This document shows, one piece after another, positions 1 through 64,000 of a stretch of 64,000 nucleotides of DNA. How positions within the stretch are numbered: position 1 is the stretch's first letter; each line of letters begins with the position of its first letter. The notes under the pieces are model-generated. The model searched no databases and was not told the origin of the DNA. It saw only the letters and a program-made list of their open reading frames with translations. Position numbers and translations under genes: made by a program. Origin of the DNA: a virus; the IMG/VR virus record IMGVR_UViG_3300046820_000297, positions 1 to 64,000 of that record, one strand, 5' to 3'.

Positions 1-3000
1 TTTTTGTAAATGGTCCTTATATGTTGAGAACAGGTCCTCGTACAAAGTTTGATTTTAACTACCAACCGCTAGCTAATCAAATTGATACTGAGTGGGTTAT
101 GGTAGAACAAGCTCCTAACTATTACAGAAAAGGAGGAAACGATACAGGATACATGCGTGATGAACAGTATGCGTTCTGGATCAGATGGGTATATAATACA
201 GGAGAAAGATCTAGTTCATATCATATTCCAGGTCGTGCAAAAGAAATAGATAGAGAGTTAAATCCTGATGGTACTGATATAGCTCCATTAGCAACAGGTA
301 GTGCAGACAATATTGAATATAGACAACACATTGATCAAGGTGGTCCTTATATCGCTCCCGCTATTTGGGAAAGTGTAAATACTGCTTATACAAATAATGC
401 ACCTATAGCAAGCAATGCTCCATTTATACCAGGTAATATTATTGCTGTAGGAAAAATGGGTTACTGGGAATCCACAGAAAGATATGCAGATGATAAACCT
501 GAAATATGGAATGCATCGTATCACAGTTGGTCAGATCCAGGAAATAATACCTTTGACTTTTGTGGTAAACCTATACGCCATCACAAGATGCCTGCTGATA
601 TTGTAAATGTATCAAAAACAAATTCTACAGGAGATGATGGTTTTTCAAGAGTACGTGTTAATGGAATTATACCTGTTGCAATTCGTGTACTAGGTGTTCA
701 GTTTAAAAATATAAAATGTCCCGTAGATAACTATGGTGTAGCAATACCTGGAATTGTAGGATATGAAATTCTTAGAAGTTCTAGAGAAGGTAATAAAACA
801 ATTATTGCAAAGGGGATATTAAACAACATGCGATCTTATACAGACGCAAATGATGAAACTGTTTATTATCAGAACTATCCATATAATTCAAGACAAGCGG
901 ATCCGTCTCTTACAAGTGTTTCATGGACAAATGATTCTAACTGGAATGACAGTAGTAATTTTTTAACTGGTGTCTCAGATAGTTTATTTACTTTCCATTC
1001 TCCAGATACACAGTTTAAGAATCCTTTTTTATCATCACAAGAATTAAGACTATATGGTGAAGTTGGATCTAATAATAATGTTGTTGGTAATTTTGAACCT
1101 GTTGATAAACATCCTGAACATAAGCTACCAACAGATTTAGCATTTGTTCTTTCCGCAATTGGTGGGGTATCTATAGCGAGTCAGTCAGTTAGGGGTAAAG
1201 AAACTAAAATATACAAACCTCCTCAAGCTTTTAACTTAGGTTATGGATTTGGAGAAGTCGGTGTTACAGGTGGTGCTATTGGTATATCTGGAGGTAGTGC
1301 TGCAATAGTAGCTGGTGTACCTCCTGGTCAAATTGTTTATGACAGTGCTCAGTGGACTTTACCCAATGTAATAGGTGCATTGTTTAATTCTAATTTAGAT
1401 GCGGCTCTAACAGGTTACGTAGATGGTGTATTTTCAGTTTTGGATGCTACACTAGCAGCACCTAATACTGTAGCAGCTCCTGTACTTGGTGGTATAGGTT
1501 CAACTACAACAAGTAATTATGAGTTAAGTGAGTTTGCAGCAATGCCACCTACAATAAGAGCGCTAACGGGTGTGTTTACATATGCTAATTACATAGTAGA
1601 TGGTACAGATAGATTTATAGATCTTATTTTAAAATTTACCAAGTATAGACAATTTGCACTTCGTTATATATCACATGGATCTTTATTAAGACACAGTGCT
1701 GGTAATGTAACAGTAGGTAACTCAAGAAGATATATAACAGACTCTGGTTATTTAGAAAACCAGTTGCAGAACTTTAACAACATAACAGTAAATAATATCT
1801 ATAGAGGTCGTTGCGTTACACTTAAACTCTCTAATACTATTTCTGCTACAGCAGGTACTGATAATACTACGCAAGTTTTAAGTACTGCACAATATATAAA
1901 TTCAGATCTTCAAGATGATAAAAAACGTTTTGAACAATTTAGAACAAGTGCGTATAGTTACTATGCTGGTCTAAAGGTTAGACTTAGAAACCAATACGGT
2001 CAGCTTCAGACTATTCGTCAGTTAACAACAAACTGCATTAGTAAAGTACCATTAACTACGGTAAATACTGATACAAGTATAAGGATGCCTGACTCTCCAG
2101 TTATATTTGGAGGAGATGTTTATATAGGAAGATATACTGAAAAGAACACATTCTTTTATTTCTATGACTGGTTGATGGATCAACCTGATGGAACTGAGTT
2201 TGACTACAGACTTAGAAGTATGATATCTAATCCTAGATTCTGGGCAGACTTTACTAAGTTTGATACAAATCAGTTTGTAAGTAAATTTATCGGATCTCTT
2301 GTAAGTTTTCAGTTATCTGAATTATTTAGTGGATTACCATCAGCAATGCATAATCTTGACCTAGATCCATTTACGGATAGTCAAGGATTCTTTGGACAAG
2401 GTATAGGTGCTATAGGTAATGCTTTTAGATTATCTAAAAAAGATGTATTCTTTTATTTATTCCAGTCAGGTGTTAGAGATTTCTTTGTAGAGTCTGAGAT
2501 TAATGTGGATCTTAGAGATTGGGGAAACTCAATTGTAGAACAACATTATGATACTTATAGACTTACTAACTTAAAAGAATTATTTGGAACAGATGTAATT
2601 AAGTCGGGTAACTACTTTAAGTATGACCTATCACTAAGTGTATCAAGAGTCTTTAATAATTTTATATCTTGGGGATCGATGCAAGCAAGGTATTACAATC
2701 CAATGGTTGCAGAAACTTGCTACACGTATTATCCTAACAGAATTATATATTCATTGCCACAACAAGATGAAGCTGTGAATGATTTCTGGCAAGTATTCTT
2801 ACCAAATAATTATAAAGACTTTACATCTAAAGTAGTAGCAATTAAACCAATATCTAAAAATGGTGCTTTAATTCTATTTGAAACTCAAGGACCCGCACAG
2901 TTTTTAGGTGTAGATACATTACAGACAGATGCTGGTACTAAGATAACTATTGGCGATGGCGGATTATTTTCACAACCGCTACAATACTTAACTAACGCTG

Positions 3001-4139
3001 ATTTAGAATTCCAACACGGATCTTGTCAAAATAGATTATCCATAACTAATACACCAGTAGGTGTATTTTATATGAGTGTGTCTCAAGGTAAAGTATTTGC
3101 TGTAACTGGTCAAGGATTAGATGAAATCTCAGCAGCAAGTATGCGTTGGTGGTTTAATAAATACTTACCATATCAACTAACTTTAGATTTTCCTGATTAT
3201 ATCTATACAGACAATCCTATTGTAGGTATTGGTGGTCAATCAGTATTTGATAATAGTAATATGATATTGTACTTCTCTAAACGAGATTTTAGAAAGAGAA
3301 GAGATATTACAGATACAGTTGTATACGCTCCTCAAAAAGGATACAATACTTTCTTGGTTAACAATGCTATTGAAGTTCAATTAGGTGATCCTGCATACTT
3401 TGAAGATTGTAGTTGGACTATTAGTTATGACCCGAAGAATCAAATGTGGATTTCTTTTCACGACTGGCATCCTGAGTTAGCTGTATCAAGTAAGAATTAT
3501 TTCTTGACAACTAAAACTAATGCTGCCGGTGAAGGAGAAATTTGGAGACATAACGATAGAACAGATTTGTTTTCTAATTTCTATGGTGTTGACTATCCGT
3601 TTGAGATTGAATACATTGCTGCAACAGGACAAACTGTAAATACACTTAAGTCTTTAGAGTATGACTTAGAGTGCTACACTTACGATGTAGATGGTATTGA
3701 TATGTATCACGTACTTGATTTTAACTTTGATCATGCTGTTGTGCATAATACTGAGCAAGTATCCGGAGTACTTAATCTAAATCTAAATCCAAAAGGTAAT
3801 CCTATAGTTGCTTTACAGTATCCTATAATCAATCCAACTAGCATTGATATACTCTATAGTAAAGAAGAACAGAAATATAGAATGAACCAGTTCTGGGATA
3901 TAACTAGAGATCGCGGAGAATTTACATTCCCTAATGTTCAACAACCTATATGGAGTACTGAACTAAACGGTTACAAGAGACAACTTAATATCAATAACCT
4001 AGATTATCAGAAGTCAGCATTTGAAAGAAAGAAGTTTAGACACTATACTACTCACGTCTTGTTATATCGTAATATATCAGGACCAATCAAAATGTTGTTC
4101 AAGGTAACTAATGTGAAGAATCAATACTCTCCTAGATAA
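1..4139 (+). CDS. Large tail structural protein (5'-truncated by window edge)
   Basis: At least 1372 aa. The reading frame stays open to the window edge: the codons before the first visible ATG (position 21) read VNGPY and run straight into MLRTGPRTKF, so the true start lies upstream. The protein is rich in aromatic residues, Asn and beta-forming segments, with no enzymatic motif, signal peptide or obvious coiled coil. A Gly/Ala-rich hydrophobic stretch lies around residues 375-470. Its stop overlaps the start of the next gene by one base (TAATG). In characterised crAss-like phages, a large tail protein (tail muzzle/tip) lies just before the cargo and RNA polymerase genes. I infer such a role from position and size only; a receptor-contacting tail protein is an alternative. 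Confidence 0.6.
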   Translation, partial: FVNGPYMLRTGPRTKFDFNYQPLANQIDTEWVMVEQAPNYYRKGGNDTGYMRDEQYAFWIRWVYNTGERSSSYHIPGRAKEIDRELNPDGTDIAPLATGSADNIEYRQHIDQGGPYIAPAIWESVNTAYTNNAPIASNAPFIPGNIIAVGKMGYWESTERYADDKPEIWNASYHSWSDPGNNTFDFCGKPIRHHKMPADIVNVSKTNSTGDDGFSRVRVNGIIPVAIRVLGVQFKNIKCPVDNYGVAIPGIVGYEILRSSREGNKTIIAKGILNNMRSYTDANDETVYYQNYPYNSRQADPSLTSVSWTNDSNWNDSSNFLTGVSDSLFTFHSPDTQFKNPFLSSQELRLYGEVGSNNNVVGNFEPVDKHPEHKLPTDLAFVLSAIGGVSIASQSVRGKETKIYKPPQAFNLGYGFGEVGVTGGAIGISGGSAAIVAGVPPGQIVYDSAQWTLPNVIGALFNSNLDAALTGYVDGVFSVLDATLAAPNTVAAPVLGGIGSTTTSNYELSEFAAMPPTIRALTGVFTYANYIVDGTDRFIDLILKFTKYRQFALRYISHGSLLRHSAGNVTVGNSRRYITDSGYLENQLQNFNNITVNNIYRGRCVTLKLSNTISATAGTDNTTQVLSTAQYINSDLQDDKKRFEQFRTSAYSYYAGLKVRLRNQYGQLQTIRQLTTNCISKVPLTTVNTDTSIRMPDSPVIFGGDVYIGRYTEKNTFFYFYDWLMDQPDGTEFDYRLRSMISNPRFWADFTKFDTNQFVSKFIGSLVSFQLSELFSGLPSAMHNLDLDPFTDSQGFFGQGIGAIGNAFRLSKKDVFFYLFQSGVRDFFVESEINVDLRDWGNSIVEQHYDTYRLTNLKELFGTDVIKSGNYFKYDLSLSVSRVFNNFISWGSMQARYYNPMVAETCYTYYPNRIIYSLPQQDEAVNDFWQVFLPNNYKDFTSKVVAIKPISKNGALILFETQGPAQFLGVDTLQTDAGTKITIGDGGLFSQPLQYLTNADLEFQHGSCQNRLSITNTPVGVFYMSVSQGKVFAVTGQGLDEISAASMRWWFNKYLPYQLTLDFPDYIYTDNPIVGIGGQSVFDNSNMILYFSKRDFRKRRDITDTVVYAPQKGYNTFLVNNAIEVQLGDPAYFEDCSWTISYDPKNQMWISFHDWHPELAVSSKNYFLTTKTNAAGEGEIWRHNDRTDLFSNFYGVDYPFEIEYIAATGQTVNTLKSLEYDLECYTYDVDGIDMYHVLDFNFDHAVVHNTEQVSGVLNLNLNPKGNPIVALQYPIINPTSIDILYSKEEQKYRMNQFWDITRDRGEFTFPNVQQPIWSTELNGYKRQLNINNLDYQKSAFERKKFRHYTTHVLLYRNISGPIKMLFKVTNVKNQYSPR

Positions 4140-7100
4140 TGAAGAAGCGTAAAGTAAAAATTACTAAGACTGGATACTTACCAGATAGTCCCGATAGATT
4201 CAATGACATGAATATTATTCCTAGTAATAGGATTACTATGAAGGATGTTAAGTTTCCAATACTTGGTACTGATGATCTTGGTAATCAACAGATGATGATG
4301 CCTGGTGGAGAATATGAATTTCCTGGAGAATATGTCACTGAAGTACCTATGGGTTCCTATCAAAATGGTGGTGGCATATATTTAGGTAAATACGAGTTTA
4401 AGGATGGAGGATTGGTAAAAGCAGCTGATGGTATAGAAACAAACTTTAGAAGAACCAGTGTAGATAAAAGTAAGGTTCTATCATTACAGAAAGAACTTAA
4501 GAATGCTGGTTATGATCTAGGTAAGTCTGGTAAAACTAAAGATGGTGTTGATGGTGTGTGGGGTCCTAAGACAGAAAAAGCATATCGAGACTTTACCAGT
4601 AAGCAAGCAAGAGTTAAAGTTTCTCAAGACTCTACACAAACTCCTATCTTTAGTGAAGAGGATAGTACGGTATTTAATGAGCAAATTGCTGATACATCCT
4701 CGACTCTTCATAATAAAGCTTTAGATAATTCTTTACCCGAACAAGTTCAGCAAAAGAATATTAAAGTTACAGATATCCCACAGTATACAGAAAGTGGACT
4801 TGCGGTTGATCAAGGTTTCCAACCTCTAGAGGCTGAAGACAAGTACGCTTATGAAGTTAAGAACATAGATTATAGTATTCCTGCTGATACATTAGATCCT
4901 AGTCAGTTTTACTATGGAAGTAAGAGAGGTGTGATAGAACTTCCAGATGGTACCAAACAAGCATTCATGGAAACGGTACCTTCTCAAAGTATTATGGGTG
5001 AGATAAGTGATGTACCATATAATCCTGTTGAAGTAGAAACTCAAGCTTTAACAGAAGGTACAGTAGAAAAACTTGATTATGTCCTACAAAAAAATGCACC
5101 AAATCTTTATAGAGATGATGGTACTTCTTGTATGATTAATGGTAAAGTAGAAGATCGCTGTGCTGCAGGATATCAATTAGGATTAGATATAAATTTTGGT
5201 GATAAATTAAATAGAAAAGATTTAGGTATAACTGGTGACTCTTGGGAAGTTGGTCAAAATATAATTGATAAAGGAGGATCTCGTGTATACGGATTGACTA
5301 ACGATCTTGATATTACACCGACAGATTATGATAATAAAGGAGTTAAAAACTTACTTGAGTCTGAAAAAAAGAAAAGAAAAGTTGACACTCAAAAAATAAC
5401 TAATGATGCTCAAGTAGGGGACGTTGTAGAAATGTGGTACAAGGATTCAGGTTCTCAAGATGAAGCTTTATCAAATTCAAAAGGTAATACTCTAACAACT
5501 CACTCTGGTGTTGTTACAGAAAAAGACGGAGTCAAGTATGTAACACACAATATACACGGTACTTGGCATACAGATAAACTTCAAGATGTAATTAATGGTA
5601 AGAGAAAATACATGGCGTCAGGTATTGTTCGACCTAATTACAAAGTTGATGAAAACGCTCTTGGTGTTAAAGTAAGTAATAAACCCAGATACTTAAAAGC
5701 AGATGATGAAGAAAGAGGATTAATACATGAGGGTGAAAAGTGGTCATCTAAGCAAACAGATAATGGTGCAGTAATACCAGCACAGTCTACAGAATCAAAT
5801 AATTACGTACAAGGATTAGCATACTACGCTCCTCAAGTGCAACAAGATTTTAAATTATCTGATAATGAGACATCAGAGATAATGAAATTAGCATTTGGTG
5901 TGTACGGAAAAGAGTCGGGATTTTCTCATGGTGATAAGTATACAAGCAAGAGGAAGAATAGAAAACTTACAAAACTGTATAAAGATATAGCACCTGATTG
6001 GATGCCTGAAGGTGATGAGATGAGTAGTGGACCGACTCAGATAAAAGTAGATACTAATTTCAATACTGATGCTGAAAAAGCATTGCTTGCTAAATATGGA
6101 ATAGATGATAAAAATATTTGGGATGAGAAAAACGCTGCTGCAGCAACACTTATAGAAACAGCAAGAAACTATGAAAGATTTAAGCAAGCATTCGGTGTAG
6201 GTTTTGATAACATGGATCCTATTACAATGAGAAACGTCTTAGCACTTGCTCATAATAAAGGAATCGATAACGTACTTAAAAACGAGTTTACAGATGTTAG
6301 TAAAGCAGAAAGTAGAAACTTACTTGAAAGAGCTTATGATTATGCAACAACTGATACAACATGGTCTGAGAGTAAATTAAAAGGAACTAAGAAAAGAGAC
6401 TATGGTAGTTTAAAATCTGGATTGGGTCAGTATGCTAACCTACATAAAAAGAGTGGTTCATATGCTAACCTAGTACAAGATTATAGCGAATCTTTAGATG
6501 TAGACTACAATAAAGTAAAAAGTAATTATTGGAATACAACAGGTAAATCTAGAGAAGATCGTGAGCATTATGATTATACAGATTGGACAGATCCTTCTTT
6601 TGTTTACGATGAAGCTATTTCTCCCGCAGTTGAAAATGTCGAAGGCACTATTCGTGAAGGAACAGAATATATAGAAAGAGGTGTAGGTGCTGCAGATAGA
6701 AAAATAGAAAGGGGTTTAAAAGCGTTAGAGAAAAAAACTAGAGTTGCTATGGATAAAGCAAAGAAAAAAGTTAGAATGCAGGATGGTGGTATCTATATGG
6801 GTACTTATGAATTCAAAGATGGTGGTCTTGTACGAATGCAAGAAGGTGGTGACATGCCATTTGATTTACCATTAAAGGAGCAGAATGTATACTTACTTCC
6901 TGAATACAATCAACCTATAAATCCTGAGACAGGTGAGATACTTCCAGATCCACAAAGACCTAACTTAGGTATGGATACAGGAGCTACAGAATACAAGTAT
7001 ACTTACGGAAGTGATGAAGGTGATATTGACGTACCTTCCGTAGTATCAGGTCAATATATAGGAGACCAAGCATTAGACAGATACATGCTTACGGGTGAAA

Positions 7101-7237
7101 GATTTAAGACAATGAATGATCCTGGATCTTATAGTAAGTTCTATGATCAGATTGGTCAATTAGGTTTAATGCAAGAAAAGAATGGAGGATCTGTAAGAAA
7201 AGTAAAGATCAAGAGTCTCCCTAGGAAAAACCAGTAA
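4139..7237 (+). CDS. Virion-associated peptidoglycan hydrolase, multidomain
   Basis: 1032 aa with three recognisable cell-wall modules. Residues about 107-155 look like a peptidoglycan-binding domain (LQKEL...GVDGVWGPKTEKAYRDF). Residues about 325-480 resemble an NlpC/P60- or CHAP-like cysteine peptidase, with Cys331 or Cys341, GDVVEMW, His455 (THSGVV) and His470/His473. Residues about 580-700 resemble a lytic transglycosylase, with catalytic-type Glu592 in KESGF and a GPTQIK motif at 631. The likely role is local opening of the host wall during DNA ejection; lysis at the end of infection is handled by the cassette near 41 kb. A 16-residue GGIY...KDGGLV motif occurs twice (78-93 and 883-898), and the C-terminus ends in VRKVKIKSLPRK, echoed at the N-terminus of the protein starting at 9810. 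The domain calls are from motif recognition only. Confidence 0.72.
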   Translation: MKKRKVKITKTGYLPDSPDRFNDMNIIPSNRITMKDVKFPILGTDDLGNQQMMMPGGEYEFPGEYVTEVPMGSYQNGGGIYLGKYEFKDGGLVKAADGIETNFRRTSVDKSKVLSLQKELKNAGYDLGKSGKTKDGVDGVWGPKTEKAYRDFTSKQARVKVSQDSTQTPIFSEEDSTVFNEQIADTSSTLHNKALDNSLPEQVQQKNIKVTDIPQYTESGLAVDQGFQPLEAEDKYAYEVKNIDYSIPADTLDPSQFYYGSKRGVIELPDGTKQAFMETVPSQSIMGEISDVPYNPVEVETQALTEGTVEKLDYVLQKNAPNLYRDDGTSCMINGKVEDRCAAGYQLGLDINFGDKLNRKDLGITGDSWEVGQNIIDKGGSRVYGLTNDLDITPTDYDNKGVKNLLESEKKKRKVDTQKITNDAQVGDVVEMWYKDSGSQDEALSNSKGNTLTTHSGVVTEKDGVKYVTHNIHGTWHTDKLQDVINGKRKYMASGIVRPNYKVDENALGVKVSNKPRYLKADDEERGLIHEGEKWSSKQTDNGAVIPAQSTESNNYVQGLAYYAPQVQQDFKLSDNETSEIMKLAFGVYGKESGFSHGDKYTSKRKNRKLTKLYKDIAPDWMPEGDEMSSGPTQIKVDTNFNTDAEKALLAKYGIDDKNIWDEKNAAAATLIETARNYERFKQAFGVGFDNMDPITMRNVLALAHNKGIDNVLKNEFTDVSKAESRNLLERAYDYATTDTTWSESKLKGTKKRDYGSLKSGLGQYANLHKKSGSYANLVQDYSESLDVDYNKVKSNYWNTTGKSREDREHYDYTDWTDPSFVYDEAISPAVENVEGTIREGTEYIERGVGAADRKIERGLKALEKKTRVAMDKAKKKVRMQDGGIYMGTYEFKDGGLVRMQEGGDMPFDLPLKEQNVYLLPEYNQPINPETGEILPDPQRPNLGMDTGATEYKYTYGSDEGDIDVPSVVSGQYIGDQALDRYMLTGERFKTMNDPGSYSKFYDQIGQLGLMQEKNGGSVRKVKIKSLPRKNQ

Positions 7238-7274
7238 ATTTTAGTATCTTATATAATATCACTATCTTAGCCAG

Positions 7275-9803
7275 ATGAACAGAAATAAAAGAACTCGTAA
7301 TAGTAGAAAAGGTTCACCACTCTCAATTGATTTAAGAGATTTTCTTATGTATAGTAATCCATCACGATTTGCTCCAAAGGTTAAACAAACCGGTGGTCAA
7401 GCATACCCACAAGCACCAACTATGGATCAGTTCTTTAGTTATGGTGCTCCTACACCACGTACACCTTTTGTATTTCAAGATGGTGGTAACATGATGTCTT
7501 TTGAAGATCCTAAACCTAACAAGGTTAATAGCTTCTTAGAAAGAATCAAACAGAAAGGATACGAAGCACTTCAGAAAGAAATGGAAGATGAGAGCATGAT
7601 GATGGGTGATGCTTACGATCAAGCTTCTATGGAAATGGATACTGCTATGATGCAGTGGGGTGGAGGTTGGTCTGGTGGATATGAAACTAACTTTGATAAA
7701 GCAAATCAATGGGCAGACGCTAGTGAAGATCAAGGTGATATAATGGGTGCTTTTAGTAATTTTACACAAGCTGCTCAAGATTTTGGAAGTGTTGGTGATG
7801 ACTACTACATTAAGAAGATGAAGTATAACTACACACCAACTGCTCAGTATGGTATGGAGTTACAAGAGTTTCAAGGTGATGAAGGTGAATCACAAGTTAA
7901 TAGAGATGCTGCTTTAGCACAAGCTGCGTATCTTAGAAGTTTACCCGCAAGAGGTAGTGGACCTCTTCCTAATCCATTTCAGATGTTCAACGTTCCTGGA
8001 GCGGCACCTGTAACTAGAGGTAATAATCAAAGTGGTACAAAACGTACTATTGATCGTAATGCTCCTATACAAATGCCTGATTATTATGTAGGTGAGAATA
8101 GTTATGCAGGTTATGTTCCTCAACCTAAAGTAGCTGGTGTTAGAACTACAGGTAGACCTGGAGATGGTAGTATACTTTACGATCCTAACAAAATGCACGG
8201 TACGTTTAATCCTAACTGGAGACCTTTTCAACCTATTGGAGGAACTCAAACTACTACAACTAAAGAAGAAGAGAAAACTCCTGCACCTAGAGCAACATCT
8301 AAAAAAACTCAGACTGCTACTCAACCAACAGCACCAACTAATCCTGCTGCACCTGGAACACCTCCTGCTACACCAGAAACACCCGCTGCAGGTAAACCAG
8401 AAGAGAAACCAAAAGATGCACAAACTCCAGGAGCAGGTACAGGACCTACTGAACCAACTGCACCAGCTGCAACAGAAAATAAAACACCTCAGCAAGTTCA
8501 GCAAGAAGCTGCACAATTAGGAATGTCACCACAACAGTATATGACATTCTTAACTCATGCTGATGTTAAGATGGGTCCATTAGGAAGACGTTTACGTAAA
8601 GCAAGTTTTGACTTTACTACATACGGTCCTGGTATGAATCCTATTACAGCATCTGCTAATCCGCAGAAACCTTTTTTCTATGATAATGCTACTGGTAAGA
8701 TGGAAGGTGCTGCACCTAATCAACAAGAGAGTGGTCCTGGAGATGGTTTTCTCGGAAGACTATTTAATAGAAAAAGAAATGCTCCAGCTAGTGAAAATGC
8801 TAGAGATATAAATTATACTGAGCGAGGACCTAGTATAACAGATGCTCGTAAAATGAGTCCTCAAGAATTTAAAAAAGCTCAACAATCACAATTTGATCCA
8901 AGAGGTTATAACAATGCATATTCTGAAGGAAGAAACCAAAACTTCCAAGATAGAAGAAGAAACCTAGGTCAAAGAATTGATGATTTGTATCAACAAGAGT
9001 ATAACTTACAAACTGGTTCTGGTTTTGGTGTTCAAGATTTAACTAAGAGACAGGAAAACAAAAGAGACAGATTAATCAATAGGTATAACAGAATTGGAAA
9101 TCGTAGAGATGCTCCAGGTGCTTCTGGAAGAGATACCTTCTCTCCATATGAAAGACCCGTACTTAATGTTAATGATGAAGAAATGCGCTATGGTGGATAT
9201 TTAAAACACTATCAAGATGCAGGTCCTGTTACATTTGAAGATGAGTACATGCCAGAATCAGTAATAGATGCTGTAACTGGTAAATCAACATCTCTAAACA
9301 CTCCAGTCAGTAATGGAATTCCTGATTATAGTTCTATGGGAGAAAAAGATTTAGCATCTACTTATGTTGGAGATATTGCTCCTGTAGATTTAGTTCCTAA
9401 TACTACTCAGATGATGGGTGAAAAAGGAAAAGGTAAGTTGGATGTTAAGTTTGGTAAGAAACAAAATCCATATACTAAACAATTTATCAGTGCTGGATTA
9501 GATCTATTATCTACAGGTTTGCAGAATAGAGAAGCATCTAGAAACGAGAAAATGTTTAGAAACAAGATGGGAGCTGATCAAGTATTTACACCTATGCAAG
9601 ATATGTCTAGAGGTGACTACACTGCAAACGAAGGTTACTTTAGACCTGATCAACAAGTACCTACTCAATTTACTGGATATAACTTTGAGTCACCATATGC
9701 TAGAATGGGTGGATCTTATAAGAAAGGTGGTGAATACTATCTTACTCAAGATGAGATCGACGAGATCATTGCAATGGGAGGACAAATAGAATTCTTAGAT
9801 TAA
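7275..9803 (+). CDS. Probable virion protein with Pro/Thr/Ala-rich linker
   Basis: 842 aa, not assigned to a named family. The N-terminal third is Met-, Gln- and Gly-rich with short GG-containing modules (KQTGGQAY, FQDGGNMMSF). A low-complexity Pro/Thr/Ala/Lys region at about 330-410 looks like a flexible linker. The C-terminal end has GG-centred motifs (SYKKGGEYYLTQDEIDEI, then AMGGQIEFLD), a type of ending I associate with Bacteroidota phage virion proteins. It lies between the wall hydrolase and another GG-motif protein in a tight co-directional run, so a structural or ejected (cargo) protein is likely. No catalytic residues or membrane segments were seen. The 37-bp gap upstream is AT-rich and could hold a promoter, but I cannot show one. 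Confidence 0.55.
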   Translation: MNRNKRTRNSRKGSPLSIDLRDFLMYSNPSRFAPKVKQTGGQAYPQAPTMDQFFSYGAPTPRTPFVFQDGGNMMSFEDPKPNKVNSFLERIKQKGYEALQKEMEDESMMMGDAYDQASMEMDTAMMQWGGGWSGGYETNFDKANQWADASEDQGDIMGAFSNFTQAAQDFGSVGDDYYIKKMKYNYTPTAQYGMELQEFQGDEGESQVNRDAALAQAAYLRSLPARGSGPLPNPFQMFNVPGAAPVTRGNNQSGTKRTIDRNAPIQMPDYYVGENSYAGYVPQPKVAGVRTTGRPGDGSILYDPNKMHGTFNPNWRPFQPIGGTQTTTTKEEEKTPAPRATSKKTQTATQPTAPTNPAAPGTPPATPETPAAGKPEEKPKDAQTPGAGTGPTEPTAPAATENKTPQQVQQEAAQLGMSPQQYMTFLTHADVKMGPLGRRLRKASFDFTTYGPGMNPITASANPQKPFFYDNATGKMEGAAPNQQESGPGDGFLGRLFNRKRNAPASENARDINYTERGPSITDARKMSPQEFKKAQQSQFDPRGYNNAYSEGRNQNFQDRRRNLGQRIDDLYQQEYNLQTGSGFGVQDLTKRQENKRDRLINRYNRIGNRRDAPGASGRDTFSPYERPVLNVNDEEMRYGGYLKHYQDAGPVTFEDEYMPESVIDAVTGKSTSLNTPVSNGIPDYSSMGEKDLASTYVGDIAPVDLVPNTTQMMGEKGKGKLDVKFGKKQNPYTKQFISAGLDLLSTGLQNREASRNEKMFRNKMGADQVFTPMQDMSRGDYTANEGYFRPDQQVPTQFTGYNFESPYARMGGSYKKGGEYYLTQDEIDEIIAMGGQIEFLD

Positions 9804-9809
9804 TAAATT

Positions 9810-12371
9810 ATGCTTAAGAGAGTTAAAATAAAAAATTTACCTCGAAAGAAAGACGGAGGAGTTAGTTATAATCAACTAGCTCCTATGTACATGCCTAACA
9901 ATATGGGTCAGAAACCTATTCAAGTTAGAGATACATTACAACCCGTACCTAGAGAGTCTGCAAATTTAGAAGCTGAGAAAGATGAAACAGCTTTAATCAC
10001 TGATGCAAACGGATTACCTGCACACTACAAGATTGGTGGTAAGCGTCATTCACAAGGTGGTACACCTTTGAACTTACCAGAGGATACATTTATCTTTAGT
10101 GATACACGTGGTATGATTATTCGTGATCCTGAAGTACTTGCTGACTTTGATGAAACTAAACCAAAGACTCCTGCACAGATTGCTAAGAAGTATGATATAA
10201 ATAAGTATCGTGAAATTCTAGCTGATCCTGATATGGATAAACGCAGTAAAGAAACTGCTGAGAAAATGATAGCTAACTATAATCTTAAGTTAGCTAAACT
10301 TGCTTTATATCAAGAGTCTACAAAAGGTTTCCCCGGTGGAATACCTACTGTAGCATTACCATACCTTGCAACAAATAATATTCAACCACAAGATGTCTTA
10401 CCTCTCAAAGGTCAAGAGACACCTCAAGAAGAAATGGACGAAGATGAAATGTATGCAGAGGAGAATCCGACTGAAGAGGAATTCGTAGATGAGGAAACTA
10501 TGCCGGAAGCACAATTTGGTATGAATGTTAGAAGACAGAATCGTTTAGCAAGAAGACTTAATAGATTACGTTCTCAACAACAGTTTGATCCTACTACAGG
10601 TATCTATATGAAGACTGGTAGAAACGGAGAGATCATCTATACAGATGGTCGTGGTACCGCGCTACCTCCTAATGTTCAACTTCCTCAAGAGTTTATCAGA
10701 CCTGGTACTAGAACTACATCAACTAAAACAGGAACTGCAGGAACTAAAACTATTAAGGTAGACAGAAAGATTCCAGAAGGCGCTACTGTAGTTAAGAGAT
10801 CTGATTATAAAACAGATGACGAATACCGCAAAGCACGTGATAAAGCTTTCAAGGATGCAAAGAACAAAGGAAACGTTTATACAACAGATGCAAGTGGAAA
10901 GAGTTACCGAGTTGTAAGTAAAGCATTTACAGCACCTGAATACAAAGGTAAAGATGCAGATAAAGCATTTAAGGGTAACAAAGATGTTGCTGGTAGATAC
11001 CAGTATATTGAAGATCAATTGATGAGTAATTCTGGTCTTCAACAAAAACTTTATGACGCTACTATTAAAGAATTAAAAGATCCTAATAGTCAGAGAGCAA
11101 AAGCTTTGGAAGCACGTGGTGTAGATGTAAATAAAATGATTGAGGGATTAACACCTGAAACTGTAAGTAAGCAGTTCTTAGATATGCAAAAAAGAAATAT
11201 TGCATTAGGTGTTCATCATGGTAAAGTAGCAAAAACAAAAAATGCACCTAAGTCTGGTAAAGATGTATCTAATGAAGAATTAGAAAAGGCTGCAACAGAA
11301 GCAGGTATTGCAATGCCTAACGCTGCAGATGCTGCACTACAACAAGCTGCATATCGTGCTATGAACAATCTTGCAGAAGCAGGTGAAGCAGAAGGTTTTA
11401 TACCTGGTCAAGTAGGTGCTGCAGATGAACCCGGTAAGAACAAACAGATTTCTCCTATTGATGCTATTTATACAAATACAACAGCAGGTCAAATCATTGG
11501 AGTACCCGGAGAAGCAGTTGGAGAAGAAGATCTTGGTCAAGATGAAATAGCTGAAGATATACCTGCAGAAGAATTAGAAGTTGATCAAGAAGATCCAAAC
11601 GCAGATTTCTGGTTGCAGGATATTATTGCTACAACAGGAGCACTTGGTGACATGGCGCGTATTAAAAAATATCAACCTTGGGCACCTAAGTTAGCACCTT
11701 ATATTCCTAATCCAACATTCTACGATCCTACTAGAGAACTTGCTACAATTGGTGAGCAAGCGAATATTGCTACACAAGGTGCGGCAGCATATGCTCCAGC
11801 ACAAGCATTCAATGCACGTTCTTCTCAGATTCAAGGTCAAGCAGCAAAAGCTGCTGCTGATACACTAGGTAGATATAATAATCTAAATGTAGGTGCAGCA
11901 AATCAATTTGAGTTGACAAAAGCAAATGTGTTTAATCAAACTGCGATGGCAAATGCGGATATCGCTAAGAATTTGTATGACTCAAATGTTATTGCAAATC
12001 AACAGTATGATAACGCTAAAGCACAAGCAAGAGAACAACTACGTTCATCATTTATAAATGCTATCACTAATAGAGCGAAAGCACAGACACTCAACGCTGT
12101 ATACGGTGATAATTATATGGTTGATCCTATAAGTGGTGGATTTACTACTTTCACAGGTGGTGATGAAATGGTTGCTAGTAATGTAGGATACGATCCACAA
12201 ATCGATAGATTCAGAGAATTGCGTGGAATTATGCCTGATGAAGATAGTCAAACAATTTGGGAAATGGCGACCGGTGCACCAGCAAGATCTAAAAGAAATA
12301 ACGCAGCTGCTGACGCATATATGAACGCATACGGATATAACGTAGGACCACAATATTCACAAAACGGATAA
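9810..12371 (+). CDS. Conserved virion/cargo protein with GGKRHSQGG motif
   Basis: 853 aa. It begins with a basic segment (MLKRVKIKNLPRKKDGG) nearly identical to the C-terminus of the hydrolase ending at 7237. Residues about 70-110 carry AHYKIGGKRHSQGGTPLNLP followed by TFIFSDTRG, a motif I recall from crAss-like virion proteins. An acidic stretch lies at about 205-230. The last 250 residues are Ala/Gln/Asn-rich and probably long alpha-helices, as in internal or ejection proteins. It starts 6 bp after the previous gene and lies in the cluster of probable cargo genes. Role inferred from position and composition; no enzymatic function is visible. Confidence 0.55.
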   Translation: MLKRVKIKNLPRKKDGGVSYNQLAPMYMPNNMGQKPIQVRDTLQPVPRESANLEAEKDETALITDANGLPAHYKIGGKRHSQGGTPLNLPEDTFIFSDTRGMIIRDPEVLADFDETKPKTPAQIAKKYDINKYREILADPDMDKRSKETAEKMIANYNLKLAKLALYQESTKGFPGGIPTVALPYLATNNIQPQDVLPLKGQETPQEEMDEDEMYAEENPTEEEFVDEETMPEAQFGMNVRRQNRLARRLNRLRSQQQFDPTTGIYMKTGRNGEIIYTDGRGTALPPNVQLPQEFIRPGTRTTSTKTGTAGTKTIKVDRKIPEGATVVKRSDYKTDDEYRKARDKAFKDAKNKGNVYTTDASGKSYRVVSKAFTAPEYKGKDADKAFKGNKDVAGRYQYIEDQLMSNSGLQQKLYDATIKELKDPNSQRAKALEARGVDVNKMIEGLTPETVSKQFLDMQKRNIALGVHHGKVAKTKNAPKSGKDVSNEELEKAATEAGIAMPNAADAALQQAAYRAMNNLAEAGEAEGFIPGQVGAADEPGKNKQISPIDAIYTNTTAGQIIGVPGEAVGEEDLGQDEIAEDIPAEELEVDQEDPNADFWLQDIIATTGALGDMARIKKYQPWAPKLAPYIPNPTFYDPTRELATIGEQANIATQGAAAYAPAQAFNARSSQIQGQAAKAAADTLGRYNNLNVGAANQFELTKANVFNQTAMANADIAKNLYDSNVIANQQYDNAKAQAREQLRSSFINAITNRAKAQTLNAVYGDNYMVDPISGGFTTFTGGDEMVASNVGYDPQIDRFRELRGIMPDEDSQTIWEMATGAPARSKRNNAAADAYMNAYGYNVGPQYSQNG

Positions 12372-12395
12372 AGATAATTATTACCTTTACAAACT

Positions 12396-15300
12396 ATGGC
12401 AACGTACTTACCCGGAGTAACAGATTATATACCAAGGATACAACCTTTTGTACCTGACTTTAACTTCTATTCGAATGCTTTACAAACAAAGCAAGCGCAG
12501 TATGATGCAGGTTATGAAAAGATTAGTAGTGTATATGGAACTCTATTGAACTCTGAAATGTCTCGTACTGATAACATTAACAGACGAGATGAATTCTTTA
12601 CAAAGATTGATAATGATATTAAAAAGATATCTGGTCTAGATTTATCTAAAGATCAGAATGTAAAAGCAGCTGGGAAAATATTCCAACCTCTTATTGACGA
12701 TAAGTTTATTCAAAGAGATATCGCATTTACAAAGAATTATAGAAGAGAATTAGATAGAGCGGAAGGTTTTAAGAACTGTACTGATGAAAAGAAATGCGGT
12801 GGTAAATATTGGGACGGTGGTGTAAGAGCATTGAATTATAAATTAGATGAGTTTACAAAAGTAAATATTAATGATACATTAGGTTTCTCTAATCCTACTT
12901 ATACACCTTATGTAAACGTATATGCGAAAGCAATGGAGTTTGCAAAAGAAATGGGATTTGATGAAGCACAAAATATTAGTTGGACACCTGACGGAAGATA
13001 TATTATTACAACTACAGGTGGACCACAACAGATTCCTAGTCTTACAGATTCATTTGTAAACTACCTTAAAGGTGATAGTGCTGCTATGAGTATGTATCAA
13101 ACATCAGCATATCTAGAACGTAAAGATTACGCTACTCAATATGCTGAACAGTTTGGTGGAGAAGAAGGAGCTGAAAGAGATTATCTTAATACTAAGATTA
13201 CTGAGATCAATCAGATCCAACAAGAGTTATTAAAACAAGCAGAGGAAGAACTTAAGACTACTAAGAATAAGAAAGTTGCAGGTCAAAAGTCAATAGAGAA
13301 AACTCCTATAGAAGAAAATCTAGATAAAGATTTCTTAGAAGCGTTTGATTCATTAAATACTCAAGAAGAACTTAACACATCAGCAGTTGACTTTTCTAAA
13401 TCTACTCTTAGTAATGTAGAAGGTATTGAGAACCTAGATATTAATTCTATGCGTGCTCGCGTAGATAGTGCTATGGCAAATCAACTATTCTATGGTGACA
13501 TGCAAGGTGCTGCTACAGACTTCGCTATGAATACTATGAAAGTAGATATCAAAGCGGATCAATACGCGCTTGCTGGATATGAGCATAGTTTACGTGTTTC
13601 AGAGATATTACTAAAGGATACCCTAGAAAGAAAACAGAAAGCGGAAGAGAAAGCTGCTGCAGAAGCAGAAGCTGAAATGGTATTTGATGAAGAAGGTATG
13701 CCAGTTGATGGTGGTGCTGGTCAAGTAAATAAAGTAGATCCTATTAAGTTAGTTGAAGGTGAGATTACTAGTGCTAATGATGATTACGCTGGTGGTTTAG
13801 AAGCACAATCAAAATATGTACTTGATAAATTAAATGCTGTTATTGGAGATCCTAATAGATCTAAACAAGAACGTGAATTAGCTGCTAAGAAGAGAGATGA
13901 AATCTTTGGTACCGCAAGTGTGTATGAAGATCCTAATGATCCTGAATATCAAAAAGCAATCAAAGATGCTGCGGAAAATGGAGAAGGTAGTTGGTTTAAT
14001 GAAATACTAGGTGGTGTAGAATTTGCAGCAGGTGCTGATATGGGTATCATTGGTGCTGGAATACTTGCAGCAGGATTAAGTAACCCAATTGGTTGGGCTG
14101 CACTTGCTGTTGGTGGTATTGCAATGTTTAATGGTGTTGAAGACTTCATGGATAACTCTGATAAGACATCCAGTGTACCAGTACCAAAGAAAACAAAAGA
14201 TGGTTACATGACATCTCCCGGTGAACTTGCTAGCTTTAGAAATAACGTAACCGGAACAGATTATAATAACCCTAATAACTTTGATGCATTAAAATCAAGA
14301 CTTGATAGTTTTATATCAACACAGGGTGACGGACTCTTTAGAGGTGATGAAGTATTCTTAAAAGATAACGCAGATCTTAAAGAAGTTATCGATCGTGCTC
14401 AAATGAAAAAGAACGCAGCTTTAAGTAATGTTACTAATAATAACAAACTTGTTCGTGATAGAATGGTTGCTAAATATGGTAGTGACTTTGAACCCGGTGT
14501 GATTGATATGATGTTTACACCAAATGGTACAAAGAAAAACTTTGAGCAATTTGCAAAAGACTATGCAGCTAAATACAATCCTAGTTTATTAGAAGGTGAG
14601 TCATCAGGTTATGGTGAAATGGGAACTATTGCAGCACTTACTACAGCTGGTGCAGTAGGTGGAGGACCTATTGGTGCAGGTTTAGGATTTCTTGGTGGTT
14701 TGATTGCTAGCGGAATGATTGATGACGTTGACGATATCTATCAAGAGTTAGATGACAACTATAGAAAGACATACAACAGTGATGAAATTCAAGGATTGAA
14801 ATCAGGACGTGGTTCTTTAGATGATGGTATCACAGGTATCTTTTCTCAAAATAGAATTTATAGTTTTGATCCCGCTGGAAAAAGTGCATTAAAAGATGCA
14901 GTAAGAGATTTGTATGCTAAAGATATTGCACCGGCATTAAAGAACCCATCTGCTAAAGGAGCAACATTCCTTGAGGGTAATCTAATGAACTTAGAAGCAG
15001 ATGATGAAGTAGGTAACAATCCAAATGCATCACGTGTACTATCTCAGATTCTAAGAAGTTCTTTCCAAACAAAATGGAAAGAGTCTAATGATGGTAGACC
15101 TCTATTTGATATTACAAGAAGCGGTATGGTTCAAGGTGACCCTGGTAAAGTAGGTTTGACCTTTACTCTATCAGAAGACTTTATAAAGAAGTATAAGGGT
15201 ACTGAAAATAATAAAGGTATTACTTGGGGACTTGATGGAAATGATATCTCTGTAATTATGGATAGAGATAAAGTTAATTCTCAGTTCTTTAAGTCTACGG

Positions 15301-15596
15301 AAGTGTCTGATTTAGAATTCGTAATGAATTCCGTAGGTCAAGTAGATATTACATCTTATAGTCAATATGGTGGTACAGCAAGTATTAAAAAATCGCAAAA
15401 CGGTCAGTATGTTGCAGACCTTAGTATGAAGTATATAGATCCTGAAACAGGAGAGTTACTAAGTCAAAATAGACAATTCGTTAGAGCTGATCAAGATCTT
15501 AATTATCTTTATGCTCAGTTATCAGCAGCTCTTAGCGATAACTACGGTAGACTTACTAAAAATCTAAGAAAGAAAGAAAATAAAGATGGAGAATAG
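12396..15596 (+). CDS. Conserved crAss-like cargo protein with two hydrophobic segments
   Basis: 1066 aa. The N-terminus (MATYLPGVTDYIPRIQPFVP, then DFNFYSNALQTKQAQYDAGY) resembles a conserved protein of crAss-like phages found next to the RNA polymerase genes. Most of the chain is charged and helical, with an Ala/Glu-rich coiled region at about 405-435. Two Gly/Ala-rich hydrophobic segments, at about 543-578 and 742-775, could insert into membranes. This fits an internal protein ejected with the DNA to help form a channel through the host envelope, but that is inference. Its 3' end overlaps the next gene by 11 bp, suggesting coupled expression. Confidence 0.6.
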   Translation: MATYLPGVTDYIPRIQPFVPDFNFYSNALQTKQAQYDAGYEKISSVYGTLLNSEMSRTDNINRRDEFFTKIDNDIKKISGLDLSKDQNVKAAGKIFQPLIDDKFIQRDIAFTKNYRRELDRAEGFKNCTDEKKCGGKYWDGGVRALNYKLDEFTKVNINDTLGFSNPTYTPYVNVYAKAMEFAKEMGFDEAQNISWTPDGRYIITTTGGPQQIPSLTDSFVNYLKGDSAAMSMYQTSAYLERKDYATQYAEQFGGEEGAERDYLNTKITEINQIQQELLKQAEEELKTTKNKKVAGQKSIEKTPIEENLDKDFLEAFDSLNTQEELNTSAVDFSKSTLSNVEGIENLDINSMRARVDSAMANQLFYGDMQGAATDFAMNTMKVDIKADQYALAGYEHSLRVSEILLKDTLERKQKAEEKAAAEAEAEMVFDEEGMPVDGGAGQVNKVDPIKLVEGEITSANDDYAGGLEAQSKYVLDKLNAVIGDPNRSKQERELAAKKRDEIFGTASVYEDPNDPEYQKAIKDAAENGEGSWFNEILGGVEFAAGADMGIIGAGILAAGLSNPIGWAALAVGGIAMFNGVEDFMDNSDKTSSVPVPKKTKDGYMTSPGELASFRNNVTGTDYNNPNNFDALKSRLDSFISTQGDGLFRGDEVFLKDNADLKEVIDRAQMKKNAALSNVTNNNKLVRDRMVAKYGSDFEPGVIDMMFTPNGTKKNFEQFAKDYAAKYNPSLLEGESSGYGEMGTIAALTTAGAVGGGPIGAGLGFLGGLIASGMIDDVDDIYQELDDNYRKTYNSDEIQGLKSGRGSLDDGITGIFSQNRIYSFDPAGKSALKDAVRDLYAKDIAPALKNPSAKGATFLEGNLMNLEADDEVGNNPNASRVLSQILRSSFQTKWKESNDGRPLFDITRSGMVQGDPGKVGLTFTLSEDFIKKYKGTENNKGITWGLDGNDISVIMDRDKVNSQFFKSTEVSDLEFVMNSVGQVDITSYSQYGGTASIKKSQNGQYVADLSMKYIDPETGELLSQNRQFVRADQDLNYLYAQLSAALSDNYGRLTKNLRKKENKDGE

Positions 15597-18500
15597 TATA
15601 AATATAACCCCTACACCTAGCGGAAAACCCGCAACAGCAGACTTATATAAATACTCAGTAGGAAACGCAATAGAGGGTGTAGATCCGCTACCCACTCCAA
15701 GAACATCAGAAGAAGCTAAAAAAAAAGCGTTAGCTGATATTGATAAAGCTTTTTTAAATGCGTCTAGACCAGATGCGTTTAAGTTTGATAAACCTACAAC
15801 TTTCAATGCAGGTAGCAAGGGTTATAACTTTGATAGATATTATACACATCCTAAGTTCAAACAATTAGGATTTACTCCTTTGAGAGATAACGAAAGTTTC
15901 TACAATCAACACAGTAGCACATGGGATGATCTAGGACGTGCTGTTAAACAGATGCCCGCACTAGTAGGATTAGGTGCTAGCTCCACTTTTGGTAACTGGA
16001 GCAACTTCCTAAGTATGAAACCAGATACTGAAAATGCTGAAGAGATGGAAAGACGTATGTCTATTGCATCTTCTTCAAGAGATACATTCGGTGGTAAAGC
16101 TGTAAACTTCTTATCTAACGTACCATATACATTAGGTGTTATCGGTGAGATCTATGCAGAAGAAGCTGCACTGATGCTTGCAAGTAGAATTCCAGGAATG
16201 CAAGGTTTAGCAGCAGCTAAAACTGGACAAAATATTCTAAGAGGTGGTTTAGCATTTGAAAGATTATTCAATACATTCCGTGCAGGAAACAAAATTGATA
16301 ATGCTAAACAAGCATGGGATGCATCTAAAACACTTGGTAACTTTGCAAAGAACTGGTTACCTTTTCAAAATACCGCAGACTTATTCAGAGACTCTGGTAG
16401 AGCTGCAGCTAACATGGATAAACTAACCGACTTAGCTGCAGGATATAAAACATTTGGTGCATTCTATAGAGACTTACGTGAGATTAACCTAGTTACAGCA
16501 GAAGCTAAACTTGAAGGTGGATTTGTACAGAATGATGTTGCTAATACACTAATCGGAGACTTTAGAAAAAAGAATGGTAGAGATCCTAACGATATGGAGT
16601 CTGAAGCAATATATGCTCAAGCTCGTAAAGCAGGATACACTGCAGGTTTCTTAAACACCGGAGGAATATATATTTCTAATAAGGTAGTTCTAGAAAGAGC
16701 ATTGAAAGGATTGCCTTTCATAGATGAAGTAGAACATCTTGCAGGTAAAGGAATTAAGAATGGTAAACTTGTAAAGAACTTAGATTGGAAAACATCTGGT
16801 AAAAATCCTTGGGAAGTAATCTCAGGAGTTGGTTCAGGTGTAAAAGCACTAGGTAATAAGTACTATAGACAACAACTTGTTAAGAATGCTCCTAAGAATG
16901 GCATGCGTTTCTTGTCTGCAAACGTAATGGAAGGTATTCAAGAAATGTATCAGGAAGGTACCGCAAAAGGTGTTTCCGATTACTATACTCAGACATACTT
17001 AAATCCTTCTAAAGTAGGTAAAGCACAAGTTCTTTCATCTTTACAAACCGGTGTTAAGTCACAACTTTCTGGTGAAGGATTAGAAGTATTCCTATCAGGA
17101 TTCTTGATGGCTGGACCAATACAAGCTGTACAGTCTAGTGTTCATGGTGTATATAACATGGGACAACTTGCAAGACTTAAGATGCAAGACAAAGCATTCA
17201 AAGCAGATCCTGCAAATGCTGGTAAGACAAGTCCGTATGAGAAGTATCTTAAAGATCAAAAAACTTATAATGAAAAAGTTGTAAGTGCTTTGAACTTCTT
17301 AACAAAAGATACAAAGAGTTATTTCTCTACTGTAGATGCTAACGTAAAAGCACAGAAAGATTTTGCTGATCTATTTGAAAGTGCTGTATTAGAAGGTGAC
17401 GTTAAAGGTGCTGTTGATGCTAATGATGATGCATTAGCAAATCACATCTTCACTTTAATAGAATCCGGTCACTTAGATTTATTTACCGAGCACTTAGAAG
17501 GACTGAAACAATTAGATGAGAAAGAATTAGCAGATGCTCTATATGAGAATCCCGGTAATAAAACTTTTGATAAGAAAACAACTAGCGAAAGAATTGATGC
17601 TGTTATAGGAAGAATCAATCAGATTAAAGATACTCATAATAAATATCAATCTCTTAGTAATCCTTTTGACTTTAGACAAGATCCTATTGGATACTTTTCA
17701 TTTGAGTCCGCTAGAAAACTTGCAATATTCAACGACTTCAGTTATCAAAGAACTGGAGAACGTATGACTAGTATATTAGAAAAACTTAAAACCAATACAG
17801 CTCTATCAAATGTGGATTACATGGACATTGCTACAATGTTTAGTATTAATCCTAAGTTGATGGGTAACAACCTAGGTATTGGTGGTGCAACTAATATGCT
17901 CGCGTTACTCAAGCAAGAGATTGATAATCTTAAAGCAGGTACAGATGAGCAGAAAGATGAAGCCGTAAAACTTCAAAACAAGTATGATAAGCTTAAGAGT
18001 TTGTCAACACTTATTCAAGATTACGCAGCAAACTTAGATACATTAGAATCAGCGCCTGCTGAACAACAAGAAGAACTAGCAAATTCTGTTGAGGAATCTG
18101 AGAAACTATTAGGACAAGCGTTTAATGATTACATTAAACTTCTTGCTAAGAACAATGGTACAACTATCTTAGATAAAGATATTAATGATGCGTTCAGTGA
18201 TTTCCGAGACTACTGGAGATTAGGTAGAGATAAGACACAGTTTGCAGAAGCTGTGAATGCTCTTAATAATCCAGGATACTTTAGTGAGGTTGCTCGTCGT
18301 ATTAACGGTGCTTTAGAAGTTGCTTCTCAAGTTAGTGCTCAAAGAGCAAAAGAAGAAGTAGATGAGTACAGAAGACGTTATGCTACTAATGATTTCCTAA
18401 ATGGATTGCTTAGTCAGTTTAATGTATATGTACATGAAGATGAAGCTGAAGCTTATCTAGCAAATAATATTGTTCCTGAAAAGTTTGTTGATGCAGATAC

Positions 18501-21500
18501 AGGACAAGTTATTTCTCCATCTGATTCAAGATATCAAAAGATTCTAGAATTCATTGATGCTACAGATGATAGCTTCTTTGATCTTACTGGTAAGCGTTTG
18601 TTTAAACCAGCTATTGAAGATATCGGTGAGAAGTTATATAGAGAAGGTACAGACATATTTGAAAATACAGAGTCAGGTACATTTGTTACTCAGGTTGTAT
18701 CAGAAAGACAAGAGTCTGATAAAAGATCGTTTACTGATATAGCGAAACAATTTGGATTTGATAGAAGTGCTCCTATAACAGAAGTCACTATCGGATCTAT
18801 ATTAACGTCTATCATAAATGGTCCCGGAACAGTACAACAAAAAGAACTAGCACGACTATTAAAATCTTTGCTAGACGGAAACGAGAAGATATCCTTTGTA
18901 AGAAACCACTATACTAACTCTACATACGATCCTAAGAATGGTGTTATTGTAGATGCTCGTTATAGTTCTGAAGATTACAAAGTATTAGGAATGGATAAAG
19001 TATCAATTGAATACTCCATTCTTAGTGGATTGATGCAGAAGCTTGTAGTTGATAAGAGTGCCGATAAAGAATTTACTGATAAGATAAAAGACATCCGTGA
19101 GTCTTTCATGAAGGAACTAAGCGACCAACAGAAGAATTCATACGCTTACGCATTAGCTAACAATACTACGTTCTTATCTGAGATGCTTACTAATCCAACC
19201 TTTGCTGCATTAGCTACTCAGTATGAGTATAAAGGTACTCAGGTAGAACTAACAGATAAAGCAAAGAATATATTCGGAGCGTTCTTCAAAACACTTACTG
19301 ATTTCATCAAGAAGATCTTAAACATTAACAATGAAGAAAGATCTGTATACAAACAAGCACTTAATGTTCTAGCTAATAAGTTGACAGAAGGTCCTACTGA
19401 AGAAGCTGGTAAAAAAGAAGAAGGACCGGATACATCTGGTATCAAAGAGTTCTCTAGTTTAGATCCTAAGTTACAAGAAGAACTTAAGGAAGCATTTGAG
19501 AAGAAGAGAACTAAAGTTGCAGCAACAGATCCCGAGGTAGCAAAGAACATGGACTTTAACATGTGGTACCTAAATGATTTTGAAGCAACACGTATCGTAT
19601 CTAATTATAATACTAAGAAGAAAGTAAAAGAGGAAGAGGAGAAAGGAAAAGCTACAGAAGGTAATACTGTTATTACTATGGCTAACATTCCTCAACTTGC
19701 AACTGCTTTAGGTTACACTGTTGCGGAGATTAACTCTATGATTTTAGATGGTACTCCTACACAAGAGTTACTTGACATTATCAACAATAAAGTAGTATCT
19801 CCTAATGCAGCAGTACTTAGTGAAGAAGGTATGGAAGCCATCAACGCTGCTATAACAGATGCAAAAGATAAACTAACCGCAGCAAAATTAAGACTCACTG
19901 AAGATGCAAAGAATTATATAGATGATGATGGTACAATTTATACACGTGTAACAAGTCTTGTAAAAGATCCATTTGAAGCTGATTCTCAGACGGCATCGTT
20001 TAGAGGAACTATTATAGATGATCTTACTAGAGATTTCTTAGCTGGTCGTATTCAAAACATTGAAGAATTCAAAGATGCATATAAAATCTCTAGAGATAAG
20101 ATATCTTCAAAAGAAGGATTCAGTGATAAGGATGCAGCAGAGTTACCAATCTTTACAGCAAACTTCTTAAATGAACTATTTGACAATCTTAGAAATGTAA
20201 AGCGTGCTCTAGATAGAAATGGTATCAAGGTCATTTCTGATATCCCAACACTCTATGGAAAGTTAGATGGTAAAGATGCTGCAGGATCTATTGACTTACT
20301 AGGATATAATAGTAAGGGTGAAGTATTCATTATTGACTTAAAGACAGCATCAGGAGACAGAAATGTTCAGTATGCTTTAGAAGAAGCAATGCAAGATGCA
20401 TTAGGTGAAGACTATGCTGAATTCAAATCAACTCTTAAGAAAAATAAAAATTATTTAGAAGCTACTCGCAGCATGCTTCCTTTAGAAATGCAAAACAAAA
20501 TGACTATTGCATTTACTAAGTTTGGAAACAAATATCCCGAGCTAAAAGAAGAGATGCAGAAAGGTAGACTCTTTTTATATAAAGAAGGAGACCAAGCACA
20601 GTTAGCTGCATATCGCGAACTACTTAGACAATCTACAGGTATTGTTGCTGATAAGTTATACATCTTCCCGATGGTAGCATCTACTGAAAAAGGTTCGTCT
20701 ATTAAGTTTGTTAGAAACACAATGGTGAAAGCACCAGGTAGAACTGGTTATGTCATTGATCTAACTACTAACGATACTACATATAAGATATCTGATCTAA
20801 GACAAACAGTATTTGAATATCCTGAGAATCCTATTCAGAAACCAGGTGCGCCAGTTACTGAAGAACCAGAAGTAATTGAAGTTAGTTTAAAACCTATTGA
20901 AGTTACTACTGAAGAACCTATTACTCAAACTGGTACAGATGCTAAAGTTGATGTAAAAAAAGATAGATACTACAACAGTCCTGTAAACAGGATGGTTAAA
21001 GTACAAAAGGATTCTGAAAATACACCAATAACAAAAGAAGAAGAAGAAGAAATAGAAGCTGTTATAGAAAAAGCTAAAGAACTTGGATGGGACAAAAATA
21101 GATTATTTAGACAACTTAGTTCAATGGGGTACGCTTATGCTTTTGGAGTTCAGCCTGAAGGATATAGAAATTATCTTGAAGATAGACTTTCTGGTAAGAC
21201 AAATATAAAAGTAACATCTGAGTTTAACTTTTTTGAACAACTTGATAAAGAACTAGCAGCTTTAGAAGGTGCTCAAACTAATGAACAGACTGAAGAAGAA
21301 ACTCCCAAACAAGTAACCAAAGTAGCTATAATAAACAATAGTGATATTTGGTCATACACTGATGGTACATATACTGTATTACATCGTGAAGACGGTGTGA
21401 TTGGAGAATACATTAGTGATTTAGCATCTGCTAAAAAGATTGCTAGAGAGTACAAAGAAGAAAGCGATTACGATGCTACCAAGAAGAGAGCAAAAGCAAT

Positions 21501-23415
21501 GGTCATTGGTAAGAGAGTAGTCGAAGCAATGTGGGATCCTGAGAAGATGATGTGGAGATATTTTAATAAGAACACTAAAGAAGAATACAGCTTTAAGAAC
21601 TCATTAAAATTTGGAAAGCGTTTGTTCAGAGATAACAGAGGTTGGTTTAGAACTTGGTGGAATCAAATCTTAGATGATACACAAAGATCTGAATTTGCTA
21701 ATCTATACGGTAAGGTTAGAGACTTTATCTATCAAAATGAAGATGGTGGAGTAGATCCAATGACCTTAGAGTATGTTATGATGGTAAACTTACAAGGTGT
21801 TAAGTTTAGAAAATCTAAGGAGCTTACTTGGGCGACAGATGTTAGTGAGAAAGTATGGTTCTCTGATTCAGGAAGAAACTGGGATCAGTTTGTAATGGCG
21901 TTAAAGAATAGTGAAGATCTTACACAGTCTGGAATCATTAATGAAACTACTGAAGAGTCAGAACTTCGTGATATGATTATCGACATCATGATGCGTAATC
22001 CTAATGGAGTTACTAAGAAAGCAGTAGAAGCATTAGCTAAAGAGATTAGTTCTGAAGGAAGAATTCAAACTGAAAAAGACGACTTCTTTGACAAGACCGG
22101 TATTGACTTTGATGATTTTGAAGAGATATACGAATCTTTGGGAGCTACTAAAGATATTATTTACATCGATCCTTATACTGGTGATAAAACTGAAGTAGAA
22201 GATAAGTTCGGTAGCAAAAGAAGTATGCCTGTTAAGTATGACTTACTAGCTAATCAGTACAGAGGAAAGGTTATATACATAACAACCGATTCATCTATCC
22301 AAGAAGATTTAGAAAAACTTGGAAGCTACGTTGAAAGCGGTAACTACTTTATAAACTTAGTAGTTGATAAATATAAGAAGCAACTTGAGGATCTTGCAAA
22401 AACATTAATAGATCAAGCTCGTAATTCAGATGAAGATAAAATAGCAAATGGTTTAGTTAAAGCTCTAAAAAATACAGAAGACGATAGTAAATATATAATG
22501 TATTGGTTAAGTGCTGCTGCTAAAGGTAATGAGAAAGCTAAGTCATTAATGGATACTATATACTTAGAAGCATTAACAGATGCTAGAAAGTATGTAGGGA
22601 CTGACGCAAGAACTGTAGTATTTGATAACGCTAATGCATTGTCATATTACCAAATGTTTGATACAATTATCGTAAATGAATTATCTGACATAAAGAGAGA
22701 TGCTAAAACAGATAGTATTGATAAAGCTGAACAAGCTGTTCCGAAAGATAAGAAGGTACGATTAGCTGCAACAGATGGGCTTGATATTCTAAAAGGTGTT
22801 ACTCAAAGAAGCTTTGTAATGAATATTAAAAAGCGTATTGGTGATATTACTACTAAACGAGATCATTTACTAATGCGTATGGAGTTAAATAATGCAACAA
22901 CATTAGGTACTCTTGATATAGCGCTTAGAGAAGAAGGTCTTACTTTAGAAGAAGTTCAAAGTTTACTAGCACAAAAAGCACAAGAAGTTGTTAATCAGTT
23001 GAGTATCAAAGATATAAAGTTTGGTGGTAAGACACCTACATTATATGAGTACAATGATAATGGTACAACTCTAATATTAATGGCTCGTTCAAAATTAGCT
23101 AATGGAGTAGCATTTGATGATGTAACTGACATTTACAATAACATGGAAAATGCTACTGAGTTAGATTTGAAAAAGACCACGAAATTTCGTAATTTAGCAG
23201 AAGAGGAAATAAACTTAAATCTTCGTCCAATGGATATCGAAAAAACAGCTACAACACCATCAGCATCTACACAAACTAAGTCAGATTCTGCACAAACAAA
23301 AATTAAAAATGATGCTGCAGATAGAGTTGCTGCCTTGAGAGCTAAGAAAGATACCATGGATGAACAATCTACGGACGATAGTTTAGATGATTTATTCAAC
23401 TGTCCCATTAAATAA
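15586..23415 (+). CDS. Giant cargo / RNA polymerase-associated protein with PD-(D/E)XK-like domain
   Basis: 2609 aa, first of three adjacent giant proteins. The N-terminal 550 residues are Ala-rich and amphipathic. A segment at about 1120-1240 resembles the HExxH regions of the next two proteins, but the motif is degenerate (IEYSI, 1141-1145), so metal binding there is probably lost. Residues about 1430-1600 look like a PD-(D/E)XK nuclease core: GSIDLLGY with Asp1570, then VFIIDLKTASG with Asp1584 and Lys1586. The tail is acidic and rich in Lys/Glu/Ser. In crAss-like phages such giant proteins are packaged with the virion RNA polymerase and enter the cell with the DNA. The nuclease-like core could process host or phage DNA, or be inactive. 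The start overlaps the previous gene by 11 bp. Confidence 0.68.
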   Translation: MENSINITPTPSGKPATADLYKYSVGNAIEGVDPLPTPRTSEEAKKKALADIDKAFLNASRPDAFKFDKPTTFNAGSKGYNFDRYYTHPKFKQLGFTPLRDNESFYNQHSSTWDDLGRAVKQMPALVGLGASSTFGNWSNFLSMKPDTENAEEMERRMSIASSSRDTFGGKAVNFLSNVPYTLGVIGEIYAEEAALMLASRIPGMQGLAAAKTGQNILRGGLAFERLFNTFRAGNKIDNAKQAWDASKTLGNFAKNWLPFQNTADLFRDSGRAAANMDKLTDLAAGYKTFGAFYRDLREINLVTAEAKLEGGFVQNDVANTLIGDFRKKNGRDPNDMESEAIYAQARKAGYTAGFLNTGGIYISNKVVLERALKGLPFIDEVEHLAGKGIKNGKLVKNLDWKTSGKNPWEVISGVGSGVKALGNKYYRQQLVKNAPKNGMRFLSANVMEGIQEMYQEGTAKGVSDYYTQTYLNPSKVGKAQVLSSLQTGVKSQLSGEGLEVFLSGFLMAGPIQAVQSSVHGVYNMGQLARLKMQDKAFKADPANAGKTSPYEKYLKDQKTYNEKVVSALNFLTKDTKSYFSTVDANVKAQKDFADLFESAVLEGDVKGAVDANDDALANHIFTLIESGHLDLFTEHLEGLKQLDEKELADALYENPGNKTFDKKTTSERIDAVIGRINQIKDTHNKYQSLSNPFDFRQDPIGYFSFESARKLAIFNDFSYQRTGERMTSILEKLKTNTALSNVDYMDIATMFSINPKLMGNNLGIGGATNMLALLKQEIDNLKAGTDEQKDEAVKLQNKYDKLKSLSTLIQDYAANLDTLESAPAEQQEELANSVEESEKLLGQAFNDYIKLLAKNNGTTILDKDINDAFSDFRDYWRLGRDKTQFAEAVNALNNPGYFSEVARRINGALEVASQVSAQRAKEEVDEYRRRYATNDFLNGLLSQFNVYVHEDEAEAYLANNIVPEKFVDADTGQVISPSDSRYQKILEFIDATDDSFFDLTGKRLFKPAIEDIGEKLYREGTDIFENTESGTFVTQVVSERQESDKRSFTDIAKQFGFDRSAPITEVTIGSILTSIINGPGTVQQKELARLLKSLLDGNEKISFVRNHYTNSTYDPKNGVIVDARYSSEDYKVLGMDKVSIEYSILSGLMQKLVVDKSADKEFTDKIKDIRESFMKELSDQQKNSYAYALANNTTFLSEMLTNPTFAALATQYEYKGTQVELTDKAKNIFGAFFKTLTDFIKKILNINNEERSVYKQALNVLANKLTEGPTEEAGKKEEGPDTSGIKEFSSLDPKLQEELKEAFEKKRTKVAATDPEVAKNMDFNMWYLNDFEATRIVSNYNTKKKVKEEEEKGKATEGNTVITMANIPQLATALGYTVAEINSMILDGTPTQELLDIINNKVVSPNAAVLSEEGMEAINAAITDAKDKLTAAKLRLTEDAKNYIDDDGTIYTRVTSLVKDPFEADSQTASFRGTIIDDLTRDFLAGRIQNIEEFKDAYKISRDKISSKEGFSDKDAAELPIFTANFLNELFDNLRNVKRALDRNGIKVISDIPTLYGKLDGKDAAGSIDLLGYNSKGEVFIIDLKTASGDRNVQYALEEAMQDALGEDYAEFKSTLKKNKNYLEATRSMLPLEMQNKMTIAFTKFGNKYPELKEEMQKGRLFLYKEGDQAQLAAYRELLRQSTGIVADKLYIFPMVASTEKGSSIKFVRNTMVKAPGRTGYVIDLTTNDTTYKISDLRQTVFEYPENPIQKPGAPVTEEPEVIEVSLKPIEVTTEEPITQTGTDAKVDVKKDRYYNSPVNRMVKVQKDSENTPITKEEEEEIEAVIEKAKELGWDKNRLFRQLSSMGYAYAFGVQPEGYRNYLEDRLSGKTNIKVTSEFNFFEQLDKELAALEGAQTNEQTEEETPKQVTKVAIINNSDIWSYTDGTYTVLHREDGVIGEYISDLASAKKIAREYKEESDYDATKKRAKAMVIGKRVVEAMWDPEKMMWRYFNKNTKEEYSFKNSLKFGKRLFRDNRGWFRTWWNQILDDTQRSEFANLYGKVRDFIYQNEDGGVDPMTLEYVMMVNLQGVKFRKSKELTWATDVSEKVWFSDSGRNWDQFVMALKNSEDLTQSGIINETTEESELRDMIIDIMMRNPNGVTKKAVEALAKEISSEGRIQTEKDDFFDKTGIDFDDFEEIYESLGATKDIIYIDPYTGDKTEVEDKFGSKRSMPVKYDLLANQYRGKVIYITTDSSIQEDLEKLGSYVESGNYFINLVVDKYKKQLEDLAKTLIDQARNSDEDKIANGLVKALKNTEDDSKYIMYWLSAAAKGNEKAKSLMDTIYLEALTDARKYVGTDARTVVFDNANALSYYQMFDTIIVNELSDIKRDAKTDSIDKAEQAVPKDKKVRLAATDGLDILKGVTQRSFVMNIKKRIGDITTKRDHLLMRMELNNATTLGTLDIALREEGLTLEEVQSLLAQKAQEVVNQLSIKDIKFGGKTPTLYEYNDNGTTLILMARSKLANGVAFDDVTDIYNNMENATELDLKKTTKFRNLAEEEINLNLRPMDIEKTATTPSASTQTKSDSAQTKIKNDAADRVAALRAKKDTMDEQSTDDSLDDLFNCPIK

Positions 23416-23425
23416 TTAATAAGAG

Positions 23426-26400
23426 ATGATCTGCGATTCTTCAAGTAACTGGTCACTAGAGAAAAGTGATATTGATAAATTAGAAACTGCTATTTACAAA
23501 CTCCTTTCTGACAAAGCTAACGCTCCTGAGAGCGACTTTGTCATGTCTAAATTTCTAGGATACCTATACAATAGAGCATTACAAGGATACGGAGATAACG
23601 ATAAAGCATTGACTTTACTACGTGCTGTACCTGAGACTATGAAAATAGTTATTACAGCATTTGATGAGTTGAGTGATAAACTTATGTCTAAGAAAGTACC
23701 ATTAGACATGAACACGTTGTTCAAACTATCTAATAGTTTTAATGCCGATATCAATAACGTCAAAGAGTATGTAAATAAGAACTTAGCAAAAGCTACTATA
23801 GTTACATCTCAATCAGCAAACGAAGACGCAAAGAAAGCACAGACTCCTCCTCAATCTGATGGAACAGTACTTGGTGAATTCCAAGCATTACCGTCAAATC
23901 CATTCACGTCTACAGGAAATGAAACTGAAGAAATGACATGGTATTATGACTTTCTAAAGACATTAGATAAGAGAATGATGGATCTAGGTGGTCCTGATAA
24001 AGATGGTGGTGTAGATTTTAATGGCAGAAAAGTATACGTATCAATGGTATTAGGAAGTAATATTCCTGAGAACCAGTTGTATGAAAGCACTAGACAAGAT
24101 GCTAACTTGATGAAAGCTAGCGGTAGTACAATGTATATCATGTTTACAGATGCGTCAGGTAATCCTTCATACTTCTCAGATACATACGGAAATGCTACAA
24201 GCGAAGATGGTAAACTTATCTATTTTCCACAAAGAGCTATTCCTACAAGTACAAAAGATAAACAAGGTAATCTAGTATTTGATCTTGAGAGTATTGGTGG
24301 AAGAACTTTACAATCAGTTGGTTACGCTGCTAGAGTAGAACGTAGTACTAATGAAGCCATAGCGTATAGATATAATAATGCTTTTGCTAAATTAAAGCAA
24401 TTACAAGATTATCTAAGAAGTAATCCTACGGCTTCTGTTAGATTAGACATCGATAATATCAGCAGAGGTTTCATGAACTTACAAAGTCCTGAGACAACAC
24501 GTGTTGTAGATGTAAAAAACATTACAGCATTTACTCCAGTGATTTCTGGAAATAAGAAATTAATAAATGTACCCGGGGTGTTACAACCTATCGAGTTCTT
24601 TATGGCGCCTTACTCTGAAGAGATGGCAAGTAAAGTTGCTGACTTACTATTGAATGAGGTTATCTATAATAATAAAGTAATGACTCCTAAGAATAAGTTT
24701 AATCTTATTGCGGACTTTACTCAATTCGGTACAACATCAGATAGCTTTAGATACGATACAGAAACCGGAACAATATTCTTAGGAACAGAAGCTTTAGATA
24801 CTACAGATAAGAATACAGCAAAACAAAGAATTGTAGAATTCTTAACTAGAGAATTTGAAAACAAGAACGTAAAGAACGCTAAAGGAGAGTTTGTAAAGCA
24901 GAAGAATCAGTTCTTCTATAACAATAAAAAAGCTACTGGTAACTTTATTGACTTCACATTAGCTGCAAATACATCAGGAGCATTTGACATGTCTATCTCA
25001 ACAAGACCTTACTTAGATTGGGTTAAAGAGAATGCTATGGTAAGTGTTGAATTGAAGAGCGGTGAGATCCGTCAAGTAAATGGATACGTTGAGTTTAATA
25101 TGGGTGTGGATGCTATGAGAATTCTAGCAACACAACCATTTAATGAGATTGTTAAAACCACCGGTGAAGAAGGATATAGTAAATTAAATCCTACTAAAAC
25201 TATTACAGGTAATGTAAAGAAAGTTGGTTGGAAAGCTGTGCTATCTAAAGCAACAGAAGTTTATCCTACTACAAAGGATGGAGACTTTCAAGTTGTTTCT
25301 ACAAGAATACCAGGAACAAATCAACACTTCGGTAATCCTTTCTCATCTACTGAGTCTGTTATAAAGAAGAACAAAGATCTTATTAAAGTAGATGATACAG
25401 TAGCAGCTGTAAAATCATATATAGATTGGGTTACTAATACAAACTTTGACTACAGTAATTCAGGAAAGACAGAAGCAGAAGTAGAATTATTAAAAGAGAG
25501 AGCACACTGGATTAGAAAAGAATTAATGTCTGGTAGACTCAAAGGTAAAGATATCCTTTACTATATAGAATTAAAAGAACCTGCTCACTCTAATGCATTA
25601 GATTACTTAATCAATGACTTTAATTGGGGTGCTTTTGAATTTGAACAAACTAAGAAAGCTCAAAAGAAAGCAGCGCCTGAGAATATAGTACCATCTAACT
25701 TACCTACTAACAGTGATGTTGTTGCTAATAAGTCTAAAGACTTTGACTTCGGTGCTTACAAAAGACGCGGTCAAGGAGAGATTGATGCAACACCATCTCA
25801 GATTATAAAAGCTGCAGCATGGTACGATAATCTTAAAATAAAATTTAAGGACGCTAGTGGTAATATCATAGAGAAGAACATGAAGGATGTAATTCCTTAT
25901 CATGTTATGTTTAGAATTGCAAATAGCAATGGTGATGTAAGAGCTCGTTGGACTCGTTCTGGTATTAATCTATATGAAGGATCTGACTATTCAGATCTTT
26001 ACCATGAAGCATGGCACGGATTTACACAGTGGTTCCTTACAACAGATGAGAAACTAAAACTTTATGACTCTGTAAAGAACTCCGGAGAAAGAATTAAGTA
26101 TTATGATGATACTACTAACTCTTGGAAGTCTATGTCAGCATCTGATTTAGATTTCTCTATAAAGAATCATAAGCTATATGCAGAAGAATTCTTAGCAGAG
26201 AAGTTTAGAGAGTTTGCTTTGAATAACGGTAAGTTCCCAAAAGAACAACCTGTTGCAGTAAAGAGTATCTTCAGAAGAATCTGGGACGCATTGAAAGCTC
26301 TATTTGGATTTGCATCTAAAGAGAGTATGCTTACTCCTATATCTGAGAGTAATATTGCTGAAGTATTTGAGAAACTATATGTAGGAGATTTATCTGACTA

Positions 26401-29400
26401 CACCATGGATTCAGCAAACATTGACTTTGATGTTCTTAATAGTGGTATCACAGCAACTTCAGATCAGTATCAAGACCTAAATATCACAGACTCTATTCTA
26501 TTAGCGGATTCACTAAATAGTATTATATCTGAATTAGTAGACAGTAGTGGTACAGCAAAAGCTACAGCTGCATTGTTTAATAACACAGCGTATAAGAAAG
26601 CTTTGTTAGAAGATGCTAGAGAAGCATTACTTAATAGATTGAAAGCTGTCATAAAAGAGTATGACGAGACTGAAGATAGTTTCTTAAAAGAACAGCTTGA
26701 TAAGAACATGCAGTTATTAAACTACGCGTATAATAACTTCGGTAATATTGAAAATCTATCAGGCGGATTAATTGACTACTTTAACAAACGCTACGGATTG
26801 TTTGATATGACTATGCAGTCTAAAGCAATTGATAGAGAGTTTAATATAGGTAATCAAACCGACGCTGTAAATACACAAGACGGTGTATCCGATAGAGAAG
26901 GATTGATGGCTGGTTCTGGTGTAGAATACGGAACTATTGAGAGAATGGATGATGGTGTAATGTTCTTGTTAAGTACATTATTTGAAAAAGAAAATGGTCA
27001 GTTTACATATAACAAATTAGGATTTAAGAAAACAACACCTTTTAGAAGAGCTTATAGTGCAGTATCTACTGCTACAGAAAACGCATATACTCGTATCAAG
27101 ATGATAGAGAATATGGATCTTGCTTCTAAGATGTTATTAGACAGTGGTAAAGTTGATGATAGATATACTGTTATTCAACAACTACTTGCTAAGTTAGGTC
27201 CTTTAGATAGTACTGATATTAGTAATCAATCTTTGTGGAATAGTTTCTTCCACAGCTTCCGTTTCGATAAGTTATCCGGTAACCAAGTTACTGTAGAGTA
27301 TAACGAGAATGGTGGAGGAGTTAGCATCAAAGTTGGTAAATCAGATGGTGCTGATAAACTAACTGGTAGAAATCTAGAGACTGGATTTGAAGTAAATAAA
27401 ACTAAATCCACCTTCTTAAAAAAGAATAAGGATGGTATATATACTCTTGATCTAGAAGGAGTACTTAGAAAGTATCCAACTTCTGTAATGGCATTGAATA
27501 AACCTATTGAATTCTTAAGAGACTTAGGTTTAGATATTACAGAGAACTTAAAGATCAAGAGACAGTTGGCTGACAGAAATGTTGTGTCTAACATTTATAA
27601 GATTATAGTTTCATCTGGTGACAAGAATAGAATTATCACAGGATTAAAAAACAAAGGTGCTGCTAGTTTATTTGATGATCAAGGTACCTTGTGGAATAGT
27701 CTTTTGCAAATACAATCTAGATACTCAGGTACTGTAAACGATTACATGATTAAGAATGCTAAAGGGGATTCTCAATCAGAGATGTCTAATCCAAGTACAG
27801 CGGGTAACTTACTTAATAGAATTAATGATGCGGTTGATAGTATAGACGGCAAGCACGCTGCATTTGATCGTATGATTAATTCTCCTGAGATGTCTCACTA
27901 CAATCCTGAAAGAAATCCATTTGTTAAGTCATCTGTGATTTTTAAGAGAATGTTTGGTCCAGACTTATCTAAGCGTCAAGTAAGAAATGGTATTCCTTTT
28001 ATGCTAGAGTATAGATCTCAATTAGGTACTCAGGTTCTTGAAAAAGAAATCGATCAACTTGTTGAGTCTACAACTCTTTTGTCTGGATTGAAGTCATCTG
28101 ACTCAGATTTTCAAACTGCATTCTTACGTGACTTCTTTACAATTAACTTGCAAGGATTTGCGGAGGCATACAAACACGCTGATAAAACACAAGCATTTAT
28201 TGTAGCTCTTACAAATAACGGTAACCCATCGTTCTATGTACATCCTAAAGAGTTTGCAAACGTTAATGGTTCAATCCTAGCTAATGATATTATCATTGAT
28301 TATATCGGATCCGAGTTAGAGAGAATTAAGAAAGTAATAAACTTTAGCGGAACTGGTACCAGACCTGAAGATATTATTCTATGGTATGATAAGAAAGGTA
28401 ACCCTGTAACATATAAAAACACAGGTAGCACCTTTACAATCTTTGATGATATACTCTTAGAGGATACTAAGAACATGTTGATTGGTGAAGAGTCTATAAC
28501 AGACTTAGAGTCTTTTAAGAACTTCTTAGCATCTAATGCTATGGTGAAAGATCAGATCCTTCAGCAGTTAAATGACTACTTCGCAGATCAAGTTACAAAG
28601 CATAAAGAAATTCTATCAGCGTTTCCTGTGTTACAAAGACCGAGTGTTTATTCATCCTTTTTAAGCAACGTAGCTCAGAACTTAAAAAACCAACCTTCAT
28701 CAGTAGTATTCGAAACAGCAGTCAAGTCAATGGTGTATAACAGTTTCATTCACAAGTTTGAAATGAATACACTTGTATATGGTGATGCTGCTCAGAATAA
28801 TCACGATAAGGAAGAACACATGAAGCGTATTCCTGGATTCTTTGCATCAGGTAGAATACCTGTAGCAGATGTATTCATGGATAGAATGTTTGCTCAAAAA
28901 GGTGGACGTTATCATTTGTCACCTTGGTTTACAAACTCAGGACTAGAAGCACCTAAAGATCCTTTATCAAGTCAAACTTCTATTCTTAAGACAGCTGTGT
29001 TCAAAGATGTGTTTACAGATTCTGTATACTATGAAGAAATGATGAATGTCTTAGATGAATATAATAAGACAGCTGCTGTACCTATTCCAAAAGAAGCATA
29101 TGATGCGTATAAGAACATGAAGGTAGCGGATGCGCAAGCATGGATGACCTTTGATGCATATAGAGCTTTGGAAATCAGATTAGATAACTGGAGTCCTCAG
29201 AAAGAAGAGTTGTATAATAAAATCATAAATGGAGAGAACGTAGATATTGCAGAGACACTGCAGTTCTTCCCAGTTAAAAAATTACAATACTCAGGTCCAT
29301 TACAAATTTCAAACTTTACAGCAAATGCTTTCCATAAGTATTCTGTAATGCCATTGATACCAAATGTCATAAAAGGTAGAAGACTTGAGTCGCTACATAA

Positions 29401-32400
29401 TCAATTAGTATCTCAAGGATATGCTTACGGTGTAATGCATTCTGGTTCTAAGATTGCTAGTATTGGTAAGGATGGTGATCTTATTCCATTCTATAAGAAC
29501 GATGAGTTTGATCCTGCATTTACAGAAGAAGGTTATGAGTTTGTATCAAATACAATTTTCTTAGATTATCTTAAAGAACAGTTGGTTACAAAGGATAAGT
29601 TTAAGAAGAATGTAAAGTTCCCAACTCAGTTAAGAAAGTTAGTTACATCTGGATTAAAAGAGTTCGGTGTACCTACAGACTTTGAACCAAAACTAACTGA
29701 GTCTGAAAGAATCAAAAAATGGGGAGAGCTTTCCGAAAAACAAAAGATTGCTCAATCAGGATTCTATGAATTAGAAAAAGCATATCTTAATCACATAGCT
29801 AAGATCACTACTATAGCGGAGAATAAACTCAAGAGAGAGTTAGGTTTCCATAATGGTAAGATCAATATGAAGCGCCTTATTGAGTATGTAAAAGAAAGTT
29901 TGACTGCTCAAGATTTACCAGAACAAACAATTGAATCCATTAAAGTAGATGCTAATGGTAAGTTGAATGTTCCTTTAGACATATCTACAGATCCTGCTAA
30001 GATTGAATCTTTAATTACTGCATTGGTTAATAAGAGAATTATTGACCAGATGAGTAAGGGTGAACAATACATCCAAGGTTCTGGTGTCGGATTTGAGAAA
30101 TTCTCTAAACCAACTGAAGATGATTTAAAGAAGTATGGTTCTGATGGATTACCTTTCTATAAGTATAATCCTAACAAACCTACTTCAGCAATGAAGGTTA
30201 AGATTGCTTTACACGGAGACTTTAAGAAATTACTAGATGTAAAACATAATGACGGTAAACCTATAAAGACTTTAGATCGTTTGAATGAAATGATCCAGAA
30301 CGATCAATGGTTAGATACTGGAGAGAACAGAAAGATGATCACCTTATTTGGTGTTCGTATTCCTACCCAAGGAGCAAACTCTTTGGACTTTATGGAAGTA
30401 TACGAGTTCTTACCAGAAGCTGCCGGTAACATTATGATCTTACCATTAGAAGTTGTAGCTAAGTCAGGTGGTGACTTTGATATCGACAAGCTTGTTACAA
30501 TTGTACCAAGTCTTAGTTATAACGAACGCTCTGTAGAATTAACTAAAGCGGTTAAGACTAAAAAGTCTGAAGCTACATTAGAAACAGAGAAAGAAAAACT
30601 TAAAGAAGAGTTTGATGTTATTGATGAAAAGTACGATGATCTTCTAGCAGAACTTCCTCAAAAAGAAGAGATTAAAAATCTAATTGCTGAGAAGAAAGAA
30701 CTTGTAGCTCAGAGAAAAGTATTAGCTGGTAAACTTAGAAAAGCTTTAGAAGAACAAGAGCAGAGAGTTAAAGAAGGAAAGAGCATCAAGGGTAATCAGA
30801 AATACATTGATAAAAAGAGACAGGAGTTAGAAGAGATCAATAATAAAATCGAACCTATCCAAAATACAATCAATACTGAATATAACAGAAGAGATGAGGA
30901 TAGAGGACTAAATGAAGCTAGAGAATCTGAGATCAAAGATGTTATTGAAAAGATCAGAGATATCAATAGACAAATTGAATCTTACAATACCAATGCTGAA
31001 ACAAATCTTTTGTTGAGCACAATGGTAAGTATTGTAAGTAGACCTGATAACTACATCAATCTTACAAGACCCAACGGAACTACAATCTTTACTGAAGATG
31101 AAGAAGACCGTGGTGTTAGCATTAAAGATGAGTTTGGTAAGTACAATAGAAAGTCATTTAAGACTAGTACTAATAGCTCTCGTAAATTTTCTCCAACAAG
31201 GATTATGGAGAACGGATACAACATATCAAAAGCAATTTCATTGAGCGCTGGTAAAGATGGTATTGGAATGATTGCTACAGGTAATACCTTCTCTAACTTA
31301 TACAGATCAGTTGGTATGTATTTATCAAGTGAGTATACTGGTAAGAAAGGAGAAGCACTTTACCAGAAGTTATTCTTAGAGCACAACAAAATCGGAGATA
31401 GTATTTCTTTGTCACATTTGATGACGGCAGATAAGAAGAGATATATTTCCGATGTTATATCTGAGTTGATGAACGGATACCTAGACGTTGCTAAAGACGA
31501 CTGGGTTTATGACATCAATGCTATTAAAGAGTTTGAACCTGAGTTTGAATTAATGATTCTAGCAGGTGTTCCTGTTAGACAAATTGTATTGTTCTTATCT
31601 CAACCTAAAGTAAGACAATACCTAGAAAGAGTAAGACAGTATGGAAGTCCATACGCTGGTTTGACTGGCGGTGAATACGTTAATCCAAACTTTGCAAAGT
31701 ACACAGCTCTTTTAGATACACTTGATCCTGCTGTTGTTTCTGGAACTGGAAAGAAGCGTCCTTCAGTAGAAGCTCTTGTAGCATCAATTCAGAAAAGAAG
31801 AGGTGAGCGACAAGTTAGTTTTGATACAGATGCTTTATATAAGAACCTATCTGGTAAGGGTAATACTGCATTAGATAATGATATCTTCGAACACTTCGTT
31901 GAGATTCAGTTAATGAGTAAAGCTAACTCTGAAGTCAAGCGTAGTTTGAACTTTGATACAGACAAAGCAAGAACTTACTTTGAAGCTGTAGCTAAACAAC
32001 AAGGTAGTCATGGTGTATCAGCTAAGGTACCTAAAGAAATGGTTACTAAATTGTTGGATGCTAATCAAAGTGTTTTGGGTTCGTTTATGAAACAAGACTT
32101 GATTCGTCAAGCACTCTCTGCAGTATTACCATTAAGATCAGCTAAGTATCTAAACGATTACTTACTTGAGCACTTGGATGCTCTTGATATAGATATGGAT
32201 CAAGAAGAGAAATACGTTAGCGGATTTGTATCAGACTTGAACCAATACATCTTCGAGAACTTCCTATATAGATTTAATACTAATGATACTGAATATAGAT
32301 CGAATGATATTAAAGTAGAATTAGAACAACAAGACTTATTGAAGTTTGGTGCTGTATTAATGCCTAGTGAAGTAGTTGATGAAGAGACCGGAGAAGTACG

Positions 32401-34018
32401 TTTAGCAATCACAGACACTGACAAGTTACTAGTAGATAAGAAATCTATAAAAGAACAATACGATCTTAGATTATTTACAGGTAATGAGAACAAGTCTAGT
32501 AAGAAAGCTGAAATTCTTTCTGCTAGATCTCCTTACAATCCTAAGAATCAATTACTTGCACCGCTACCTGAAACAACATTCAGCTCGTATGGTGAGAGAG
32601 GATTTGAGTTGTTCTATAAGTTTGTCTTAGAAAGAGAGACTCTAAGAGCATTGATGCCTTATCAAGAGGTGGTTCAGTCTAAGGAGTTCATAGAATTCCT
32701 AAAGATGATCAATAACAATACTAATTTACCAATGCGTTACGAAGAATTCTTGCGTAACAAAGCATTGGATAACTTGTATATTGATAGCAGCATCTTTGCA
32801 GGTGAGAACAAACAGAATCTTGTAGGTTCTCATGCTAAGTTCGAACACTTTGTTACAGAGTATCCAGAACTTATAACTAACTATCCAGTTCTTGAAATGC
32901 TTGTTCGTAAGGTACAAGGAAACAAAACATTCTTTAAGCTACTTACACAAGAGAAAGACGGACAAGTTCTTACTTCTTACAAGGATCAAATGCTACAGTT
33001 AGCAGATCCAGGTGTTAGCAAAGTAAAGGATAAAGAACTTAATAGAGTAATTAGTGCGTTCTTTGAAAAATTACCAACCGTTGGATTTATTCAAGGAGGT
33101 AACAATACTCGTTCAGGTTTGTATGTGATGAGTCTATTTACTATGGATAACATTGCACCATTTATTGCAAACAATATTCAGCAGTATGTAGATGTATTTA
33201 ACAAAGATGCGGTGAAAACAGAATCTATTCTTAAGAAGTTTTCTAAGAAATACGATGTTAAGTTTTCAACCGGTCGCGATACCTATAGTGCATACTTAGC
33301 AGATAGTCCTCAGAGTGTTTTCAATATAGAGCAAGTAAGCAAAGATGTTGTAAAGGAACAGCAATTTGACTATGTCAATATGGAGACTGGTGAATTGGAA
33401 CCGGTTAAAGTATACGATGAGAACTTGATGACAATGACATCCGTAGAGTTTGATACTATAGCTGCTGAGAATCCAGACAGCATATTTGTATTTGACGATC
33501 AGTATCCTATTGGAGGTAAACCAAACAAGACACCGACAAACGGTTCTAGAAAAGTAATGAGAAAAGGTCTTGATACAAACAAGAGCTTTGGAATATACTT
33601 ACAACAACCAAGTGGTCAGAATCCAAATGTTGATGAATTTGAGAAATACAAAGAGATCTTAGATCAACAATTAGATGAGCTATTAAGAAGAAAGAACTCT
33701 GGAAGTACTATCGTGTTCCCATCAAAAGGAGTGGGTATAGAACTATTAGGATTTGTACCTAGCGGAACTACCTACTTAGAGAACAAACAGTTAAAAAGAA
33801 ACAGCAATCTGTACGTATATTTGTCTAAGAGACTTCTCAAAGATTTTGGTTATGTCAATCCTATGTTCGATCTTGTAAGTAAAGGTTTCTCAACCGAACT
33901 ACTAGAAGGAGCTGAAACAGGTTTGGATTATATCCAGAATAGATTGATGGAAGCAGGTGTAAAGCAGAAAGTTTCTGACAGTACGGTATTAGAATATATT
34001 AAAAATTGTAAAGGTTAA
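23426..34018 (+). CDS. Giant virion RNA polymerase with zincin-like domain
   Basis: 3530 aa. The RNA polymerase call rests on residues about 2310-2360: VRIPTQGANSLDFMEVYEF, PEAAGN, LPLEVVAKSGGDFDIDKL. This matches the double-psi beta-barrel catalytic loop, with metal-binding Asp2350, Asp2352 and Asp2354 in DFDID, the form described for the single-chain crAss-like polymerase of phage phi14:2. The polymerase is thought to travel in the virion and transcribe early genes. A HExxH motif (HEAWH, 860-864) followed by YAEEFLAEKF suggests a zincin-like metalloprotease domain, perhaps for self-cleavage of the polyprotein. Residues about 2370-2480 are a Lys/Glu-rich coiled coil. It is longer than the phi14:2 enzyme (about 2200 aa), so it appears fused to extra cargo domains. 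Confidence 0.88.
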   Translation: MICDSSSNWSLEKSDIDKLETAIYKLLSDKANAPESDFVMSKFLGYLYNRALQGYGDNDKALTLLRAVPETMKIVITAFDELSDKLMSKKVPLDMNTLFKLSNSFNADINNVKEYVNKNLAKATIVTSQSANEDAKKAQTPPQSDGTVLGEFQALPSNPFTSTGNETEEMTWYYDFLKTLDKRMMDLGGPDKDGGVDFNGRKVYVSMVLGSNIPENQLYESTRQDANLMKASGSTMYIMFTDASGNPSYFSDTYGNATSEDGKLIYFPQRAIPTSTKDKQGNLVFDLESIGGRTLQSVGYAARVERSTNEAIAYRYNNAFAKLKQLQDYLRSNPTASVRLDIDNISRGFMNLQSPETTRVVDVKNITAFTPVISGNKKLINVPGVLQPIEFFMAPYSEEMASKVADLLLNEVIYNNKVMTPKNKFNLIADFTQFGTTSDSFRYDTETGTIFLGTEALDTTDKNTAKQRIVEFLTREFENKNVKNAKGEFVKQKNQFFYNNKKATGNFIDFTLAANTSGAFDMSISTRPYLDWVKENAMVSVELKSGEIRQVNGYVEFNMGVDAMRILATQPFNEIVKTTGEEGYSKLNPTKTITGNVKKVGWKAVLSKATEVYPTTKDGDFQVVSTRIPGTNQHFGNPFSSTESVIKKNKDLIKVDDTVAAVKSYIDWVTNTNFDYSNSGKTEAEVELLKERAHWIRKELMSGRLKGKDILYYIELKEPAHSNALDYLINDFNWGAFEFEQTKKAQKKAAPENIVPSNLPTNSDVVANKSKDFDFGAYKRRGQGEIDATPSQIIKAAAWYDNLKIKFKDASGNIIEKNMKDVIPYHVMFRIANSNGDVRARWTRSGINLYEGSDYSDLYHEAWHGFTQWFLTTDEKLKLYDSVKNSGERIKYYDDTTNSWKSMSASDLDFSIKNHKLYAEEFLAEKFREFALNNGKFPKEQPVAVKSIFRRIWDALKALFGFASKESMLTPISESNIAEVFEKLYVGDLSDYTMDSANIDFDVLNSGITATSDQYQDLNITDSILLADSLNSIISELVDSSGTAKATAALFNNTAYKKALLEDAREALLNRLKAVIKEYDETEDSFLKEQLDKNMQLLNYAYNNFGNIENLSGGLIDYFNKRYGLFDMTMQSKAIDREFNIGNQTDAVNTQDGVSDREGLMAGSGVEYGTIERMDDGVMFLLSTLFEKENGQFTYNKLGFKKTTPFRRAYSAVSTATENAYTRIKMIENMDLASKMLLDSGKVDDRYTVIQQLLAKLGPLDSTDISNQSLWNSFFHSFRFDKLSGNQVTVEYNENGGGVSIKVGKSDGADKLTGRNLETGFEVNKTKSTFLKKNKDGIYTLDLEGVLRKYPTSVMALNKPIEFLRDLGLDITENLKIKRQLADRNVVSNIYKIIVSSGDKNRIITGLKNKGAASLFDDQGTLWNSLLQIQSRYSGTVNDYMIKNAKGDSQSEMSNPSTAGNLLNRINDAVDSIDGKHAAFDRMINSPEMSHYNPERNPFVKSSVIFKRMFGPDLSKRQVRNGIPFMLEYRSQLGTQVLEKEIDQLVESTTLLSGLKSSDSDFQTAFLRDFFTINLQGFAEAYKHADKTQAFIVALTNNGNPSFYVHPKEFANVNGSILANDIIIDYIGSELERIKKVINFSGTGTRPEDIILWYDKKGNPVTYKNTGSTFTIFDDILLEDTKNMLIGEESITDLESFKNFLASNAMVKDQILQQLNDYFADQVTKHKEILSAFPVLQRPSVYSSFLSNVAQNLKNQPSSVVFETAVKSMVYNSFIHKFEMNTLVYGDAAQNNHDKEEHMKRIPGFFASGRIPVADVFMDRMFAQKGGRYHLSPWFTNSGLEAPKDPLSSQTSILKTAVFKDVFTDSVYYEEMMNVLDEYNKTAAVPIPKEAYDAYKNMKVADAQAWMTFDAYRALEIRLDNWSPQKEELYNKIINGENVDIAETLQFFPVKKLQYSGPLQISNFTANAFHKYSVMPLIPNVIKGRRLESLHNQLVSQGYAYGVMHSGSKIASIGKDGDLIPFYKNDEFDPAFTEEGYEFVSNTIFLDYLKEQLVTKDKFKKNVKFPTQLRKLVTSGLKEFGVPTDFEPKLTESERIKKWGELSEKQKIAQSGFYELEKAYLNHIAKITTIAENKLKRELGFHNGKINMKRLIEYVKESLTAQDLPEQTIESIKVDANGKLNVPLDISTDPAKIESLITALVNKRIIDQMSKGEQYIQGSGVGFEKFSKPTEDDLKKYGSDGLPFYKYNPNKPTSAMKVKIALHGDFKKLLDVKHNDGKPIKTLDRLNEMIQNDQWLDTGENRKMITLFGVRIPTQGANSLDFMEVYEFLPEAAGNIMILPLEVVAKSGGDFDIDKLVTIVPSLSYNERSVELTKAVKTKKSEATLETEKEKLKEEFDVIDEKYDDLLAELPQKEEIKNLIAEKKELVAQRKVLAGKLRKALEEQEQRVKEGKSIKGNQKYIDKKRQELEEINNKIEPIQNTINTEYNRRDEDRGLNEARESEIKDVIEKIRDINRQIESYNTNAETNLLLSTMVSIVSRPDNYINLTRPNGTTIFTEDEEDRGVSIKDEFGKYNRKSFKTSTNSSRKFSPTRIMENGYNISKAISLSAGKDGIGMIATGNTFSNLYRSVGMYLSSEYTGKKGEALYQKLFLEHNKIGDSISLSHLMTADKKRYISDVISELMNGYLDVAKDDWVYDINAIKEFEPEFELMILAGVPVRQIVLFLSQPKVRQYLERVRQYGSPYAGLTGGEYVNPNFAKYTALLDTLDPAVVSGTGKKRPSVEALVASIQKRRGERQVSFDTDALYKNLSGKGNTALDNDIFEHFVEIQLMSKANSEVKRSLNFDTDKARTYFEAVAKQQGSHGVSAKVPKEMVTKLLDANQSVLGSFMKQDLIRQALSAVLPLRSAKYLNDYLLEHLDALDIDMDQEEKYVSGFVSDLNQYIFENFLYRFNTNDTEYRSNDIKVELEQQDLLKFGAVLMPSEVVDEETGEVRLAITDTDKLLVDKKSIKEQYDLRLFTGNENKSSKKAEILSARSPYNPKNQLLAPLPETTFSSYGERGFELFYKFVLERETLRALMPYQEVVQSKEFIEFLKMINNNTNLPMRYEEFLRNKALDNLYIDSSIFAGENKQNLVGSHAKFEHFVTEYPELITNYPVLEMLVRKVQGNKTFFKLLTQEKDGQVLTSYKDQMLQLADPGVSKVKDKELNRVISAFFEKLPTVGFIQGGNNTRSGLYVMSLFTMDNIAPFIANNIQQYVDVFNKDAVKTESILKKFSKKYDVKFSTGRDTYSAYLADSPQSVFNIEQVSKDVVKEQQFDYVNMETGELEPVKVYDENLMTMTSVEFDTIAAENPDSIFVFDDQYPIGGKPNKTPTNGSRKVMRKGLDTNKSFGIYLQQPSGQNPNVDEFEKYKEILDQQLDELLRRKNSGSTIVFPSKGVGIELLGFVPSGTTYLENKQLKRNSNLYVYLSKRLLKDFGYVNPMFDLVSKGFSTELLEGAETGLDYIQNRLMEAGVKQKVSDSTVLEYIKNCKG

Positions 34019-34022
34019 TAGA

Positions 34023-37000
34023 ATGAACGCATGCGCTTTTGGTCCTGAGAAGGATGCACTAAACGAATCGATAAAGATATTTGGAGAATTCATAGCTAAC
34101 AAAGATTATCTAGAATATGGACGTGTTCGTTCTGCAGAAGAAATCCAAGCGTCTCTCAAACTAGAAGGTAAGATCTTAGAACAAGATCCTAATTTCATAA
34201 GAGTTTCTGAGACAGTAGAAGACAATCTTAAAGATCTTACTGTGTTTCCAGGATTTGATGCAATGCTTACAGGTATTGAAGTTGACACAGCAGGTATTAG
34301 TGTAAACAGATCTAATGCTATTGTAGACTTTATGGTCAGAAGTTTCTCTGATCGTCTTGGTATTCCTTATGAGTTTGTATCAAGAGGTGAAGCATTTGAG
34401 ATCTTAAAGCAAGCAGGTAAAGCGTATACACAAGAATCAGGATTCTTTATTGGTGGTAAGGTATATCTCATTAGAGAAGACCTTAGTTTAGATACAGCAA
34501 TGCATGAATTTGCACATCCGTTTGTGAGAGCGATTCAAAAAGAGAATCCAGAATTATTTGAGAAGTTATATAATGATCTAATCAATACAGATACCGGTCG
34601 TAAGATGGTATCATTAGTATCTATCTTAGAAGATAAACTTACTCCTGATCAAGATTTATTCAAGGAAGAAGTGATGGTTCGTGCGTTGTCTAAACACGCG
34701 TATGATAAAGTAAATCAGAAACCAGAAGACACTTCATTCTTTAACGCAATTAAGAATTTCTTATATCATCTAAAGCAGTTATTAAGAAAGTATCTAGGTA
34801 AAACATTTGATGTATCTAAGCTTGATAGCACTACAACACTTGACGAGTTATCAGAGATATTCTTAGCTGCTAAAATAGATTTCCAAACAGAGTCTGTAAA
34901 TCAAGCAGACATTGTAGCGTTTAAAAAGGACATTAACAATCTTGTTGATGAGCTTACTAATATAATGGAGAATGACTCCGGTGCAAAAGCTGTAAGCAAA
35001 GCTATCAACGATGTCTACAGAGTTGCAATGAATCATAAAGAGCGTCTTGAGGTAAACAAAAACCTTAGAGATATGGCGGAACTTCTCAAAGGAGAGTTCG
35101 ATGATTCTACATATAAGCTTATCATTAATAACCTAAGAGACTACGAGAGTCTTATCACAGATAAGTTTGCAGAACTCGTAGAGAAATATCAGTATAATCA
35201 TGATAAAGCTACTGCATATATTGAGAGCTTGTATCAGATTAAACACATGGCTAGGTTGATGGTAGCTCATATGAATGAGATACGTAATCAACCACAGACA
35301 CCGGATATCACAAAACAATTCTTTTACTATAGACAATTAGCGACTGATTGGTCAAACACTATTGCTACAGCAAGAGAATTACTTTCTGAAGAAGGATTAG
35401 AGAGCGGAGAACTAGTAGACTTGATTGCTAGTATTGAAGGTTATGTAAAAACCGCAATCAGTATTGATGATAAATTCAGTGTACGTTCTGCAACAGAACT
35501 CCTTACTGATGTCTTAGAACCATTAGCTCAAGAAGTAGAGAGGTATTACAATGATATCATCGATGAACTTGTTGCAAAAGGTGCGTCCGAACAAAAAATC
35601 GAGCGCTATAGAAAAGAATTTAAAGACACAATTCTAGATAAGGATGCTCTAAAGGAGTGGTTAACCGGACAAAGAACAGATACAAATGTGCTTAGTGCAT
35701 GGATGGAATCTTATATGAATATTCAAGACCCGGTTGTATTCGGTCTTGCTCAATTCATCAACAATAATATTTCTGATGTACTTACTATTAGTCAACAAAG
35801 ACATAATAAGTTTGCTACAGAGTTTGAACCGTTGCTGAAAGCTGCAGGTATTGATATTAAAAATCTAAAAGCATTACGTGATGCAGTTACTTATATAGAA
35901 GCTGACGGTATCTATAATGAGAAGGGTGAGTATGTAAGAAGAGAAAGATATGCATTCAAGAACCACTTGAAAGAATACAGATACGAGATTGGTAAACTAA
36001 ACGATGAGATTAGAAAAGCTGAGATTACTGCACAGGAGACTGGTGATAGCACTGAGCTTGATAAACTTAAAGTTGAAAGAGAGAAATTATTAAATGAACA
36101 CTTCTATGATTCTAAAGCTGATATCGTAAAGCAAGCTGAAAGAAGATTAATTCGTGATGAGATTGGTGAGAAAGCATACAATGCAAGAGATCTTGTGCTT
36201 AGAAAGATTAAGAGTTTGGATTTGGGAATAACCGATCCAGATGAACTAGTAGATAAAGATAGACTTGCTATTCTAGATTCTCTATGGAGAGAGTATAATT
36301 TGCTGTTCTCTTTAAGTTATGCTGACGGTACCAAAAAGGATCCGTCTTCTGACGATTATAAAATCGCTGTTAGATTACGTGAGTATAGAGAAGAGACAAA
36401 AGAATTCTATGAGTGGGTTCCTGTAAAGAACATGTTCTCTAGAGCACTAGCTTCTTACGAACAACAGTTGAGAGACAATGGTATTAGCGGTGGTGAGTTT
36501 ATTAAAATGCGCGCTGATTGGATTAAAAACAATACTCGTGTAAAAATTAAACCTGAATTCTGGCAAGAAGTAAATAATATCTTAGAAGAGATTAGATCTT
36601 TAAAACCAGACATCCCCGAGAATCTTAGAAACAAATTAGATCTTGATGAACTCTATGCTGAGATTAGTGATCAGATAAGCGCTTTCCGAGATGACGACGG
36701 TCAACCAGATGGTTTGATCATGTCTGAAGAAAAGAAGAAAGCAATCAAAGAGTTAGATAAGAAGATCGAGAAGTCTAGAAAGACAATCACCGGTCTAATG
36801 GGATTGAGTGAAGAGGAACAAAATGAATATGAATACATCTCAGGATTATTACTATTAAACGGAGATAACTTAAGACAATGGGCGGATGAGAATCCTGATT
36901 TAATAAATAGATATGAGTACTTACAAAATCTAATTGATGAGTATGCTCTAAACGATACCACTGTAGGAAGAATCAATGTACTTTATAAAAAACTGAATGC

Positions 37001-39575
37001 TTTAAGGAGTCGTTCTGCTACAAGTCAGTACATAGATGCTGTCAATGAGTTACTAAAACCAGGTGAGAACGAGGATGACAATGTAGATACAGAACAGTTA
37101 TTCAGCATATTTGGTATTAGAGAGTTTGATGCATCTAACATTGATAGATTACTTGAGCCTGAAGTATCTAATCTATTAAGAACTAGTGGTAAATTCAATA
37201 AGTGGTTTATGGATAACCACTTTACTTCTGAATATACTATTAAGAAAGGTAAAAAGAAAGGTACTAAAGTAAAGACTCACAAAAGAATCAGCGCTTGGAA
37301 CGTAACAAGACCGAACGATGATATGTATTATGAGACTACTGAAGTAACTGATAAAGATGGAAATGTAGTTGATACTGTACAAGGTATCCCTACACTGAAG
37401 TATTACAGACGTTCTTTAAAATCTGAATACAGAACTGAAAAGATTACTATGGGAGAAGCAATGCGTCGAGGTGACTTGACACTAGCTACTGTAGATGAAG
37501 TCGGAAGATGGTTACCAAGACCTGATAGTAAGTATAGAAACGAAGAGTACTACAGGATGAAGAATACTAATCCTGCTCAGTTTAACTTAGCAAACAAGAT
37601 GCTCCAGTTCCATTTAGAGAACCAAGAGAGTTTGTCTAAGAACTCTAGACTAGGAGTATTTGCACCACGCTTTAGAAAGGATGGTTACGAAACAATAACT
37701 GAAGGTACATTAAAAGATAAGTGGGATGCTGCAGTAAGTAATACTAAAGCGTCATTTGCAAAAGCAAAAGATGATTTAGATTTAGGATACAATCCTCAAA
37801 CAGAAGTCAACTACGTTACTCTAGACATGTTCGACTCTGAAGTTAGCGGTATTCCTATTGCAGGTAAAGCAGACTTAGAGCTTAGTGAAACATCGGAAGA
37901 TATGTTCTTAGGTGTAATGCGTTATATGCAGAGTGCTGAGAGACACAAGAAGCTTGTAGAGATTAATCCTCAAGTACGTGCTATTCAGAAAGTTGTGAAT
38001 GGTAAAGAAGGTGCTATAAAAGACATGAATAAACGTAGTAAGAGCGACATGCTTGCGTTTAATCAAGTTAGATTTGCAATAAAGAAAGAGAGATCTGTAA
38101 GATCCCAGGTTATTAACTCACTTATAGAAAGAGAGTTTGAAGGTAAGACACAAGCTGGTGTAACTGCTGACATGGCAGGATTGAATAAGTTTGGTAGTTT
38201 TGCGATGGGTCTTGCATCAACTGCGTTCTTTGCATTAGATATTACATCTGCATTAAAGAACTCATTTGGTCAGGCGTTTCAGTCTATCATTGAAAGTGCC
38301 GGTGGTCAGTATTTATCCCCTAGTAGTTTAGCAAAAGGTGCTATATGGGCACAGTATGCAACTGCAGAGATTTCATTTGAGATATACAAGTACGGACCAA
38401 AAGGTTTGAATGTTCAGATCTATGAGATATTCGATCCTGAAATGAAGTTCAGACCTGAAGTAAAAGGTTATGGTGATAAGTTCGGAACTAGTTCTACTAG
38501 AACATTAACTCGAGACATTCTTAAAGACAGAAGCTGGTTGACAAACTTCCGTGTATGGACTCAGCTTAATGCTACAATGCAGTTGTTTGGAGGAGTAATG
38601 CACCATCAGATGGTTGATCAAACTATCAATGGCGTCACTAAACAGATACCTTATATGGAAGCATTCGAAGTTAAAGACGGACAACTTACTGTTAAAGAAG
38701 GAGTTAGTCAAGAATGGGCACCCGGTGGTAGTAAGTTCAAGATGATGCAGAACCGTATCCAAGCTATGAACAGAAATCTTAATGGTGCTTTCACACAGTT
38801 TGATACCCCTATGGGTGGTAGATACTTGCTATGGAGAATGGTTACATTCTTGAAGAAGTGGTTTGCTAACATGTTCTTGAATCGTTTTGGATACCGTGGT
38901 AACTTCTTGAATCCACAAGCTAGATGGGATGTTCAAGGTAATCAGATGCGTATTGGTTATTATATACAGTCTCTAAACACACTAGTAAGAGCTATTACAA
39001 CATTAGGAAAAGATACCAAAGTATTATCTAAACCCGAAAAAGCAGCACTTAAGAAAACTGCTACTGAGTTGTTAGTTATTGTAGGGGGTCTGAATCTAAT
39101 TCTCTTATTATTTGATTATGATCCAGATGATGAGGAGCGTTATGAGAAACTCCGTCGTAAGTCGGGACCACTTCCGGGTATCTTTACTGCAGACAGTGAG
39201 TACGAATACAACACTGTAGGATTTATGGAGAACCATGCATTGTTCTTACTTACTAGTACATTGAACGAACAAGAAGCTATGGTACCAGTACCCGGTTTAG
39301 GATTTGATGACTATGCTAAATTGTTTACTCTAGATTCAATTGCTCTTACACATACTGTAGAGAATACATCTAAGACGATTGCAGCTATTGTAAACTTGAT
39401 AACTCAGGATCCATCAGCGTATTATAAGCGTGATGCGGGTCCGTTTGAGTGGCAACAACAAGAAGATGCCAAGGTGTTTAACTATCTACTAAAATCTTTT
39501 GGATTATCTGGTAAAGCAGTAGATCCGGTAAATGCATTGAAAAACTTTGAAAGTGCACAAAGTCGTTTCAAATAA
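34023..39575 (+). CDS. Giant cargo protein with N-terminal zincin-like motif and membrane segment
   Basis: 1850 aa, third of the giant cassette, starting 4 bp after the RNA polymerase gene. HEFAH (161-165) after a beta segment (FFIGGKVYLIRE), with a downstream EE pair (FKEEVMVRALSKHA), suggests a zincin-type metallopeptidase, similar in layout to the HEAWH region of the polymerase protein. The middle (about 280-1150) is almost entirely charged helix and coiled coil. Near the C-terminus, residues about 1680-1699 (ELLVIVGGLNLILLLF) form a likely membrane segment. It may be co-packaged and ejected with the polymerase; protease action on the cargo precursors is possible. Substrate and activity are not shown by the sequence. 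Confidence 0.65.
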   Translation: MNACAFGPEKDALNESIKIFGEFIANKDYLEYGRVRSAEEIQASLKLEGKILEQDPNFIRVSETVEDNLKDLTVFPGFDAMLTGIEVDTAGISVNRSNAIVDFMVRSFSDRLGIPYEFVSRGEAFEILKQAGKAYTQESGFFIGGKVYLIREDLSLDTAMHEFAHPFVRAIQKENPELFEKLYNDLINTDTGRKMVSLVSILEDKLTPDQDLFKEEVMVRALSKHAYDKVNQKPEDTSFFNAIKNFLYHLKQLLRKYLGKTFDVSKLDSTTTLDELSEIFLAAKIDFQTESVNQADIVAFKKDINNLVDELTNIMENDSGAKAVSKAINDVYRVAMNHKERLEVNKNLRDMAELLKGEFDDSTYKLIINNLRDYESLITDKFAELVEKYQYNHDKATAYIESLYQIKHMARLMVAHMNEIRNQPQTPDITKQFFYYRQLATDWSNTIATARELLSEEGLESGELVDLIASIEGYVKTAISIDDKFSVRSATELLTDVLEPLAQEVERYYNDIIDELVAKGASEQKIERYRKEFKDTILDKDALKEWLTGQRTDTNVLSAWMESYMNIQDPVVFGLAQFINNNISDVLTISQQRHNKFATEFEPLLKAAGIDIKNLKALRDAVTYIEADGIYNEKGEYVRRERYAFKNHLKEYRYEIGKLNDEIRKAEITAQETGDSTELDKLKVEREKLLNEHFYDSKADIVKQAERRLIRDEIGEKAYNARDLVLRKIKSLDLGITDPDELVDKDRLAILDSLWREYNLLFSLSYADGTKKDPSSDDYKIAVRLREYREETKEFYEWVPVKNMFSRALASYEQQLRDNGISGGEFIKMRADWIKNNTRVKIKPEFWQEVNNILEEIRSLKPDIPENLRNKLDLDELYAEISDQISAFRDDDGQPDGLIMSEEKKKAIKELDKKIEKSRKTITGLMGLSEEEQNEYEYISGLLLLNGDNLRQWADENPDLINRYEYLQNLIDEYALNDTTVGRINVLYKKLNALRSRSATSQYIDAVNELLKPGENEDDNVDTEQLFSIFGIREFDASNIDRLLEPEVSNLLRTSGKFNKWFMDNHFTSEYTIKKGKKKGTKVKTHKRISAWNVTRPNDDMYYETTEVTDKDGNVVDTVQGIPTLKYYRRSLKSEYRTEKITMGEAMRRGDLTLATVDEVGRWLPRPDSKYRNEEYYRMKNTNPAQFNLANKMLQFHLENQESLSKNSRLGVFAPRFRKDGYETITEGTLKDKWDAAVSNTKASFAKAKDDLDLGYNPQTEVNYVTLDMFDSEVSGIPIAGKADLELSETSEDMFLGVMRYMQSAERHKKLVEINPQVRAIQKVVNGKEGAIKDMNKRSKSDMLAFNQVRFAIKKERSVRSQVINSLIEREFEGKTQAGVTADMAGLNKFGSFAMGLASTAFFALDITSALKNSFGQAFQSIIESAGGQYLSPSSLAKGAIWAQYATAEISFEIYKYGPKGLNVQIYEIFDPEMKFRPEVKGYGDKFGTSSTRTLTRDILKDRSWLTNFRVWTQLNATMQLFGGVMHHQMVDQTINGVTKQIPYMEAFEVKDGQLTVKEGVSQEWAPGGSKFKMMQNRIQAMNRNLNGAFTQFDTPMGGRYLLWRMVTFLKKWFANMFLNRFGYRGNFLNPQARWDVQGNQMRIGYYIQSLNTLVRAITTLGKDTKVLSKPEKAALKKTATELLVIVGGLNLILLLFDYDPDDEERYEKLRRKSGPLPGIFTADSEYEYNTVGFMENHALFLLTSTLNEQEAMVPVPGLGFDDYAKLFTLDSIALTHTVENTSKTIAAIVNLITQDPSAYYKRDAGPFEWQQQEDAKVFNYLLKSFGLSGKAVDPVNALKNFESAQSRFK

Positions 39576-39620
39576 TGAAATTCTTTTGTATATTATATAT
39601 GTAAAGTAAAAACAAGAATC

Positions 39621-40037
39621 ATGGCATTTGTAGACATCTTTAATTTTAAAAAGTATATCACTAAACCTAGTGATGCAACAACAGCACGTATCGGACACGT
39701 AAACGCTTTATACGATGCTTTAGCAAATTCTGATTCAGCAATAACAAAAAACACTTATCTCTTAGCAACTGGAGAAACTGATGTTACTATAAACACTAAG
39801 TCAGGAGTAATAGATATTGAAGATGATGTTCCTGGATTAGACACAGTTACTTTTAATATTATATCTGATGATATAACAGGAGACAATCCTTGTGTAATAT
39901 TAATTACACCAATTTGTGATGAGGGATTTAATTTTGGTTTACGTTATGTATTAAGCGAAGGAGAAGCTAATATAACAATTTATAATAGAAACGCTCCTAA
40001 CGCAACACTTGTAAAATTACATTTTTTAATTATCTAA
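39621..40037 (+). CDS. Small virion protein with FNFKKY N-terminal module, copy 1
   Basis: 138 aa. The N-terminal about 38 residues (MAFVDIFNFKKYITKPSD, then ARIGHVNALYDAL) closely match the next gene, while the C-terminal part differs and is beta-rich. In crAss-like phages, a similar short N-terminal module occurs on tail or head-fibre-like proteins, so it may dock different C-terminal domains on the virion. The 45-bp AT-rich gap upstream (39576-39620) separates it from the giant gene and could contain a promoter; no clear consensus was found. Confidence 0.55.
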   Translation: MAFVDIFNFKKYITKPSDATTARIGHVNALYDALANSDSAITKNTYLLATGETDVTINTKSGVIDIEDDVPGLDTVTFNIISDDITGDNPCVILITPICDEGFNFGLRYVLSEGEANITIYNRNAPNATLVKLHFLII

Positions 40038-40041
40038 TAAT

Positions 40042-40488
40042 ATGGCATTCATAGACATTTTCAACTTTAAAAAGTACTTCGCTAATCCTAGCGACTCGCA
40101 AGTAGCACGTTACGGACATATTAATGCTTTGTATACTGACTTGTCTGAAACAATTTTTCAAAATCAGATTACAACAGGTACAGTAACTCAATCAGCAATA
40201 GATGAGAACGTTACTATAAATGCTAGAGCTGGTAAAATAACTTTAAATGGTATCCCAAGTAATTCGGATCCAAATTCATTTACTATTAATAATTCTGAGG
40301 TTACTGTAAATAGCATAATATTGGTAACATTTCAAGCTAACCTTACATCTAATGCACCAACTAGAGCTGTAACTGCAACAATTAATAGTATTACAGACGG
40401 ATCTTTTGCTGTTTGTGTAAAACCAGCTGCGGTTCTTGAAAACAGTGGAACACTAACCGGATTTCTTCATTTTTTCATTATTAACTAA
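40042..40488 (+). CDS. Small virion protein with FNFKKY N-terminal module, copy 2
   Basis: 148 aa and paralogous to the gene just upstream (4-bp gap). The N-terminus reads MAFIDIFNFKKYFANPSD followed by ARYGHINALYTDL, matching copy 1 at most positions. The C-terminal part is a Thr/Asn/Val-rich beta domain with little visible similarity to copy 1. This is what would be expected if a virion-anchoring module was duplicated and the exposed domain diverged. No enzymatic motif is visible. Confidence 0.55.
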   Translation: MAFIDIFNFKKYFANPSDSQVARYGHINALYTDLSETIFQNQITTGTVTQSAIDENVTINARAGKITLNGIPSNSDPNSFTINNSEVTVNSIILVTFQANLTSNAPTRAVTATINSITDGSFAVCVKPAAVLENSGTLTGFLHFFIIN

Positions 40489-40495
40489 GATTAAT

Positions 40496-41041
40496 ATGAA
40501 GAAGTATACAGTAAAAGAACTTAAAGCAGAGTTTGAAAGACTAGGTTATTCATGGCCTGTGTTTCACTTAGTGGGTGTTAGATCTAATGCTAATCTTAAG
40601 AATCAGTTTGATGATCTTATTGGTGTAGTTGAGAAAGATAACATCACTTGGTATACTTGTACTACTAACCCTGGTACTCACTGGTTGCAGAATTTGTTGA
40701 ATCCAAAAGGTGCAGCATTACTTAAACCAGGTCAATGGGATGACTGTTGGCAGATTGGTATGCACCAAGGTAAGTACGAAGCACTAACACAGTATGCTCC
40801 TGTTACTGTATACAGAGATGGTAACAAAAATGATGTAGCAGAAGAATCTTCAGTAACAGAGACTGGTATCTTTGGTATCAACATTCACCGTGCTAATCCT
40901 AGTATAGTATCTAAACTTATTGATAAGTGGTCTGCTGGATGTCAAGTACTTAATGACCCAAAACAGTTTGCAGAGTTACTAGCTAAGTGTAAGAAGTCAG
41001 GATTTAAGAAGTTTACGTATACACTTTTGAAAGAGTTCTAA
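40496..41041 (+). CDS. Probable endolysin (L,D-transpeptidase-like SxGC fold)
   Basis: 181 aa. The C-terminal half has GIFGINIHRAN (His131) followed by KWSAGCQVL (Ser146, Cys149), an arrangement recalling the His ... SxGC active site of YkuD-type L,D-transpeptidases. Related phage proteins with the pattern LxxGxW ... TGIFGINIHRA ... SAGCQV are usually found in lysis regions. The next gene, a holin-like protein, starts on the last base of the stop codon (TAATG). I infer peptidoglycan cleavage at lysis. No signal peptide was seen, so release would depend on the holin. The YkuD relationship is by motif only. Confidence 0.62.
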   Translation: MKKYTVKELKAEFERLGYSWPVFHLVGVRSNANLKNQFDDLIGVVEKDNITWYTCTTNPGTHWLQNLLNPKGAALLKPGQWDDCWQIGMHQGKYEALTQYAPVTVYRDGNKNDVAEESSVTETGIFGINIHRANPSIVSKLIDKWSAGCQVLNDPKQFAELLAKCKKSGFKKFTYTLLKEF

Positions 41042-41292
41042 TGAAAGACATGATGAAAAGTATATTCTCTTCTAAAGGAGAATTGTCTTTTAAAAGAATT
41101 AGTTCCGGATTAACTCTTATTGTATTGTTGTCTTTGGCGTATGTAAATACATATACAGAGCATAAGACTCCAGACTATGTATTTGATTGGTTAGTACTAA
41201 TAGTAGTAGCTGGTTATGGAGGTACCGTAGCAGAAGAAATCTTTAAAAAGAAAACCAATGACACAACGGGAGAAACAGGAACAACTAATTAA
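41041..41292 (+). CDS. Holin-like membrane protein
   Basis: 83 aa with two hydrophobic segments at about residues 21-38 (ISSGLTLIVLLSLAYV) and 48-64 (FDWLVLIVVAGYGGTVAEEI), a short hydrophilic turn, and a charged polar C-terminus. This is the layout of two-segment phage holins, and the GGTVAE ending of the second segment is typical of Bacteroidota phage holin-like proteins I know. It lies directly between the probable endolysin and the spanin-like genes, supporting a lysis role. It overlaps the next gene by 35 bp in another frame. Confidence 0.62.
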   Translation: MKDMMKSIFSSKGELSFKRISSGLTLIVLLSLAYVNTYTEHKTPDYVFDWLVLIVVAGYGGTVAEEIFKKKTNDTTGETGTTN

Positions 41293-41620
41293 AGATGTTC
41301 TAGCTGTATTCATTATATGTATAGTAGCTACTCTATTTGTCTATGAGATGTCTAGAGTTAGAACTTTAGAGATACACACTAACCAACTGAAAGAAAAGAT
41401 CTCACTAGATAGTCTAACACAAGATTCTCTCGAGATGAAAATCCTACACGATAGTCTAGCACATGTAGATAGTCTACGTGTAATTCATATTAAACACTTA
41501 AAAGATCTAGATAATGCAAACAAAGATGAGCGTGACCAAGACATTAATATTATTAAGCGTGCTTCTAATGAGCAACTTGATAGTCTGTGGTCAATTTACT
41601 CCCCAAAGATTAGTAATTAA
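41258..41620 (+). CDS. Inner-membrane spanin-like protein (Rz-like)
   Basis: 120 aa. One N-terminal membrane segment (about 13-30, VLAVFIICIVATLFVYEM) is followed by a charged helical domain with repeated Asp-Ser-Leu spacing (SLDSLTQDSLEM, LHDSLAHVDSL), as expected for a periplasmic coiled coil. This matches the layout of an Rz-type i-spanin, which helps fuse inner and outer membranes in the last lysis step. Its 5' end overlaps the holin-like gene by 35 bp and its 3' end contains the start of the next gene (107-bp overlap), a nested arrangement familiar from Rz/Rz1 pairs. No sequence homology to Rz is claimed. Confidence 0.5.
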   Translation: MTQREKQEQLIKDVLAVFIICIVATLFVYEMSRVRTLEIHTNQLKEKISLDSLTQDSLEMKILHDSLAHVDSLRVIHIKHLKDLDNANKDERDQDINIIKRASNEQLDSLWSIYSPKISN

Positions 41621-41975
41621 CGGACAGTCAGGGGTGTTTCTTACTCCTGTTGAGGAACGTGCTGTGCTTACTGCACTAGTAGACTTACGTTATTATTCTA
41701 AAGGTATATCTCTAAGAGATAGTATAATCCTAGATTTTGAAAAAAGGATTGTTGATAAGAATTTAGAGATTAAGTTATTAACATCAAAGTATAATGATTG
41801 TATAAGTGGTCAAAAAGAACTAGGTAAAAAGTATAATGGTCTCATAGAAGACTATAATAAGCTTGTTATTGACAATGAAGTGTTAAAAACTAAAAATAAC
41901 ATACGCAAGAATTGGATCGTAGGGTTAGCTTGTAGTACTTTAATAATGAGTACACTGTTAATATTAACGAATTAA
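41514..41975 (+). CDS. Second spanin-like protein, signal sequence plus C-terminal membrane segment
   Basis: 153 aa (or 149 aa if the Met at 41526 is used). The N-terminus (TKTLILLSVLLMSNLIVCGQ) is a signal sequence ending at a Cys. The -1 residue is Val, so it is an imperfect lipobox and lipidation is uncertain. A coiled-coil-like middle follows, then a C-terminal membrane segment (about 132-151, IVGLACSTLIMSTLLIL). A lipoprotein signal plus a C-terminal membrane helix is the architecture of a unimolecular spanin, while the nested start inside the preceding gene recalls Rz1. Either reading supports a lysis role. Confidence 0.45.
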   Translation: MQTKMSVTKTLILLSVLLMSNLIVCGQFTPQRLVINGQSGVFLTPVEERAVLTALVDLRYYSKGISLRDSIILDFEKRIVDKNLEIKLLTSKYNDCISGQKELGKKYNGLIEDYNKLVIDNEVLKTKNNIRKNWIVGLACSTLIMSTLLILTN

Positions 41976-42130
41976 TGGACAGTAATTATTATTTTTTAAG
42001 AGCACAGATACGTGCTATGAATCCTGATTGGACTCAAGAACAAATCAACGAAGAAGTTAAGCGAATCATGGAAGAACATGGTGACTCGCCTGATAATGAA
42101 GAAGATGGTTGTTTATATTGCGGATCTTAA
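41975..42130 (+). CDS. Small acidic protein, 51 aa, unknown
   Basis: 51 aa; its ATG overlaps the preceding TAA by one base (TAATG), a coupling used repeatedly in this operon, which favours a real gene. It contains FLRAQIRAMNPDW, then an acidic C-terminus ending DGCLYCGS with two Cys separated by two residues. A single CxxC pair could bind metal only as a dimer. No family recognised. Confidence 0.45.
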   Translation: MDSNYYFLRAQIRAMNPDWTQEQINEEVKRIMEEHGDSPDNEEDGCLYCGS

Positions 42131-42142
42131 TTATATTAGTAT

Positions 42143-42379
42143 ATGAATAAATATCAAAAAGGTGGTGGACCAAAGAAGGATACCACTAAAAAAATCGACA
42201 CTAGTAAAGTAAAACCTGTTCCACTTACTAAACCTGGTGGAACTCCTCCTAAAGTCAATGATCCTGGGTTCAGTAAAGCAGCACCTAAGATTCCTAAGAT
42301 TAGTGATCCTGGTTTTAAAAAGAAAGACACTACTAGTATAAAACCATATAAGAAAGGCGGATCTATTAAGAAAAAATAA
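42143..42379 (+). CDS. Small Lys/Pro/Gly-rich basic protein
   Basis: 78 aa and strongly basic, with GG-centred Lys motifs at both ends (YQKGGGPKK and YKKGGSIKKK). An internal repeat, NDPGFSKAAPK / SDPGFKKKDT, occurs within the protein. The KKGG style matches motifs in the virion proteins between 4 and 12 kb, so it may be packaged or bind nucleic acid; that is inference. The next gene starts on its stop codon (TAATG). Confidence 0.45.
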   Translation: MNKYQKGGGPKKDTTKKIDTSKVKPVPLTKPGGTPPKVNDPGFSKAAPKIPKISDPGFKKKDTTSIKPYKKGGSIKKK

Positions 42380-42492
42380 TGGAAAAGAAACCATCTTTCA
42401 AACCCGAGAATAATAAACTTGATGTTATTATCAAGGAAGCTCGTACACAAAAACCTAAACAACCTAAGAATCCAAACCTATGGCGAAAGTAA
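42379..42492 (+). CDS. Very small basic protein, 37 aa
   Basis: 37 aa (MEKKPSFKPENNKLDVIIKE..., ending NPNLWRK). The ATG overlaps the preceding TAA by one base, and its last 13 bp overlap the next gene in another frame. Translational coupling and the dense packing support it as a gene; no function can be assigned. Confidence 0.4.
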   Translation: MEKKPSFKPENNKLDVIIKEARTQKPKQPKNPNLWRK

Positions 42493-42620
42493 ATACCGCG
42501 AAGAATAACTACGCACCCGCAGGCACTCGTAAGAAGCGCCCGGGGATTGTAGCTAAAAAGAAAACAAGTAAACTAAAAACAAGTAAGAACTACGTTAAGC
42601 GTTACCGAGGTCAAGGGTAA
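42480..42620 (+). CDS. Small basic protein ending KNYVKRYRGQG
   Basis: 46 aa with about a third Lys/Arg. The tail KTSKNYVKRYRGQG resembles small basic proteins I associate with Bacteroidota phages, lying near the end of the late operon. A nucleic-acid-binding or virion role is plausible from charge alone. It is the last plus-strand gene before the convergent terminator hairpin at 42646. Confidence 0.5.
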   Translation: MAKVNTAKNNYAPAGTRKKRPGIVAKKKTSKLKTSKNYVKRYRGQG

Positions 42621-42645
42621 ACTAATAGTCTTACTATATCATCTG

Positions 42646-42671
42646 AAAAGTAAACTTAACGGTTTACTTTT
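42646..42671. terminator. Bidirectional intrinsic terminator between convergent operons
   Basis: A perfect 10-bp inverted repeat (AAAAGTAAAC, 42646-42655, with GTTTACTTTT, 42662-42671) encloses a 6-nt loop. A run of T follows on the plus strand and the complementary A-run precedes it, so it can act on both strands. It lies between the last plus-strand stop (42620) and the minus-strand stop at 42664, which is inside the 3' arm. The stem is AT-rich and therefore only moderately strong. Confidence 0.7.
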
Positions 42672-43053
42672 TTTGTTCTAGGATAGATTTGATGTCTGGT
42701 TTAGAATATTGAGGTCCTTTCAAAATTTTACCATCCTCTCTCAGGATAGGTAATCCGTCTTCACCTAACTTACTCATGTTTGATCTCTGTATCTCTTCGA
42801 ATACTTCCACGATCTTGTCTTGCATACCATGTTTAAGAATGGTGCCCACCAGTATATATAACTGATCACCGAGAGCATCAGCAATACCCACCAAATCATT
42901 ATCACGACATGCCATAAGGTATTCAAATAGTTCTTCAGCTTGTAGGTCATGTCTTAGTTGGAATTCTTTCTCTTTGATTAAACTTGGTTCTGATGCATAG
43001 TGTTGTCCAAATACATCATGAAAGTGCTTTACAGCATTAATTATATCTTGCAT
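42664..43053 (-). CDS. MazG-like nucleotide pyrophosphohydrolase
   Basis: 129 aa from the chosen ATG at 43053; an upstream in-frame ATG at 43083 would add 10 residues but overlap the preceding gene. All-alpha protein with the helical acidic pattern of MazG/phosphoribosyl-ATP pyrophosphatase-like enzymes: RHDLQAEELFEYLMACRDND followed by IADALGDQLYILVG, with Glu and Asp residues placed to bind Mg-NTP. Such enzymes hydrolyse NTPs to NMP and PPi, or dispose of signalling or damaged nucleotides. It is the last gene of the minus-strand block and follows the Nmad-like gene with 1 bp between stop and start, suggesting coupling. Confidence 0.65.
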   Translation of the reverse strand: MQDIINAVKHFHDVFGQHYASEPSLIKEKEFQLRHDLQAEELFEYLMACRDNDLVGIADALGDQLYILVGTILKHGMQDKIVEVFEEIQRSNMSKLGEDGLPILREDGKILKGPQYSKPDIKSILEQKK

Positions 43054-43054
43054 A

Positions 43055-43585
43055 TTAGTAACTAGAATAATACCACTCATCATAATTGGGTGGTAGTTGT
43101 TGAAACTTTAATTTATTTAATGGATCATTTGCTTTAGTCAGAGGATTGTCAGCAGTTATTCTAGGTAAACCTAGTTGATCCATTCCTCTATGATGTCCAG
43201 GAGTACGGAGTTCTTCCATCTTTTTTTCTGCTTTTGCTTTAGTTTCTTTAACAGCATCACAAAATCTATTGTGTAAACCATTAGAATCTAACATCATAGC
43301 TTCTATCAAGATAAGATAGTTGATAGCATCACCAAACTTCTCACGAATCATGTGTTCTGAATACGGCTTGTTACTACTAATCATATCTTTAATAGACTGC
43401 AGGTGCTTAATCATGTATTCCCACGCTACCATTTCACGGTTACTGTGGAAAGACATTTTAGAACCTTCTTCAAAGTTGTGAAAAACATTTGCTTCATTGG
43501 CATACTCGCCACCTTTCTTTTTTAATACAGATTCAATAAGTTCTTTACGCTTATCTATTAGCTGATTGAATTCTATTCTGTTCAT
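43055..43585 (-). CDS. DUF1599/Nmad1-like nucleotide-associated protein
   Basis: 176 aa. The core is helical, with YANEANVFHNFEEGSKM, WEYMIKHLQSIKDMI and EKFGDAINYLILIEAMM. This resembles the DUF1599/Nmad1 family of phage proteins linked to modified nucleotides, itself MazG-like in fold; I rely on pattern recall only. The C-terminal 50 residues are Pro-rich and extended. It sits directly upstream of the MazG-like gene, consistent with a nucleotide-pool pair. A strong GC-rich hairpin (43598-43638) lies just before its start. Confidence 0.5.
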   Translation of the reverse strand: MNRIEFNQLIDKRKELIESVLKKKGGEYANEANVFHNFEEGSKMSFHSNREMVAWEYMIKHLQSIKDMISSNKPYSEHMIREKFGDAINYLILIEAMMLDSNGLHNRFCDAVKETKAKAEKKMEELRTPGHHRGMDQLGLPRITADNPLTKANDPLNKLKFQQLPPNYDEWYYSSY

Positions 43586-43597
43586 AACATTAAGTTA

Positions 43598-43638
43598 GAA
43601 CCCAGAGGGGGCATGCAAGAGTCATACCCCCCGGGTTC
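43598..43638 (-). promoter_or_regulatory. GC-rich hairpin in leader of the Nmad-like gene
   Basis: The outer arms GAACCC (43598-43603) and GGGTTC (43633-43638) pair perfectly. An inner stem of five G:C pairs (43607-43611 with 43627-43631) extends by three more pairs past one mismatch. In the minus-strand transcript the hairpin ends 12 nt before the ATG at 43585 and is not followed by a U-run, so it is not an intrinsic terminator. It could control translation or mRNA stability. Confidence 0.5.
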
Positions 43639-43643
43639 GTATT

Positions 43644-44717
43644 TTATAGTTCTGGTAAATCTAAGATATCACCATCAAAGTTAAAGAATTCTTCAGCTTT
43701 AGACAAGGAATTTTCTTCTTTTTCTTGATCTTCGTAGAACGCATCAGGTACTGGTGTAGTATCTATAGGTTCTTCTTCAGGTTCAAAGTCAAAAATTACA
43801 GGTTCATTTACAGGTTCTTTATCAATGTCAAAATCTGAACCTGTATTTTCTACATTATCAAATCCTGGAATCAACAAATCATTAGTCATGTTTACAAACA
43901 ACTCCTCTTCTTCAGCAATAACATCAAAGATGTTTATCTGATTAGGATCCGTCTCCGGGATATTTACAGGAAATGCTTCTTGTAGAGTTACTGGAGTACT
44001 AAGAATAGTATGTTTCAATTCATCATACACTGTATCAAAACATCCGATATGAGACCTAGTATAAAACTTAGGGTGACTGTTCTGAATAGAGAATGCAAGT
44101 CCGGCATATACACTCCATAAAGATATCTCTTCGTTATCTTTAAACCACTTATCATAGTAGTGCTTACTTGTAGTCAACTGATCTGCTTTAAGATAATCAT
44201 TGATAAATGTCTTACCCATGATCTCTCCACACTGATTCTTATTTACAAGTAAAGCTTCCATAGATGTCTTACGTCTAAGTAGTTCATTATAGAAACTATC
44301 TGTATGACCAATCTGCTTCTTTACATTATCTACCATCTCCACATCTGCAGTACCTGTATGTTTACGCATAAAGAACGCCATGTCTGAAGTCATCATAACT
44401 CCGTCATTGTCTTTAAAGTGCAAACCTACACTACAGTGAAACTTAGTACTCTTATCATATGAGTTAACCCAGGTAAATACTATACCTATATTTGGATCTG
44501 TACCATATGACATATAGTGGTTACCAACTGTAACCTTTCCATTTGAAGAGAATAACTCTCTATCTACAATTAAACCAGCTGCTGCTAGTTCTGCACGAAC
44601 CGTGTCAAGTACTGACGCGTTCGTAATAACTTTATATCTTCCTCCATGTTGGGGAATGTGGACGGAGTCACGGAGATAACTCTCCGTGCTCCCACCCATT
44701 GCTAATTTGAATGGCAT
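43644..44717 (-). CDS. DUF932-like phage protein (tentative)
   Basis: 357 aa. The N-terminal 240 residues, with VGNHYMSYGTDPNIGIVFTW, NSYDKSTKFHCSVGLHF and DGVMMTSDMAFFMRKHTG, resemble the DUF932/phage-plasmid protein family by layout. The C-terminal 120 residues are acidic and disordered (ending FNFDGDILDLPEL), a tail type often used for protein contacts. It starts 1 bp after the DNA polymerase stop, so a replication-associated role is plausible. Function unknown. Confidence 0.4.
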   Translation of the reverse strand: MPFKLAMGGSTESYLRDSVHIPQHGGRYKVITNASVLDTVRAELAAAGLIVDRELFSSNGKVTVGNHYMSYGTDPNIGIVFTWVNSYDKSTKFHCSVGLHFKDNDGVMMTSDMAFFMRKHTGTADVEMVDNVKKQIGHTDSFYNELLRRKTSMEALLVNKNQCGEIMGKTFINDYLKADQLTTSKHYYDKWFKDNEEISLWSVYAGLAFSIQNSHPKFYTRSHIGCFDTVYDELKHTILSTPVTLQEAFPVNIPETDPNQINIFDVIAEEEELFVNMTNDLLIPGFDNVENTGSDFDIDKEPVNEPVIFDFEPEEEPIDTTPVPDAFYEDQEKEENSLSKAEEFFNFDGDILDLPEL

Positions 44718-44718
44718 A

Positions 44719-46710
44719 TTAAAATAAACTTAATTGTGATTGTTCTTTTAACTTGCTGATGTTCTCGATCTCTTTGTAGACTCTTTCTAGATAATACTCG
44801 TCATCAATATCATAGTCACCCCAAGGTTTAATCTCGTGAAGATTAAACTCTGTCTGTAACCACTTACCTGCTTCTAAACGAGTTTCTCTACCATCAGCTT
44901 TGTTAACCTTAATTAATTTGCAACCTTTATTAGATACATAATACCGTACTACACCTTGTAGTTCACGATCATGTCTAACTCCTTTTATGAAACAGGTTTC
45001 CATAAAAATCCAGTCACCTTTGCGCTTTACACCTATACAGTAATCAAAGATGTTTCTATTCTGCTGTATGAATATCTCCGGTGCTACATTATGTATAAAG
45101 AAATAATAGATTGCTTTTGGCACTATCAAAGCAGATTTATTCTTGTGTAGCGGTAAGTCCGAGAACTCGAATCTACCTTTACACTTAGTTGTCTTTACAT
45201 AATATTTACCATTATCTTCACGATAGACAAAGTGCGGAGTCTTCTTTTTCATAGACTCATACGTTTCTTTATCTACTTCCTTCTCTTTGAATACAGCAAT
45301 ATAGTTGTTTACATCACCAATGATCATCTTATCGTACTGATCATGTTCTAGTTGTAACTGAGTCATGTCCTCCCACTTCTTGCAGATCTCTAGATAGCGA
45401 TCTTTTGCAGTCTCCGGGATAATCATTTCTAAACCATCGGTATTCTGCATTAGCGGAACACTCTCAGGAATACCATCAGATAACATCTCATACAACATAA
45501 CCAGACTAAGCTGACCATTGATTGTAATCCTCATAGTAAACTCAGGATCATACAAGAAACTATTCTCGTCATTACTAAGACCATAAGTACTATTCAGGAT
45601 AATCTTGTAAACATAGTTCTTTGGATCCTTCTTAGGTATCTTCTTTCTCTCTTCAAAGAACCATTCGTACTGTTCACAGAATTCTTCTTTAGGTAAATGT
45701 GCAGGAGACCATCCATTTCTAATAGCTAGATTAGGATAAAAACTAGTAACGTCTGAAGTCATGATGATCATTCCATCTTTTGCTTCATACACACCAGCTT
45801 TGGTAGCACCATGTACACCACCTAAACCAAAATCTGTTTTGACAGACTTATGGGTGACTGAATATTTAAACCCACCCTTAGTATCATTAGGATTAATCTT
45901 TAAAGTTTTAAACTTCTCATGGATGTTTTTAAACTCTTTGCGATTAAAACTAATATAATCTAAGAGAATGTCTCCTACTACAATAGAATCTCGTTTAGTT
46001 CTCATCTGCTTTAGATCATACTTTCGTATGTTGAGTTTGCTGCTCAAGAAATGCAAGAAGAGTTCTTTAGATATCTTTGGTTCAGAAGCACTGTACAGAT
46101 TGATACCATACTCGTTAGTCAACGCTTTCCTCAGCATGATTTGATCTTTGCTGAGCATCATTACCTGCTTAGTTGCAAGTACATCGTTAATACAGTAACT
46201 TATTATAGTATCTAGCTGTTCTTTTGTGCGGATTACAGTACTGTGTTTGATAGGCATATCGCGAACGTTGTGCCAATCCATAGAGTACTCGATCCACTTT
46301 AGACTAGATCTTTTTGCAGGATTATCCCAGTGATTCAACCGGAATACATCTAGCTGCTTAATACTTAGTATTCGCTCACCATACTCCGGGAATTCACCTT
46401 TGTTAGAACGGTCTATAGTATCTTGAGCTTTCAGATACAGTACATGTGCTATAGTCTCAGCAGGTTCATCGAGATAGTAATCACCTTCTCTAATAATGAA
46501 CTCAGTAATCTGAGAGTCAAAGTTTATACCGTTAAATGAGATATGCCAAACTTCTTCACTCTTACAGTCTTGTAAGAACGAGTACAATTCAGCATAATCA
46601 TTCCGGGATTCATGTACTACAAATATCTTCTTCTCATCAGACTTGTAGTCTATAAATACTGCAACGAAGCAATTAATCAGGGTCTCATAGTCATGTACCC
46701 AGTTAGTCAT
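44719..46710 (-). CDS. Family B DNA polymerase with 3'-5' exonuclease
   Basis: 663 aa. Exonuclease motifs: Asp7-Tyr-Glu9 (Exo I), FNGINFDSQ (Exo II) and YCINDVLA (Exo III). Polymerase motifs: A, SDVTSFYPNLAI with Asp320; B, KIILNSTYG starting at Lys369; C, MQNTDGLEMII with Asp425. Motif C reads NTDG rather than the usual DTDS, but the second Asp, equivalent to the catalytic one in RB69 polymerase, is kept. It is compact for the family and replicates the phage genome with the helicase, primase and SSB encoded upstream. The start overlaps the stop of the preceding gene by one base. Confidence 0.88.
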   Translation of the reverse strand: MTNWVHDYETLINCFVAVFIDYKSDEKKIFVVHESRNDYAELYSFLQDCKSEEVWHISFNGINFDSQITEFIIREGDYYLDEPAETIAHVLYLKAQDTIDRSNKGEFPEYGERILSIKQLDVFRLNHWDNPAKRSSLKWIEYSMDWHNVRDMPIKHSTVIRTKEQLDTIISYCINDVLATKQVMMLSKDQIMLRKALTNEYGINLYSASEPKISKELFLHFLSSKLNIRKYDLKQMRTKRDSIVVGDILLDYISFNRKEFKNIHEKFKTLKINPNDTKGGFKYSVTHKSVKTDFGLGGVHGATKAGVYEAKDGMIIMTSDVTSFYPNLAIRNGWSPAHLPKEEFCEQYEWFFEERKKIPKKDPKNYVYKIILNSTYGLSNDENSFLYDPEFTMRITINGQLSLVMLYEMLSDGIPESVPLMQNTDGLEMIIPETAKDRYLEICKKWEDMTQLQLEHDQYDKMIIGDVNNYIAVFKEKEVDKETYESMKKKTPHFVYREDNGKYYVKTTKCKGRFEFSDLPLHKNKSALIVPKAIYYFFIHNVAPEIFIQQNRNIFDYCIGVKRKGDWIFMETCFIKGVRHDRELQGVVRYYVSNKGCKLIKVNKADGRETRLEAGKWLQTEFNLHEIKPWGDYDIDDEYYLERVYKEIENISKLKEQSQLSLF

Positions 46711-47093
46711 TACTCAGCAGATTCTGTTGTTGGAGTAGCAAGTAAATATTGCTCAAAATCAAATGTATCAGCATTAAAAGCAAAACGCTTTACAAATGAA
46801 CGGATCTCATCCAACTGCTCAATATAATACTCTTGAAATGTTTCAATAGTACGACGCTCTTCCTTGTATGGTTTACCTTCACGACTTGGTGTCTTTCTCA
46901 TTTCGATATCACCATTAGGATCAATCTTAGGCATCATGTGGAAAATATCTTTTTGGATAGCACCAATGACAGCTAACACTTTCATATCTGCATCAAAGAT
47001 ACATTCTACATAAGGACACTCTGCATCTGTTGGGATCATTTTAAATGTCTTCCCGTTCTTCCATGTGGAAGTAATTAACATCATATTACTCAT
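46710..47093 (-). CDS. Conserved small protein next to DNA polymerase, unknown
   Basis: 127 aa. The N-terminal half is a compact beta-rich domain (MMLITSTWKNGKTFKMIPTD, YVECIFDADMKVLAVIGAI). A helical second half holds FQEYYIEQLDEIRSFVKRF and an acidic tail. It overlaps the polymerase start by one base, and that tight link suggests a polymerase or replication partner. No named family recognised. Confidence 0.5.
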   Translation of the reverse strand: MSNMMLITSTWKNGKTFKMIPTDAECPYVECIFDADMKVLAVIGAIQKDIFHMMPKIDPNGDIEMRKTPSREGKPYKEERRTIETFQEYYIEQLDEIRSFVKRFAFNADTFDFEQYLLATPTTESAE

Positions 47094-47107
47094 AAAAATT
47101 ATTGGTT

Positions 47108-47674
47108 TTAAAGTTCAAATATAGACAGAAACTTATCTTGTTTTACATCAACCTTGAGTGTTTCTTTCTCAAGATCGGGGATCGAACATAGTTCACCAAC
47201 CTCTAACATTAGTTCTACAGGTACATTTAGATACTCTGCATACGATTTAAAATAGTTCTCAGGATTTAGATAACTGTTTATAAGATTACGGTTACTAGGG
47301 TTATTAGCAAAGAATCCTAATATCTCATTCTTAGTATTGTTATCTATGTGAGAATATTTACCAGCAAGAAAAAGAGACCACATTTCTGACTTATGACTAA
47401 AGTCAAAAACATAAATACCTTTATCATCTTCTACTTCATAAAACGTATCGAATCTTGAATTACCAGAGAGCTTAGACTTTTCAAACATTCTAAACTCTAG
47501 ATCTTGTCTTAGATGGTACAAACAAATGAGTTTCATATCTTCAGGTTTATACATATTCGTAATAGACACATATGTCTCATTAGGAACAACTGCTGAACCT
47601 CTTTTGATACCTAGAAGCGGATATAAGAACATCCTAGACTTCTGAGTATATTTAGTATACAAGTTTTTGACCAT
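47108..47674 (-). CDS. Uncharacterised replication-block protein
   Basis: 188 aa, mixed alpha/beta, no membrane segment and no catalytic motif I can identify. Notable segments are FLYPLLGIKRGSAVVPNETY and GIYVFDFSHKSEMWSLFLAG. It lies between the exonuclease and polymerase genes in a run of closely spaced genes (11- and 14-bp gaps), so it probably belongs to the same replication or recombination unit. Confidence 0.45.
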   Translation of the reverse strand: MVKNLYTKYTQKSRMFLYPLLGIKRGSAVVPNETYVSITNMYKPEDMKLICLYHLRQDLEFRMFEKSKLSGNSRFDTFYEVEDDKGIYVFDFSHKSEMWSLFLAGKYSHIDNNTKNEILGFFANNPSNRNLINSYLNPENYFKSYAEYLNVPVELMLEVGELCSIPDLEKETLKVDVKQDKFLSIFEL

Positions 47675-47685
47675 TTGTTTTTAAT

Positions 47686-48654
47686 TTACAGTGATATCTT
47701 ATTTACAAGATAATCATAAGGAAGACTATAATTCCTACTAGTATAATGATACTCTGCTTTCATTAGCATCTCATCAAGATTCCAGATCCAGCTATGCAAT
47801 GTAGCAGCACAAACAGGAAACGCGAAGACCTGCTGGTACTTATCAATAACTATGAAATTAAATCTGATCTCTGAGAGACCTTTGAAGTTTGCTTCTATTA
47901 ACTTGTAATACATGGCAGCTTGCATCCAATACTTATAGTAGTCTACAGTTTCTTTAAACTCAGAAATACTTTTCCCGGTAGTTTTAAAGTCATTGATTGT
48001 AACAACTTTAGTTTCAGGATCATAAACATAGTTGTCTATTATACCTCTTAAACCGAATGAATACTTAGTCTCAGCTTCTAGTGGCACCTCACTCCAACTG
48101 TTAGGAGAACCTAACTCTAGCAAGCTAGTAACTGAGTTGTTACTTAGTATTAATTCAACATACCCTTTGAGTCTATCATAAGTTTCCTGGTCTATAACAG
48201 TCTTGGAACCTTTTGATTTGAGAAACTCATAATAGTTAATATTCTCTGCAGTGAGCATTTTCTCTACACGCTGTTGATCAGTCTTAAGACTTTGGTGTAG
48301 ATTGACCTCTCTTAGAATATCAATTATAGTTACCTCATGAGATGACAAAGGTAGCTGTTCAAAACCGCTTTGGCAAGATAGTCCATACACTTTGTCAATA
48401 ACTTTACGTGCGTTGTCCCCAGGTAATGTAGCTAATGATACTACAAACTGGTCATTAAACTTTTCATTCTCAAGTAGTAAACAGTGAAGAGCTCGACCCT
48501 CAATTAAATGAGAGTCAAGTCTATCTTCACGTTCACCAAGAATGTAGTGTTTATAAAAAGTGTTCGGTACGAACATCAGTTTGTTCAAGCTCGTGTAACT
48601 GAACTTGAACTTCTTGTTGTAGAACTTCTCCTCTGCTTGGAAATCCGTTATCAT
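47686..48654 (-). CDS. PD-(D/E)XK exonuclease, RecB/Exo VIII-like
   Basis: 322 aa. The family pattern is clear: FKFSYTSLNKL (residues 16-26), LIEGRALHCLLLE, then GLRGIIDNYVY with Asp207, INDFKTTG with Asp222 and Lys224, and YWMQAAMYYKL. These form the metal-dependent PD-(D/E)XK core of phage exonucleases that resect DNA for annealing-type recombination. This fits the Sak4-like ATPase and SSB in the same block. The first 35 codons overlap the 3' end of the preceding gene by 104 bp. The N-terminal SYTSL motif lies inside the overlap, so the long overlap appears real. Confidence 0.75.
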   Translation of the reverse strand: MITDFQAEEKFYNKKFKFSYTSLNKLMFVPNTFYKHYILGEREDRLDSHLIEGRALHCLLLENEKFNDQFVVSLATLPGDNARKVIDKVYGLSCQSGFEQLPLSSHEVTIIDILREVNLHQSLKTDQQRVEKMLTAENINYYEFLKSKGSKTVIDQETYDRLKGYVELILSNNSVTSLLELGSPNSWSEVPLEAETKYSFGLRGIIDNYVYDPETKVVTINDFKTTGKSISEFKETVDYYKYWMQAAMYYKLIEANFKGLSEIRFNFIVIDKYQQVFAFPVCAATLHSWIWNLDEMLMKAEYHYTSRNYSLPYDYLVNKISL

Positions 48655-49726
48655 TTAGTTTATTATTTATTTTGGTTAATGTTTCCTCAGAGAACTTGTA
48701 TCCATTAGGTTCAATCATATTAGTTGATGATGAGAATTCATCAGCACCTAACTCATATAAGAAATCTACAACTTCAGGTGTGACTTCACCTTGTTCCATG
48801 GCAATATTGAATACGTCTTCGTAGTCAAATCTAAACTGGTATCTCATACGACCACCTAAGAAACTAATAAGACCTTTGAATGCTACAGTTTTTCTAGTAG
48901 GATGGTCCCATATTTTATTACCATATAATCTACAGATCTGTGTTAAATATACAGCACTCTTCTTATAGTTACAGTTAGCCATAATAGTCATAGCAACAGT
49001 ATGATTACTAGTATCAGCACTCTGAAACATTTGCAAAATTGCTTCAAAAGTATCTTTGTCAATTACGGCTTCACCCATCTTATCTAATAGAGCTGACTCA
49101 TCATATACTTTAATACCACCATCATTAAAGAGATTGTTTAGTATATGATTAGACTCAATAGATTCCATAGTTATATAAGTACCTACAAAGTTAAAGTCTG
49201 CAAAACTAGCACTCATCCAACTATTGCGTACTGACTTATACTTATTACTAATAGATTCTATAGATCGTCTAAGATCTGTGTTATCTTCTTTTTTGAAGAA
49301 AGAGTTCTTAAACAACTTTAGATCATCAGGGCTCATAAAAGCTTGCTCACCATTAGTATGATAAAACTCATCAAATCTTTTATAGAGTTCAATATCAGCT
49401 ATATCATAACAGTATTTTGCATTTGTAAAAATCAAGTCTGCTTTCTCAGGATCTCTGATAACACGAGCACCAATAGATTCTAGTAATGACTTTAGTTTCT
49501 CTCTAGATACCTCACACTTAGGAGATATATAGATTGTTTTGGCACCGGTTAAATCTACAGTTTTATTTACATGCTCATCATAGAACTCTTTAAAGTATCT
49601 AATGTTTTGCCAAGCGCTATCTGTGAACTTTACTACTTCTTTCTGAGTACAGTTTAGACTTTCAATAAGACCCATTGAATTTACATTCAGTGACTCTACT
49701 ATGTTAATTTGAATTTTGTTGACCAT
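48551..49726 (-). CDS. Paralogue A: possible BRCT-like domain plus helical domain
   Basis: 391 aa. Residues about 63-102 (KTIYISPKCEV... then LLESIGARVIRDPEKADLIF) have the beta-alpha-beta layout of a BRCT-like domain, with the GARV turn and ADLIF strand. The C-terminal half is helical (from VIDKDTFEAILQMFQSADTS at 221-240). The whole protein aligns by eye with the 383-aa product just upstream, and its helical part also aligns with the 161-aa product at 54280. The N-terminus overlaps the preceding gene by 23 bp and the 3' end overlaps the exonuclease gene by 104 bp. Function unknown; association with the MoxR/VWA pair is inferred from position. Confidence 0.6.
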   Translation of the reverse strand: MVNKIQINIVESLNVNSMGLIESLNCTQKEVVKFTDSAWQNIRYFKEFYDEHVNKTVDLTGAKTIYISPKCEVSREKLKSLLESIGARVIRDPEKADLIFTNAKYCYDIADIELYKRFDEFYHTNGEQAFMSPDDLKLFKNSFFKKEDNTDLRRSIESISNKYKSVRNSWMSASFADFNFVGTYITMESIESNHILNNLFNDGGIKVYDESALLDKMGEAVIDKDTFEAILQMFQSADTSNHTVAMTIMANCNYKKSAVYLTQICRLYGNKIWDHPTRKTVAFKGLISFLGGRMRYQFRFDYEDVFNIAMEQGEVTPEVVDFLYELGADEFSSSTNMIEPNGYKFSEETLTKINNKLNDNGFPSRGEVLQQEVQVQLHELEQTDVRTEHFL

Positions 49727-50855
49727 ATGGTTTAATGAATTCTTCGTAATTATACTTTGGTGTAATCTCTACAGTAACATGAGTTAGATCTAGTTTTCTG
49801 CTAGCACGACCTGCTTCCTCATCAACTATATCATTCATGAGTTTGTAAAAGATATCATGTGTTAGCTGTCCACGTTTTGCAAGATGTGTTAGTATTCCAC
49901 TATCGTCTAGATCTTCTAGATAATTCCAGCTTACTAGTGACTTAAATAGTTTAGCTTCTTTAAGTCTGTTGTTGTCAGAATTATCTATGCGGTAACCATG
50001 TTTCTTAGCTAGTCTCCACACATGATAGATAGAATCTTTAGTGTTACAGTTGAATAGAATCTTAGATGCTGTAAAGTGATCCTCTTTAGAAGGACTACTA
50101 AGCATCATATCTAAACTATTATACATATCATCATCTAGTACTACTTGATTACCACAAGTCTCAATAAAATGTTCTTGTGATATTACTGGTACTTTCTTAG
50201 ATAGAATATTATATACAAGAGTAAGACTTTCTGCATTGAGTGCCCACTGTGTAATAGGATCTTCTATGTTATCAGTATAAGCTGATCTACCGTAGTTAGA
50301 AGCTAATGCTCTCGTAACTAAAATAGTATCATCCTGTTTTAACATGTCATGATAATCTACACCAGTAGCAGGTAATACTCTAAAAGTATTCTTATTCTTT
50401 ATAAAATCTACAAGGGTTTGGTTATATACTACCTTACTAGAATAGTGTTCACCTACAATACATCCATTAGGATACTGATTTCTATTGATGTCATAGTTTG
50501 ATGCCTCTAAAATATTATGTTCAGTACCTAGAATAACAGTAGCTTTTTCTATATTACTAGTTACGGTCATACCAGATGTTTTACAATACTCTTTGATCTT
50601 ATAACTAGGTATCTTAGAGTCTGGTAATAAATAAATCTTATCTCCAGAAACAGGAGTATAAGCATCACCCCCTTTCAGGAGTGATGCTATTTTATTCCTA
50701 CTTTCCATAGAGATCTTATACAACTCTGTTACACCAATACCACTAGAGAAATCATCAGGACTAAACATGTAAACATATTTAAACGATCCTTCTACAAATC
50801 TTAGTTTGCTTGGTAAAGTAGAGTCTTCTAAAATACTACTAATGTTGTTTTGCAT
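49704..50855 (-). CDS. Paralogue B: possible BRCT-like domain plus helical domain
   Basis: 383 aa, a diverged tandem copy of the 391-aa protein. The BRCT-like region is at about 72-111 (DKIYLLPDSKIPSYKIKEYC, then GMTVTSNIEKATVILG). The helical domain begins at 239-258 with VLDDDMYNSLDMMLSSPSKE and continues with FNCNTKDSIYHVWRLAKKHG, matching ANCNYKKSAVYLTQICRLYG in paralogue A. It overlaps the MoxR exon 2 stop by one base and paralogue A by 23 bp, so all are probably co-translated. Role unknown; a substrate adaptor for the AAA+/VWA pair is one possibility. Confidence 0.6.
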   Translation of the reverse strand: MQNNISSILEDSTLPSKLRFVEGSFKYVYMFSPDDFSSGIGVTELYKISMESRNKIASLLKGGDAYTPVSGDKIYLLPDSKIPSYKIKEYCKTSGMTVTSNIEKATVILGTEHNILEASNYDINRNQYPNGCIVGEHYSSKVVYNQTLVDFIKNKNTFRVLPATGVDYHDMLKQDDTILVTRALASNYGRSAYTDNIEDPITQWALNAESLTLVYNILSKKVPVISQEHFIETCGNQVVLDDDMYNSLDMMLSSPSKEDHFTASKILFNCNTKDSIYHVWRLAKKHGYRIDNSDNNRLKEAKLFKSLVSWNYLEDLDDSGILTHLAKRGQLTHDIFYKLMNDIVDEEAGRASRKLDLTHVTVEITPKYNYEEFIKPYGQQNSN

Positions 50856-51604
50856 TATTTTACAGTCATTTTGATCACCTCTGGGTTCAACATTAACTTA
50901 GACCACTTCTGCTTGTTACCATTAAGGATACCCTTAACGATATAATACTTAAGGTCATTGCTGAAGATATCATCAGTAATCAAGTTAGTAACACGATCAA
51001 TTAATGGTTGAGCTACTGTATTATTATTACTATAGTGCACTGCATAGTTGATAATACGAGTAGTCATCAAGCTAGCGATATCTGCACGGTAGTTGTTACC
51101 TTCACCAATACAAGACTTAAGTTGTCCTTTGATATATTCCCAACTGTTGTTAGTCAATACATCTTTAGGAGTTACCAACTTATCAAGCTTGTTGTTGATG
51201 AACATAGTAAACATAGTAGCAAACTCACCACCTACAGAACCTTCACCAATCATCTGAATAATAGGAAGGCTTTCTTCAAAACTATCTAGACTAGAGATAG
51301 AGTTAAAGAATGTAGTGAAGCTACGAGCATTAGCACGCTTCTCTGTCAACTCTGGGTGCAACAACATAAAGTTAATACAACGAGTGTCGATCTCATTCTC
51401 TTCTGCCCATCGCGCCCAACAGTCGATATCAAACTTCAAGTAACTTGTGATGAAACGAGTCTTTTGCGCTTCGTCAAGAGATGTTACCTGATAGTCACCA
51501 TTATCTGGATTACTAGTTAAGATAACAGTCCAACCTTTTGGTAGCTTCCATGAGATATATTCTTGACGATCAATGATTTCCATAGTAGCTTGCATAAAAC
51601 GTGA
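50855..51604 (-). CDS. MoxR-type AAA+ ATPase, exon 2
   Basis: 249 codons plus stop. The first residues, SRFMQATMEIIDRQEYISWK, continue the Walker B region of exon 1, giving LLILDDYTRAD-SRFMQATME, the expected MoxR/AAA+ layout. A sensor-1-like TSNPD follows (WTVILTSNPDNGDY) and an Arg in QKTRF could be the arginine finger. An ATG that straddles the splice site makes this segment look like a separate gene, but it lacks Walker A and B. The joined product is 395 aa. It is followed directly by paralogue B. Confidence 0.85.
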   Translation of the reverse strand, partial: SRFMQATMEIIDRQEYISWKLPKGWTVILTSNPDNGDYQVTSLDEAQKTRFITSYLKFDIDCWARWAEENEIDTRCINFMLLHPELTEKRANARSFTTFFNSISSLDSFEESLPIIQMIGEGSVGGEFATMFTMFINNKLDKLVTPKDVLTNNSWEYIKGQLKSCIGEGNNYRADIASLMTTRIINYAVHYSNNNTVAQPLIDRVTNLITDDIFSNDLKYYIVKGILNGNKQKWSKLMLNPEVIKMTVK

Positions 51605-51846
51605 CATTATGTTAACCTATAGGCTCTTTATCCTATAGTTCTGTACTTTTATTATTAGATTATATGTACAGTTCAGACTATATCATCACACATTTCTGTG
51701 TGTTCCGCGCTCTTGGTACTTTACTGACCGTTCTGGTCTCCATGTACTAGTCGTTGCACTTTACTTATATCCCTATAAGTCTTAGCTCAGGATTGTCTAT
51801 CTCTAGATTTTCCCTGAATTCACGGAATTTATTGCGGACTCAACGT

Positions 51847-52596
51847 TTATGCTTTTTTCCATCTATAACCCCCAGCAGTTAAGTCTTTAGATATTGCTCT
51901 ATTGATATTAGAGATACCTAGTTCTGTACTAGCTTCTGTTATAGACTTCCATTTTTTGATAAAGATATTATCAGTAGTATATTGTAATATAGGTTCTAAC
52001 TTATATTTTCTATCTCTAGTAAAAACTAGATCAACTTTATTATAAGACCATGCATAACCTCCTGCAGAAGTTTGTTTGCTATTACATACAGCTTTAATAC
52101 TATTAATACTTTTAGCATTAATAGATTTAGCGGCAGCTGTAAGAGATTCAAAACTTTCTAAATACTCACCTTTATCAAGTGAATATTTGTGTACTGCTTT
52201 AAGATTATGAGGTTTTAAACCATTTGTGTAAGCTTTCTTTTTAGCTACACTTATCCTTTGTTTATATATAGAATCTCTAACTAATGTTTGAGGATCTAGT
52301 ATATGATTTATATAAGGATTAAGTGCATTAATATAATAAGCTTCTCTTTCAATTAAAATATCATCAGAGCATTCTTCTATAATAGTAAAGTAAATTTGAT
52401 TTTTACCATACTTATTATATAAGTTTTGCATTGTTCTATTATGATGTTTTGAATTGTCAAGAGACCACAAATGATGTTTTAATCTATGACCGATATTACA
52501 AGAACTACCAATGTATTCTTTATCATTAATTTTAATTTTGTAGATTCCTACACACTTTAATGCAGTCTTTAATGTTTCTGTTGTTAAATTAACCAT
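51847..52596 (-). CDS. GIY-YIG homing endonuclease in the group I intron
   Basis: 249 aa. The catalytic domain is at residues 15-105: GIY at 17-19, YIG at 28-30, Arg38 in GHRLKHHL, and the catalytic-type Glu in the EECSDDILIEREAYYINAL region. The C-terminal half has DNA-binding repeats of the NUMOD1/IENR1 type (AVHKYSLDKGEYLESFESLT, AAAKSI; later QYTTDNIFIKKWKSITEAST, AGGYRWKK). It would cut intron-less alleles of the MoxR-type gene and so spread the intron. A host-type promoter stands immediately upstream, so expression need not depend on read-through from the ATPase gene. Confidence 0.9.
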   Translation of the reverse strand: MVNLTTETLKTALKCVGIYKIKINDKEYIGSSCNIGHRLKHHLWSLDNSKHHNRTMQNLYNKYGKNQIYFTIIEECSDDILIEREAYYINALNPYINHILDPQTLVRDSIYKQRISVAKKKAYTNGLKPHNLKAVHKYSLDKGEYLESFESLTAAAKSINAKSINSIKAVCNSKQTSAGGYAWSYNKVDLVFTRDRKYKLEPILQYTTDNIFIKKWKSITEASTELGISNINRAISKDLTAGGYRWKKA

Positions 52597-52600
52597 ATTA

Positions 52601-52631
52601 CAAAGATAGTTAATTTATGCACATTAAACAA
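52601..52631 (-). promoter_or_regulatory. Bacteroidota-type promoter of the homing endonuclease
   Basis: In the minus strand, TTG (52631-52629) and TATCTTTG (52608-52601) are separated by 20 nt. This matches the Bacteroidota sigma consensus TTTG-N19-21-TAnnTTTG, except that the first T of TTTG is a C. The ATG at 52596 begins 4 nt after the -7 element, so the transcript would be leaderless or nearly so. Confidence 0.6.
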
Positions 52632-52651
52632 GTAGACTGCATATTTTATTA

Positions 52652-53089
52652 ATCCGCACGTGTGTAATCATCTAAGATAAGAAGACCATTCTCACCTTTA
52701 CCTTGAATCCACTCTGGTTGTGCATGCGTCATACGCTTCTCACCAGTAGGAACATACTTCTGCTGAATATACAATGGCATGATGTTCTCAGGAATCCATT
52801 TAGCTACACGCTTACCATCGTCAGTAGTCTTTGCTACTTCAAATTCCTTAATAGGAAAACCTACTAAGTCACCCAACTCCTCGAGCTGACTCAAGGATAA
52901 TTTTACAAAGTGAAGGTTGTTCTCATTAGCATACTGTAAGATAGTACTTGTCTTACCGATACCTGCTTCACCTTCGATGTTTACAGCTACAGGAATCTTT
53001 CCATTCTCCTGTAAGTACTTGTTATTATTTACAACGTGTGTTACGAATTGCTTTAACTCATCTGTGTTTAACTGAACTTGCTTTGCCAT
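52652..53089 (-). CDS. MoxR-type AAA+ ATPase, exon 1
   Basis: 146 codons. Walker A is GEAGIGKT (40-47) and Walker B is LLILDD (136-141), followed by YTRAD. Translation reaches a stop only because the intron begins TAATAA; splicing joins it in frame to exon 2 (50855-51604). MoxR-type ATPases usually work with a VWA protein to remodel or insert cofactors into other complexes, and a VWA protein is encoded 13 bp upstream. The intron sits exactly within the most conserved active-site region, a typical homing target. Confidence 0.88.
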
Positions 53090-53102
53090 TTTCTTAATTT
53101 TT

Positions 53103-54296
53103 TTAATTCAACTTGATTTGTGGTCCAGGAAGACCTTTGTTAATTTCACCACGGGTAGAGATTACCCACAACATTTTACCTTTTGGTTTTACATCAGTGC
53201 TACACTCACCATCTGTGAGATAGAATAAGCACGTATACTTTCTTTGATTCTCATTGTAATACTCTAACACAGGGTCAAAGTCAGTACCACCTCTACCATG
53301 AAGAGTAATATCTTCATTGGGTTTGTACTTCTCAATACTGCGAATGTTAGTATCACATTGTAAGATAGTTACCTCACTACCAGTTTTATGTATGTGATGT
53401 ATCTCGTTAAGGAACTCCTTAACTTCTTTATCACTTACAGAACCACTGGTATCGATAGCAACCAACAAGTGTCTCTTGTTTTTAATCTTGAGACCGGGAT
53501 TCTCTTCGAATCTCTTGTTGTCTTTACGTCTTAGTTTCTTAGTGAATACTTCTTTAGCACCACCTGCAAATCTTCTGACATAACTACGCCAGTCAAACTT
53601 CGGTGGTTCTATATGACGTAGTCTTTCTAAGATACCTTTAAACTCTCCGGGAATAGTACCCCTAGATTTTTCTACAGAATCTGCAATTTCTTTTAAGATG
53701 TGTGCGGTCTGAGACTCAAGTAGTTTCTTCTCTGCTTCAGATAGATCTTCAAAGTCTTTCCAAGTACCATGATCAGGAACCATAGTACCACTACCATGTT
53801 GTTCACCGTCATCCATACCTGTCATATCAGAGATCTTTCCACCAGAACCAGATTGCTCTTCTTGTTCTTTAGCTTCCATCAAGAGTTTGTAATACTCTCT
53901 ACAACCTGCTTTAGGTGGTAGATTATATTCAGCAAATGACTCTAGAGTACAACCACCTTCAGGTAAATCTTCTGCATCAATGTACTGATTAATCTCAATG
54001 TCCATAGCAATGTTTGCTACTTTCTTATTTGGGAATTCATCTTGACACTGGATGTGAAAGAAACCTATATGCAATAACTCATGCTTCAATAGACCTCTCT
54101 TGTGATTATCACTAAGAGAGTTCCAGAAGTCTTCGTTAATAGTAAGTTGGAAGTTAACACCATTCTTACTTACACCAGCAGTAGGAACACGTTTGTCCCA
54201 TTGCTTATTCAAACTTAGTAGAAGGAGACCATAGAATGGTTCCTTCAACATAAGTTCTTTGCTAGCTCTAGCTAGACTGTCATGATTGTTTAGCAT
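53103..54296 (-). CDS. VWA-domain protein with metallopeptidase-like N-terminal domain
   Basis: 397 aa. The N-terminal domain has HELLH (72-76), then a second potential ligand region (NIAMDIEINQ), as in the DUF2201-type putative metallopeptidases. A charged Gly-rich linker spans about 140-220. The C-terminal VWA-like domain has the MIDAS motif DTSGSVS (from Asp282), then GGTDFD and YLTDGE. MoxR ATPases and VWA proteins typically act as a pair, and here they are adjacent. Its start overlaps the stop region of the 161-aa paralogue by 17 bp. Peptidase activity is unproven, and the target of the pair is unknown. Confidence 0.8.
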   Translation of the reverse strand: MLNNHDSLARASKELMLKEPFYGLLLLSLNKQWDKRVPTAGVSKNGVNFQLTINEDFWNSLSDNHKRGLLKHELLHIGFFHIQCQDEFPNKKVANIAMDIEINQYIDAEDLPEGGCTLESFAEYNLPPKAGCREYYKLLMEAKEQEEQSGSGGKISDMTGMDDGEQHGSGTMVPDHGTWKDFEDLSEAEKKLLESQTAHILKEIADSVEKSRGTIPGEFKGILERLRHIEPPKFDWRSYVRRFAGGAKEVFTKKLRRKDNKRFEENPGLKIKNKRHLLVAIDTSGSVSDKEVKEFLNEIHHIHKTGSEVTILQCDTNIRSIEKYKPNEDITLHGRGGTDFDPVLEYYNENQRKYTCLFYLTDGECSTDVKPKGKMLWVISTRGEINKGLPGPQIKLN

Positions 54297-54765
54297 ACTT
54301 TGGAATTAGTTTGAGGTCCATCTCTTCTACAAAGTCAAAACCCCAGGTTAATAAATGTTCTTGTAACGATGCAGAAAACTTATCTAGAAAGAACTGCATT
54401 GCTGCAGGACTAGTCTTAGTGTTCTTCTTAATAACATTATACATACTATTGAAGTTGAGATGTCCTTTATCATTAGCACAGTCATTTACATAGTTCATGA
54501 TAGATGGACTAAAAGAATTATGTCTTATAACATCCGAATCATCAGGCGTTAAAACATCATTCTTAAAAGGATCATGATTACAGTTACTTTTACTACAATC
54601 TTTTGCAAGCAATAAGATATACGGAAGGTTCTCTTCCAAGTCTACTGCTTCTATAATACTTACACCTACATATACACTTTCTTTGTCAGGACTTGTTAGC
54701 ATCCCTAATACTCTTTCATAAGTACTATCTGATAGGATAATACTCTCTTGAATGTTCTTTGTCAT
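54280..54765 (-). CDS. Paralogue C: short helical protein related to paralogues A and B
   Basis: 161 aa, mainly helical. Residues 10-29 (ILSDSTYERVLGMLTSPDKE) and the following LPYILLLAKD align with the helical C-terminal domains of the 391- and 383-aa proteins. It lacks the BRCT-like region. It overlaps the VWA gene by 17 bp and the upstream DUF6915-like gene by one base, placing it in the same co-expressed set. Function unknown. Confidence 0.5.
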   Translation of the reverse strand: MTKNIQESIILSDSTYERVLGMLTSPDKESVYVGVSIIEAVDLEENLPYILLLAKDCSKSNCNHDPFKNDVLTPDDSDVIRHNSFSPSIMNYVNDCANDKGHLNFNSMYNVIKKNTKTSPAAMQFFLDKFSASLQEHLLTWGFDFVEEMDLKLIPKYAKQS

Positions 54766-55112
54766 TAGTCTTCTATTTTTAAAGTTTTAATTCTCCACAG
54801 AGGGTGTTCATTACCACTAACTGCTTTGACCCATTCTTTTGCACTAGGTATATAACCATTGCAATCTTCTTTTACATGTTGTTCACCTACATATCTGGTG
54901 TATACAGTTTTACCTGCTGAGTTTACAAAGCTTACTCCGAAGATCTTTTCAGCTTCAAATATACCTTCACTATGATGACGGAACATACGGTGGTCACTGT
55001 GACCTACCCATGATTTAGTAGCATCAAACCACTCGTGAATATGTGTATAATCTGATAGTTCACCACCCCACCTTCTAGCGGATGATTTAGCATGTTCATT
55101 TGGATGTGCCAT
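54765..55112 (-). CDS. DUF6915-like small protein
   Basis: 115 aa from the ATG at 55112, chosen because the family begins MAHPNEHA; an in-frame Met at 55133 would add seven residues. MAHPNEHAKSSARRWGGEL, YTHIHEWFDATKSW, MFRHHSEGIFEAEKIFG and VRYVGEQHVKED-like elements (TRYVGEQHVKED) fit the small conserved bacterial family DUF6915. The several His residues (HxxxH, RHHSEG) could bind metal. It overlaps the preceding gene by 17 bp. Function unknown. Confidence 0.6.
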   Translation of the reverse strand: MAHPNEHAKSSARRWGGELSDYTHIHEWFDATKSWVGHSDHRMFRHHSEGIFEAEKIFGVSFVNSAGKTVYTRYVGEQHVKEDCNGYIPSAKEWVKAVSGNEHPLWRIKTLKIED

Positions 55113-55452
55113 AGTCACCTGATGCATCAGCATCTTGTATGTTTCTTACATAACCATGTACTTTCCAGGTTTTATCTTCAAGATTTATGGTTACTCTGCC
55201 ATAACCACCATCATTGTTATACCAATCATAGTCATAGTTATTACTAAGAACTTCATAAAGCATTTCCTCTACCTTAGATTCAACCTCACTTTCTATACTT
55301 ATAATACTACCATCTTCATCTTCACAGTATATAGTTTCTATTGAACCACTGTCTCCACTACCATCATACTCACCAACAAGTTCAGTTATACCCATGTTCT
55401 TAAGGGAGGATACAAATGCTGCTTCCTCTAATTCATCATTAAATGCACTCAT
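55096..55452 (-). CDS. DUF6878-like small acidic protein
   Basis: 118 aa, strongly acidic. Two motifs, GEYDGSGDSGSIETI (27-41) and DWYNNDGGYGRVTINL (76-91), fit a small conserved bacterial family I know as DUF6878. It overlaps the DUF6915-like gene by 17 bp in another frame, so the two probably act together. It follows a homing endonuclease gene by 11 bp. No enzymatic activity can be inferred. Confidence 0.5.
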   Translation of the reverse strand: MSAFNDELEEAAFVSSLKNMGITELVGEYDGSGDSGSIETIYCEDEDGSIISIESEVESKVEEMLYEVLSNNYDYDWYNNDGGYGRVTINLEDKTWKVHGYVRNIQDADASGDYGTSK

Positions 55453-55463
55453 AATTTTATTTT

Positions 55464-56336
55464 TTAAGTTTTAAGTTCCAAGTATTTTTTATACTTTCTA
55501 TCTATATACATATGATCTACAGGATTTCCATATAATGCTTCTATTACAGGCATATACATTTTACCTACAAAGTTTATTGAATAAACATCTATAGATGATT
55601 TAATCTTATAAGGTTTAACTTTAATAGATTTGTGTAAAACAAACTCACCAAACTCCTTAAAAGAATCAATTGTATTTTTTGTACCAACTAAAGATACTCC
55701 GTATACAGGATACTTTCTATTGTATTTGAATATACACCCATCTCCATCTAAAAATCCTCTCCAAAAGTGAGAATTTTTTAAATAGATTTCAGGAACTACG
55801 TAATCTTTAGTTTTATTCTTTATTACACCTCTTTCTTCAAAAAATTTTCTAAAACTAGGATCAGATATAGTTAACCTAACTTGATTCTGCTCTGTAGATT
55901 TAGATCTTACTATACTATAAATAGTACCTGTGTAATCAAAGTAACTACTTATTTTAAGAAGTATGTTTTGGTCAATACTTTTTAAGCTAATAGATATTCC
56001 GGACTTTTCATTTGAACCATCTGCTGCATATAATCCAGCTATATAAGCTGTTACATCATTATCTACAAGTTTATCCGGGTTAATCGTATATCTTCTGTTA
56101 GTTAAACCTGTATTCTTTACACTTTCTTTTTGTAAACAACCACAGGATCTAGTTTTTGTCTTGTTTAAAGAAGAAAAGTCTGTAGATATAACTTTGCCAC
56201 AATCACATTTACATTTAATATAATAAGCACCCCATTTATTTTTATGGGACAGTTCTATTACCTGTAGTCTACCGATTTTAGGTAGTGCTCTTAACATATC
56301 TTTGTATGTTTTATACATTCCCGTTTGTGTTCTCAT
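55464..56336 (-). CDS. Free-standing LAGLIDADG homing endonuclease with zinc-ribbon-like N-terminus
   Basis: 290 aa from the ATG at 56336; a TTG five codons upstream is possible but less likely. Two LAGLIDADG-like motifs are present: AYIAGLYAADGSN and FWRGFLDGDGCIF. The acidic residues at their ends would bind the catalytic metals, giving a monomeric two-repeat enzyme. The N-terminal domain (KCKCDCGK ... RSCGCLQKES) is a Cys-rich module common on AP2/HNH-type phage homing enzymes. It does not interrupt any gene: both neighbours look complete and no group I core is seen, so it is an intergenic mobile gene. Confidence 0.8.
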   Translation of the reverse strand: MRTQTGMYKTYKDMLRALPKIGRLQVIELSHKNKWGAYYIKCKCDCGKVISTDFSSLNKTKTRSCGCLQKESVKNTGLTNRRYTINPDKLVDNDVTAYIAGLYAADGSNEKSGISISLKSIDQNILLKISSYFDYTGTIYSIVRSKSTEQNQVRLTISDPSFRKFFEERGVIKNKTKDYVVPEIYLKNSHFWRGFLDGDGCIFKYNRKYPVYGVSLVGTKNTIDSFKEFGEFVLHKSIKVKPYKIKSSIDVYSINFVGKMYMPVIEALYGNPVDHMYIDRKYKKYLELKT

Positions 56337-56379
56337 ATATACAATATACAATATATTATACTACATACCTAATATATTT

Positions 56380-56799
56380 TCATTTAAGACGGAAGAAACG
56401 TCCTAGGATATTACCATTCAGATACAAATCTGATTCTAGTACACCCTTGACAAATTGATACTTTGTTTCCATATAAGTTAACTCTGTCTTAGAGTAACAT
56501 ATCTGCAGGATATCCCTCTTGATAGGAACCTTATCCTTGTGTGCTTCTTTTAACGTAGCATTACTACTAAAGTAATCCTCATACGCAAGTTTAGCAACAC
56601 GTTCATAATTCTTTTTACGTCTGTCTGCCGGTGTATTCTTCTTGGTAAGTTTCTTCTTAGTAACTCTATGAAAGTTCTTCTTACCAATATACGCGTAAGA
56701 CTTTCCATCTATGATAGCTGTCATTTCATATACAAAACCGACAGCACCTTCAGGAATCATTTCAGGTGTAAATACCTGATTCTTGTAGATCCAACTCAT
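56380..56799 (-). CDS. SegE-like GIY-YIG-related protein
   Basis: 139 aa. GFVYEMTAIIDGKSYAYIGK followed by KNFHRVTKKK matches the N-terminus of SegE-like putative endonucleases, a GIY-YIG relative. The later ELTYMETKYQF supplies a conserved Glu. In crAss-like phages such proteins are conserved beside replication genes, which suggests a structure-specific nuclease rather than a selfish one. Its start overlaps the primase stop by 4 bp (ATGA-type overlap). Confidence 0.62.
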   Translation of the reverse strand: MSWIYKNQVFTPEMIPEGAVGFVYEMTAIIDGKSYAYIGKKNFHRVTKKKLTKKNTPADRRKKNYERVAKLAYEDYFSSNATLKEAHKDKVPIKRDILQICYSKTELTYMETKYQFVKGVLESDLYLNGNILGRFFRLK

Positions 56800-57770
56800 T
56801 TGTTTATTGCTTCTTTTAGTAAAGGATATAAAACCTCTCGTGTTTTTTCTAGACCGTGATCTCTTACAGAATCCGATAGATCCTTGCTTAGTGGTAATGT
56901 AACATATGGTATACTATACTGTGCTTCATATTTAGCAGCAGCTTTCTTACCAGCAGTATCATTATCAAATAGAATCACAATCTTTTCATACTTAGCTCTA
57001 TACATTGCAATAGCACCCGGAGAGATAACAGTGTTCTCACTATCTGGTGCAACAAACTCAGCATTAAATCCAAACTTACTAAGTGACATAATATCTTTCA
57101 GTGAACTGCAGATAATAAGATTAGGTTGTTCGAACTTTAACTGGTCTGTACCTTGAATGTAATTCTTTGTTTTTAGAAACTTATGATCAGCATTAAACGG
57201 TTGGTACATCTTATATACACTACCATCAAGTCTTGTGTACGCATAGATATTAGATCCAGTTATAGAAAGACTTCTGATAACATCATCTTGTTCTTTATGC
57301 ATAGTATAATCACCAACGGGAACAACACCATACTTAACAAGTGTTTCAGAATCAATACCAAACTGAGTCCAGAACTTAGCATCACCTTTATTCCAAGAAC
57401 GTTTTGCAAAATCAACAATCTTATATCTTGCTAATCTTTTAAATGTTCTTATGTCATCAGTTGTACCAAGCATCAAAAACTCTTTGTAGTCTTTTATAAC
57501 CTTATTCGCAGCTGCACCAAACTCAAGATCATAGAGTTCCATTACTAACTTTATAGCTGAACCACCATTACCAGATGAGAAATCTTTGTAATAGTATTTG
57601 CTATCAGCATAGAATATTGAGAAGCTAGCGGTTCTTTCTGTAGGATTAAACAATGATTTAATCTTTACATCTTGACCTACAAGTTTTTCATTTAGGTTAC
57701 AATAATGCTCAAAGATCCAGTGATCAGGAACATCTATAATACTAGACACTAGATTTTTAGTACTTATCAT
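56796..57770 (-). CDS. DnaG-like DNA primase
   Basis: 324 aa. The N-terminal part (residues 36-75) follows the primase zinc-domain pattern, SLFNPTERTASFSIFYADSK then YKDFSSGNGG, but without the CHC2 cysteines. The TOPRIM domain has the DNDTAG motif (269-274). The position normally holding the catalytic Glu (EGxxD) reads SSLKD (222-226), as in some phage primases I recall. It would make RNA primers for the DNA polymerase. It lies downstream of the SSB and a probable terminator/attenuator, so expression may be lower than that of the SSB. Confidence 0.78.
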   Translation of the reverse strand: MISTKNLVSSIIDVPDHWIFEHYCNLNEKLVGQDVKIKSLFNPTERTASFSIFYADSKYYYKDFSSGNGGSAIKLVMELYDLEFGAAANKVIKDYKEFLMLGTTDDIRTFKRLARYKIVDFAKRSWNKGDAKFWTQFGIDSETLVKYGVVPVGDYTMHKEQDDVIRSLSITGSNIYAYTRLDGSVYKMYQPFNADHKFLKTKNYIQGTDQLKFEQPNLIICSSLKDIMSLSKFGFNAEFVAPDSENTVISPGAIAMYRAKYEKIVILFDNDTAGKKAAAKYEAQYSIPYVTLPLSKDLSDSVRDHGLEKTREVLYPLLKEAINK

Positions 57771-57788
57771 ATGCTAAAGTTTAAAGAT

Positions 57789-57816
57789 AAAAAAGGGGAT
57801 GTTTCCACCCCCTTTT
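57789..57816 (-). terminator. Probable intrinsic terminator/attenuator after SSB
   Basis: In the minus-strand transcript AAAAGGGG (57816-57809) pairs with CCCCTTTT (57798-57791) across a 10-nt loop and is followed by more T. The stem is GC-rich at its base next to the loop and ends in a U-run, the form of an intrinsic terminator. It lies 18 bp after the SSB stop and 19 bp before the primase start, so it may limit expression of downstream genes. Confidence 0.65.
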
Positions 57817-57833
57817 AGTATCAGTTAATTAAA

Positions 57834-58514
57834 TTAGAGTTCAAAGTCACCACTCACAGAAGAGGATGTCGCGACATTACCAGATCCGAATGAATCTAGA
57901 TTCTCAACTTTCTTCTTCTTAATGTGTAGGTCTTTGTCAAATGCAATAACATTAGCTGCATTCTCAACAGGTGCCATATTGTAAACACCACGTTGGTTAC
58001 GAACTAAGAACAAATCGTGGTTAGTATAACCCTCTTTGTTAGTGTACTCTTTACCACCAACGCACATCATTACAAACTTATCTTTGAATGGAGCATCTTC
58101 GTTGAACTTCTCTACGTATTCTTCAATAGTTTCAAAGACACCGTCGTTCTCTTCCATCCACTTGTAAGAATTAGTATTTCTAGCAAGAGACTCGAGTGCT
58201 TTCAAGATGTCGTTCTGACGATATACTTCGATACCAGTCTTAGTAGTACCATCTTTGTATGCATACTCGTTAGTCTTAACTTTACCAACTTGACCAAGAT
58301 GTCTTCCTGCACCAGGATTGTTCTTGTCAATATAGAAACCTTCGAAATTCTCAAGAGGTTCTGTCTCTACGTTCATTACTAAGAAAGATGCATTCATATC
58401 ATAGCTTGGTGTTTCCAATTTGATACTGTTGATCTTACATACTACATTACCAGGAGCGATAACTTTCGGCAATCCTGAACCTTCTGAGGATTTTAAATTT
58501 TTGATACTAATCAT
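57834..58514 (-). CDS. Probable single-stranded DNA-binding protein
   Basis: 226 aa, beta-rich and acidic at the C-terminus (SSSVSGDFEL), a tail typical of SSBs that recruits partner proteins. The N-terminal part (GNVVCKINSIKLETPSYDMN) and the aromatic residues are consistent with an OB-fold. It sits between the Sak4-like ATPase and the primase, where crAss-like phages usually encode their SSB. The call rests on position, tail and length; there is no definitive motif. Confidence 0.55.
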   Translation of the reverse strand: MISIKNLKSSEGSGLPKVIAPGNVVCKINSIKLETPSYDMNASFLVMNVETEPLENFEGFYIDKNNPGAGRHLGQVGKVKTNEYAYKDGTTKTGIEVYRQNDILKALESLARNTNSYKWMEENDGVFETIEEYVEKFNEDAPFKDKFVMMCVGGKEYTNKEGYTNHDLFLVRNQRGVYNMAPVENAANVIAFDKDLHIKKKKVENLDSFGSGNVATSSSVSGDFEL

Positions 58515-58525
58515 TTTTTCTCTTT

Positions 58526-59269
58526 TTAATCAATGTAAATTTCTGTCCAATTAACTTTTACAGTTCCGTCTTCTAACATTTCAGACAAAACTATCTCTTT
58601 ATTACTTAAGTGCGCAGGTCTAGCTCCGCAAGCTACTTCATCTGAGGTCTTAAAACTAATAATGTTCTTCTTACCTTTACGATACAAGTAACCAATAGAA
58701 TCAGAGTTTGATGCGGTAATACGTTTAAGTTTACCTGTCAAATCTAAATCTAGAGAGTTAAACTCTGAACCATTCTTTTCAAGCATTGTGTCCTTCACGT
58801 GACCTACTAAGATTGTACGGTCCGCCCAAGACTGGATGTAGTTTACAACTTTAGTAAATGCTTCTCTTAAGTATGGGTAACCAGCACCATTGGGTAGACT
58901 CAATATGTTTCCATACTTAGGTTTACCTTCTGTCAACCAGTTTTTACCCATCGGAGTTTTCATATATAACTCCTCAGCATAAGGTATACACATCTCTTCT
59001 AATGCAGTGATTGTGTCAATAGCTACGTATTTATAAGGATTACCTGCGTCCTTAATAGCTTTACCGATATGCTTGATTTCTTCAACAGACTTTGCTTCAA
59101 TCTTTAGAGCATCTAGATACTTAGAACCTCCTTCGAGATCTAGTATTAAACAGTTGTCTAACTGTGATAACAAAGTTGTTTTACCCGTTTTGGGTTTAGC
59201 AAAAATAATCAGGTTCTTCGGACTTGTATTCTCCGCAGGAACCTTTGCTGTAGGTAATGTGATCTCCAT
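58526..59269 (-). CDS. Sak4-like RecA-fold ATPase
   Basis: 247 aa. Walker A is AKPKTGKTT (24-32); a Walker B-like strand is YVAIDTITAL; ILVGHVKD follows. This layout fits the Sak4-type phage single-strand annealing ATPases, small RecA-fold proteins that act with an SSB. The SSB candidate is the next gene, 11 bp away, and a PD-(D/E)XK exonuclease lies later in the same block, making up a likely recombination trio. Phage nucleotide-binding proteins of unknown role share the fold, so the functional call is moderate. Confidence 0.75.
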   Translation of the reverse strand: MEITLPTAKVPAENTSPKNLIIFAKPKTGKTTLLSQLDNCLILDLEGGSKYLDALKIEAKSVEEIKHIGKAIKDAGNPYKYVAIDTITALEEMCIPYAEELYMKTPMGKNWLTEGKPKYGNILSLPNGAGYPYLREAFTKVVNYIQSWADRTILVGHVKDTMLEKNGSEFNSLDLDLTGKLKRITASNSDSIGYLYRKGKKNIISFKTSDEVACGARPAHLSNKEIVLSEMLEDGTVKVNWTEIYID

Positions 59270-59283
59270 GTTTTTTATAATAA

Positions 59284-59817
59284 TTACTTAACTAAATCGT
59301 TTAACCAAGACTTGCTGCTTACAGGTTTCTTCAATAGAATCGCTGCAAGATCTCTGATAGTCATATCAGAAATAGGAGCATCATCCATCAAAGATGAAAA
59401 CTCTTCGAACTCTGTAATCTCAACACCTGAACGAGTAGCAATAGTTTTAGCTGGTGCTTTAACTTTTACTAACTCACTAACAGGAATCAAATATCTCAAA
59501 GCAGAATCAGTTGTAGGTGTGGTATCATACTCGTCTTCCCAGTGGGGATTAAAGTGCAACTTCCACAATGTACGTTCTGAATCTTGTGGTACAAACTCAC
59601 CAGAGACAAACTCTGTATAGAAGTCAGTACCTTTACGTAACTCACTAGGAAAAAGACTAATGTGTAATTCGTCTTTACCTTTTGGTCTGTACGCTAACTT
59701 TGGATAAAAATACGCATCAGGAATATTCAATGCATCGAATACAGGTTGATGTTTCTCTCTTAACTCAGCAACTTTTGTCTTGTAATCTACTTTTTCTGTT
59801 TTTAAACTTACACTCAT
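59284..59817 (-). CDS. Conserved protein between helicase and Sak4-like gene, unknown
   Basis: 177 aa. Mixed alpha/beta, with YFYPKLAYRPKGKDELHISL and FYTEFVSGEFV segments and a helical C-terminus. Its ATG overlaps the helicase stop by 4 bp, and the 14-bp gap to the Sak4-like gene keeps it within the replication/recombination unit. No named family recognised; a helicase partner or loader is possible but unsupported by motifs. Confidence 0.45.
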   Translation of the reverse strand: MSVSLKTEKVDYKTKVAELREKHQPVFDALNIPDAYFYPKLAYRPKGKDELHISLFPSELRKGTDFYTEFVSGEFVPQDSERTLWKLHFNPHWEDEYDTTPTTDSALRYLIPVSELVKVKAPAKTIATRSGVEITEFEEFSSLMDDAPISDMTIRDLAAILLKKPVSSKSWLNDLVK

Positions 59818-60803
59818 ATTTTAATTCTTTTTTCTTGTTGAGGTGGTGTAGGCATTTCTGAAATACGCATGCGTTCAAACTCTGCTTTGAAGAAACTCAT
59901 ACGAGCGTCACCATTACGACATTTCAAGAAGTGCAATACAAGCACCCGGTCATTTTCTATGATATACTTATCAGGACCATAGAACCTAATCTTTTGTTTA
60001 GCAGGTCTATTAATACCAATAAGTGTATCAGCGTGTTGAAGCAACGCATCTGAACCGAAGATATCAGACTCTAGTATGTAATTACCATACTTACCGTCTT
60101 CATTCCTCTCAGGATTATCAATACCACGATTTAACTGAGTAAGGACTATGAACGCAATAGGATATCTCCTCTTGAGTTCTGTAATCATCTCACCAAGATT
60201 ATACAAGGTATCAAACTTATCCTTCTCAAATGGTGCTTTCTTTAACAGCAAAGAGTGATCTAAGGTAACTACTGTCTTTGTGAAGTCTACTGTACCGTCC
60301 TCGTTCTTAACAGCATGATGATTCATATAAGCTGTTATAGTTTCTCTTAGTTCATTAACGGTTAGTGGTTCTTCTACAATGTCAATAGGAATCTTAACTC
60401 TCTCTTTGGCATGTTCGTAACATACTGCTAGATCTTCATTCGACAACTTTCCATCCGCACTACATAAGTACTTATATGATTTACCAAGTACACTGGAAAA
60501 TTCTCTAATTGCAGAAGTACGAGCAAGCATTTCGAACTGAAATTCTAGTACTCTGAACTTCTCATCAGGATTAAGTCTGAACGATTCACGTACAATCTGA
60601 TCCTTAATTAGAGTTTTTCCACTACCTGGACGACCACCTATTACAGTCATTGAGTGCCATTCAAGACCGTCAGTAGTCGCATCATTAAACTTTTCCCACG
60701 GAGTTTTCAAGCTGCGAATGTGACCATCCATTCTACCTTTGAGGTAAACTAAGGAGTCGACGAATCCTTGCTTCTGGTCTTTCCAAAGCTTTTTATTCTC
60801 CAT
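59814..60803 (-). CDS. DnaB-type replicative helicase
   Basis: 329 aa. RecA-type motor with Walker A GGRPGSGKT (56-64), VVTLDHSLLL as Walker B, and AFIVLTQLNRGID, the DnaB H3 motif with its Gln. The C-terminal HFLKCRNGD segment supplies the basic finger. It lacks the DnaB N-terminal domain, so it corresponds to the ATPase domain only, as in several phage helicases. It would unwind DNA as a hexamer at the fork with the primase and family B polymerase. Confidence 0.85.
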   Translation of the reverse strand: MENKKLWKDQKQGFVDSLVYLKGRMDGHIRSLKTPWEKFNDATTDGLEWHSMTVIGGRPGSGKTLIKDQIVRESFRLNPDEKFRVLEFQFEMLARTSAIREFSSVLGKSYKYLCSADGKLSNEDLAVCYEHAKERVKIPIDIVEEPLTVNELRETITAYMNHHAVKNEDGTVDFTKTVVTLDHSLLLKKAPFEKDKFDTLYNLGEMITELKRRYPIAFIVLTQLNRGIDNPERNEDGKYGNYILESDIFGSDALLQHADTLIGINRPAKQKIRFYGPDKYIIENDRVLVLHFLKCRNGDARMSFFKAEFERMRISEMPTPPQQEKRIKI

Positions 60804-60815
60804 ATGTTGTGTGGT

Positions 60816-61010
60816 TTAGCGTTGCTGAACAGTGATCCAACGATGTACAAATCTATAAAATGTATGTGATAAAACCAAGAGAAATTCAATAATTAAATAC
60901 TGAAAAATACTAACATTTACCACAAAATTTATGATCACTAAGTAGCATATAATCGATAAGATAATCGATGTTAGTATCTTAGCTATGATCTTTTCTATTT
61001 TTAAACTCAT
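60816..61010 (-). CDS. Small membrane protein, 64 aa
   Basis: 64 aa with two hydrophobic segments (about 10-30, AKILTSIILSIICYLVII, and 35-52, IFQYLIIEFLLVLSHTFY) and a basic C-terminus. It fits between the helicase and the upstream gene with a 4-bp overlap at its start, which supports it as real. It may act on the host inner membrane early in infection. Function unknown. Confidence 0.45.
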   Translation of the reverse strand: MSLKIEKIIAKILTSIILSIICYLVIINFVVNVSIFQYLIIEFLLVLSHTFYRFVHRWITVQQR

Positions 61011-61558
61011 ACTACTCTTTCTGAAAAATGTGGAGAGTCATCTTGGTCATCTCCGCTTAATACAATGTCACAACAATTTGCTAATTCAGAATCCCAAGAC
61101 TTATCTGAATTTTGTTTACGTATAAAATACTGTGAGTTACGCATAAACTTGAAATTGTCTTTTTCAAAACTGTCTACATAGTACACTGTAGCTGCTATAA
61201 CAGTAGACCACTCGTACTTGTAGTTCTTAAAGAACCATTTGAAAGCTTCTTCAATATTTCTTTTGTTCACTCTAGCTGGTTTACCAGATGGTAACTTACC
61301 TTTTGGAAATATACTTAGATACTTATCAATATCATCTACCACAACATTTGTAGTAGTAATCTGATCAGTTACTAGCATATTTGCGATCTCTGTAAGTTTA
61401 CCATCTTTTATAAAACCATCAGCTATCAATCCCCTTAACTCTAAATCACCATTAATACCTTTAGGTTTACGTTTATTCTTTATAGACCATAGTAAGTAGT
61501 ATTGATTTGGAGTAAGAGAATTATCTTCAATCTTCTCAAAAAGTTCAAGTAAATTCAT
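61007..61558 (-). CDS. Uncharacterised replication-block protein
   Basis: 183 aa from the ATG at 61558; a TTG at 61576 would add six residues and overlap the preceding gene. The N-terminal part (LTPNQYYLLWSIKNKRKPKG, INGDLELRGLIADGFI) resembles a winged-helix DNA-binding fold. The C-terminal half, VNKRNIEEAFKWFFKNYKYE and MRNSQYFIRKQ, is helical and resembles helicase-loader proteins in layout. Placement between a DnaA-like protein and the helicase makes a loader or adaptor role plausible but unproven. Confidence 0.45.
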   Translation of the reverse strand: MNLLELFEKIEDNSLTPNQYYLLWSIKNKRKPKGINGDLELRGLIADGFIKDGKLTEIANMLVTDQITTTNVVVDDIDKYLSIFPKGKLPSGKPARVNKRNIEEAFKWFFKNYKYEWSTVIAATVYYVDSFEKDNFKFMRNSQYFIRKQNSDKSWDSELANCCDIVLSGDDQDDSPHFSERVV

Positions 61559-61568
61559 AGTTGCTAAA

Positions 61569-62048
61569 TTAATCAAGGTGGTCTAAATAATCACTATTTG
61601 GATGCTTTTTCATCTGTTTGATAAATTCTTTATAGATTTTACGATACTCTAAGTTGTTGTAAGTTAGAGCATCTTCAACCACTTGTTTAGAATAACCAAC
61701 AGTGCATCGATCTCTATAGATAGCTTTAGCAATTTGTTCATCACTGTAACCCATTTGACTAGCAAAATAGCATAACATCTGACGAGGCACAACTTCTTCG
61801 CGTCGTCTTGAGTTTTTTCTAGCTAACAAACAATTTGGTTCTACAGTTACGGCAACATCGACAAGTTGGGATAAAGACAGATTAAAGTTCTGAAACACCT
61901 CATAGTAAGATAGCTTCTTTCCGTCTAGTGCGTGACTTAGTGCTTTTTCCACGTTTGCTTGAAAGGTTATCAACGCTGTGTTCAGGTGCTGGTTCAGTAT
62001 CAATACTGCTTTCTCCAGTTGTTGTTTCTGTTTCTGCTGCTTGGTCAT
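61569..62048 (-). CDS. DnaA domain IV-like DNA-binding protein
   Basis: 159 aa. Residues about 81-125 read RRREEVVPRQMLCYFASQMG then YSDEQIAKAIYRDRCTVGYS, closely following the helix-turn-helix of DnaA domain IV (R-Q-x-x-x-Y ... IG ... RDHTTVxxA). The AAA+ domain of DnaA is absent. The N-terminal half is helical and Gln-rich. It may mark the phage origin or recruit the helicase. Its 5' end overlaps the upstream gene by 149 bp in another frame; no other Met before the conserved region is suitable as a start. Confidence 0.72.
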   Translation of the reverse strand: MTKQQKQKQQLEKAVLILNQHLNTALITFQANVEKALSHALDGKKLSYYEVFQNFNLSLSQLVDVAVTVEPNCLLARKNSRRREEVVPRQMLCYFASQMGYSDEQIAKAIYRDRCTVGYSKQVVEDALTYNNLEYRKIYKEFIKQMKKHPNSDYLDHLD

Positions 62049-62274
62049 ATAATCTTGTGTGTTTAGATTCTATTGCAAAATGTTCTACTTGATTAAGTTT
62101 TCTCCTAAAAGAGTTAACTATATCTTCTATACCGGTCATTTTAATATCGGCATCAGACAACGCATCATGTAAACACTTTCTTTTAAACATTCCTCGATGA
62201 CTGTTTACAGAGAATTCTATCTCACCATACTTGGTAAGTTGTGCATATACAGTCACTGTTACTTTTTCTACCAT
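61900..62274 (-). CDS. Unknown protein overlapping the DnaA-like gene
   Basis: 124 aa. The first 80 residues look like a small folded domain (VTVTVYAQLTKYGEIEFSVN then MFKRKCLHDALSDADIKM). The last 45 residues, which lie in the overlap with the DnaA-like gene, are low-complexity and basic (SSKRGKSTKSRTRRKEAILL), the sort of sequence expected when the other frame carries the main constraint. Its start overlaps the ung stop by 7 bp. Function unknown. Confidence 0.45.
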   Translation of the reverse strand: MVEKVTVTVYAQLTKYGEIEFSVNSHRGMFKRKCLHDALSDADIKMTGIEDIVNSFRRKLNQVEHFAIESKHTRLYDQAAETETTTGESSIDTEPAPEHSVDNLSSKRGKSTKSRTRRKEAILL

Positions 62275-62972
62275 TGGATTGTAGGTTTATTTTGTTTTTC
62301 TAAAGTACTATTTATCTTATTCCATATATCATCACAATTCCATTCGGATTGTTTCATATATGCAGCACTAGCAGGATGACTTCTGAAATACTTATAGTTA
62401 TTACTAGGTATCAAGTCACCATAAGTTTGAGCTTGTTTACCTAAAAATACATATATAAGATTCGGTTTATTCCAAACTAAAGCATCTAATACAGCTACAG
62501 TAAAAGGTTTCCATAATAACTGATGAGAACCTGGTTTACCAATAGTCGTAGTAAATGCTGAGTTTAGGAGTAATACACCTTGCTTGCTCCAACGAGCAAG
62601 ATCTGCATCAGATGTTTCAATACCTGTCGTAGTTTTAATAGAGTCGAAGATATAACGTAATGACGCTTCGGGTTTACCTGTATTACTACAAGAAAACGCT
62701 ATACCATCAGCTACACCTTCTTGTGGATAAGGATCTTGTCCTATAAATACCACATTTACATCATCAAATGGACACATCTCAAATGCTCTAAACAAATCTT
62801 TTACTTTAGGAGTAAACCTTTTGTTATCCATAGCATCACTAAGAAGTGTCTCGAGTATTGTATCCATCTCAGAACTCAGAACGAATGTCTTAATATATTC
62901 AGACCATCCTGATTCTTTTAGTTTAATGTACAATTTTTCTTTCACCTCTTGCAGGTTTACATTTTGTAGCAT
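62268..62972 (-). CDS. ung: Uracil-DNA glycosylase, family 1
   Basis: 234 aa. Motif 1 is GQDPYPQEGVADGIAFS with catalytic-type Asp80. LLLNSAFTT (the N of the uracil-recognition strand) and the C-terminal RSHPASAA, whose His is the second catalytic residue, are present. The usual GQDPYH has Pro in place of His; the other key residues are kept. It would excise uracil from DNA. In a phage this could repair its own DNA, free uracil from host DNA, or act in replication. Divergently arranged with the plus-strand gene at 62996, 23 bp away. Confidence 0.9.
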   Translation of the reverse strand: MLQNVNLQEVKEKLYIKLKESGWSEYIKTFVLSSEMDTILETLLSDAMDNKRFTPKVKDLFRAFEMCPFDDVNVVFIGQDPYPQEGVADGIAFSCSNTGKPEASLRYIFDSIKTTTGIETSDADLARWSKQGVLLLNSAFTTTIGKPGSHQLLWKPFTVAVLDALVWNKPNLIYVFLGKQAQTYGDLIPSNNYKYFRSHPASAAYMKQSEWNCDDIWNKINSTLEKQNKPTIQW

Positions 62973-62995
62973 AAGTTTGTATAAATTAATTAGTT

Positions 62996-63349
62996 ATGTC
63001 AGAAGAAGAAAAACCAGATCCTATTTTAAGAGATGTTGAAGTTCTCAAAAGAGACGCTGTAGTAAAAATAGATATGCCTGTGGCTGTTCATACTCGTTTA
63101 AATCAATTTATTCTTGAGGAATTTGCAGGAACTAATAAAGAAGAATTTGCAAAACTACTAGATAAAATTGTTAAGAACGATATTGAACAAGATAGAAGAG
63201 CATATCACTTATCTACTTTAATCACTATTGCTACTTTAATAGAAAACAGTGCTCGTGAGCAAGGTTTTACTGAAAAAGTAGATTACAATATGGAAACTGG
63301 TGAATACATTACACCTAGTAAAGGGGAAAACCAATCTTCTCCCCAATAG
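62996..63349 (+). CDS. Small conserved protein on opposite strand in the early block
   Basis: 117 aa. The pattern KIDMPVAVHTRLNQFILEEF, then YHLSTLITIATLIENSARE and a C-terminal D.N.ETGE, resembles a family I associate with Bacteroidota phages, with two helical segments. It is the only plus-strand gene in the minus-strand early block, divergent from ung, and its last 35 bp overlap the 3' end of the gene on the other strand. The isolated position suggests separate regulation. Function unknown. Confidence 0.5.
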   Translation: MSEEEKPDPILRDVEVLKRDAVVKIDMPVAVHTRLNQFILEEFAGTNKEEFAKLLDKIVKNDIEQDRRAYHLSTLITIATLIENSAREQGFTEKVDYNMETGEYITPSKGENQSSPQ

Positions 63350-63689
63350 ATATACAGGTTTCGATAGCTCGGGAGAGTTCTTCTTTGCTGCAATTAGCAA
63401 AAGACTTATGATCATCTCCCTCTATCAAACCACACTCTTCTTTTACATACATCTTCATTTCATCTAGAGTATTACCACTATACTCAGCTAGTTCTCTGAT
63501 ACATTTATGAAGCTTGCTCAACTGTGCATAACTTCCGTTATCATGAACTATCTCATAGGTAATTGTAACTTTAGATCCTTCAGGTACTTGTTGAAGAAAC
63601 AAGTCTAACTTAGTCTGTGATATTTTATCAAAACTAAGAGACTTATTCTCCTTTGTCGCTTTTACGCTTACGGGTAACAGGTTTGCCAT
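63315..63689 (-). CDS. Unknown small protein, possibly recombination-related
   Basis: 124 aa. NGSYAQLSKLHKCIRELAEY then YVKEECGLIEGDDHKSFANC, SKEELSRAIETCISIGEKIG resembles in layout the NinB-like recombination proteins of phages, with an N-terminal beta region and a C-terminal helical region; I would not rely on it. It overlaps the upstream gene by 47 bp and, tail to tail, the plus-strand gene by 35 bp. Confidence 0.45.
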   Translation of the reverse strand: MANLLPVSVKATKENKSLSFDKISQTKLDLFLQQVPEGSKVTITYEIVHDNGSYAQLSKLHKCIRELAEYSGNTLDEMKMYVKEECGLIEGDDHKSFANCSKEELSRAIETCISIGEKIGFPLY

Positions 63690-63921
63690 TGTACGATGTT
63701 CTAGGTTGACCTTTATCTTTTCTTGGTTTTCTCTTAAGTTTAGCTAACGCTTGTCTCAAATGATTTGCTTCAAGAAAAACATTAGTATACTTATGCATAA
63801 GTGCATCATAATCTTGTTCTAGTTCATCAAACTGATCTTGATAACGATTAGCTCTAATACCAAGAGTAATTGCTGCTGCAGCAGATACTACCACCATAGC
63901 TCCTAAAATAATCTCTGTCAT
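63643..63921 (-). CDS. Small membrane-anchored basic protein
   Basis: 92 aa. An N-terminal membrane segment (about 3-22, IILGAMVVVSAAAAITLGI) is followed by a helical segment (YQDQFDELEQDYDALMHKYT) and a very basic C-terminal tail. It overlaps the downstream gene by 47 bp and starts with a 4-bp ATGA overlap on the stop of the partial upstream gene. Function unknown. Confidence 0.45.
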   Translation of the reverse strand: MTEIILGAMVVVSAAAAITLGIRANRYQDQFDELEQDYDALMHKYTNVFLEANHLRQALAKLKRKPRKDKGQPRTSYNGKPVTRKRKSDKGE

Positions 63922-64000
63922 TTTTTACTGTATTTATTTTGTTTAAAATCTTTTATGATTGCTGTAATCTCAGGTAAGTCCATTAAAGGAAGTGTACTTA
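63918..64000 (-). CDS. Partial gene at window end
   Basis: Only the last codons of a minus-strand frame are visible (MDLPEITAIIKDFKQNKYSK then K and TGA). The frame is open to the window edge, and the visible Met need not be its start. Its TGA overlaps the ATG of the next gene (ATGA), supporting it as a real gene. Too short to identify. Confidence 0.4.
   Translation of the reverse strand, partial: STLPLMDLPEITAIIKDFKQNKYSKK

Follow-up and report, generated by a model that had tools for sequence, protein, structure and literature searches.

Three giant proteins are encoded one after another in the window, the 64,000-nt stretch of viral DNA analysed here, and a preliminary description made from the sequence alone suggested that one zincin-like domain had been copied into all of them, with two copies active and one decayed, possibly in cargo that processes itself. 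This locus raises the question of whether each protein carries such a domain, how the copies are related and what a copy that has lost its catalytic residues might still do.

The giant proteins and their gene block

The gene order in the window is that of the Crassvirales RNAP cargo block, with a stabilization protein, cargo proteins and the three giants (Table 1). In crAss001, gp47, gp49 and gp50 form the same block after the tail genes, with giant sizes and a DxDxD RNAP, and the structural paper does not mention a peptidase in any of the three (PMC10172136, PMC6235969). In P0001, a degenerate zincin (class ZA) precedes a PD-(D/E)XK-like nuclease motif, a region in which the Pfam search gave no match. 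In P0002, a zincin of class ZB is followed by an RNAP with DFDID. The DxDxD loop is typical of crAss-like virion RNA polymerases (Yutin 2021, PMC7886860), and P0002 has it within a giant transcription-block protein, as expected of the Crassvirales RNAP cargo block; the N4-like vRNAP differs in this motif. A single-sequence search of the P0002 RNAP region against PDB chains, including the solved phi14:2 vRNAP, gave no significant match; extreme divergence has been reported for crAss RNAPs (PMC7886860). Searches of the entire giant proteins against Pfam and PHROGs returned no matches. Presence of the cargo proteins in the virion is known only for the crAss001 and phi14:2 homologues, and the three giants are probably virion cargo of a crAss-like phage, carried in the particle.

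Table 1. Features of the three giant proteins, with nucleotide positions in the window.
Feature	Position	Strand	Basis or remark
P0001, 2609 aa, crAss001 gp47-like cargo protein	15586..23415	+	gene order as in crAss001, cr106_1, phi14:2
Degenerate zincin domain ZA, P0001 1044-1268	18715..19389	+	HMM of HExxH-intact homologues; AF2; BFVD
SGLMQ, P0001 1147-1151, at the HExxH position of intact ZA orthologues	19024..19038	+	alignment; ligands and catalytic Glu gone
TFLSEMLTNPTF, P0001 1195-1206	19168..19203	+	T1195 in third-ligand Glu column; intact homologues EFVAEALSNxxF
Aromatic amphipathic helix NIFGAFFKTLTDFIKKIL, P0001 1228-1245	19267..19320	+	
PD-(D/E)XK-like nuclease motif GSIDLL..FIIDLKT..QLAAY, P0001 1567-1680	20284..20625	+	sequence motif; homologous to cr106/cr116/cr126 cargo
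P0002, 3530 aa, RNAP-bearing cargo protein, crAss001 gp50-like	23426..34018	+	
Intact zincin domain ZB: HEAWH 860-864, E920/E921, helix 947-961 of P0002	25766..26425	+	
GGDFDIDK, P0002 2348-2355, DxDxD metal-binding loop (sequence-predicted)	30467..30490	+	kept in homologues
P0003, 1850 aa, crAss001 gp49-like cargo protein	34023..39575	+	
Intact zincin domain ZC: HEFAH 161-165, E216, helix 238-254 of P0003	34293..34922	+	

Intact and degenerate zincin copies

HEAWH of P0002 (nt 26003-26017) and HEFAH of P0003 (nt 34503-34517) each occur once, where a chance HExxH is expected at most 0.02 times per protein, and in both cases a conserved Glu helix and then an aromatic amphipathic helix come next, as the preliminary description had reported. 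The IEYSI string and the three aromatic helices that it quoted were likewise each found once, where it had placed them, and by hydrophobic moment these helices rank in the top 0.3-1.6% among same-length stretches of their own proteins. The predicted third zinc ligand is E921 in ZB and E216 in ZC, both in invariant columns. HExxH is kept in 84 of 84 (P0002) and 104 of 108 (P0003) non-redundant homologues, a sample partly biased by the search pattern. The preliminary description had named lack of conservation in relatives as fatal to its proposal; in samples drawn independently of the motif, the P0002-type site was intact in 11 of 11 records, and ZC was present in 45 of the 50 related records searched, with an intact HExxH in all 45. 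The relatives do not distribute the copies identically: in crAss001 an intact ZB-type domain with HEAFH stands at the end of gp47, whereas ZB of the window lies in the RNAP protein, and crAss001 gp49 carries a degenerate ZC (EEFAH), whereas that of P0003 is intact.

The copy in P0001 was recognised by a profile (HMM) built from HExxH-intact homologues only, which matched residues 1051-1273 at E=1.5e-33, while reversed decoys gave nothing comparable; the degenerate region aligns with these homologues over its full length. Intact ZA orthologues, which occur in gp47-like or nuclease-linked proteins, read PIEHVIL-HELVH, AIETVFL-HELIH and AIEHTIL-HEIIH, and the window reads SIEYSIL-SGLMQ. IEYSI (1141-1145), earlier taken for the decayed HExxH, is thus the conserved start of the active-site helix, and SGLMQ, which begins six residues later, occupies the motif itself. 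This correction of the register matters, for a mutant designed without it would be placed wrongly. The earlier statement that this copy has no metal ligands was borne out, as the substitutions are H to S, E to G, H to Q and third-ligand Glu to T. Loss of that Glu is coupled with loss of HExxH: among ZA-type copies, it is kept in 6 of 6 intact ones and missing in 18 of 19 degenerate ones. The P0001-type site was intact in only 3 of 18 records of the motif-independent sample. ZA lacks the HExxH signature of a gluzincin-like zincin metallopeptidase and, although homologous by descent, does not show the signature of activity.

The AF2 models of the ZA region (pLDDT 88.3, pTM 0.84) and of the ZC region (pLDDT 87.5, pTM 0.85) are confident, and both have strands ahead of the HExxH helix and two C-terminal helices. 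DSSP assigned E67-71, E78-81, E85-88, H107-123 and H159-168 in the P0001 model and E50-53, E56-60, H66-84 and H121-140 in that of P0003. Agreement of the two folds was judged by element order and library matches. In BFVD, ZA matched polyvalent proteins, a cr4_1 exonuclease, a phi14:2 structural protein and a Vibrio phage vRNAP, among others, at E<=1e-3, and a crAss 'RNAP associated protein fused to zincin protease' at E=9.6e-3. Structure prediction, as proposed in the preliminary description, gave a zincin-like order of elements; in the PDB, neither sequence nor fold searches matched a solved structure significantly, zincins included. Among weak PDB matches of the ZA profile, the best were 9sfn (E 0.07) and 8vb2 (E 0.4), proteins of phage ejection or of the virion interior, which we regard as a lead and not as evidence.

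One may ask whether the likeness in P0001 is a coincidence, with a helical linker and an aromatic helix imitating a zincin. ZA has no remaining metal ligand and no PDB match, and its degenerate profile, compared directly with ZB and ZC by hhalign, scored 2.5% and 24%, which is not significant. However, the match to the intact-only profile, unequalled among the decoys, the full-length alignment, the AF2 model and the BFVD matches already contradict a coincidence, which we consider extremely improbable. Because the degenerate copy has no significant direct match to ZB or ZC, the linkage was made through intact ZA: its HExxH-intact relatives match the other two classes with hhalign probabilities of 92.6% and 94.6% (reversed decoys, <=20%), and the intact-ZA HMM reaches ZB of P0002 at E=1.3e-4, compared to 1.5e-33 for P0001. 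Sequence, together with the predicted models of ZA and ZC, shows that the three regions are members of the zincin superfamily with the same order of strand hairpin, active-site helix, Glu helix and aromatic amphipathic helix. The earlier idea of one domain copied into all three holds only loosely, as to common superfamily. Orthologues of each class sit at the corresponding position in other phages, which led us to reject a recent duplication into three genes; judged from these alignments, the copies are three ancient, position-specific classes.

Selection on the inactivated copy

Between the window and its nearest relative, dN/dS was 0.099 for ZA, 0.088 for ZB and 0.052 for ZC. A tree with the degenerate ZA copies as a single clade was rejected (AU p=0.0013). 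By these sequence comparisons, the catalytic residues of ZA were lost at least twice in evolution, and ZA is a pseudo-enzyme maintained by purifying selection and not rubble. The preliminary division into two active copies and one decayed copy thus holds insofar as ZB and ZC keep HExxH and Glu, consistent with activity, and ZA has lost them, but 'decayed' does not describe a domain under such selection. Since the residues were lost and the domain is still held by selection, ZA probably does a non-catalytic job.

Possible roles of the zincins in the cargo

We consider it fairly likely that ZB and ZC are peptidases acting after ejection and that ZA is a conserved pseudo-peptidase. The cargo block, with its counterparts of crAss001 gp47, gp50 and gp49, would be injected with the DNA, and ZB and ZC, as active zinc metallopeptidases, would then act with the cargo itself or host proteins as substrates. 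Cleavage by them might release or switch on modules, the RNAP among them, since both flank the RNAP linearly whatever the gene boundaries: the order ZB-RNAP-ZC is kept among relatives, at times within a single ORF. ZA may persist for a role in packing, ejection or docking, and the loss of catalysis there may have been repeatedly tolerated or favoured.

The preliminary description suggested possible self-processing of the cargo. In such a reading, the three giants would be precursors, and ZB and ZC would cut these cargo polyproteins in the head, either ahead of packaging or in its course. The fused ZB-RNAP-ZC frames of relatives (4,500-6,200 aa) would need cutting to match the split relatives, and such cutting is presumed for P1 DdrB-like proteins, according to passages of PMC5512222. 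However, crAss001 virions were shown to contain gp47, with its intact ZB-type site, gp49 and gp50, and their gel bands of ~150, ~270 and >300 kDa fit the uncut proteins (262.5, 154.5 and 276.9 kDa for gp47, gp49 and gp50, respectively), and the N4 vRNAP, which also bears an HExxH domain, is described in passages of the same source as packaged unprocessed. Self-processing inside the virion is thus poorly supported and unproven, and we consider it quite improbable.

It is also conceivable, though unlikely, that ZB and ZC are effectors cutting host proteins (e.g. RNAP-associated or defence proteins) and not cargo, with ZA a dead relic. Cleavage of host proteins is among the roles proposed for polyvalent zincins in passages of Iyer et al. 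2017 (PMC5512222), and ZC also occurs in non-crAss phages beside different genes. However, the near-fixed positions of ZB and ZC around the RNAP hint at a connection with the cargo itself, and a dN/dS of 0.1 is not expected of a relic.

Returning to post-ejection peptidases with a conserved pseudo-peptidase, we tentatively extend this reading to crass-like phages at large, which may carry a fixed zincin set in the injected cargo, two nearly always intact and one repeatedly turned into a selected pseudo-peptidase; the dead copy could be a regulator, substrate guide or ejection scaffold of the cargo complex. If this is true, catalysis at that position is dispensable and the fold is not. Crass-like phages are among the most abundant gut viruses, and their cargo proteins are barely annotated. 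The two putative peptidase sites and the dead site, all three conserved, give the exact residues to mutate in cultured phages (crAss001, phi14:2), and make it possible to test the long-standing question of the function of zincins in injected phage proteins.

Zincins in phage cargo are already known, including one crAss protein so named. The zincin-like MPTase of polyvalent proteins likewise has an HExxH helix and a later Glu helix within giant multidomain phage proteins, is encoded beside virion genes, is delivered with the DNA and is linked to virion RNAPs, as passages of Iyer et al. 2017 (PMC5512222) describe; unlike those domains, ZA, ZB and ZC match no Pfam zincin model above the cut-off. 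In those passages we found no description of one position repeatedly inactivated beside two intact copies, and in the literature no report of a recurrently inactivated zincin copy. The 'Putative RNAP associated protein fused to zincin protease' of crAssphage ctbg_1 (A0A345MT41) places a zincin in a crAss RNAP-associated protein; we found no statement on three classes, catalytic state or a pseudo-zincin in its record. The N4-like virion RNA polymerase (PMC12633501) is a giant vRNAP ejected from the virion, with HExxH in its C1 domain; that domain (residues 2124-2375) lies after the RNAP, whereas ZB lies before it.

Identity and kinship of the zincin-like domains

The window, from a virus record of 71,833 bases, has a crAss-like gene order, in which a stabilization-like protein is followed by several cargo-sized proteins and three giants. 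The best matches of the stabilization-like protein were in Leptolyngbya phage Lbo-JY46, Cellulophaga phi4:1/phi17:2, an epsilon crAss-like phage and Flavobacterium phages. P0002 carries GGDFDIDK, a DxDxD loop that marks the crAss-like virion RNA polymerase (PMC7886860), and P0001 contains a motif of the PD-(D/E)XK type and is weakly homologous to cargo proteins of crAss-like phages. Their counterparts in crAss001 and phi14:2 are virion proteins. Lbo-JY46 (locus L004) is the best match of the stabilization protein and is listed with a cyanobacterial host, a label that may merit a check; two HExxH domains are present in its giant protein.

Features of the window and of its giant proteins
Feature	Position	Size	Content
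Stabilization-like protein		1372 aa	ahead of cargo-sized proteins
P0001	15586-23415 (+)	2609 aa	gp47-like; domain ZA
ZA profile match	P0001 1051-1273
Fast-evolving part	P0001 1751-2000		dN/dS 0.47 (about 0.1 elsewhere)
Fast-evolving part	P0001 2251-2500		dN/dS 0.42 (about 0.1 elsewhere)
P0002	23426-34018 (+)	3530 aa	gp50-like; domain ZB
HEAWH	P0002 860-864
P0003	34023-39575 (+)	1850 aa	gp49-like; domain ZC
P0003 start	34023-34300	about 90 aa	ahead of zincin
HEFAH	P0003 161-165
AAA ATPase-like region	50855-53089 (-)		two ORFs resembling parts of one AAA ATPase
GIY-YIG-like endonuclease ORF	51847-52596		between these two ORFs
Metallopeptidase-like gene	53103-54296 (-)		DUF2201 (HELLH) and VWA-like domain
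Homing-endonuclease-like ORF	55464-56351 (-)		TTG start; within replication block

The HExxH motifs of P0002 and P0003 reported in the preliminary description were recovered (chance expectation <0.02 per protein). Each precedes a conserved Glu helix and, beyond it, an aromatic amphipathic helix that ranks among the strongest of its protein. HMMs grown on 157 loci yielded 25 ZA, 84 ZB and 108 ZC non-redundant domains. A profile built from five HExxH-intact ZA sequences alone matched P0001 with E=1.5e-33 and the ZB region of P0002 with E=1.3e-4; nothing comparable to the former appeared in reversed window proteins used as decoys. Profile comparison gave 92.6% for intact ZA with ZB, 94.6% for intact ZA with ZC and 96.1% for ZB with ZC, against at most 20% for reversed decoys; the degenerate ZA profile alone showed no link to ZB or ZC. 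The three thus belong to a common superfamily, yet the classes are ancient and distinct, each with orthologues of its own. The proposal of one domain copied into all three proteins holds only loosely, since these are not fresh copies.

Confident AF2 models of ZA (pLDDT 88.3, pTM 0.84) and ZC (pLDDT 87.5, pTM 0.85) both showed the same order of elements: strand hairpin, active-site helix, Glu helix, aromatic helix and final helix. Among viral predicted structures, ZA matched polyvalent proteins, the cr4_1 exonuclease, a structural protein of phi14:2 and the vRNAP of a Vibrio phage (E<=1e-3), and also a crAss protein recorded as 'RNAP associated protein fused to zincin protease' (E=9.6e-3). A PDB search with the models returned no significant match. 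Two solved phage ejection/internal virion proteins, 9sfn_G and 8vb2_A, carry the signature 'YgLxnxxEFvxxxltnxxFqxxL...lwxxf' as in ZA at non-significant E-values; it is possible that they are unrecognised zincin-like folds.

According to Iyer et al. (2017, PMC5512222), no domain is more common in polyvalent phage proteins than the zincin, for which they proposed processing or effector roles. At least one crAss protein was already named as a zincin fusion, and prior mention of the active domains is likely. The paper on the crAss001 structure does not refer to a peptidase, and our literature search, of incomplete coverage, found no paper linking HExxH with crAss-like phages. As far as our tools show, it is new that the domains fall into three classes, that ZB and ZC are consistently intact and that ZA has been inactivated recurrently and under selection.

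Loss of the ZA active site

The degenerate copy proposed in P0001 is real, but its register was different. In the alignment with the intact-ZA profile, ILHEIIHELTV stands over ILSGLMQKLVV, and therefore the lost HExxH is SGLMQ (1147-1151). IEYSI (1141-1145), previously taken for it, is rejected by this alignment; it is a conserved helix start present in active members too. Intact orthologues have HELVH (L133), HELIH (L097) or HEIIH (L090), and more distant relatives have HEILH (cr4_1 gp27, annotated as exonuclease) or HEIMH (phi14:2 structural protein). T1195 replaces the Glu preceding the SExLTNPxF motif. Among the 25 ZA domains, this Glu is present in all six with HExxH and absent in 18 of the 19 without, consistent with a role as the third ligand.

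ZC was intact in 45 of the 45 records where it was found (50 searched, picked by ZB), ZB in all 11 readable records (picked by ZC) and ZA in 3/18 (picked by ZB). Degenerate ZC occurs in crAss001 gp49 (L011; EEFAH) and cr108_1 (L005; EECAH). The degenerate ZA rows do not form one clade (AU test, p=0.0013); the best tree has five state changes, and a single change was found in 0/200 bootstrap trees. More than one loss is favoured, the number being uncertain given the weakness of many branches and the length of some intact rows. Between the window and its nearest relative, dN/dS was 0.099 for ZA, 0.088 for ZB and 0.052 for ZC, rough values since synonymous sites are near saturation. ZA is therefore unlike a domain freed from function. 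The best reading of ZA is a pseudo-enzyme that has been maintained, rather than a decayed copy.

Arrangement and possible role

Across relatives, the linear order ZA/nuclease, ZB, RNAP, ZC is constant while gene boundaries shift. Single-ORF joins, counted as ORFs in overlapping loci and not as independent phages, numbered 77 for ZB-RNAP, 7 for RNAP-ZC and 5 for ZB with ZC; the longest open frame reached 6,174 aa. The zincins flank the polymerase at movable junctions, which suggests that the cargo itself is the target of ZB and ZC. There is no support for self-cutting in the head: the crAss001 bands at about 150 and 270 kDa are consistent with gp49, gp47 and gp50 in uncut form (PMC10172136, PMC6235969), and N4 vRNAP is packaged without processing according to PMC5512222. 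Action after ejection is therefore favoured, and the zincins would work at that stage.

The C-terminus of crAss001 gp47, annotated only as an RNA-polymerase subunit, is an intact ZB-type zincin (HEAFH; L011). Some relatives join ZB, RNAP and ZC in open frames of 4,500-6,200 aa (L204, L205, L206, L207, L208). A variable module precedes ZC: relatives (L001, L009, L010) are longer there than P0003, by about 250 to 580 residues at the N-terminus. In others, G003 (L160/L202), G016 (L196) and G032 (L195), a second ZC-type domain lies about 2-3 kb upstream in the same ORF.

Elsewhere in the window, the putative DUF2201 metallopeptidase is a separate gene unrelated to the cargo. The GIY-YIG-like ORF between the two AAA ATPase-like ORFs is possibly an intron or homing insertion.

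Follow-up and report, generated by a model that had tools for sequence, protein, structure and literature searches.

Two reading frames on the minus strand of a 64,000-nt stretch of viral DNA (positions 1 to 64,000 of the 71,833-bp IMG/VR record IMGVR_UViG_3300046820_000297; hereafter the window) each resemble part of an ATPase. Are they two genes, or one gene interrupted by an element that leaves the transcript, and how would such an element be tied to its host gene? A sequence-only reading had proposed a single ATPase gene split by a group I intron, with these parts:

52652–53089, minus strand: exon 1 of the AAA+ gene, 438 nt (146 codons), supported by contiguous homologues
51605–52651, minus strand: group I intron, 1047 nt
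50855–51604, minus strand: exon 2 of the AAA+ gene, 750 nt with the stop (249 codons plus stop)

Joined, the exons form a single 395-aa frame with the junction LLILDDYTRAD-SRFMQATME. Exon 1 carries the Walker A (GEAGIGKT) and Walker B (LLILDD) motifs, and the insertion occupies a single precise position shortly past the Walker B codons. The intron opens with an in-frame TAA stop and closes with an ATG whose G is its last base. From the window alone the boundary can be slid by 1 nt, the first nucleotides of the intron and of exon 2 both being T; it is fixed where it was first placed because exon 2 begins with C in some relatives. Near-identical phages carry the gene contiguously. One of them, L002, is 95.9% identical to the window in DNA over 5.9 kb and has the exact empty site within a contiguous 395-aa gene (99% amino acid identity). 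The best 80 of 582 relatives are likewise contiguous across the junction, an outcome opposite to the one that would have refuted the reading (relatives with the same two frames and no contiguous version). Both the union of the two frames and the intron limits are thereby upheld. The split gene is the only copy in the record, which also holds one match to the Rfam model RF00028. Annotation would render it as two fragments and an endonuclease, although the gene encodes one enzyme; this holds for at least 70 further viral contigs as well.

The assignment of this enzyme to the AAA+ ATPases is secure. Both halves match the PHROG 1297 ATPase over complementary ranges, and AAA+ structures score Z 9.7–11.3 among the 50 matches shown. 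The MoxR label that had been attached to it is softer, resting on sub-threshold profiles (AAA_3, 18.1 bits, under the cut-off of 27), on 25–27% identity to phage proteins, several of them annotated MoxR-like, and on the neighbouring gene, whose product is a likely partner of the ATPase. NorQ and CbbQ2 are among the Foldseek matches (query TM 0.30–0.36); neither is among the 50 VIA matches shown.

53103–54296, minus strand: metallopeptidase plus VWA-like protein (DUF2201_N/DUF2201), adjoining the ATPase gene

The identity of the insertion as a group I intron is borne out by Rfam and by covariation. Its elements are the following:

51664–51890, minus strand: RF00028 match over the core (P3–P9), supported by Rfam and covariation
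52652–52657, minus strand: P1 exon strand, GCGGAT
51834–51839, minus strand: internal guide sequence GTCCGC, intron nt 813–818, about 810 nt from the 5' splice site
51840–51848, minus strand: P10 intron strand AAACG-T-TGA with one bulged T, sharing the last two bases of the stop codon of the endonuclease gene (HEG)
51596–51604, minus strand: P10 exon strand TCACGTTTT, its first 8 nt paired

The RF00028 match scores 74.8 bits (E 3.8e-17; gathering threshold 50), and every core helix of the window's intron is paired. P1 is GCGGAU/GUCCGC with a terminal U.G at the 5' splice site, so that the group I features read earlier from the sequence (this U.G, the G at the intron end and the GCGGAT/GTCCGC pairing) are all present. 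P10 has 8 bp and one bulge. The intron also has P7.1/P7.2, features typical of subgroup IA. Across 26 distinct introns, 98.8% of the cells in the core and P10 are paired and 33 of 62 pairs show two-sided changes; none of 500 shuffles reaches any of these measures, and slid versions are 28–45% paired. P10 itself, in 11 distinct combinations, has a mean pairing of 16.3 against 10.0 (sd 1.6) when partners are re-dealt, a value as high arising in 4/5000, and is broken in one of the combinations (L104). The P1-pairing codon GCG at −6 to −4 occurs in 58/58 intron-containing loci and 2/81 intronless ones, or, by distinct context, in 32/32 and 1/50. RF00028 missed some introns at the same site (L137, L120, L369, L319 and L320). 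The insertion is almost certainly an intron that splices; splicing is strongly supported by these comparisons and would be expected in vivo.

Between the 5' splice site and the guide sequence lies the HEG, which formed no part of the sequence-only reading. It and the tract around the intron are given here:

51847–52596, minus strand: HEG in the P1 loop, 249 aa, GIY-YIG plus NUMOD1 by domain profiles
51563–52684, minus strand: co-conversion-like tract of 75 exon nt (−33 to +42) flanking the intron

The HEG frame is intact, and both domains score above their cut-offs (GIY-YIG 32.6 bits against 22.6; NUMOD1 27.3 against 22.8), which identifies its product as a predicted homing endonuclease. The tract, picked after looking at the data, a choice that bears on its Fisher test, differs from L002 at 21 of its 75 nt, compared with 218 mismatches in about 5850 nt, and marks a recent arrival of the intron. 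An intron at the same site is present in 70 other IMG/VR loci: 59 of 64 HEG loci and 11 further loci found by HEG profile, 9 of these with an exact intron boundary. Identity to the window is 75.5–88.0% for the HEG versus 54.4–65.2% for the MoxR gene in 26 of 28 loci. A tree of intron presence and absence (110 rows, the 81 intronless ones being those nearest to the window) has 14 state changes, at least nine of them forced by supported branches. Occurrence at the site is sporadic and the histories are discordant; a history of homing is very probable.

The window's exact exon–intron junction pattern had no match in viral contigs, and a relaxed pattern matched 55 of them. The HEG profile gave 29 pattern matches in genome contigs, with no relative among them. 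No close relative was found in the phage collection by blastn of 6.2 kb, by tblastn of PolB or by tblastn of exon 1 alone. Relatives of the HEG lie outside the ATPase gene in 14 loci (L377–L386, L142–L145), and nine of these, when scanned, gave no group I match at E ≤ 0.01. In L142 a group I match lies about 1.7 kb from the HEG match. A double tblastn match in L320 suggested an exon duplication, which was rejected on translation in favour of a longer insert.

How, then, is the element tied to its host gene beyond P1 and P10? A stretch of HEG codons just before the GIY motif is complementary to exon 1:

52660–52667, minus strand: exon arm TTACACAC, exon nt −16 to −9
52548–52555, minus strand: HEG arm GTGTGTAG, intron nt 97–104
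52548–52667, minus strand: predicted 5' hairpin, enclosing the 5' splice site, the candidate promoter and the HEG start
52601–52608, minus strand: TATCTTTG, a candidate −7 box of Bacteroidota type, immediately 5' of the HEG ATG

Among 12 distinct combinations of the two arms, 7.83 of 8 positions are paired compared with 6.76 (sd 0.21) in shuffles, none of 10,000 reaching this value, and 10 of the 12 are fully paired, with compensatory changes among relatives. A position-free test on 31 distinct rows gives 7.56 versus 5.48 (sd 0.22; 0/5000), the cognate exon being best or tied for only 13 of the 31, where the alternatives include near-identical exons. L112 and L136 have one mismatch each, pairing is weak in L316, and L138 and L314 pair in a shifted register or at an alternative site. 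The informative contrasts on the intron tree all agree (none opposite), at one to three per position and never significantly. A second intron in L367, at Walker A, showed no pre-GIY complementarity; the best match to its exon, 10 bp long and AT-rich, lies elsewhere and is uninterpretable alone.

Folding models place this helix in a larger structure. In single-sequence folds the 8 exon positions pair with the HEG arm in 25 of 28 sequences and the 5' splice-site hexamer is unpaired in 24; the HEG start codon is fully paired in 3, partly paired in 24 and not scored in 1. A 36-pair hairpin structure is 93.0% paired, with two-sided changes in 14 pairs (0/500 controls). The folding z is −4.68 for the window, the extreme of eight sequences; the weakest of the eight is −1.09, and three lie above −2. 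In the RNAalifold consensus the exon–HEG helix is retained, but intron nt 24–33 pair with the 5' splice site. The models thus favour a hairpin with the exon–HEG helix at its base, in which the 5' splice site would usually be unpaired and the HEG start partly or wholly paired; its formation and role are predicted. TATCTTT is found in all 44 introns compared and resembles the Bacteroidota-type −7 box, whose consensus is TAnnTTTG. Its invariance need not mean a promoter, because TATCTTT also pairs in the hairpin apex, and the promoter inside the intron is a candidate one.

The main rival to an RNA helix is an operator in DNA, whereby the endonuclease would bind a copy of its homing site in its own gene and repress itself, as is the case for I-TevI and its operator. 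The operator of I-TevI resembles its homing site at 15/20 nt (passages of PMC2988022), most of the variable pairs are Watson-Crick, as would fit DNA, and a co-evolving protein would drag both sites along. However, the similarity ends sharply at the helix ends, exon positions −8 and −17/−18 being at chance. For the homing region of the window, the best inverted 20-mer match, 14/20, equals the maximum of 100 direct-comparison shuffles, and the direct match, 11/20, falls below the shuffle mean of 12.0. Moreover, U.G wobbles occur where the partners differ (three distinct rows at −13), the inner helices of the hairpin, whose pairs are intron–intron, also have two-sided changes, and the complementary segment of the HEG comes 3' of its start codon rather than overlapping the candidate promoter. 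We regard a DNA operator as unlikely.

Less likely again is hitch-hiking, in which exon tract and intron co-convert together and the linked sites only share ancestry. The tract does cover exon −16 to −9, the independent contrasts are few, and HEG codons are conserved in general, with a mean major-codon fraction of 0.81 over 96 columns (GIY Gly 0.91, Ile 0.87). For this last reason the codon choice at GIY (GGA 39/42, ATC 38/42) is inflated by ancestry, and strong codon selection there was rejected after a per-column control left a modest effect. Shared ancestry, however, gives no complementarity after each change, as seen in the ten fully paired combinations, and the pairing persists where the exon has turned to Trp-Asn codons (L318, L319, L320 and L355).

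That the halves are made as two proteins from unspliced RNA, with a stop at the intron start and a start at its end, and function together as a split ATPase is very improbable. All 44 introns have an early stop within 9 codons (39 immediately) and end in frame with exon 2 in ATG (42) or TTG (2), as two proteins would need; yet covariation maintains the core as well as P1 and P10, those best 80 of 582 relatives have the enzyme contiguous as a rule, and early in-frame stops are usual in phage and bacterial group I introns according to passages of PMC3984707. A dead intron or an assembly artefact, conceivable for a locus drawn from metagenomic DNA alone, is least probable of all, given the intact HEG frame, the fully paired core and the recurrence of the element in 70 further loci, drawn from many samples.

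We incline, somewhat beyond an even balance, to a role for the exon–HEG complementarity at the RNA level. With a slight leaning only, the HEG codons before the catalytic GIY can be read as a second covarying exon-binding element, kept complementary to the Walker B codons and under a triple constraint: the endonuclease protein, the host-exon partner, and a gate on HEG expression and 5'-splice-site presentation in the right transcript. The whole model, a mobile self-splicing group I intron with a GIY-YIG HEG and an exon-anchored hairpin, is one we hold with considerable confidence. The pre-mRNA would splice itself through P1, P10 and the terminal G and restore the 395-aa ATPase. The endonuclease would cut intronless alleles, and repair would copy the intron with a short donor-exon tract, so that bases matching it in P1, P10 and the exon helix come along. 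Before splicing, exon-1 nt −16 to −9 of the transcript probably pair with the HEG codons before GIY as the base of the long hairpin, which would place the 5' splice site within a bulge and pair the HEG start codon partly or wholly. The HEG would be expressed from the promoter inside the intron, whose transcript would lack the 5' arm. Sequence comparison establishes the boundaries, intron identity, intronless alleles, covariation, tract and exon–HEG complementarity. It suggests that, in related phages, part of the HEG is kept complementary to the surrounding host gene. If true, the helix would bind a selfish gene's coding sequence to its host gene by base pairing, and would explain the need of introns to carry their own exon flanks when moving. 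The recent acquisition, with its 75-nt tract, set against an intronless phage of 96% identity, amounts to a natural homing experiment, one that could be repeated in vitro.

A group I intron with a HEG in a phage gene is an already-known kind of element, and the proposed exon–HEG helix goes beyond it. Neither a MoxR-gene intron nor such a helix is described in the passages searched of a mostly open-access literature, including PMC2988022, PMC7824862, PMC7886860, PMC3073962 and PMC3984707. Passages on group I introns of crAss-like phages name none in a MoxR gene; positions 51609–51689 match crAssphage and cr1_1 DNA at 78–80%, and the DNA polymerase of the window shares at most 37% identity with the best phages listed. 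In passages of PMC7824862, group 2.2 jumbo phages have a MoxR and metallopeptidase-VWA pair, proposed to be a virion-assembly chaperone. The same gene pair and domain fusion occur here, in contrast on a 71.8-kb record, and those passages mention no intron. The T4 td, nrdB and nrdD introns are group I introns in phage protein genes, with a GIY-YIG HEG (td and nrdD), an in-intron promoter, and RNA structure that hides the HEG translation start in long transcripts (passages of PMC2988022); in td, the HEG and a hairpin lie in the P6 loop (passages of PMC3073962). The predicted hairpin over the HEG start and the candidate in-intron promoter would be like those of td/I-TevI, whereas in the window it is the P1 loop that houses the HEG, and the base of the predicted hairpin joins host-exon codons to HEG codons; if true, this makes the hairpin an exon-anchored counterpart of the T4 switch. 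Finally, in the 'core creep' of PMC3073962, as its passages describe it, some bases of RNA helices come from HEG sequence, and compensatory changes are then required; here, in contrast, the HEG codons would pair with the exon, outside the intron.

The ATPase gene lies on the minus strand, and its three blocks, their lengths and their reading frame are, on re-inspection of the sequence, as the sequence-only reading had described them. That reading was right in its finding that a group I intron splits the gene.

52652-53089 (-): exon 1 of the ATPase gene
51605-52651 (-): intron
51847-52596 (-): homing endonuclease gene (HEG), GIY-YIG + NUMOD1, 249 aa, between the 5' splice site and the guide sequence
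51664-51890 (-): Rfam group I core, 74.8 bits, the only one in the window
50855-51604 (-): exon 2; joined product 395 aa

Exon 1 ends in GCGGAT, directly followed by an in-frame TAA, and exon 2 is preceded by an ATG whose G is the final intron base. Because the HEG lies downstream of the 5' splice site and 7 nt separate its stop codon from the guide GTCCGC, it fills the P1 loop. The 71,833-bp record holds this one Rfam group I core and no second copy of the ATPase gene. A core segment (window 51748-51833) shares 76-84% DNA identity with stretches in Vibrio, Acinetobacter, Pseudomonas, Escherichia and Staphylococcus phages, among the 20 of 48 records listed. Of the 44 introns compared, 42 have ATG and 2 have TTG as their last three bases, in the frame of exon 2. 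The second half thus has a start codon even in unspliced RNA; splicing requires only the G.

The joined protein retrieved 582 relatives from IMG/VR, and in all of the best 80 the frame runs on uninterrupted across the junction, a few of them being cut by contig ends. The nearest intronless relative, locus L002 (protein 99% identical, DNA 95.9% over 5.9 kb), lacks the intron exactly at 52652/51604. A degenerate junction pattern matched at least 120 contiguous genes, so intronless alleles are the majority, though this count is not an unbiased frequency. Both gene halves match the same PHROG ATPase family over complementary ranges, and a model of the L002 protein (mean pLDDT 83.2, pTM 0.67) matches AAA+ structures. 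In the label "MoxR-type" the AAA+ part is secure; membership in MoxR is probable, not proven. The adjoining metallopeptidase-VWA protein (53103-54296, -) has PHROG 1314, labelled "HNH endonuclease", as its best match; this label finds no support in its Pfam domains. A LAGLIDADG_3 endonuclease gene (55464-56351, -) between two complete ORFs has no RF00028 match and looks free-standing.

With the HEG as query, 64 loci were found, 59 of which (L082-L140) carry it inside the same ATPase gene (both exons visible in 53, exon 1 only in 5, exon 2 only in 1). A profile led by the HEG of L138 added 11 loci (L314-L320, L355, L367-L369), two with HEGs 94% and nine 43-50% identical to that of L138; the exact intron boundary is seen in 9 of the 11. 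Near-duplicate contigs are present, and the 54 complete introns, window included, represent 36 distinct sequences. In L367 (919-2427; L368 likewise by tblastn) two introns interrupt the gene. The additional one, also group I and with a GIY-YIG HEG of its own, lies within the Walker A codons (GDAGL|GKTS), so each ATP-binding motif is split by an intron. The L120 intron (1523 nt) has an additional 476-bp insert in a P4 strand encoding a LAGLIDADG-like ORF (LVGIIDGEGCF by eye), a second endonuclease gene in one intron.

Pairing evidence argues for splicing. A structure hand-drawn on 26 distinct introns (P3, P4, P5, P6a, P7, P7.1, P7.2, P8, P9, P9.1, P10) is 98.8% paired, with two-sided changes at 33 of 62 pairs; none of 500 shuffles reaches any of its measures, and sliding the partners lowers pairing to 28-45%. 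P10, a covarying helix with one bulge, has 8 bp in 10 of 11 distinct exon/guide combinations, and when partners were re-dealt, 4 of 5000 trials came out at least as high as the real average. In the window, exon 2 reads TCACGTTTT where CACCGCTTT is common, and the guide shows a matching difference. GCG is the Ala codon preceding the splice site in 58/58 intron-bearing versus 2/81 intronless loci (32/32 versus 1/50 by distinct context), and its synonymous G pairs with the guide.

A further, predicted helix would join the exon to the HEG. RNAalifold on 28 distinct 5' regions pairs exon nt -16 to -9, counted back from the 5' splice site, with intron nt 97-104, the codons directly before GIY. The exon arm varies in host codons (TTATACTC, TTACACAC, TTACACGA, CTTTACAC, CTATACGC and others) and the HEG arm varies along with it (GAGTATAG, GTGTGTAG, TCGTGTAG, GTGTAAAG, GCGTGTAG). 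All 8 positions pair in 10 of 12 distinct combinations and 7 in L112 and L136; with L138 excluded from scoring, none of 10000 re-dealings has a mean as high. Among the introns added by the L138 profile, some have Trp codons in the exon arm, and the HEG arm is still complementary: L318 (CTGGAACA/TGTTCCAG), L320 (CTGGAATC/GATTCCAG), L319 and L355 (7 bp each), and L369 (9 bp). Pairing is weak in L316 and uses a shifted or alternative site in L138/L314. A position-free score over 31 distinct rows gave 7.56 versus 5.48 (sd 0.22; 0/5000). The match ends at -8 and -17, and a further, nearly invariant block at -23 to -19 pairs with the GIY Ile/Tyr codons across two G/A oppositions. Informative contrasts on the intron tree at -14, -13, -10 and -9 share one direction (0 opposite), too few for significance. 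The complementarity may instead work in DNA, as an operator.

As RNA, the helix would form part of a predicted 5' hairpin. Folded one sequence at a time, 25 of 28 regions pair all 8 exon positions with the HEG arm and 24 leave the hexamer GCGGAU unpaired; the AUG of the HEG is paired throughout in 3 (window among them), in part in 24 and unscored in 1. The folding z-score is -4.68 for the window and -3.45 to -1.09 for seven others. Scored over its 36 pairs, the hairpin reaches 93.0% pairing and has two-sided changes at 14 of them (0/500 shuffles; slid versions 32-51%); RNAalifold's own preference is a different inner fold with the splice site paired. Upstream of the HEG, TATCTTT occurs in 44/44 introns and resembles a Bacteroidota -7 box, but it is also paired in the apex of the predicted hairpin.

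The intron is very probably mobile. In a tree built from 110 ATPase proteins (81 from intronless and 29 from intron-bearing genes, omitting codons around the insertion site), presence and absence of the intron switch 14 times or more, and supported branches force 9 of these switches. Identity to the window in 26 of 28 loci is 75.5-88.0% for the HEG and 54.4-65.2% for the ATPase, the exceptions being L137 and L138 (HEGs 58.9 and 48.8% identical). Between the window and L002, 21 mismatches fall within exon -33 to +42, a tract chosen after looking, and 218 in the other 5.85 kb; outside that tract the two proteins are equal over the 357 columns compared. The intron thus arrived recently, bringing donor flanks. 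These flanks provide the P1 G as well as the bases that the exons contribute to P10 and to the predicted exon::HEG helix. In L141 (4959-6879), an ATPase gene without the intron is immediately preceded by a free-standing GIY-YIG HEG (32% identical). The target in this ATPase gene has the intron-type 3' flank CACCGCTTTATGCAAGC, yet GCAGAT before it; intron loss or intronless homing is possible.

The window ATPase and the adjoining metallopeptidase-VWA gene match a pair proposed as chaperone and co-chaperone for virion assembly in some jumbo phages (PMC7824862). In T4, long transcripts conceal the I-TevI start in a stable RNA structure, which a late promoter within the intron evades; without the hairpin, splicing is impaired (PMC2988022). 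By the proposed analogy, the predicted hairpin would hide the HEG start in long transcripts and a candidate intron promoter would escape it, except that this hairpin, unlike that of T4, would close only with the host exon present. Introns of this sort usually have early stops, with the presumed role of keeping ribosomes out of the core, and ribosomes on the upstream exon can also stop exon-intron misfolding (PMC3984707). Exon-intron pairing can therefore be harmful, a caution for any functional reading of the helix; its conservation argues for function. As an intron, the element belongs to a kind already known; the exon::HEG helix, if real, would set it apart and is worth testing.
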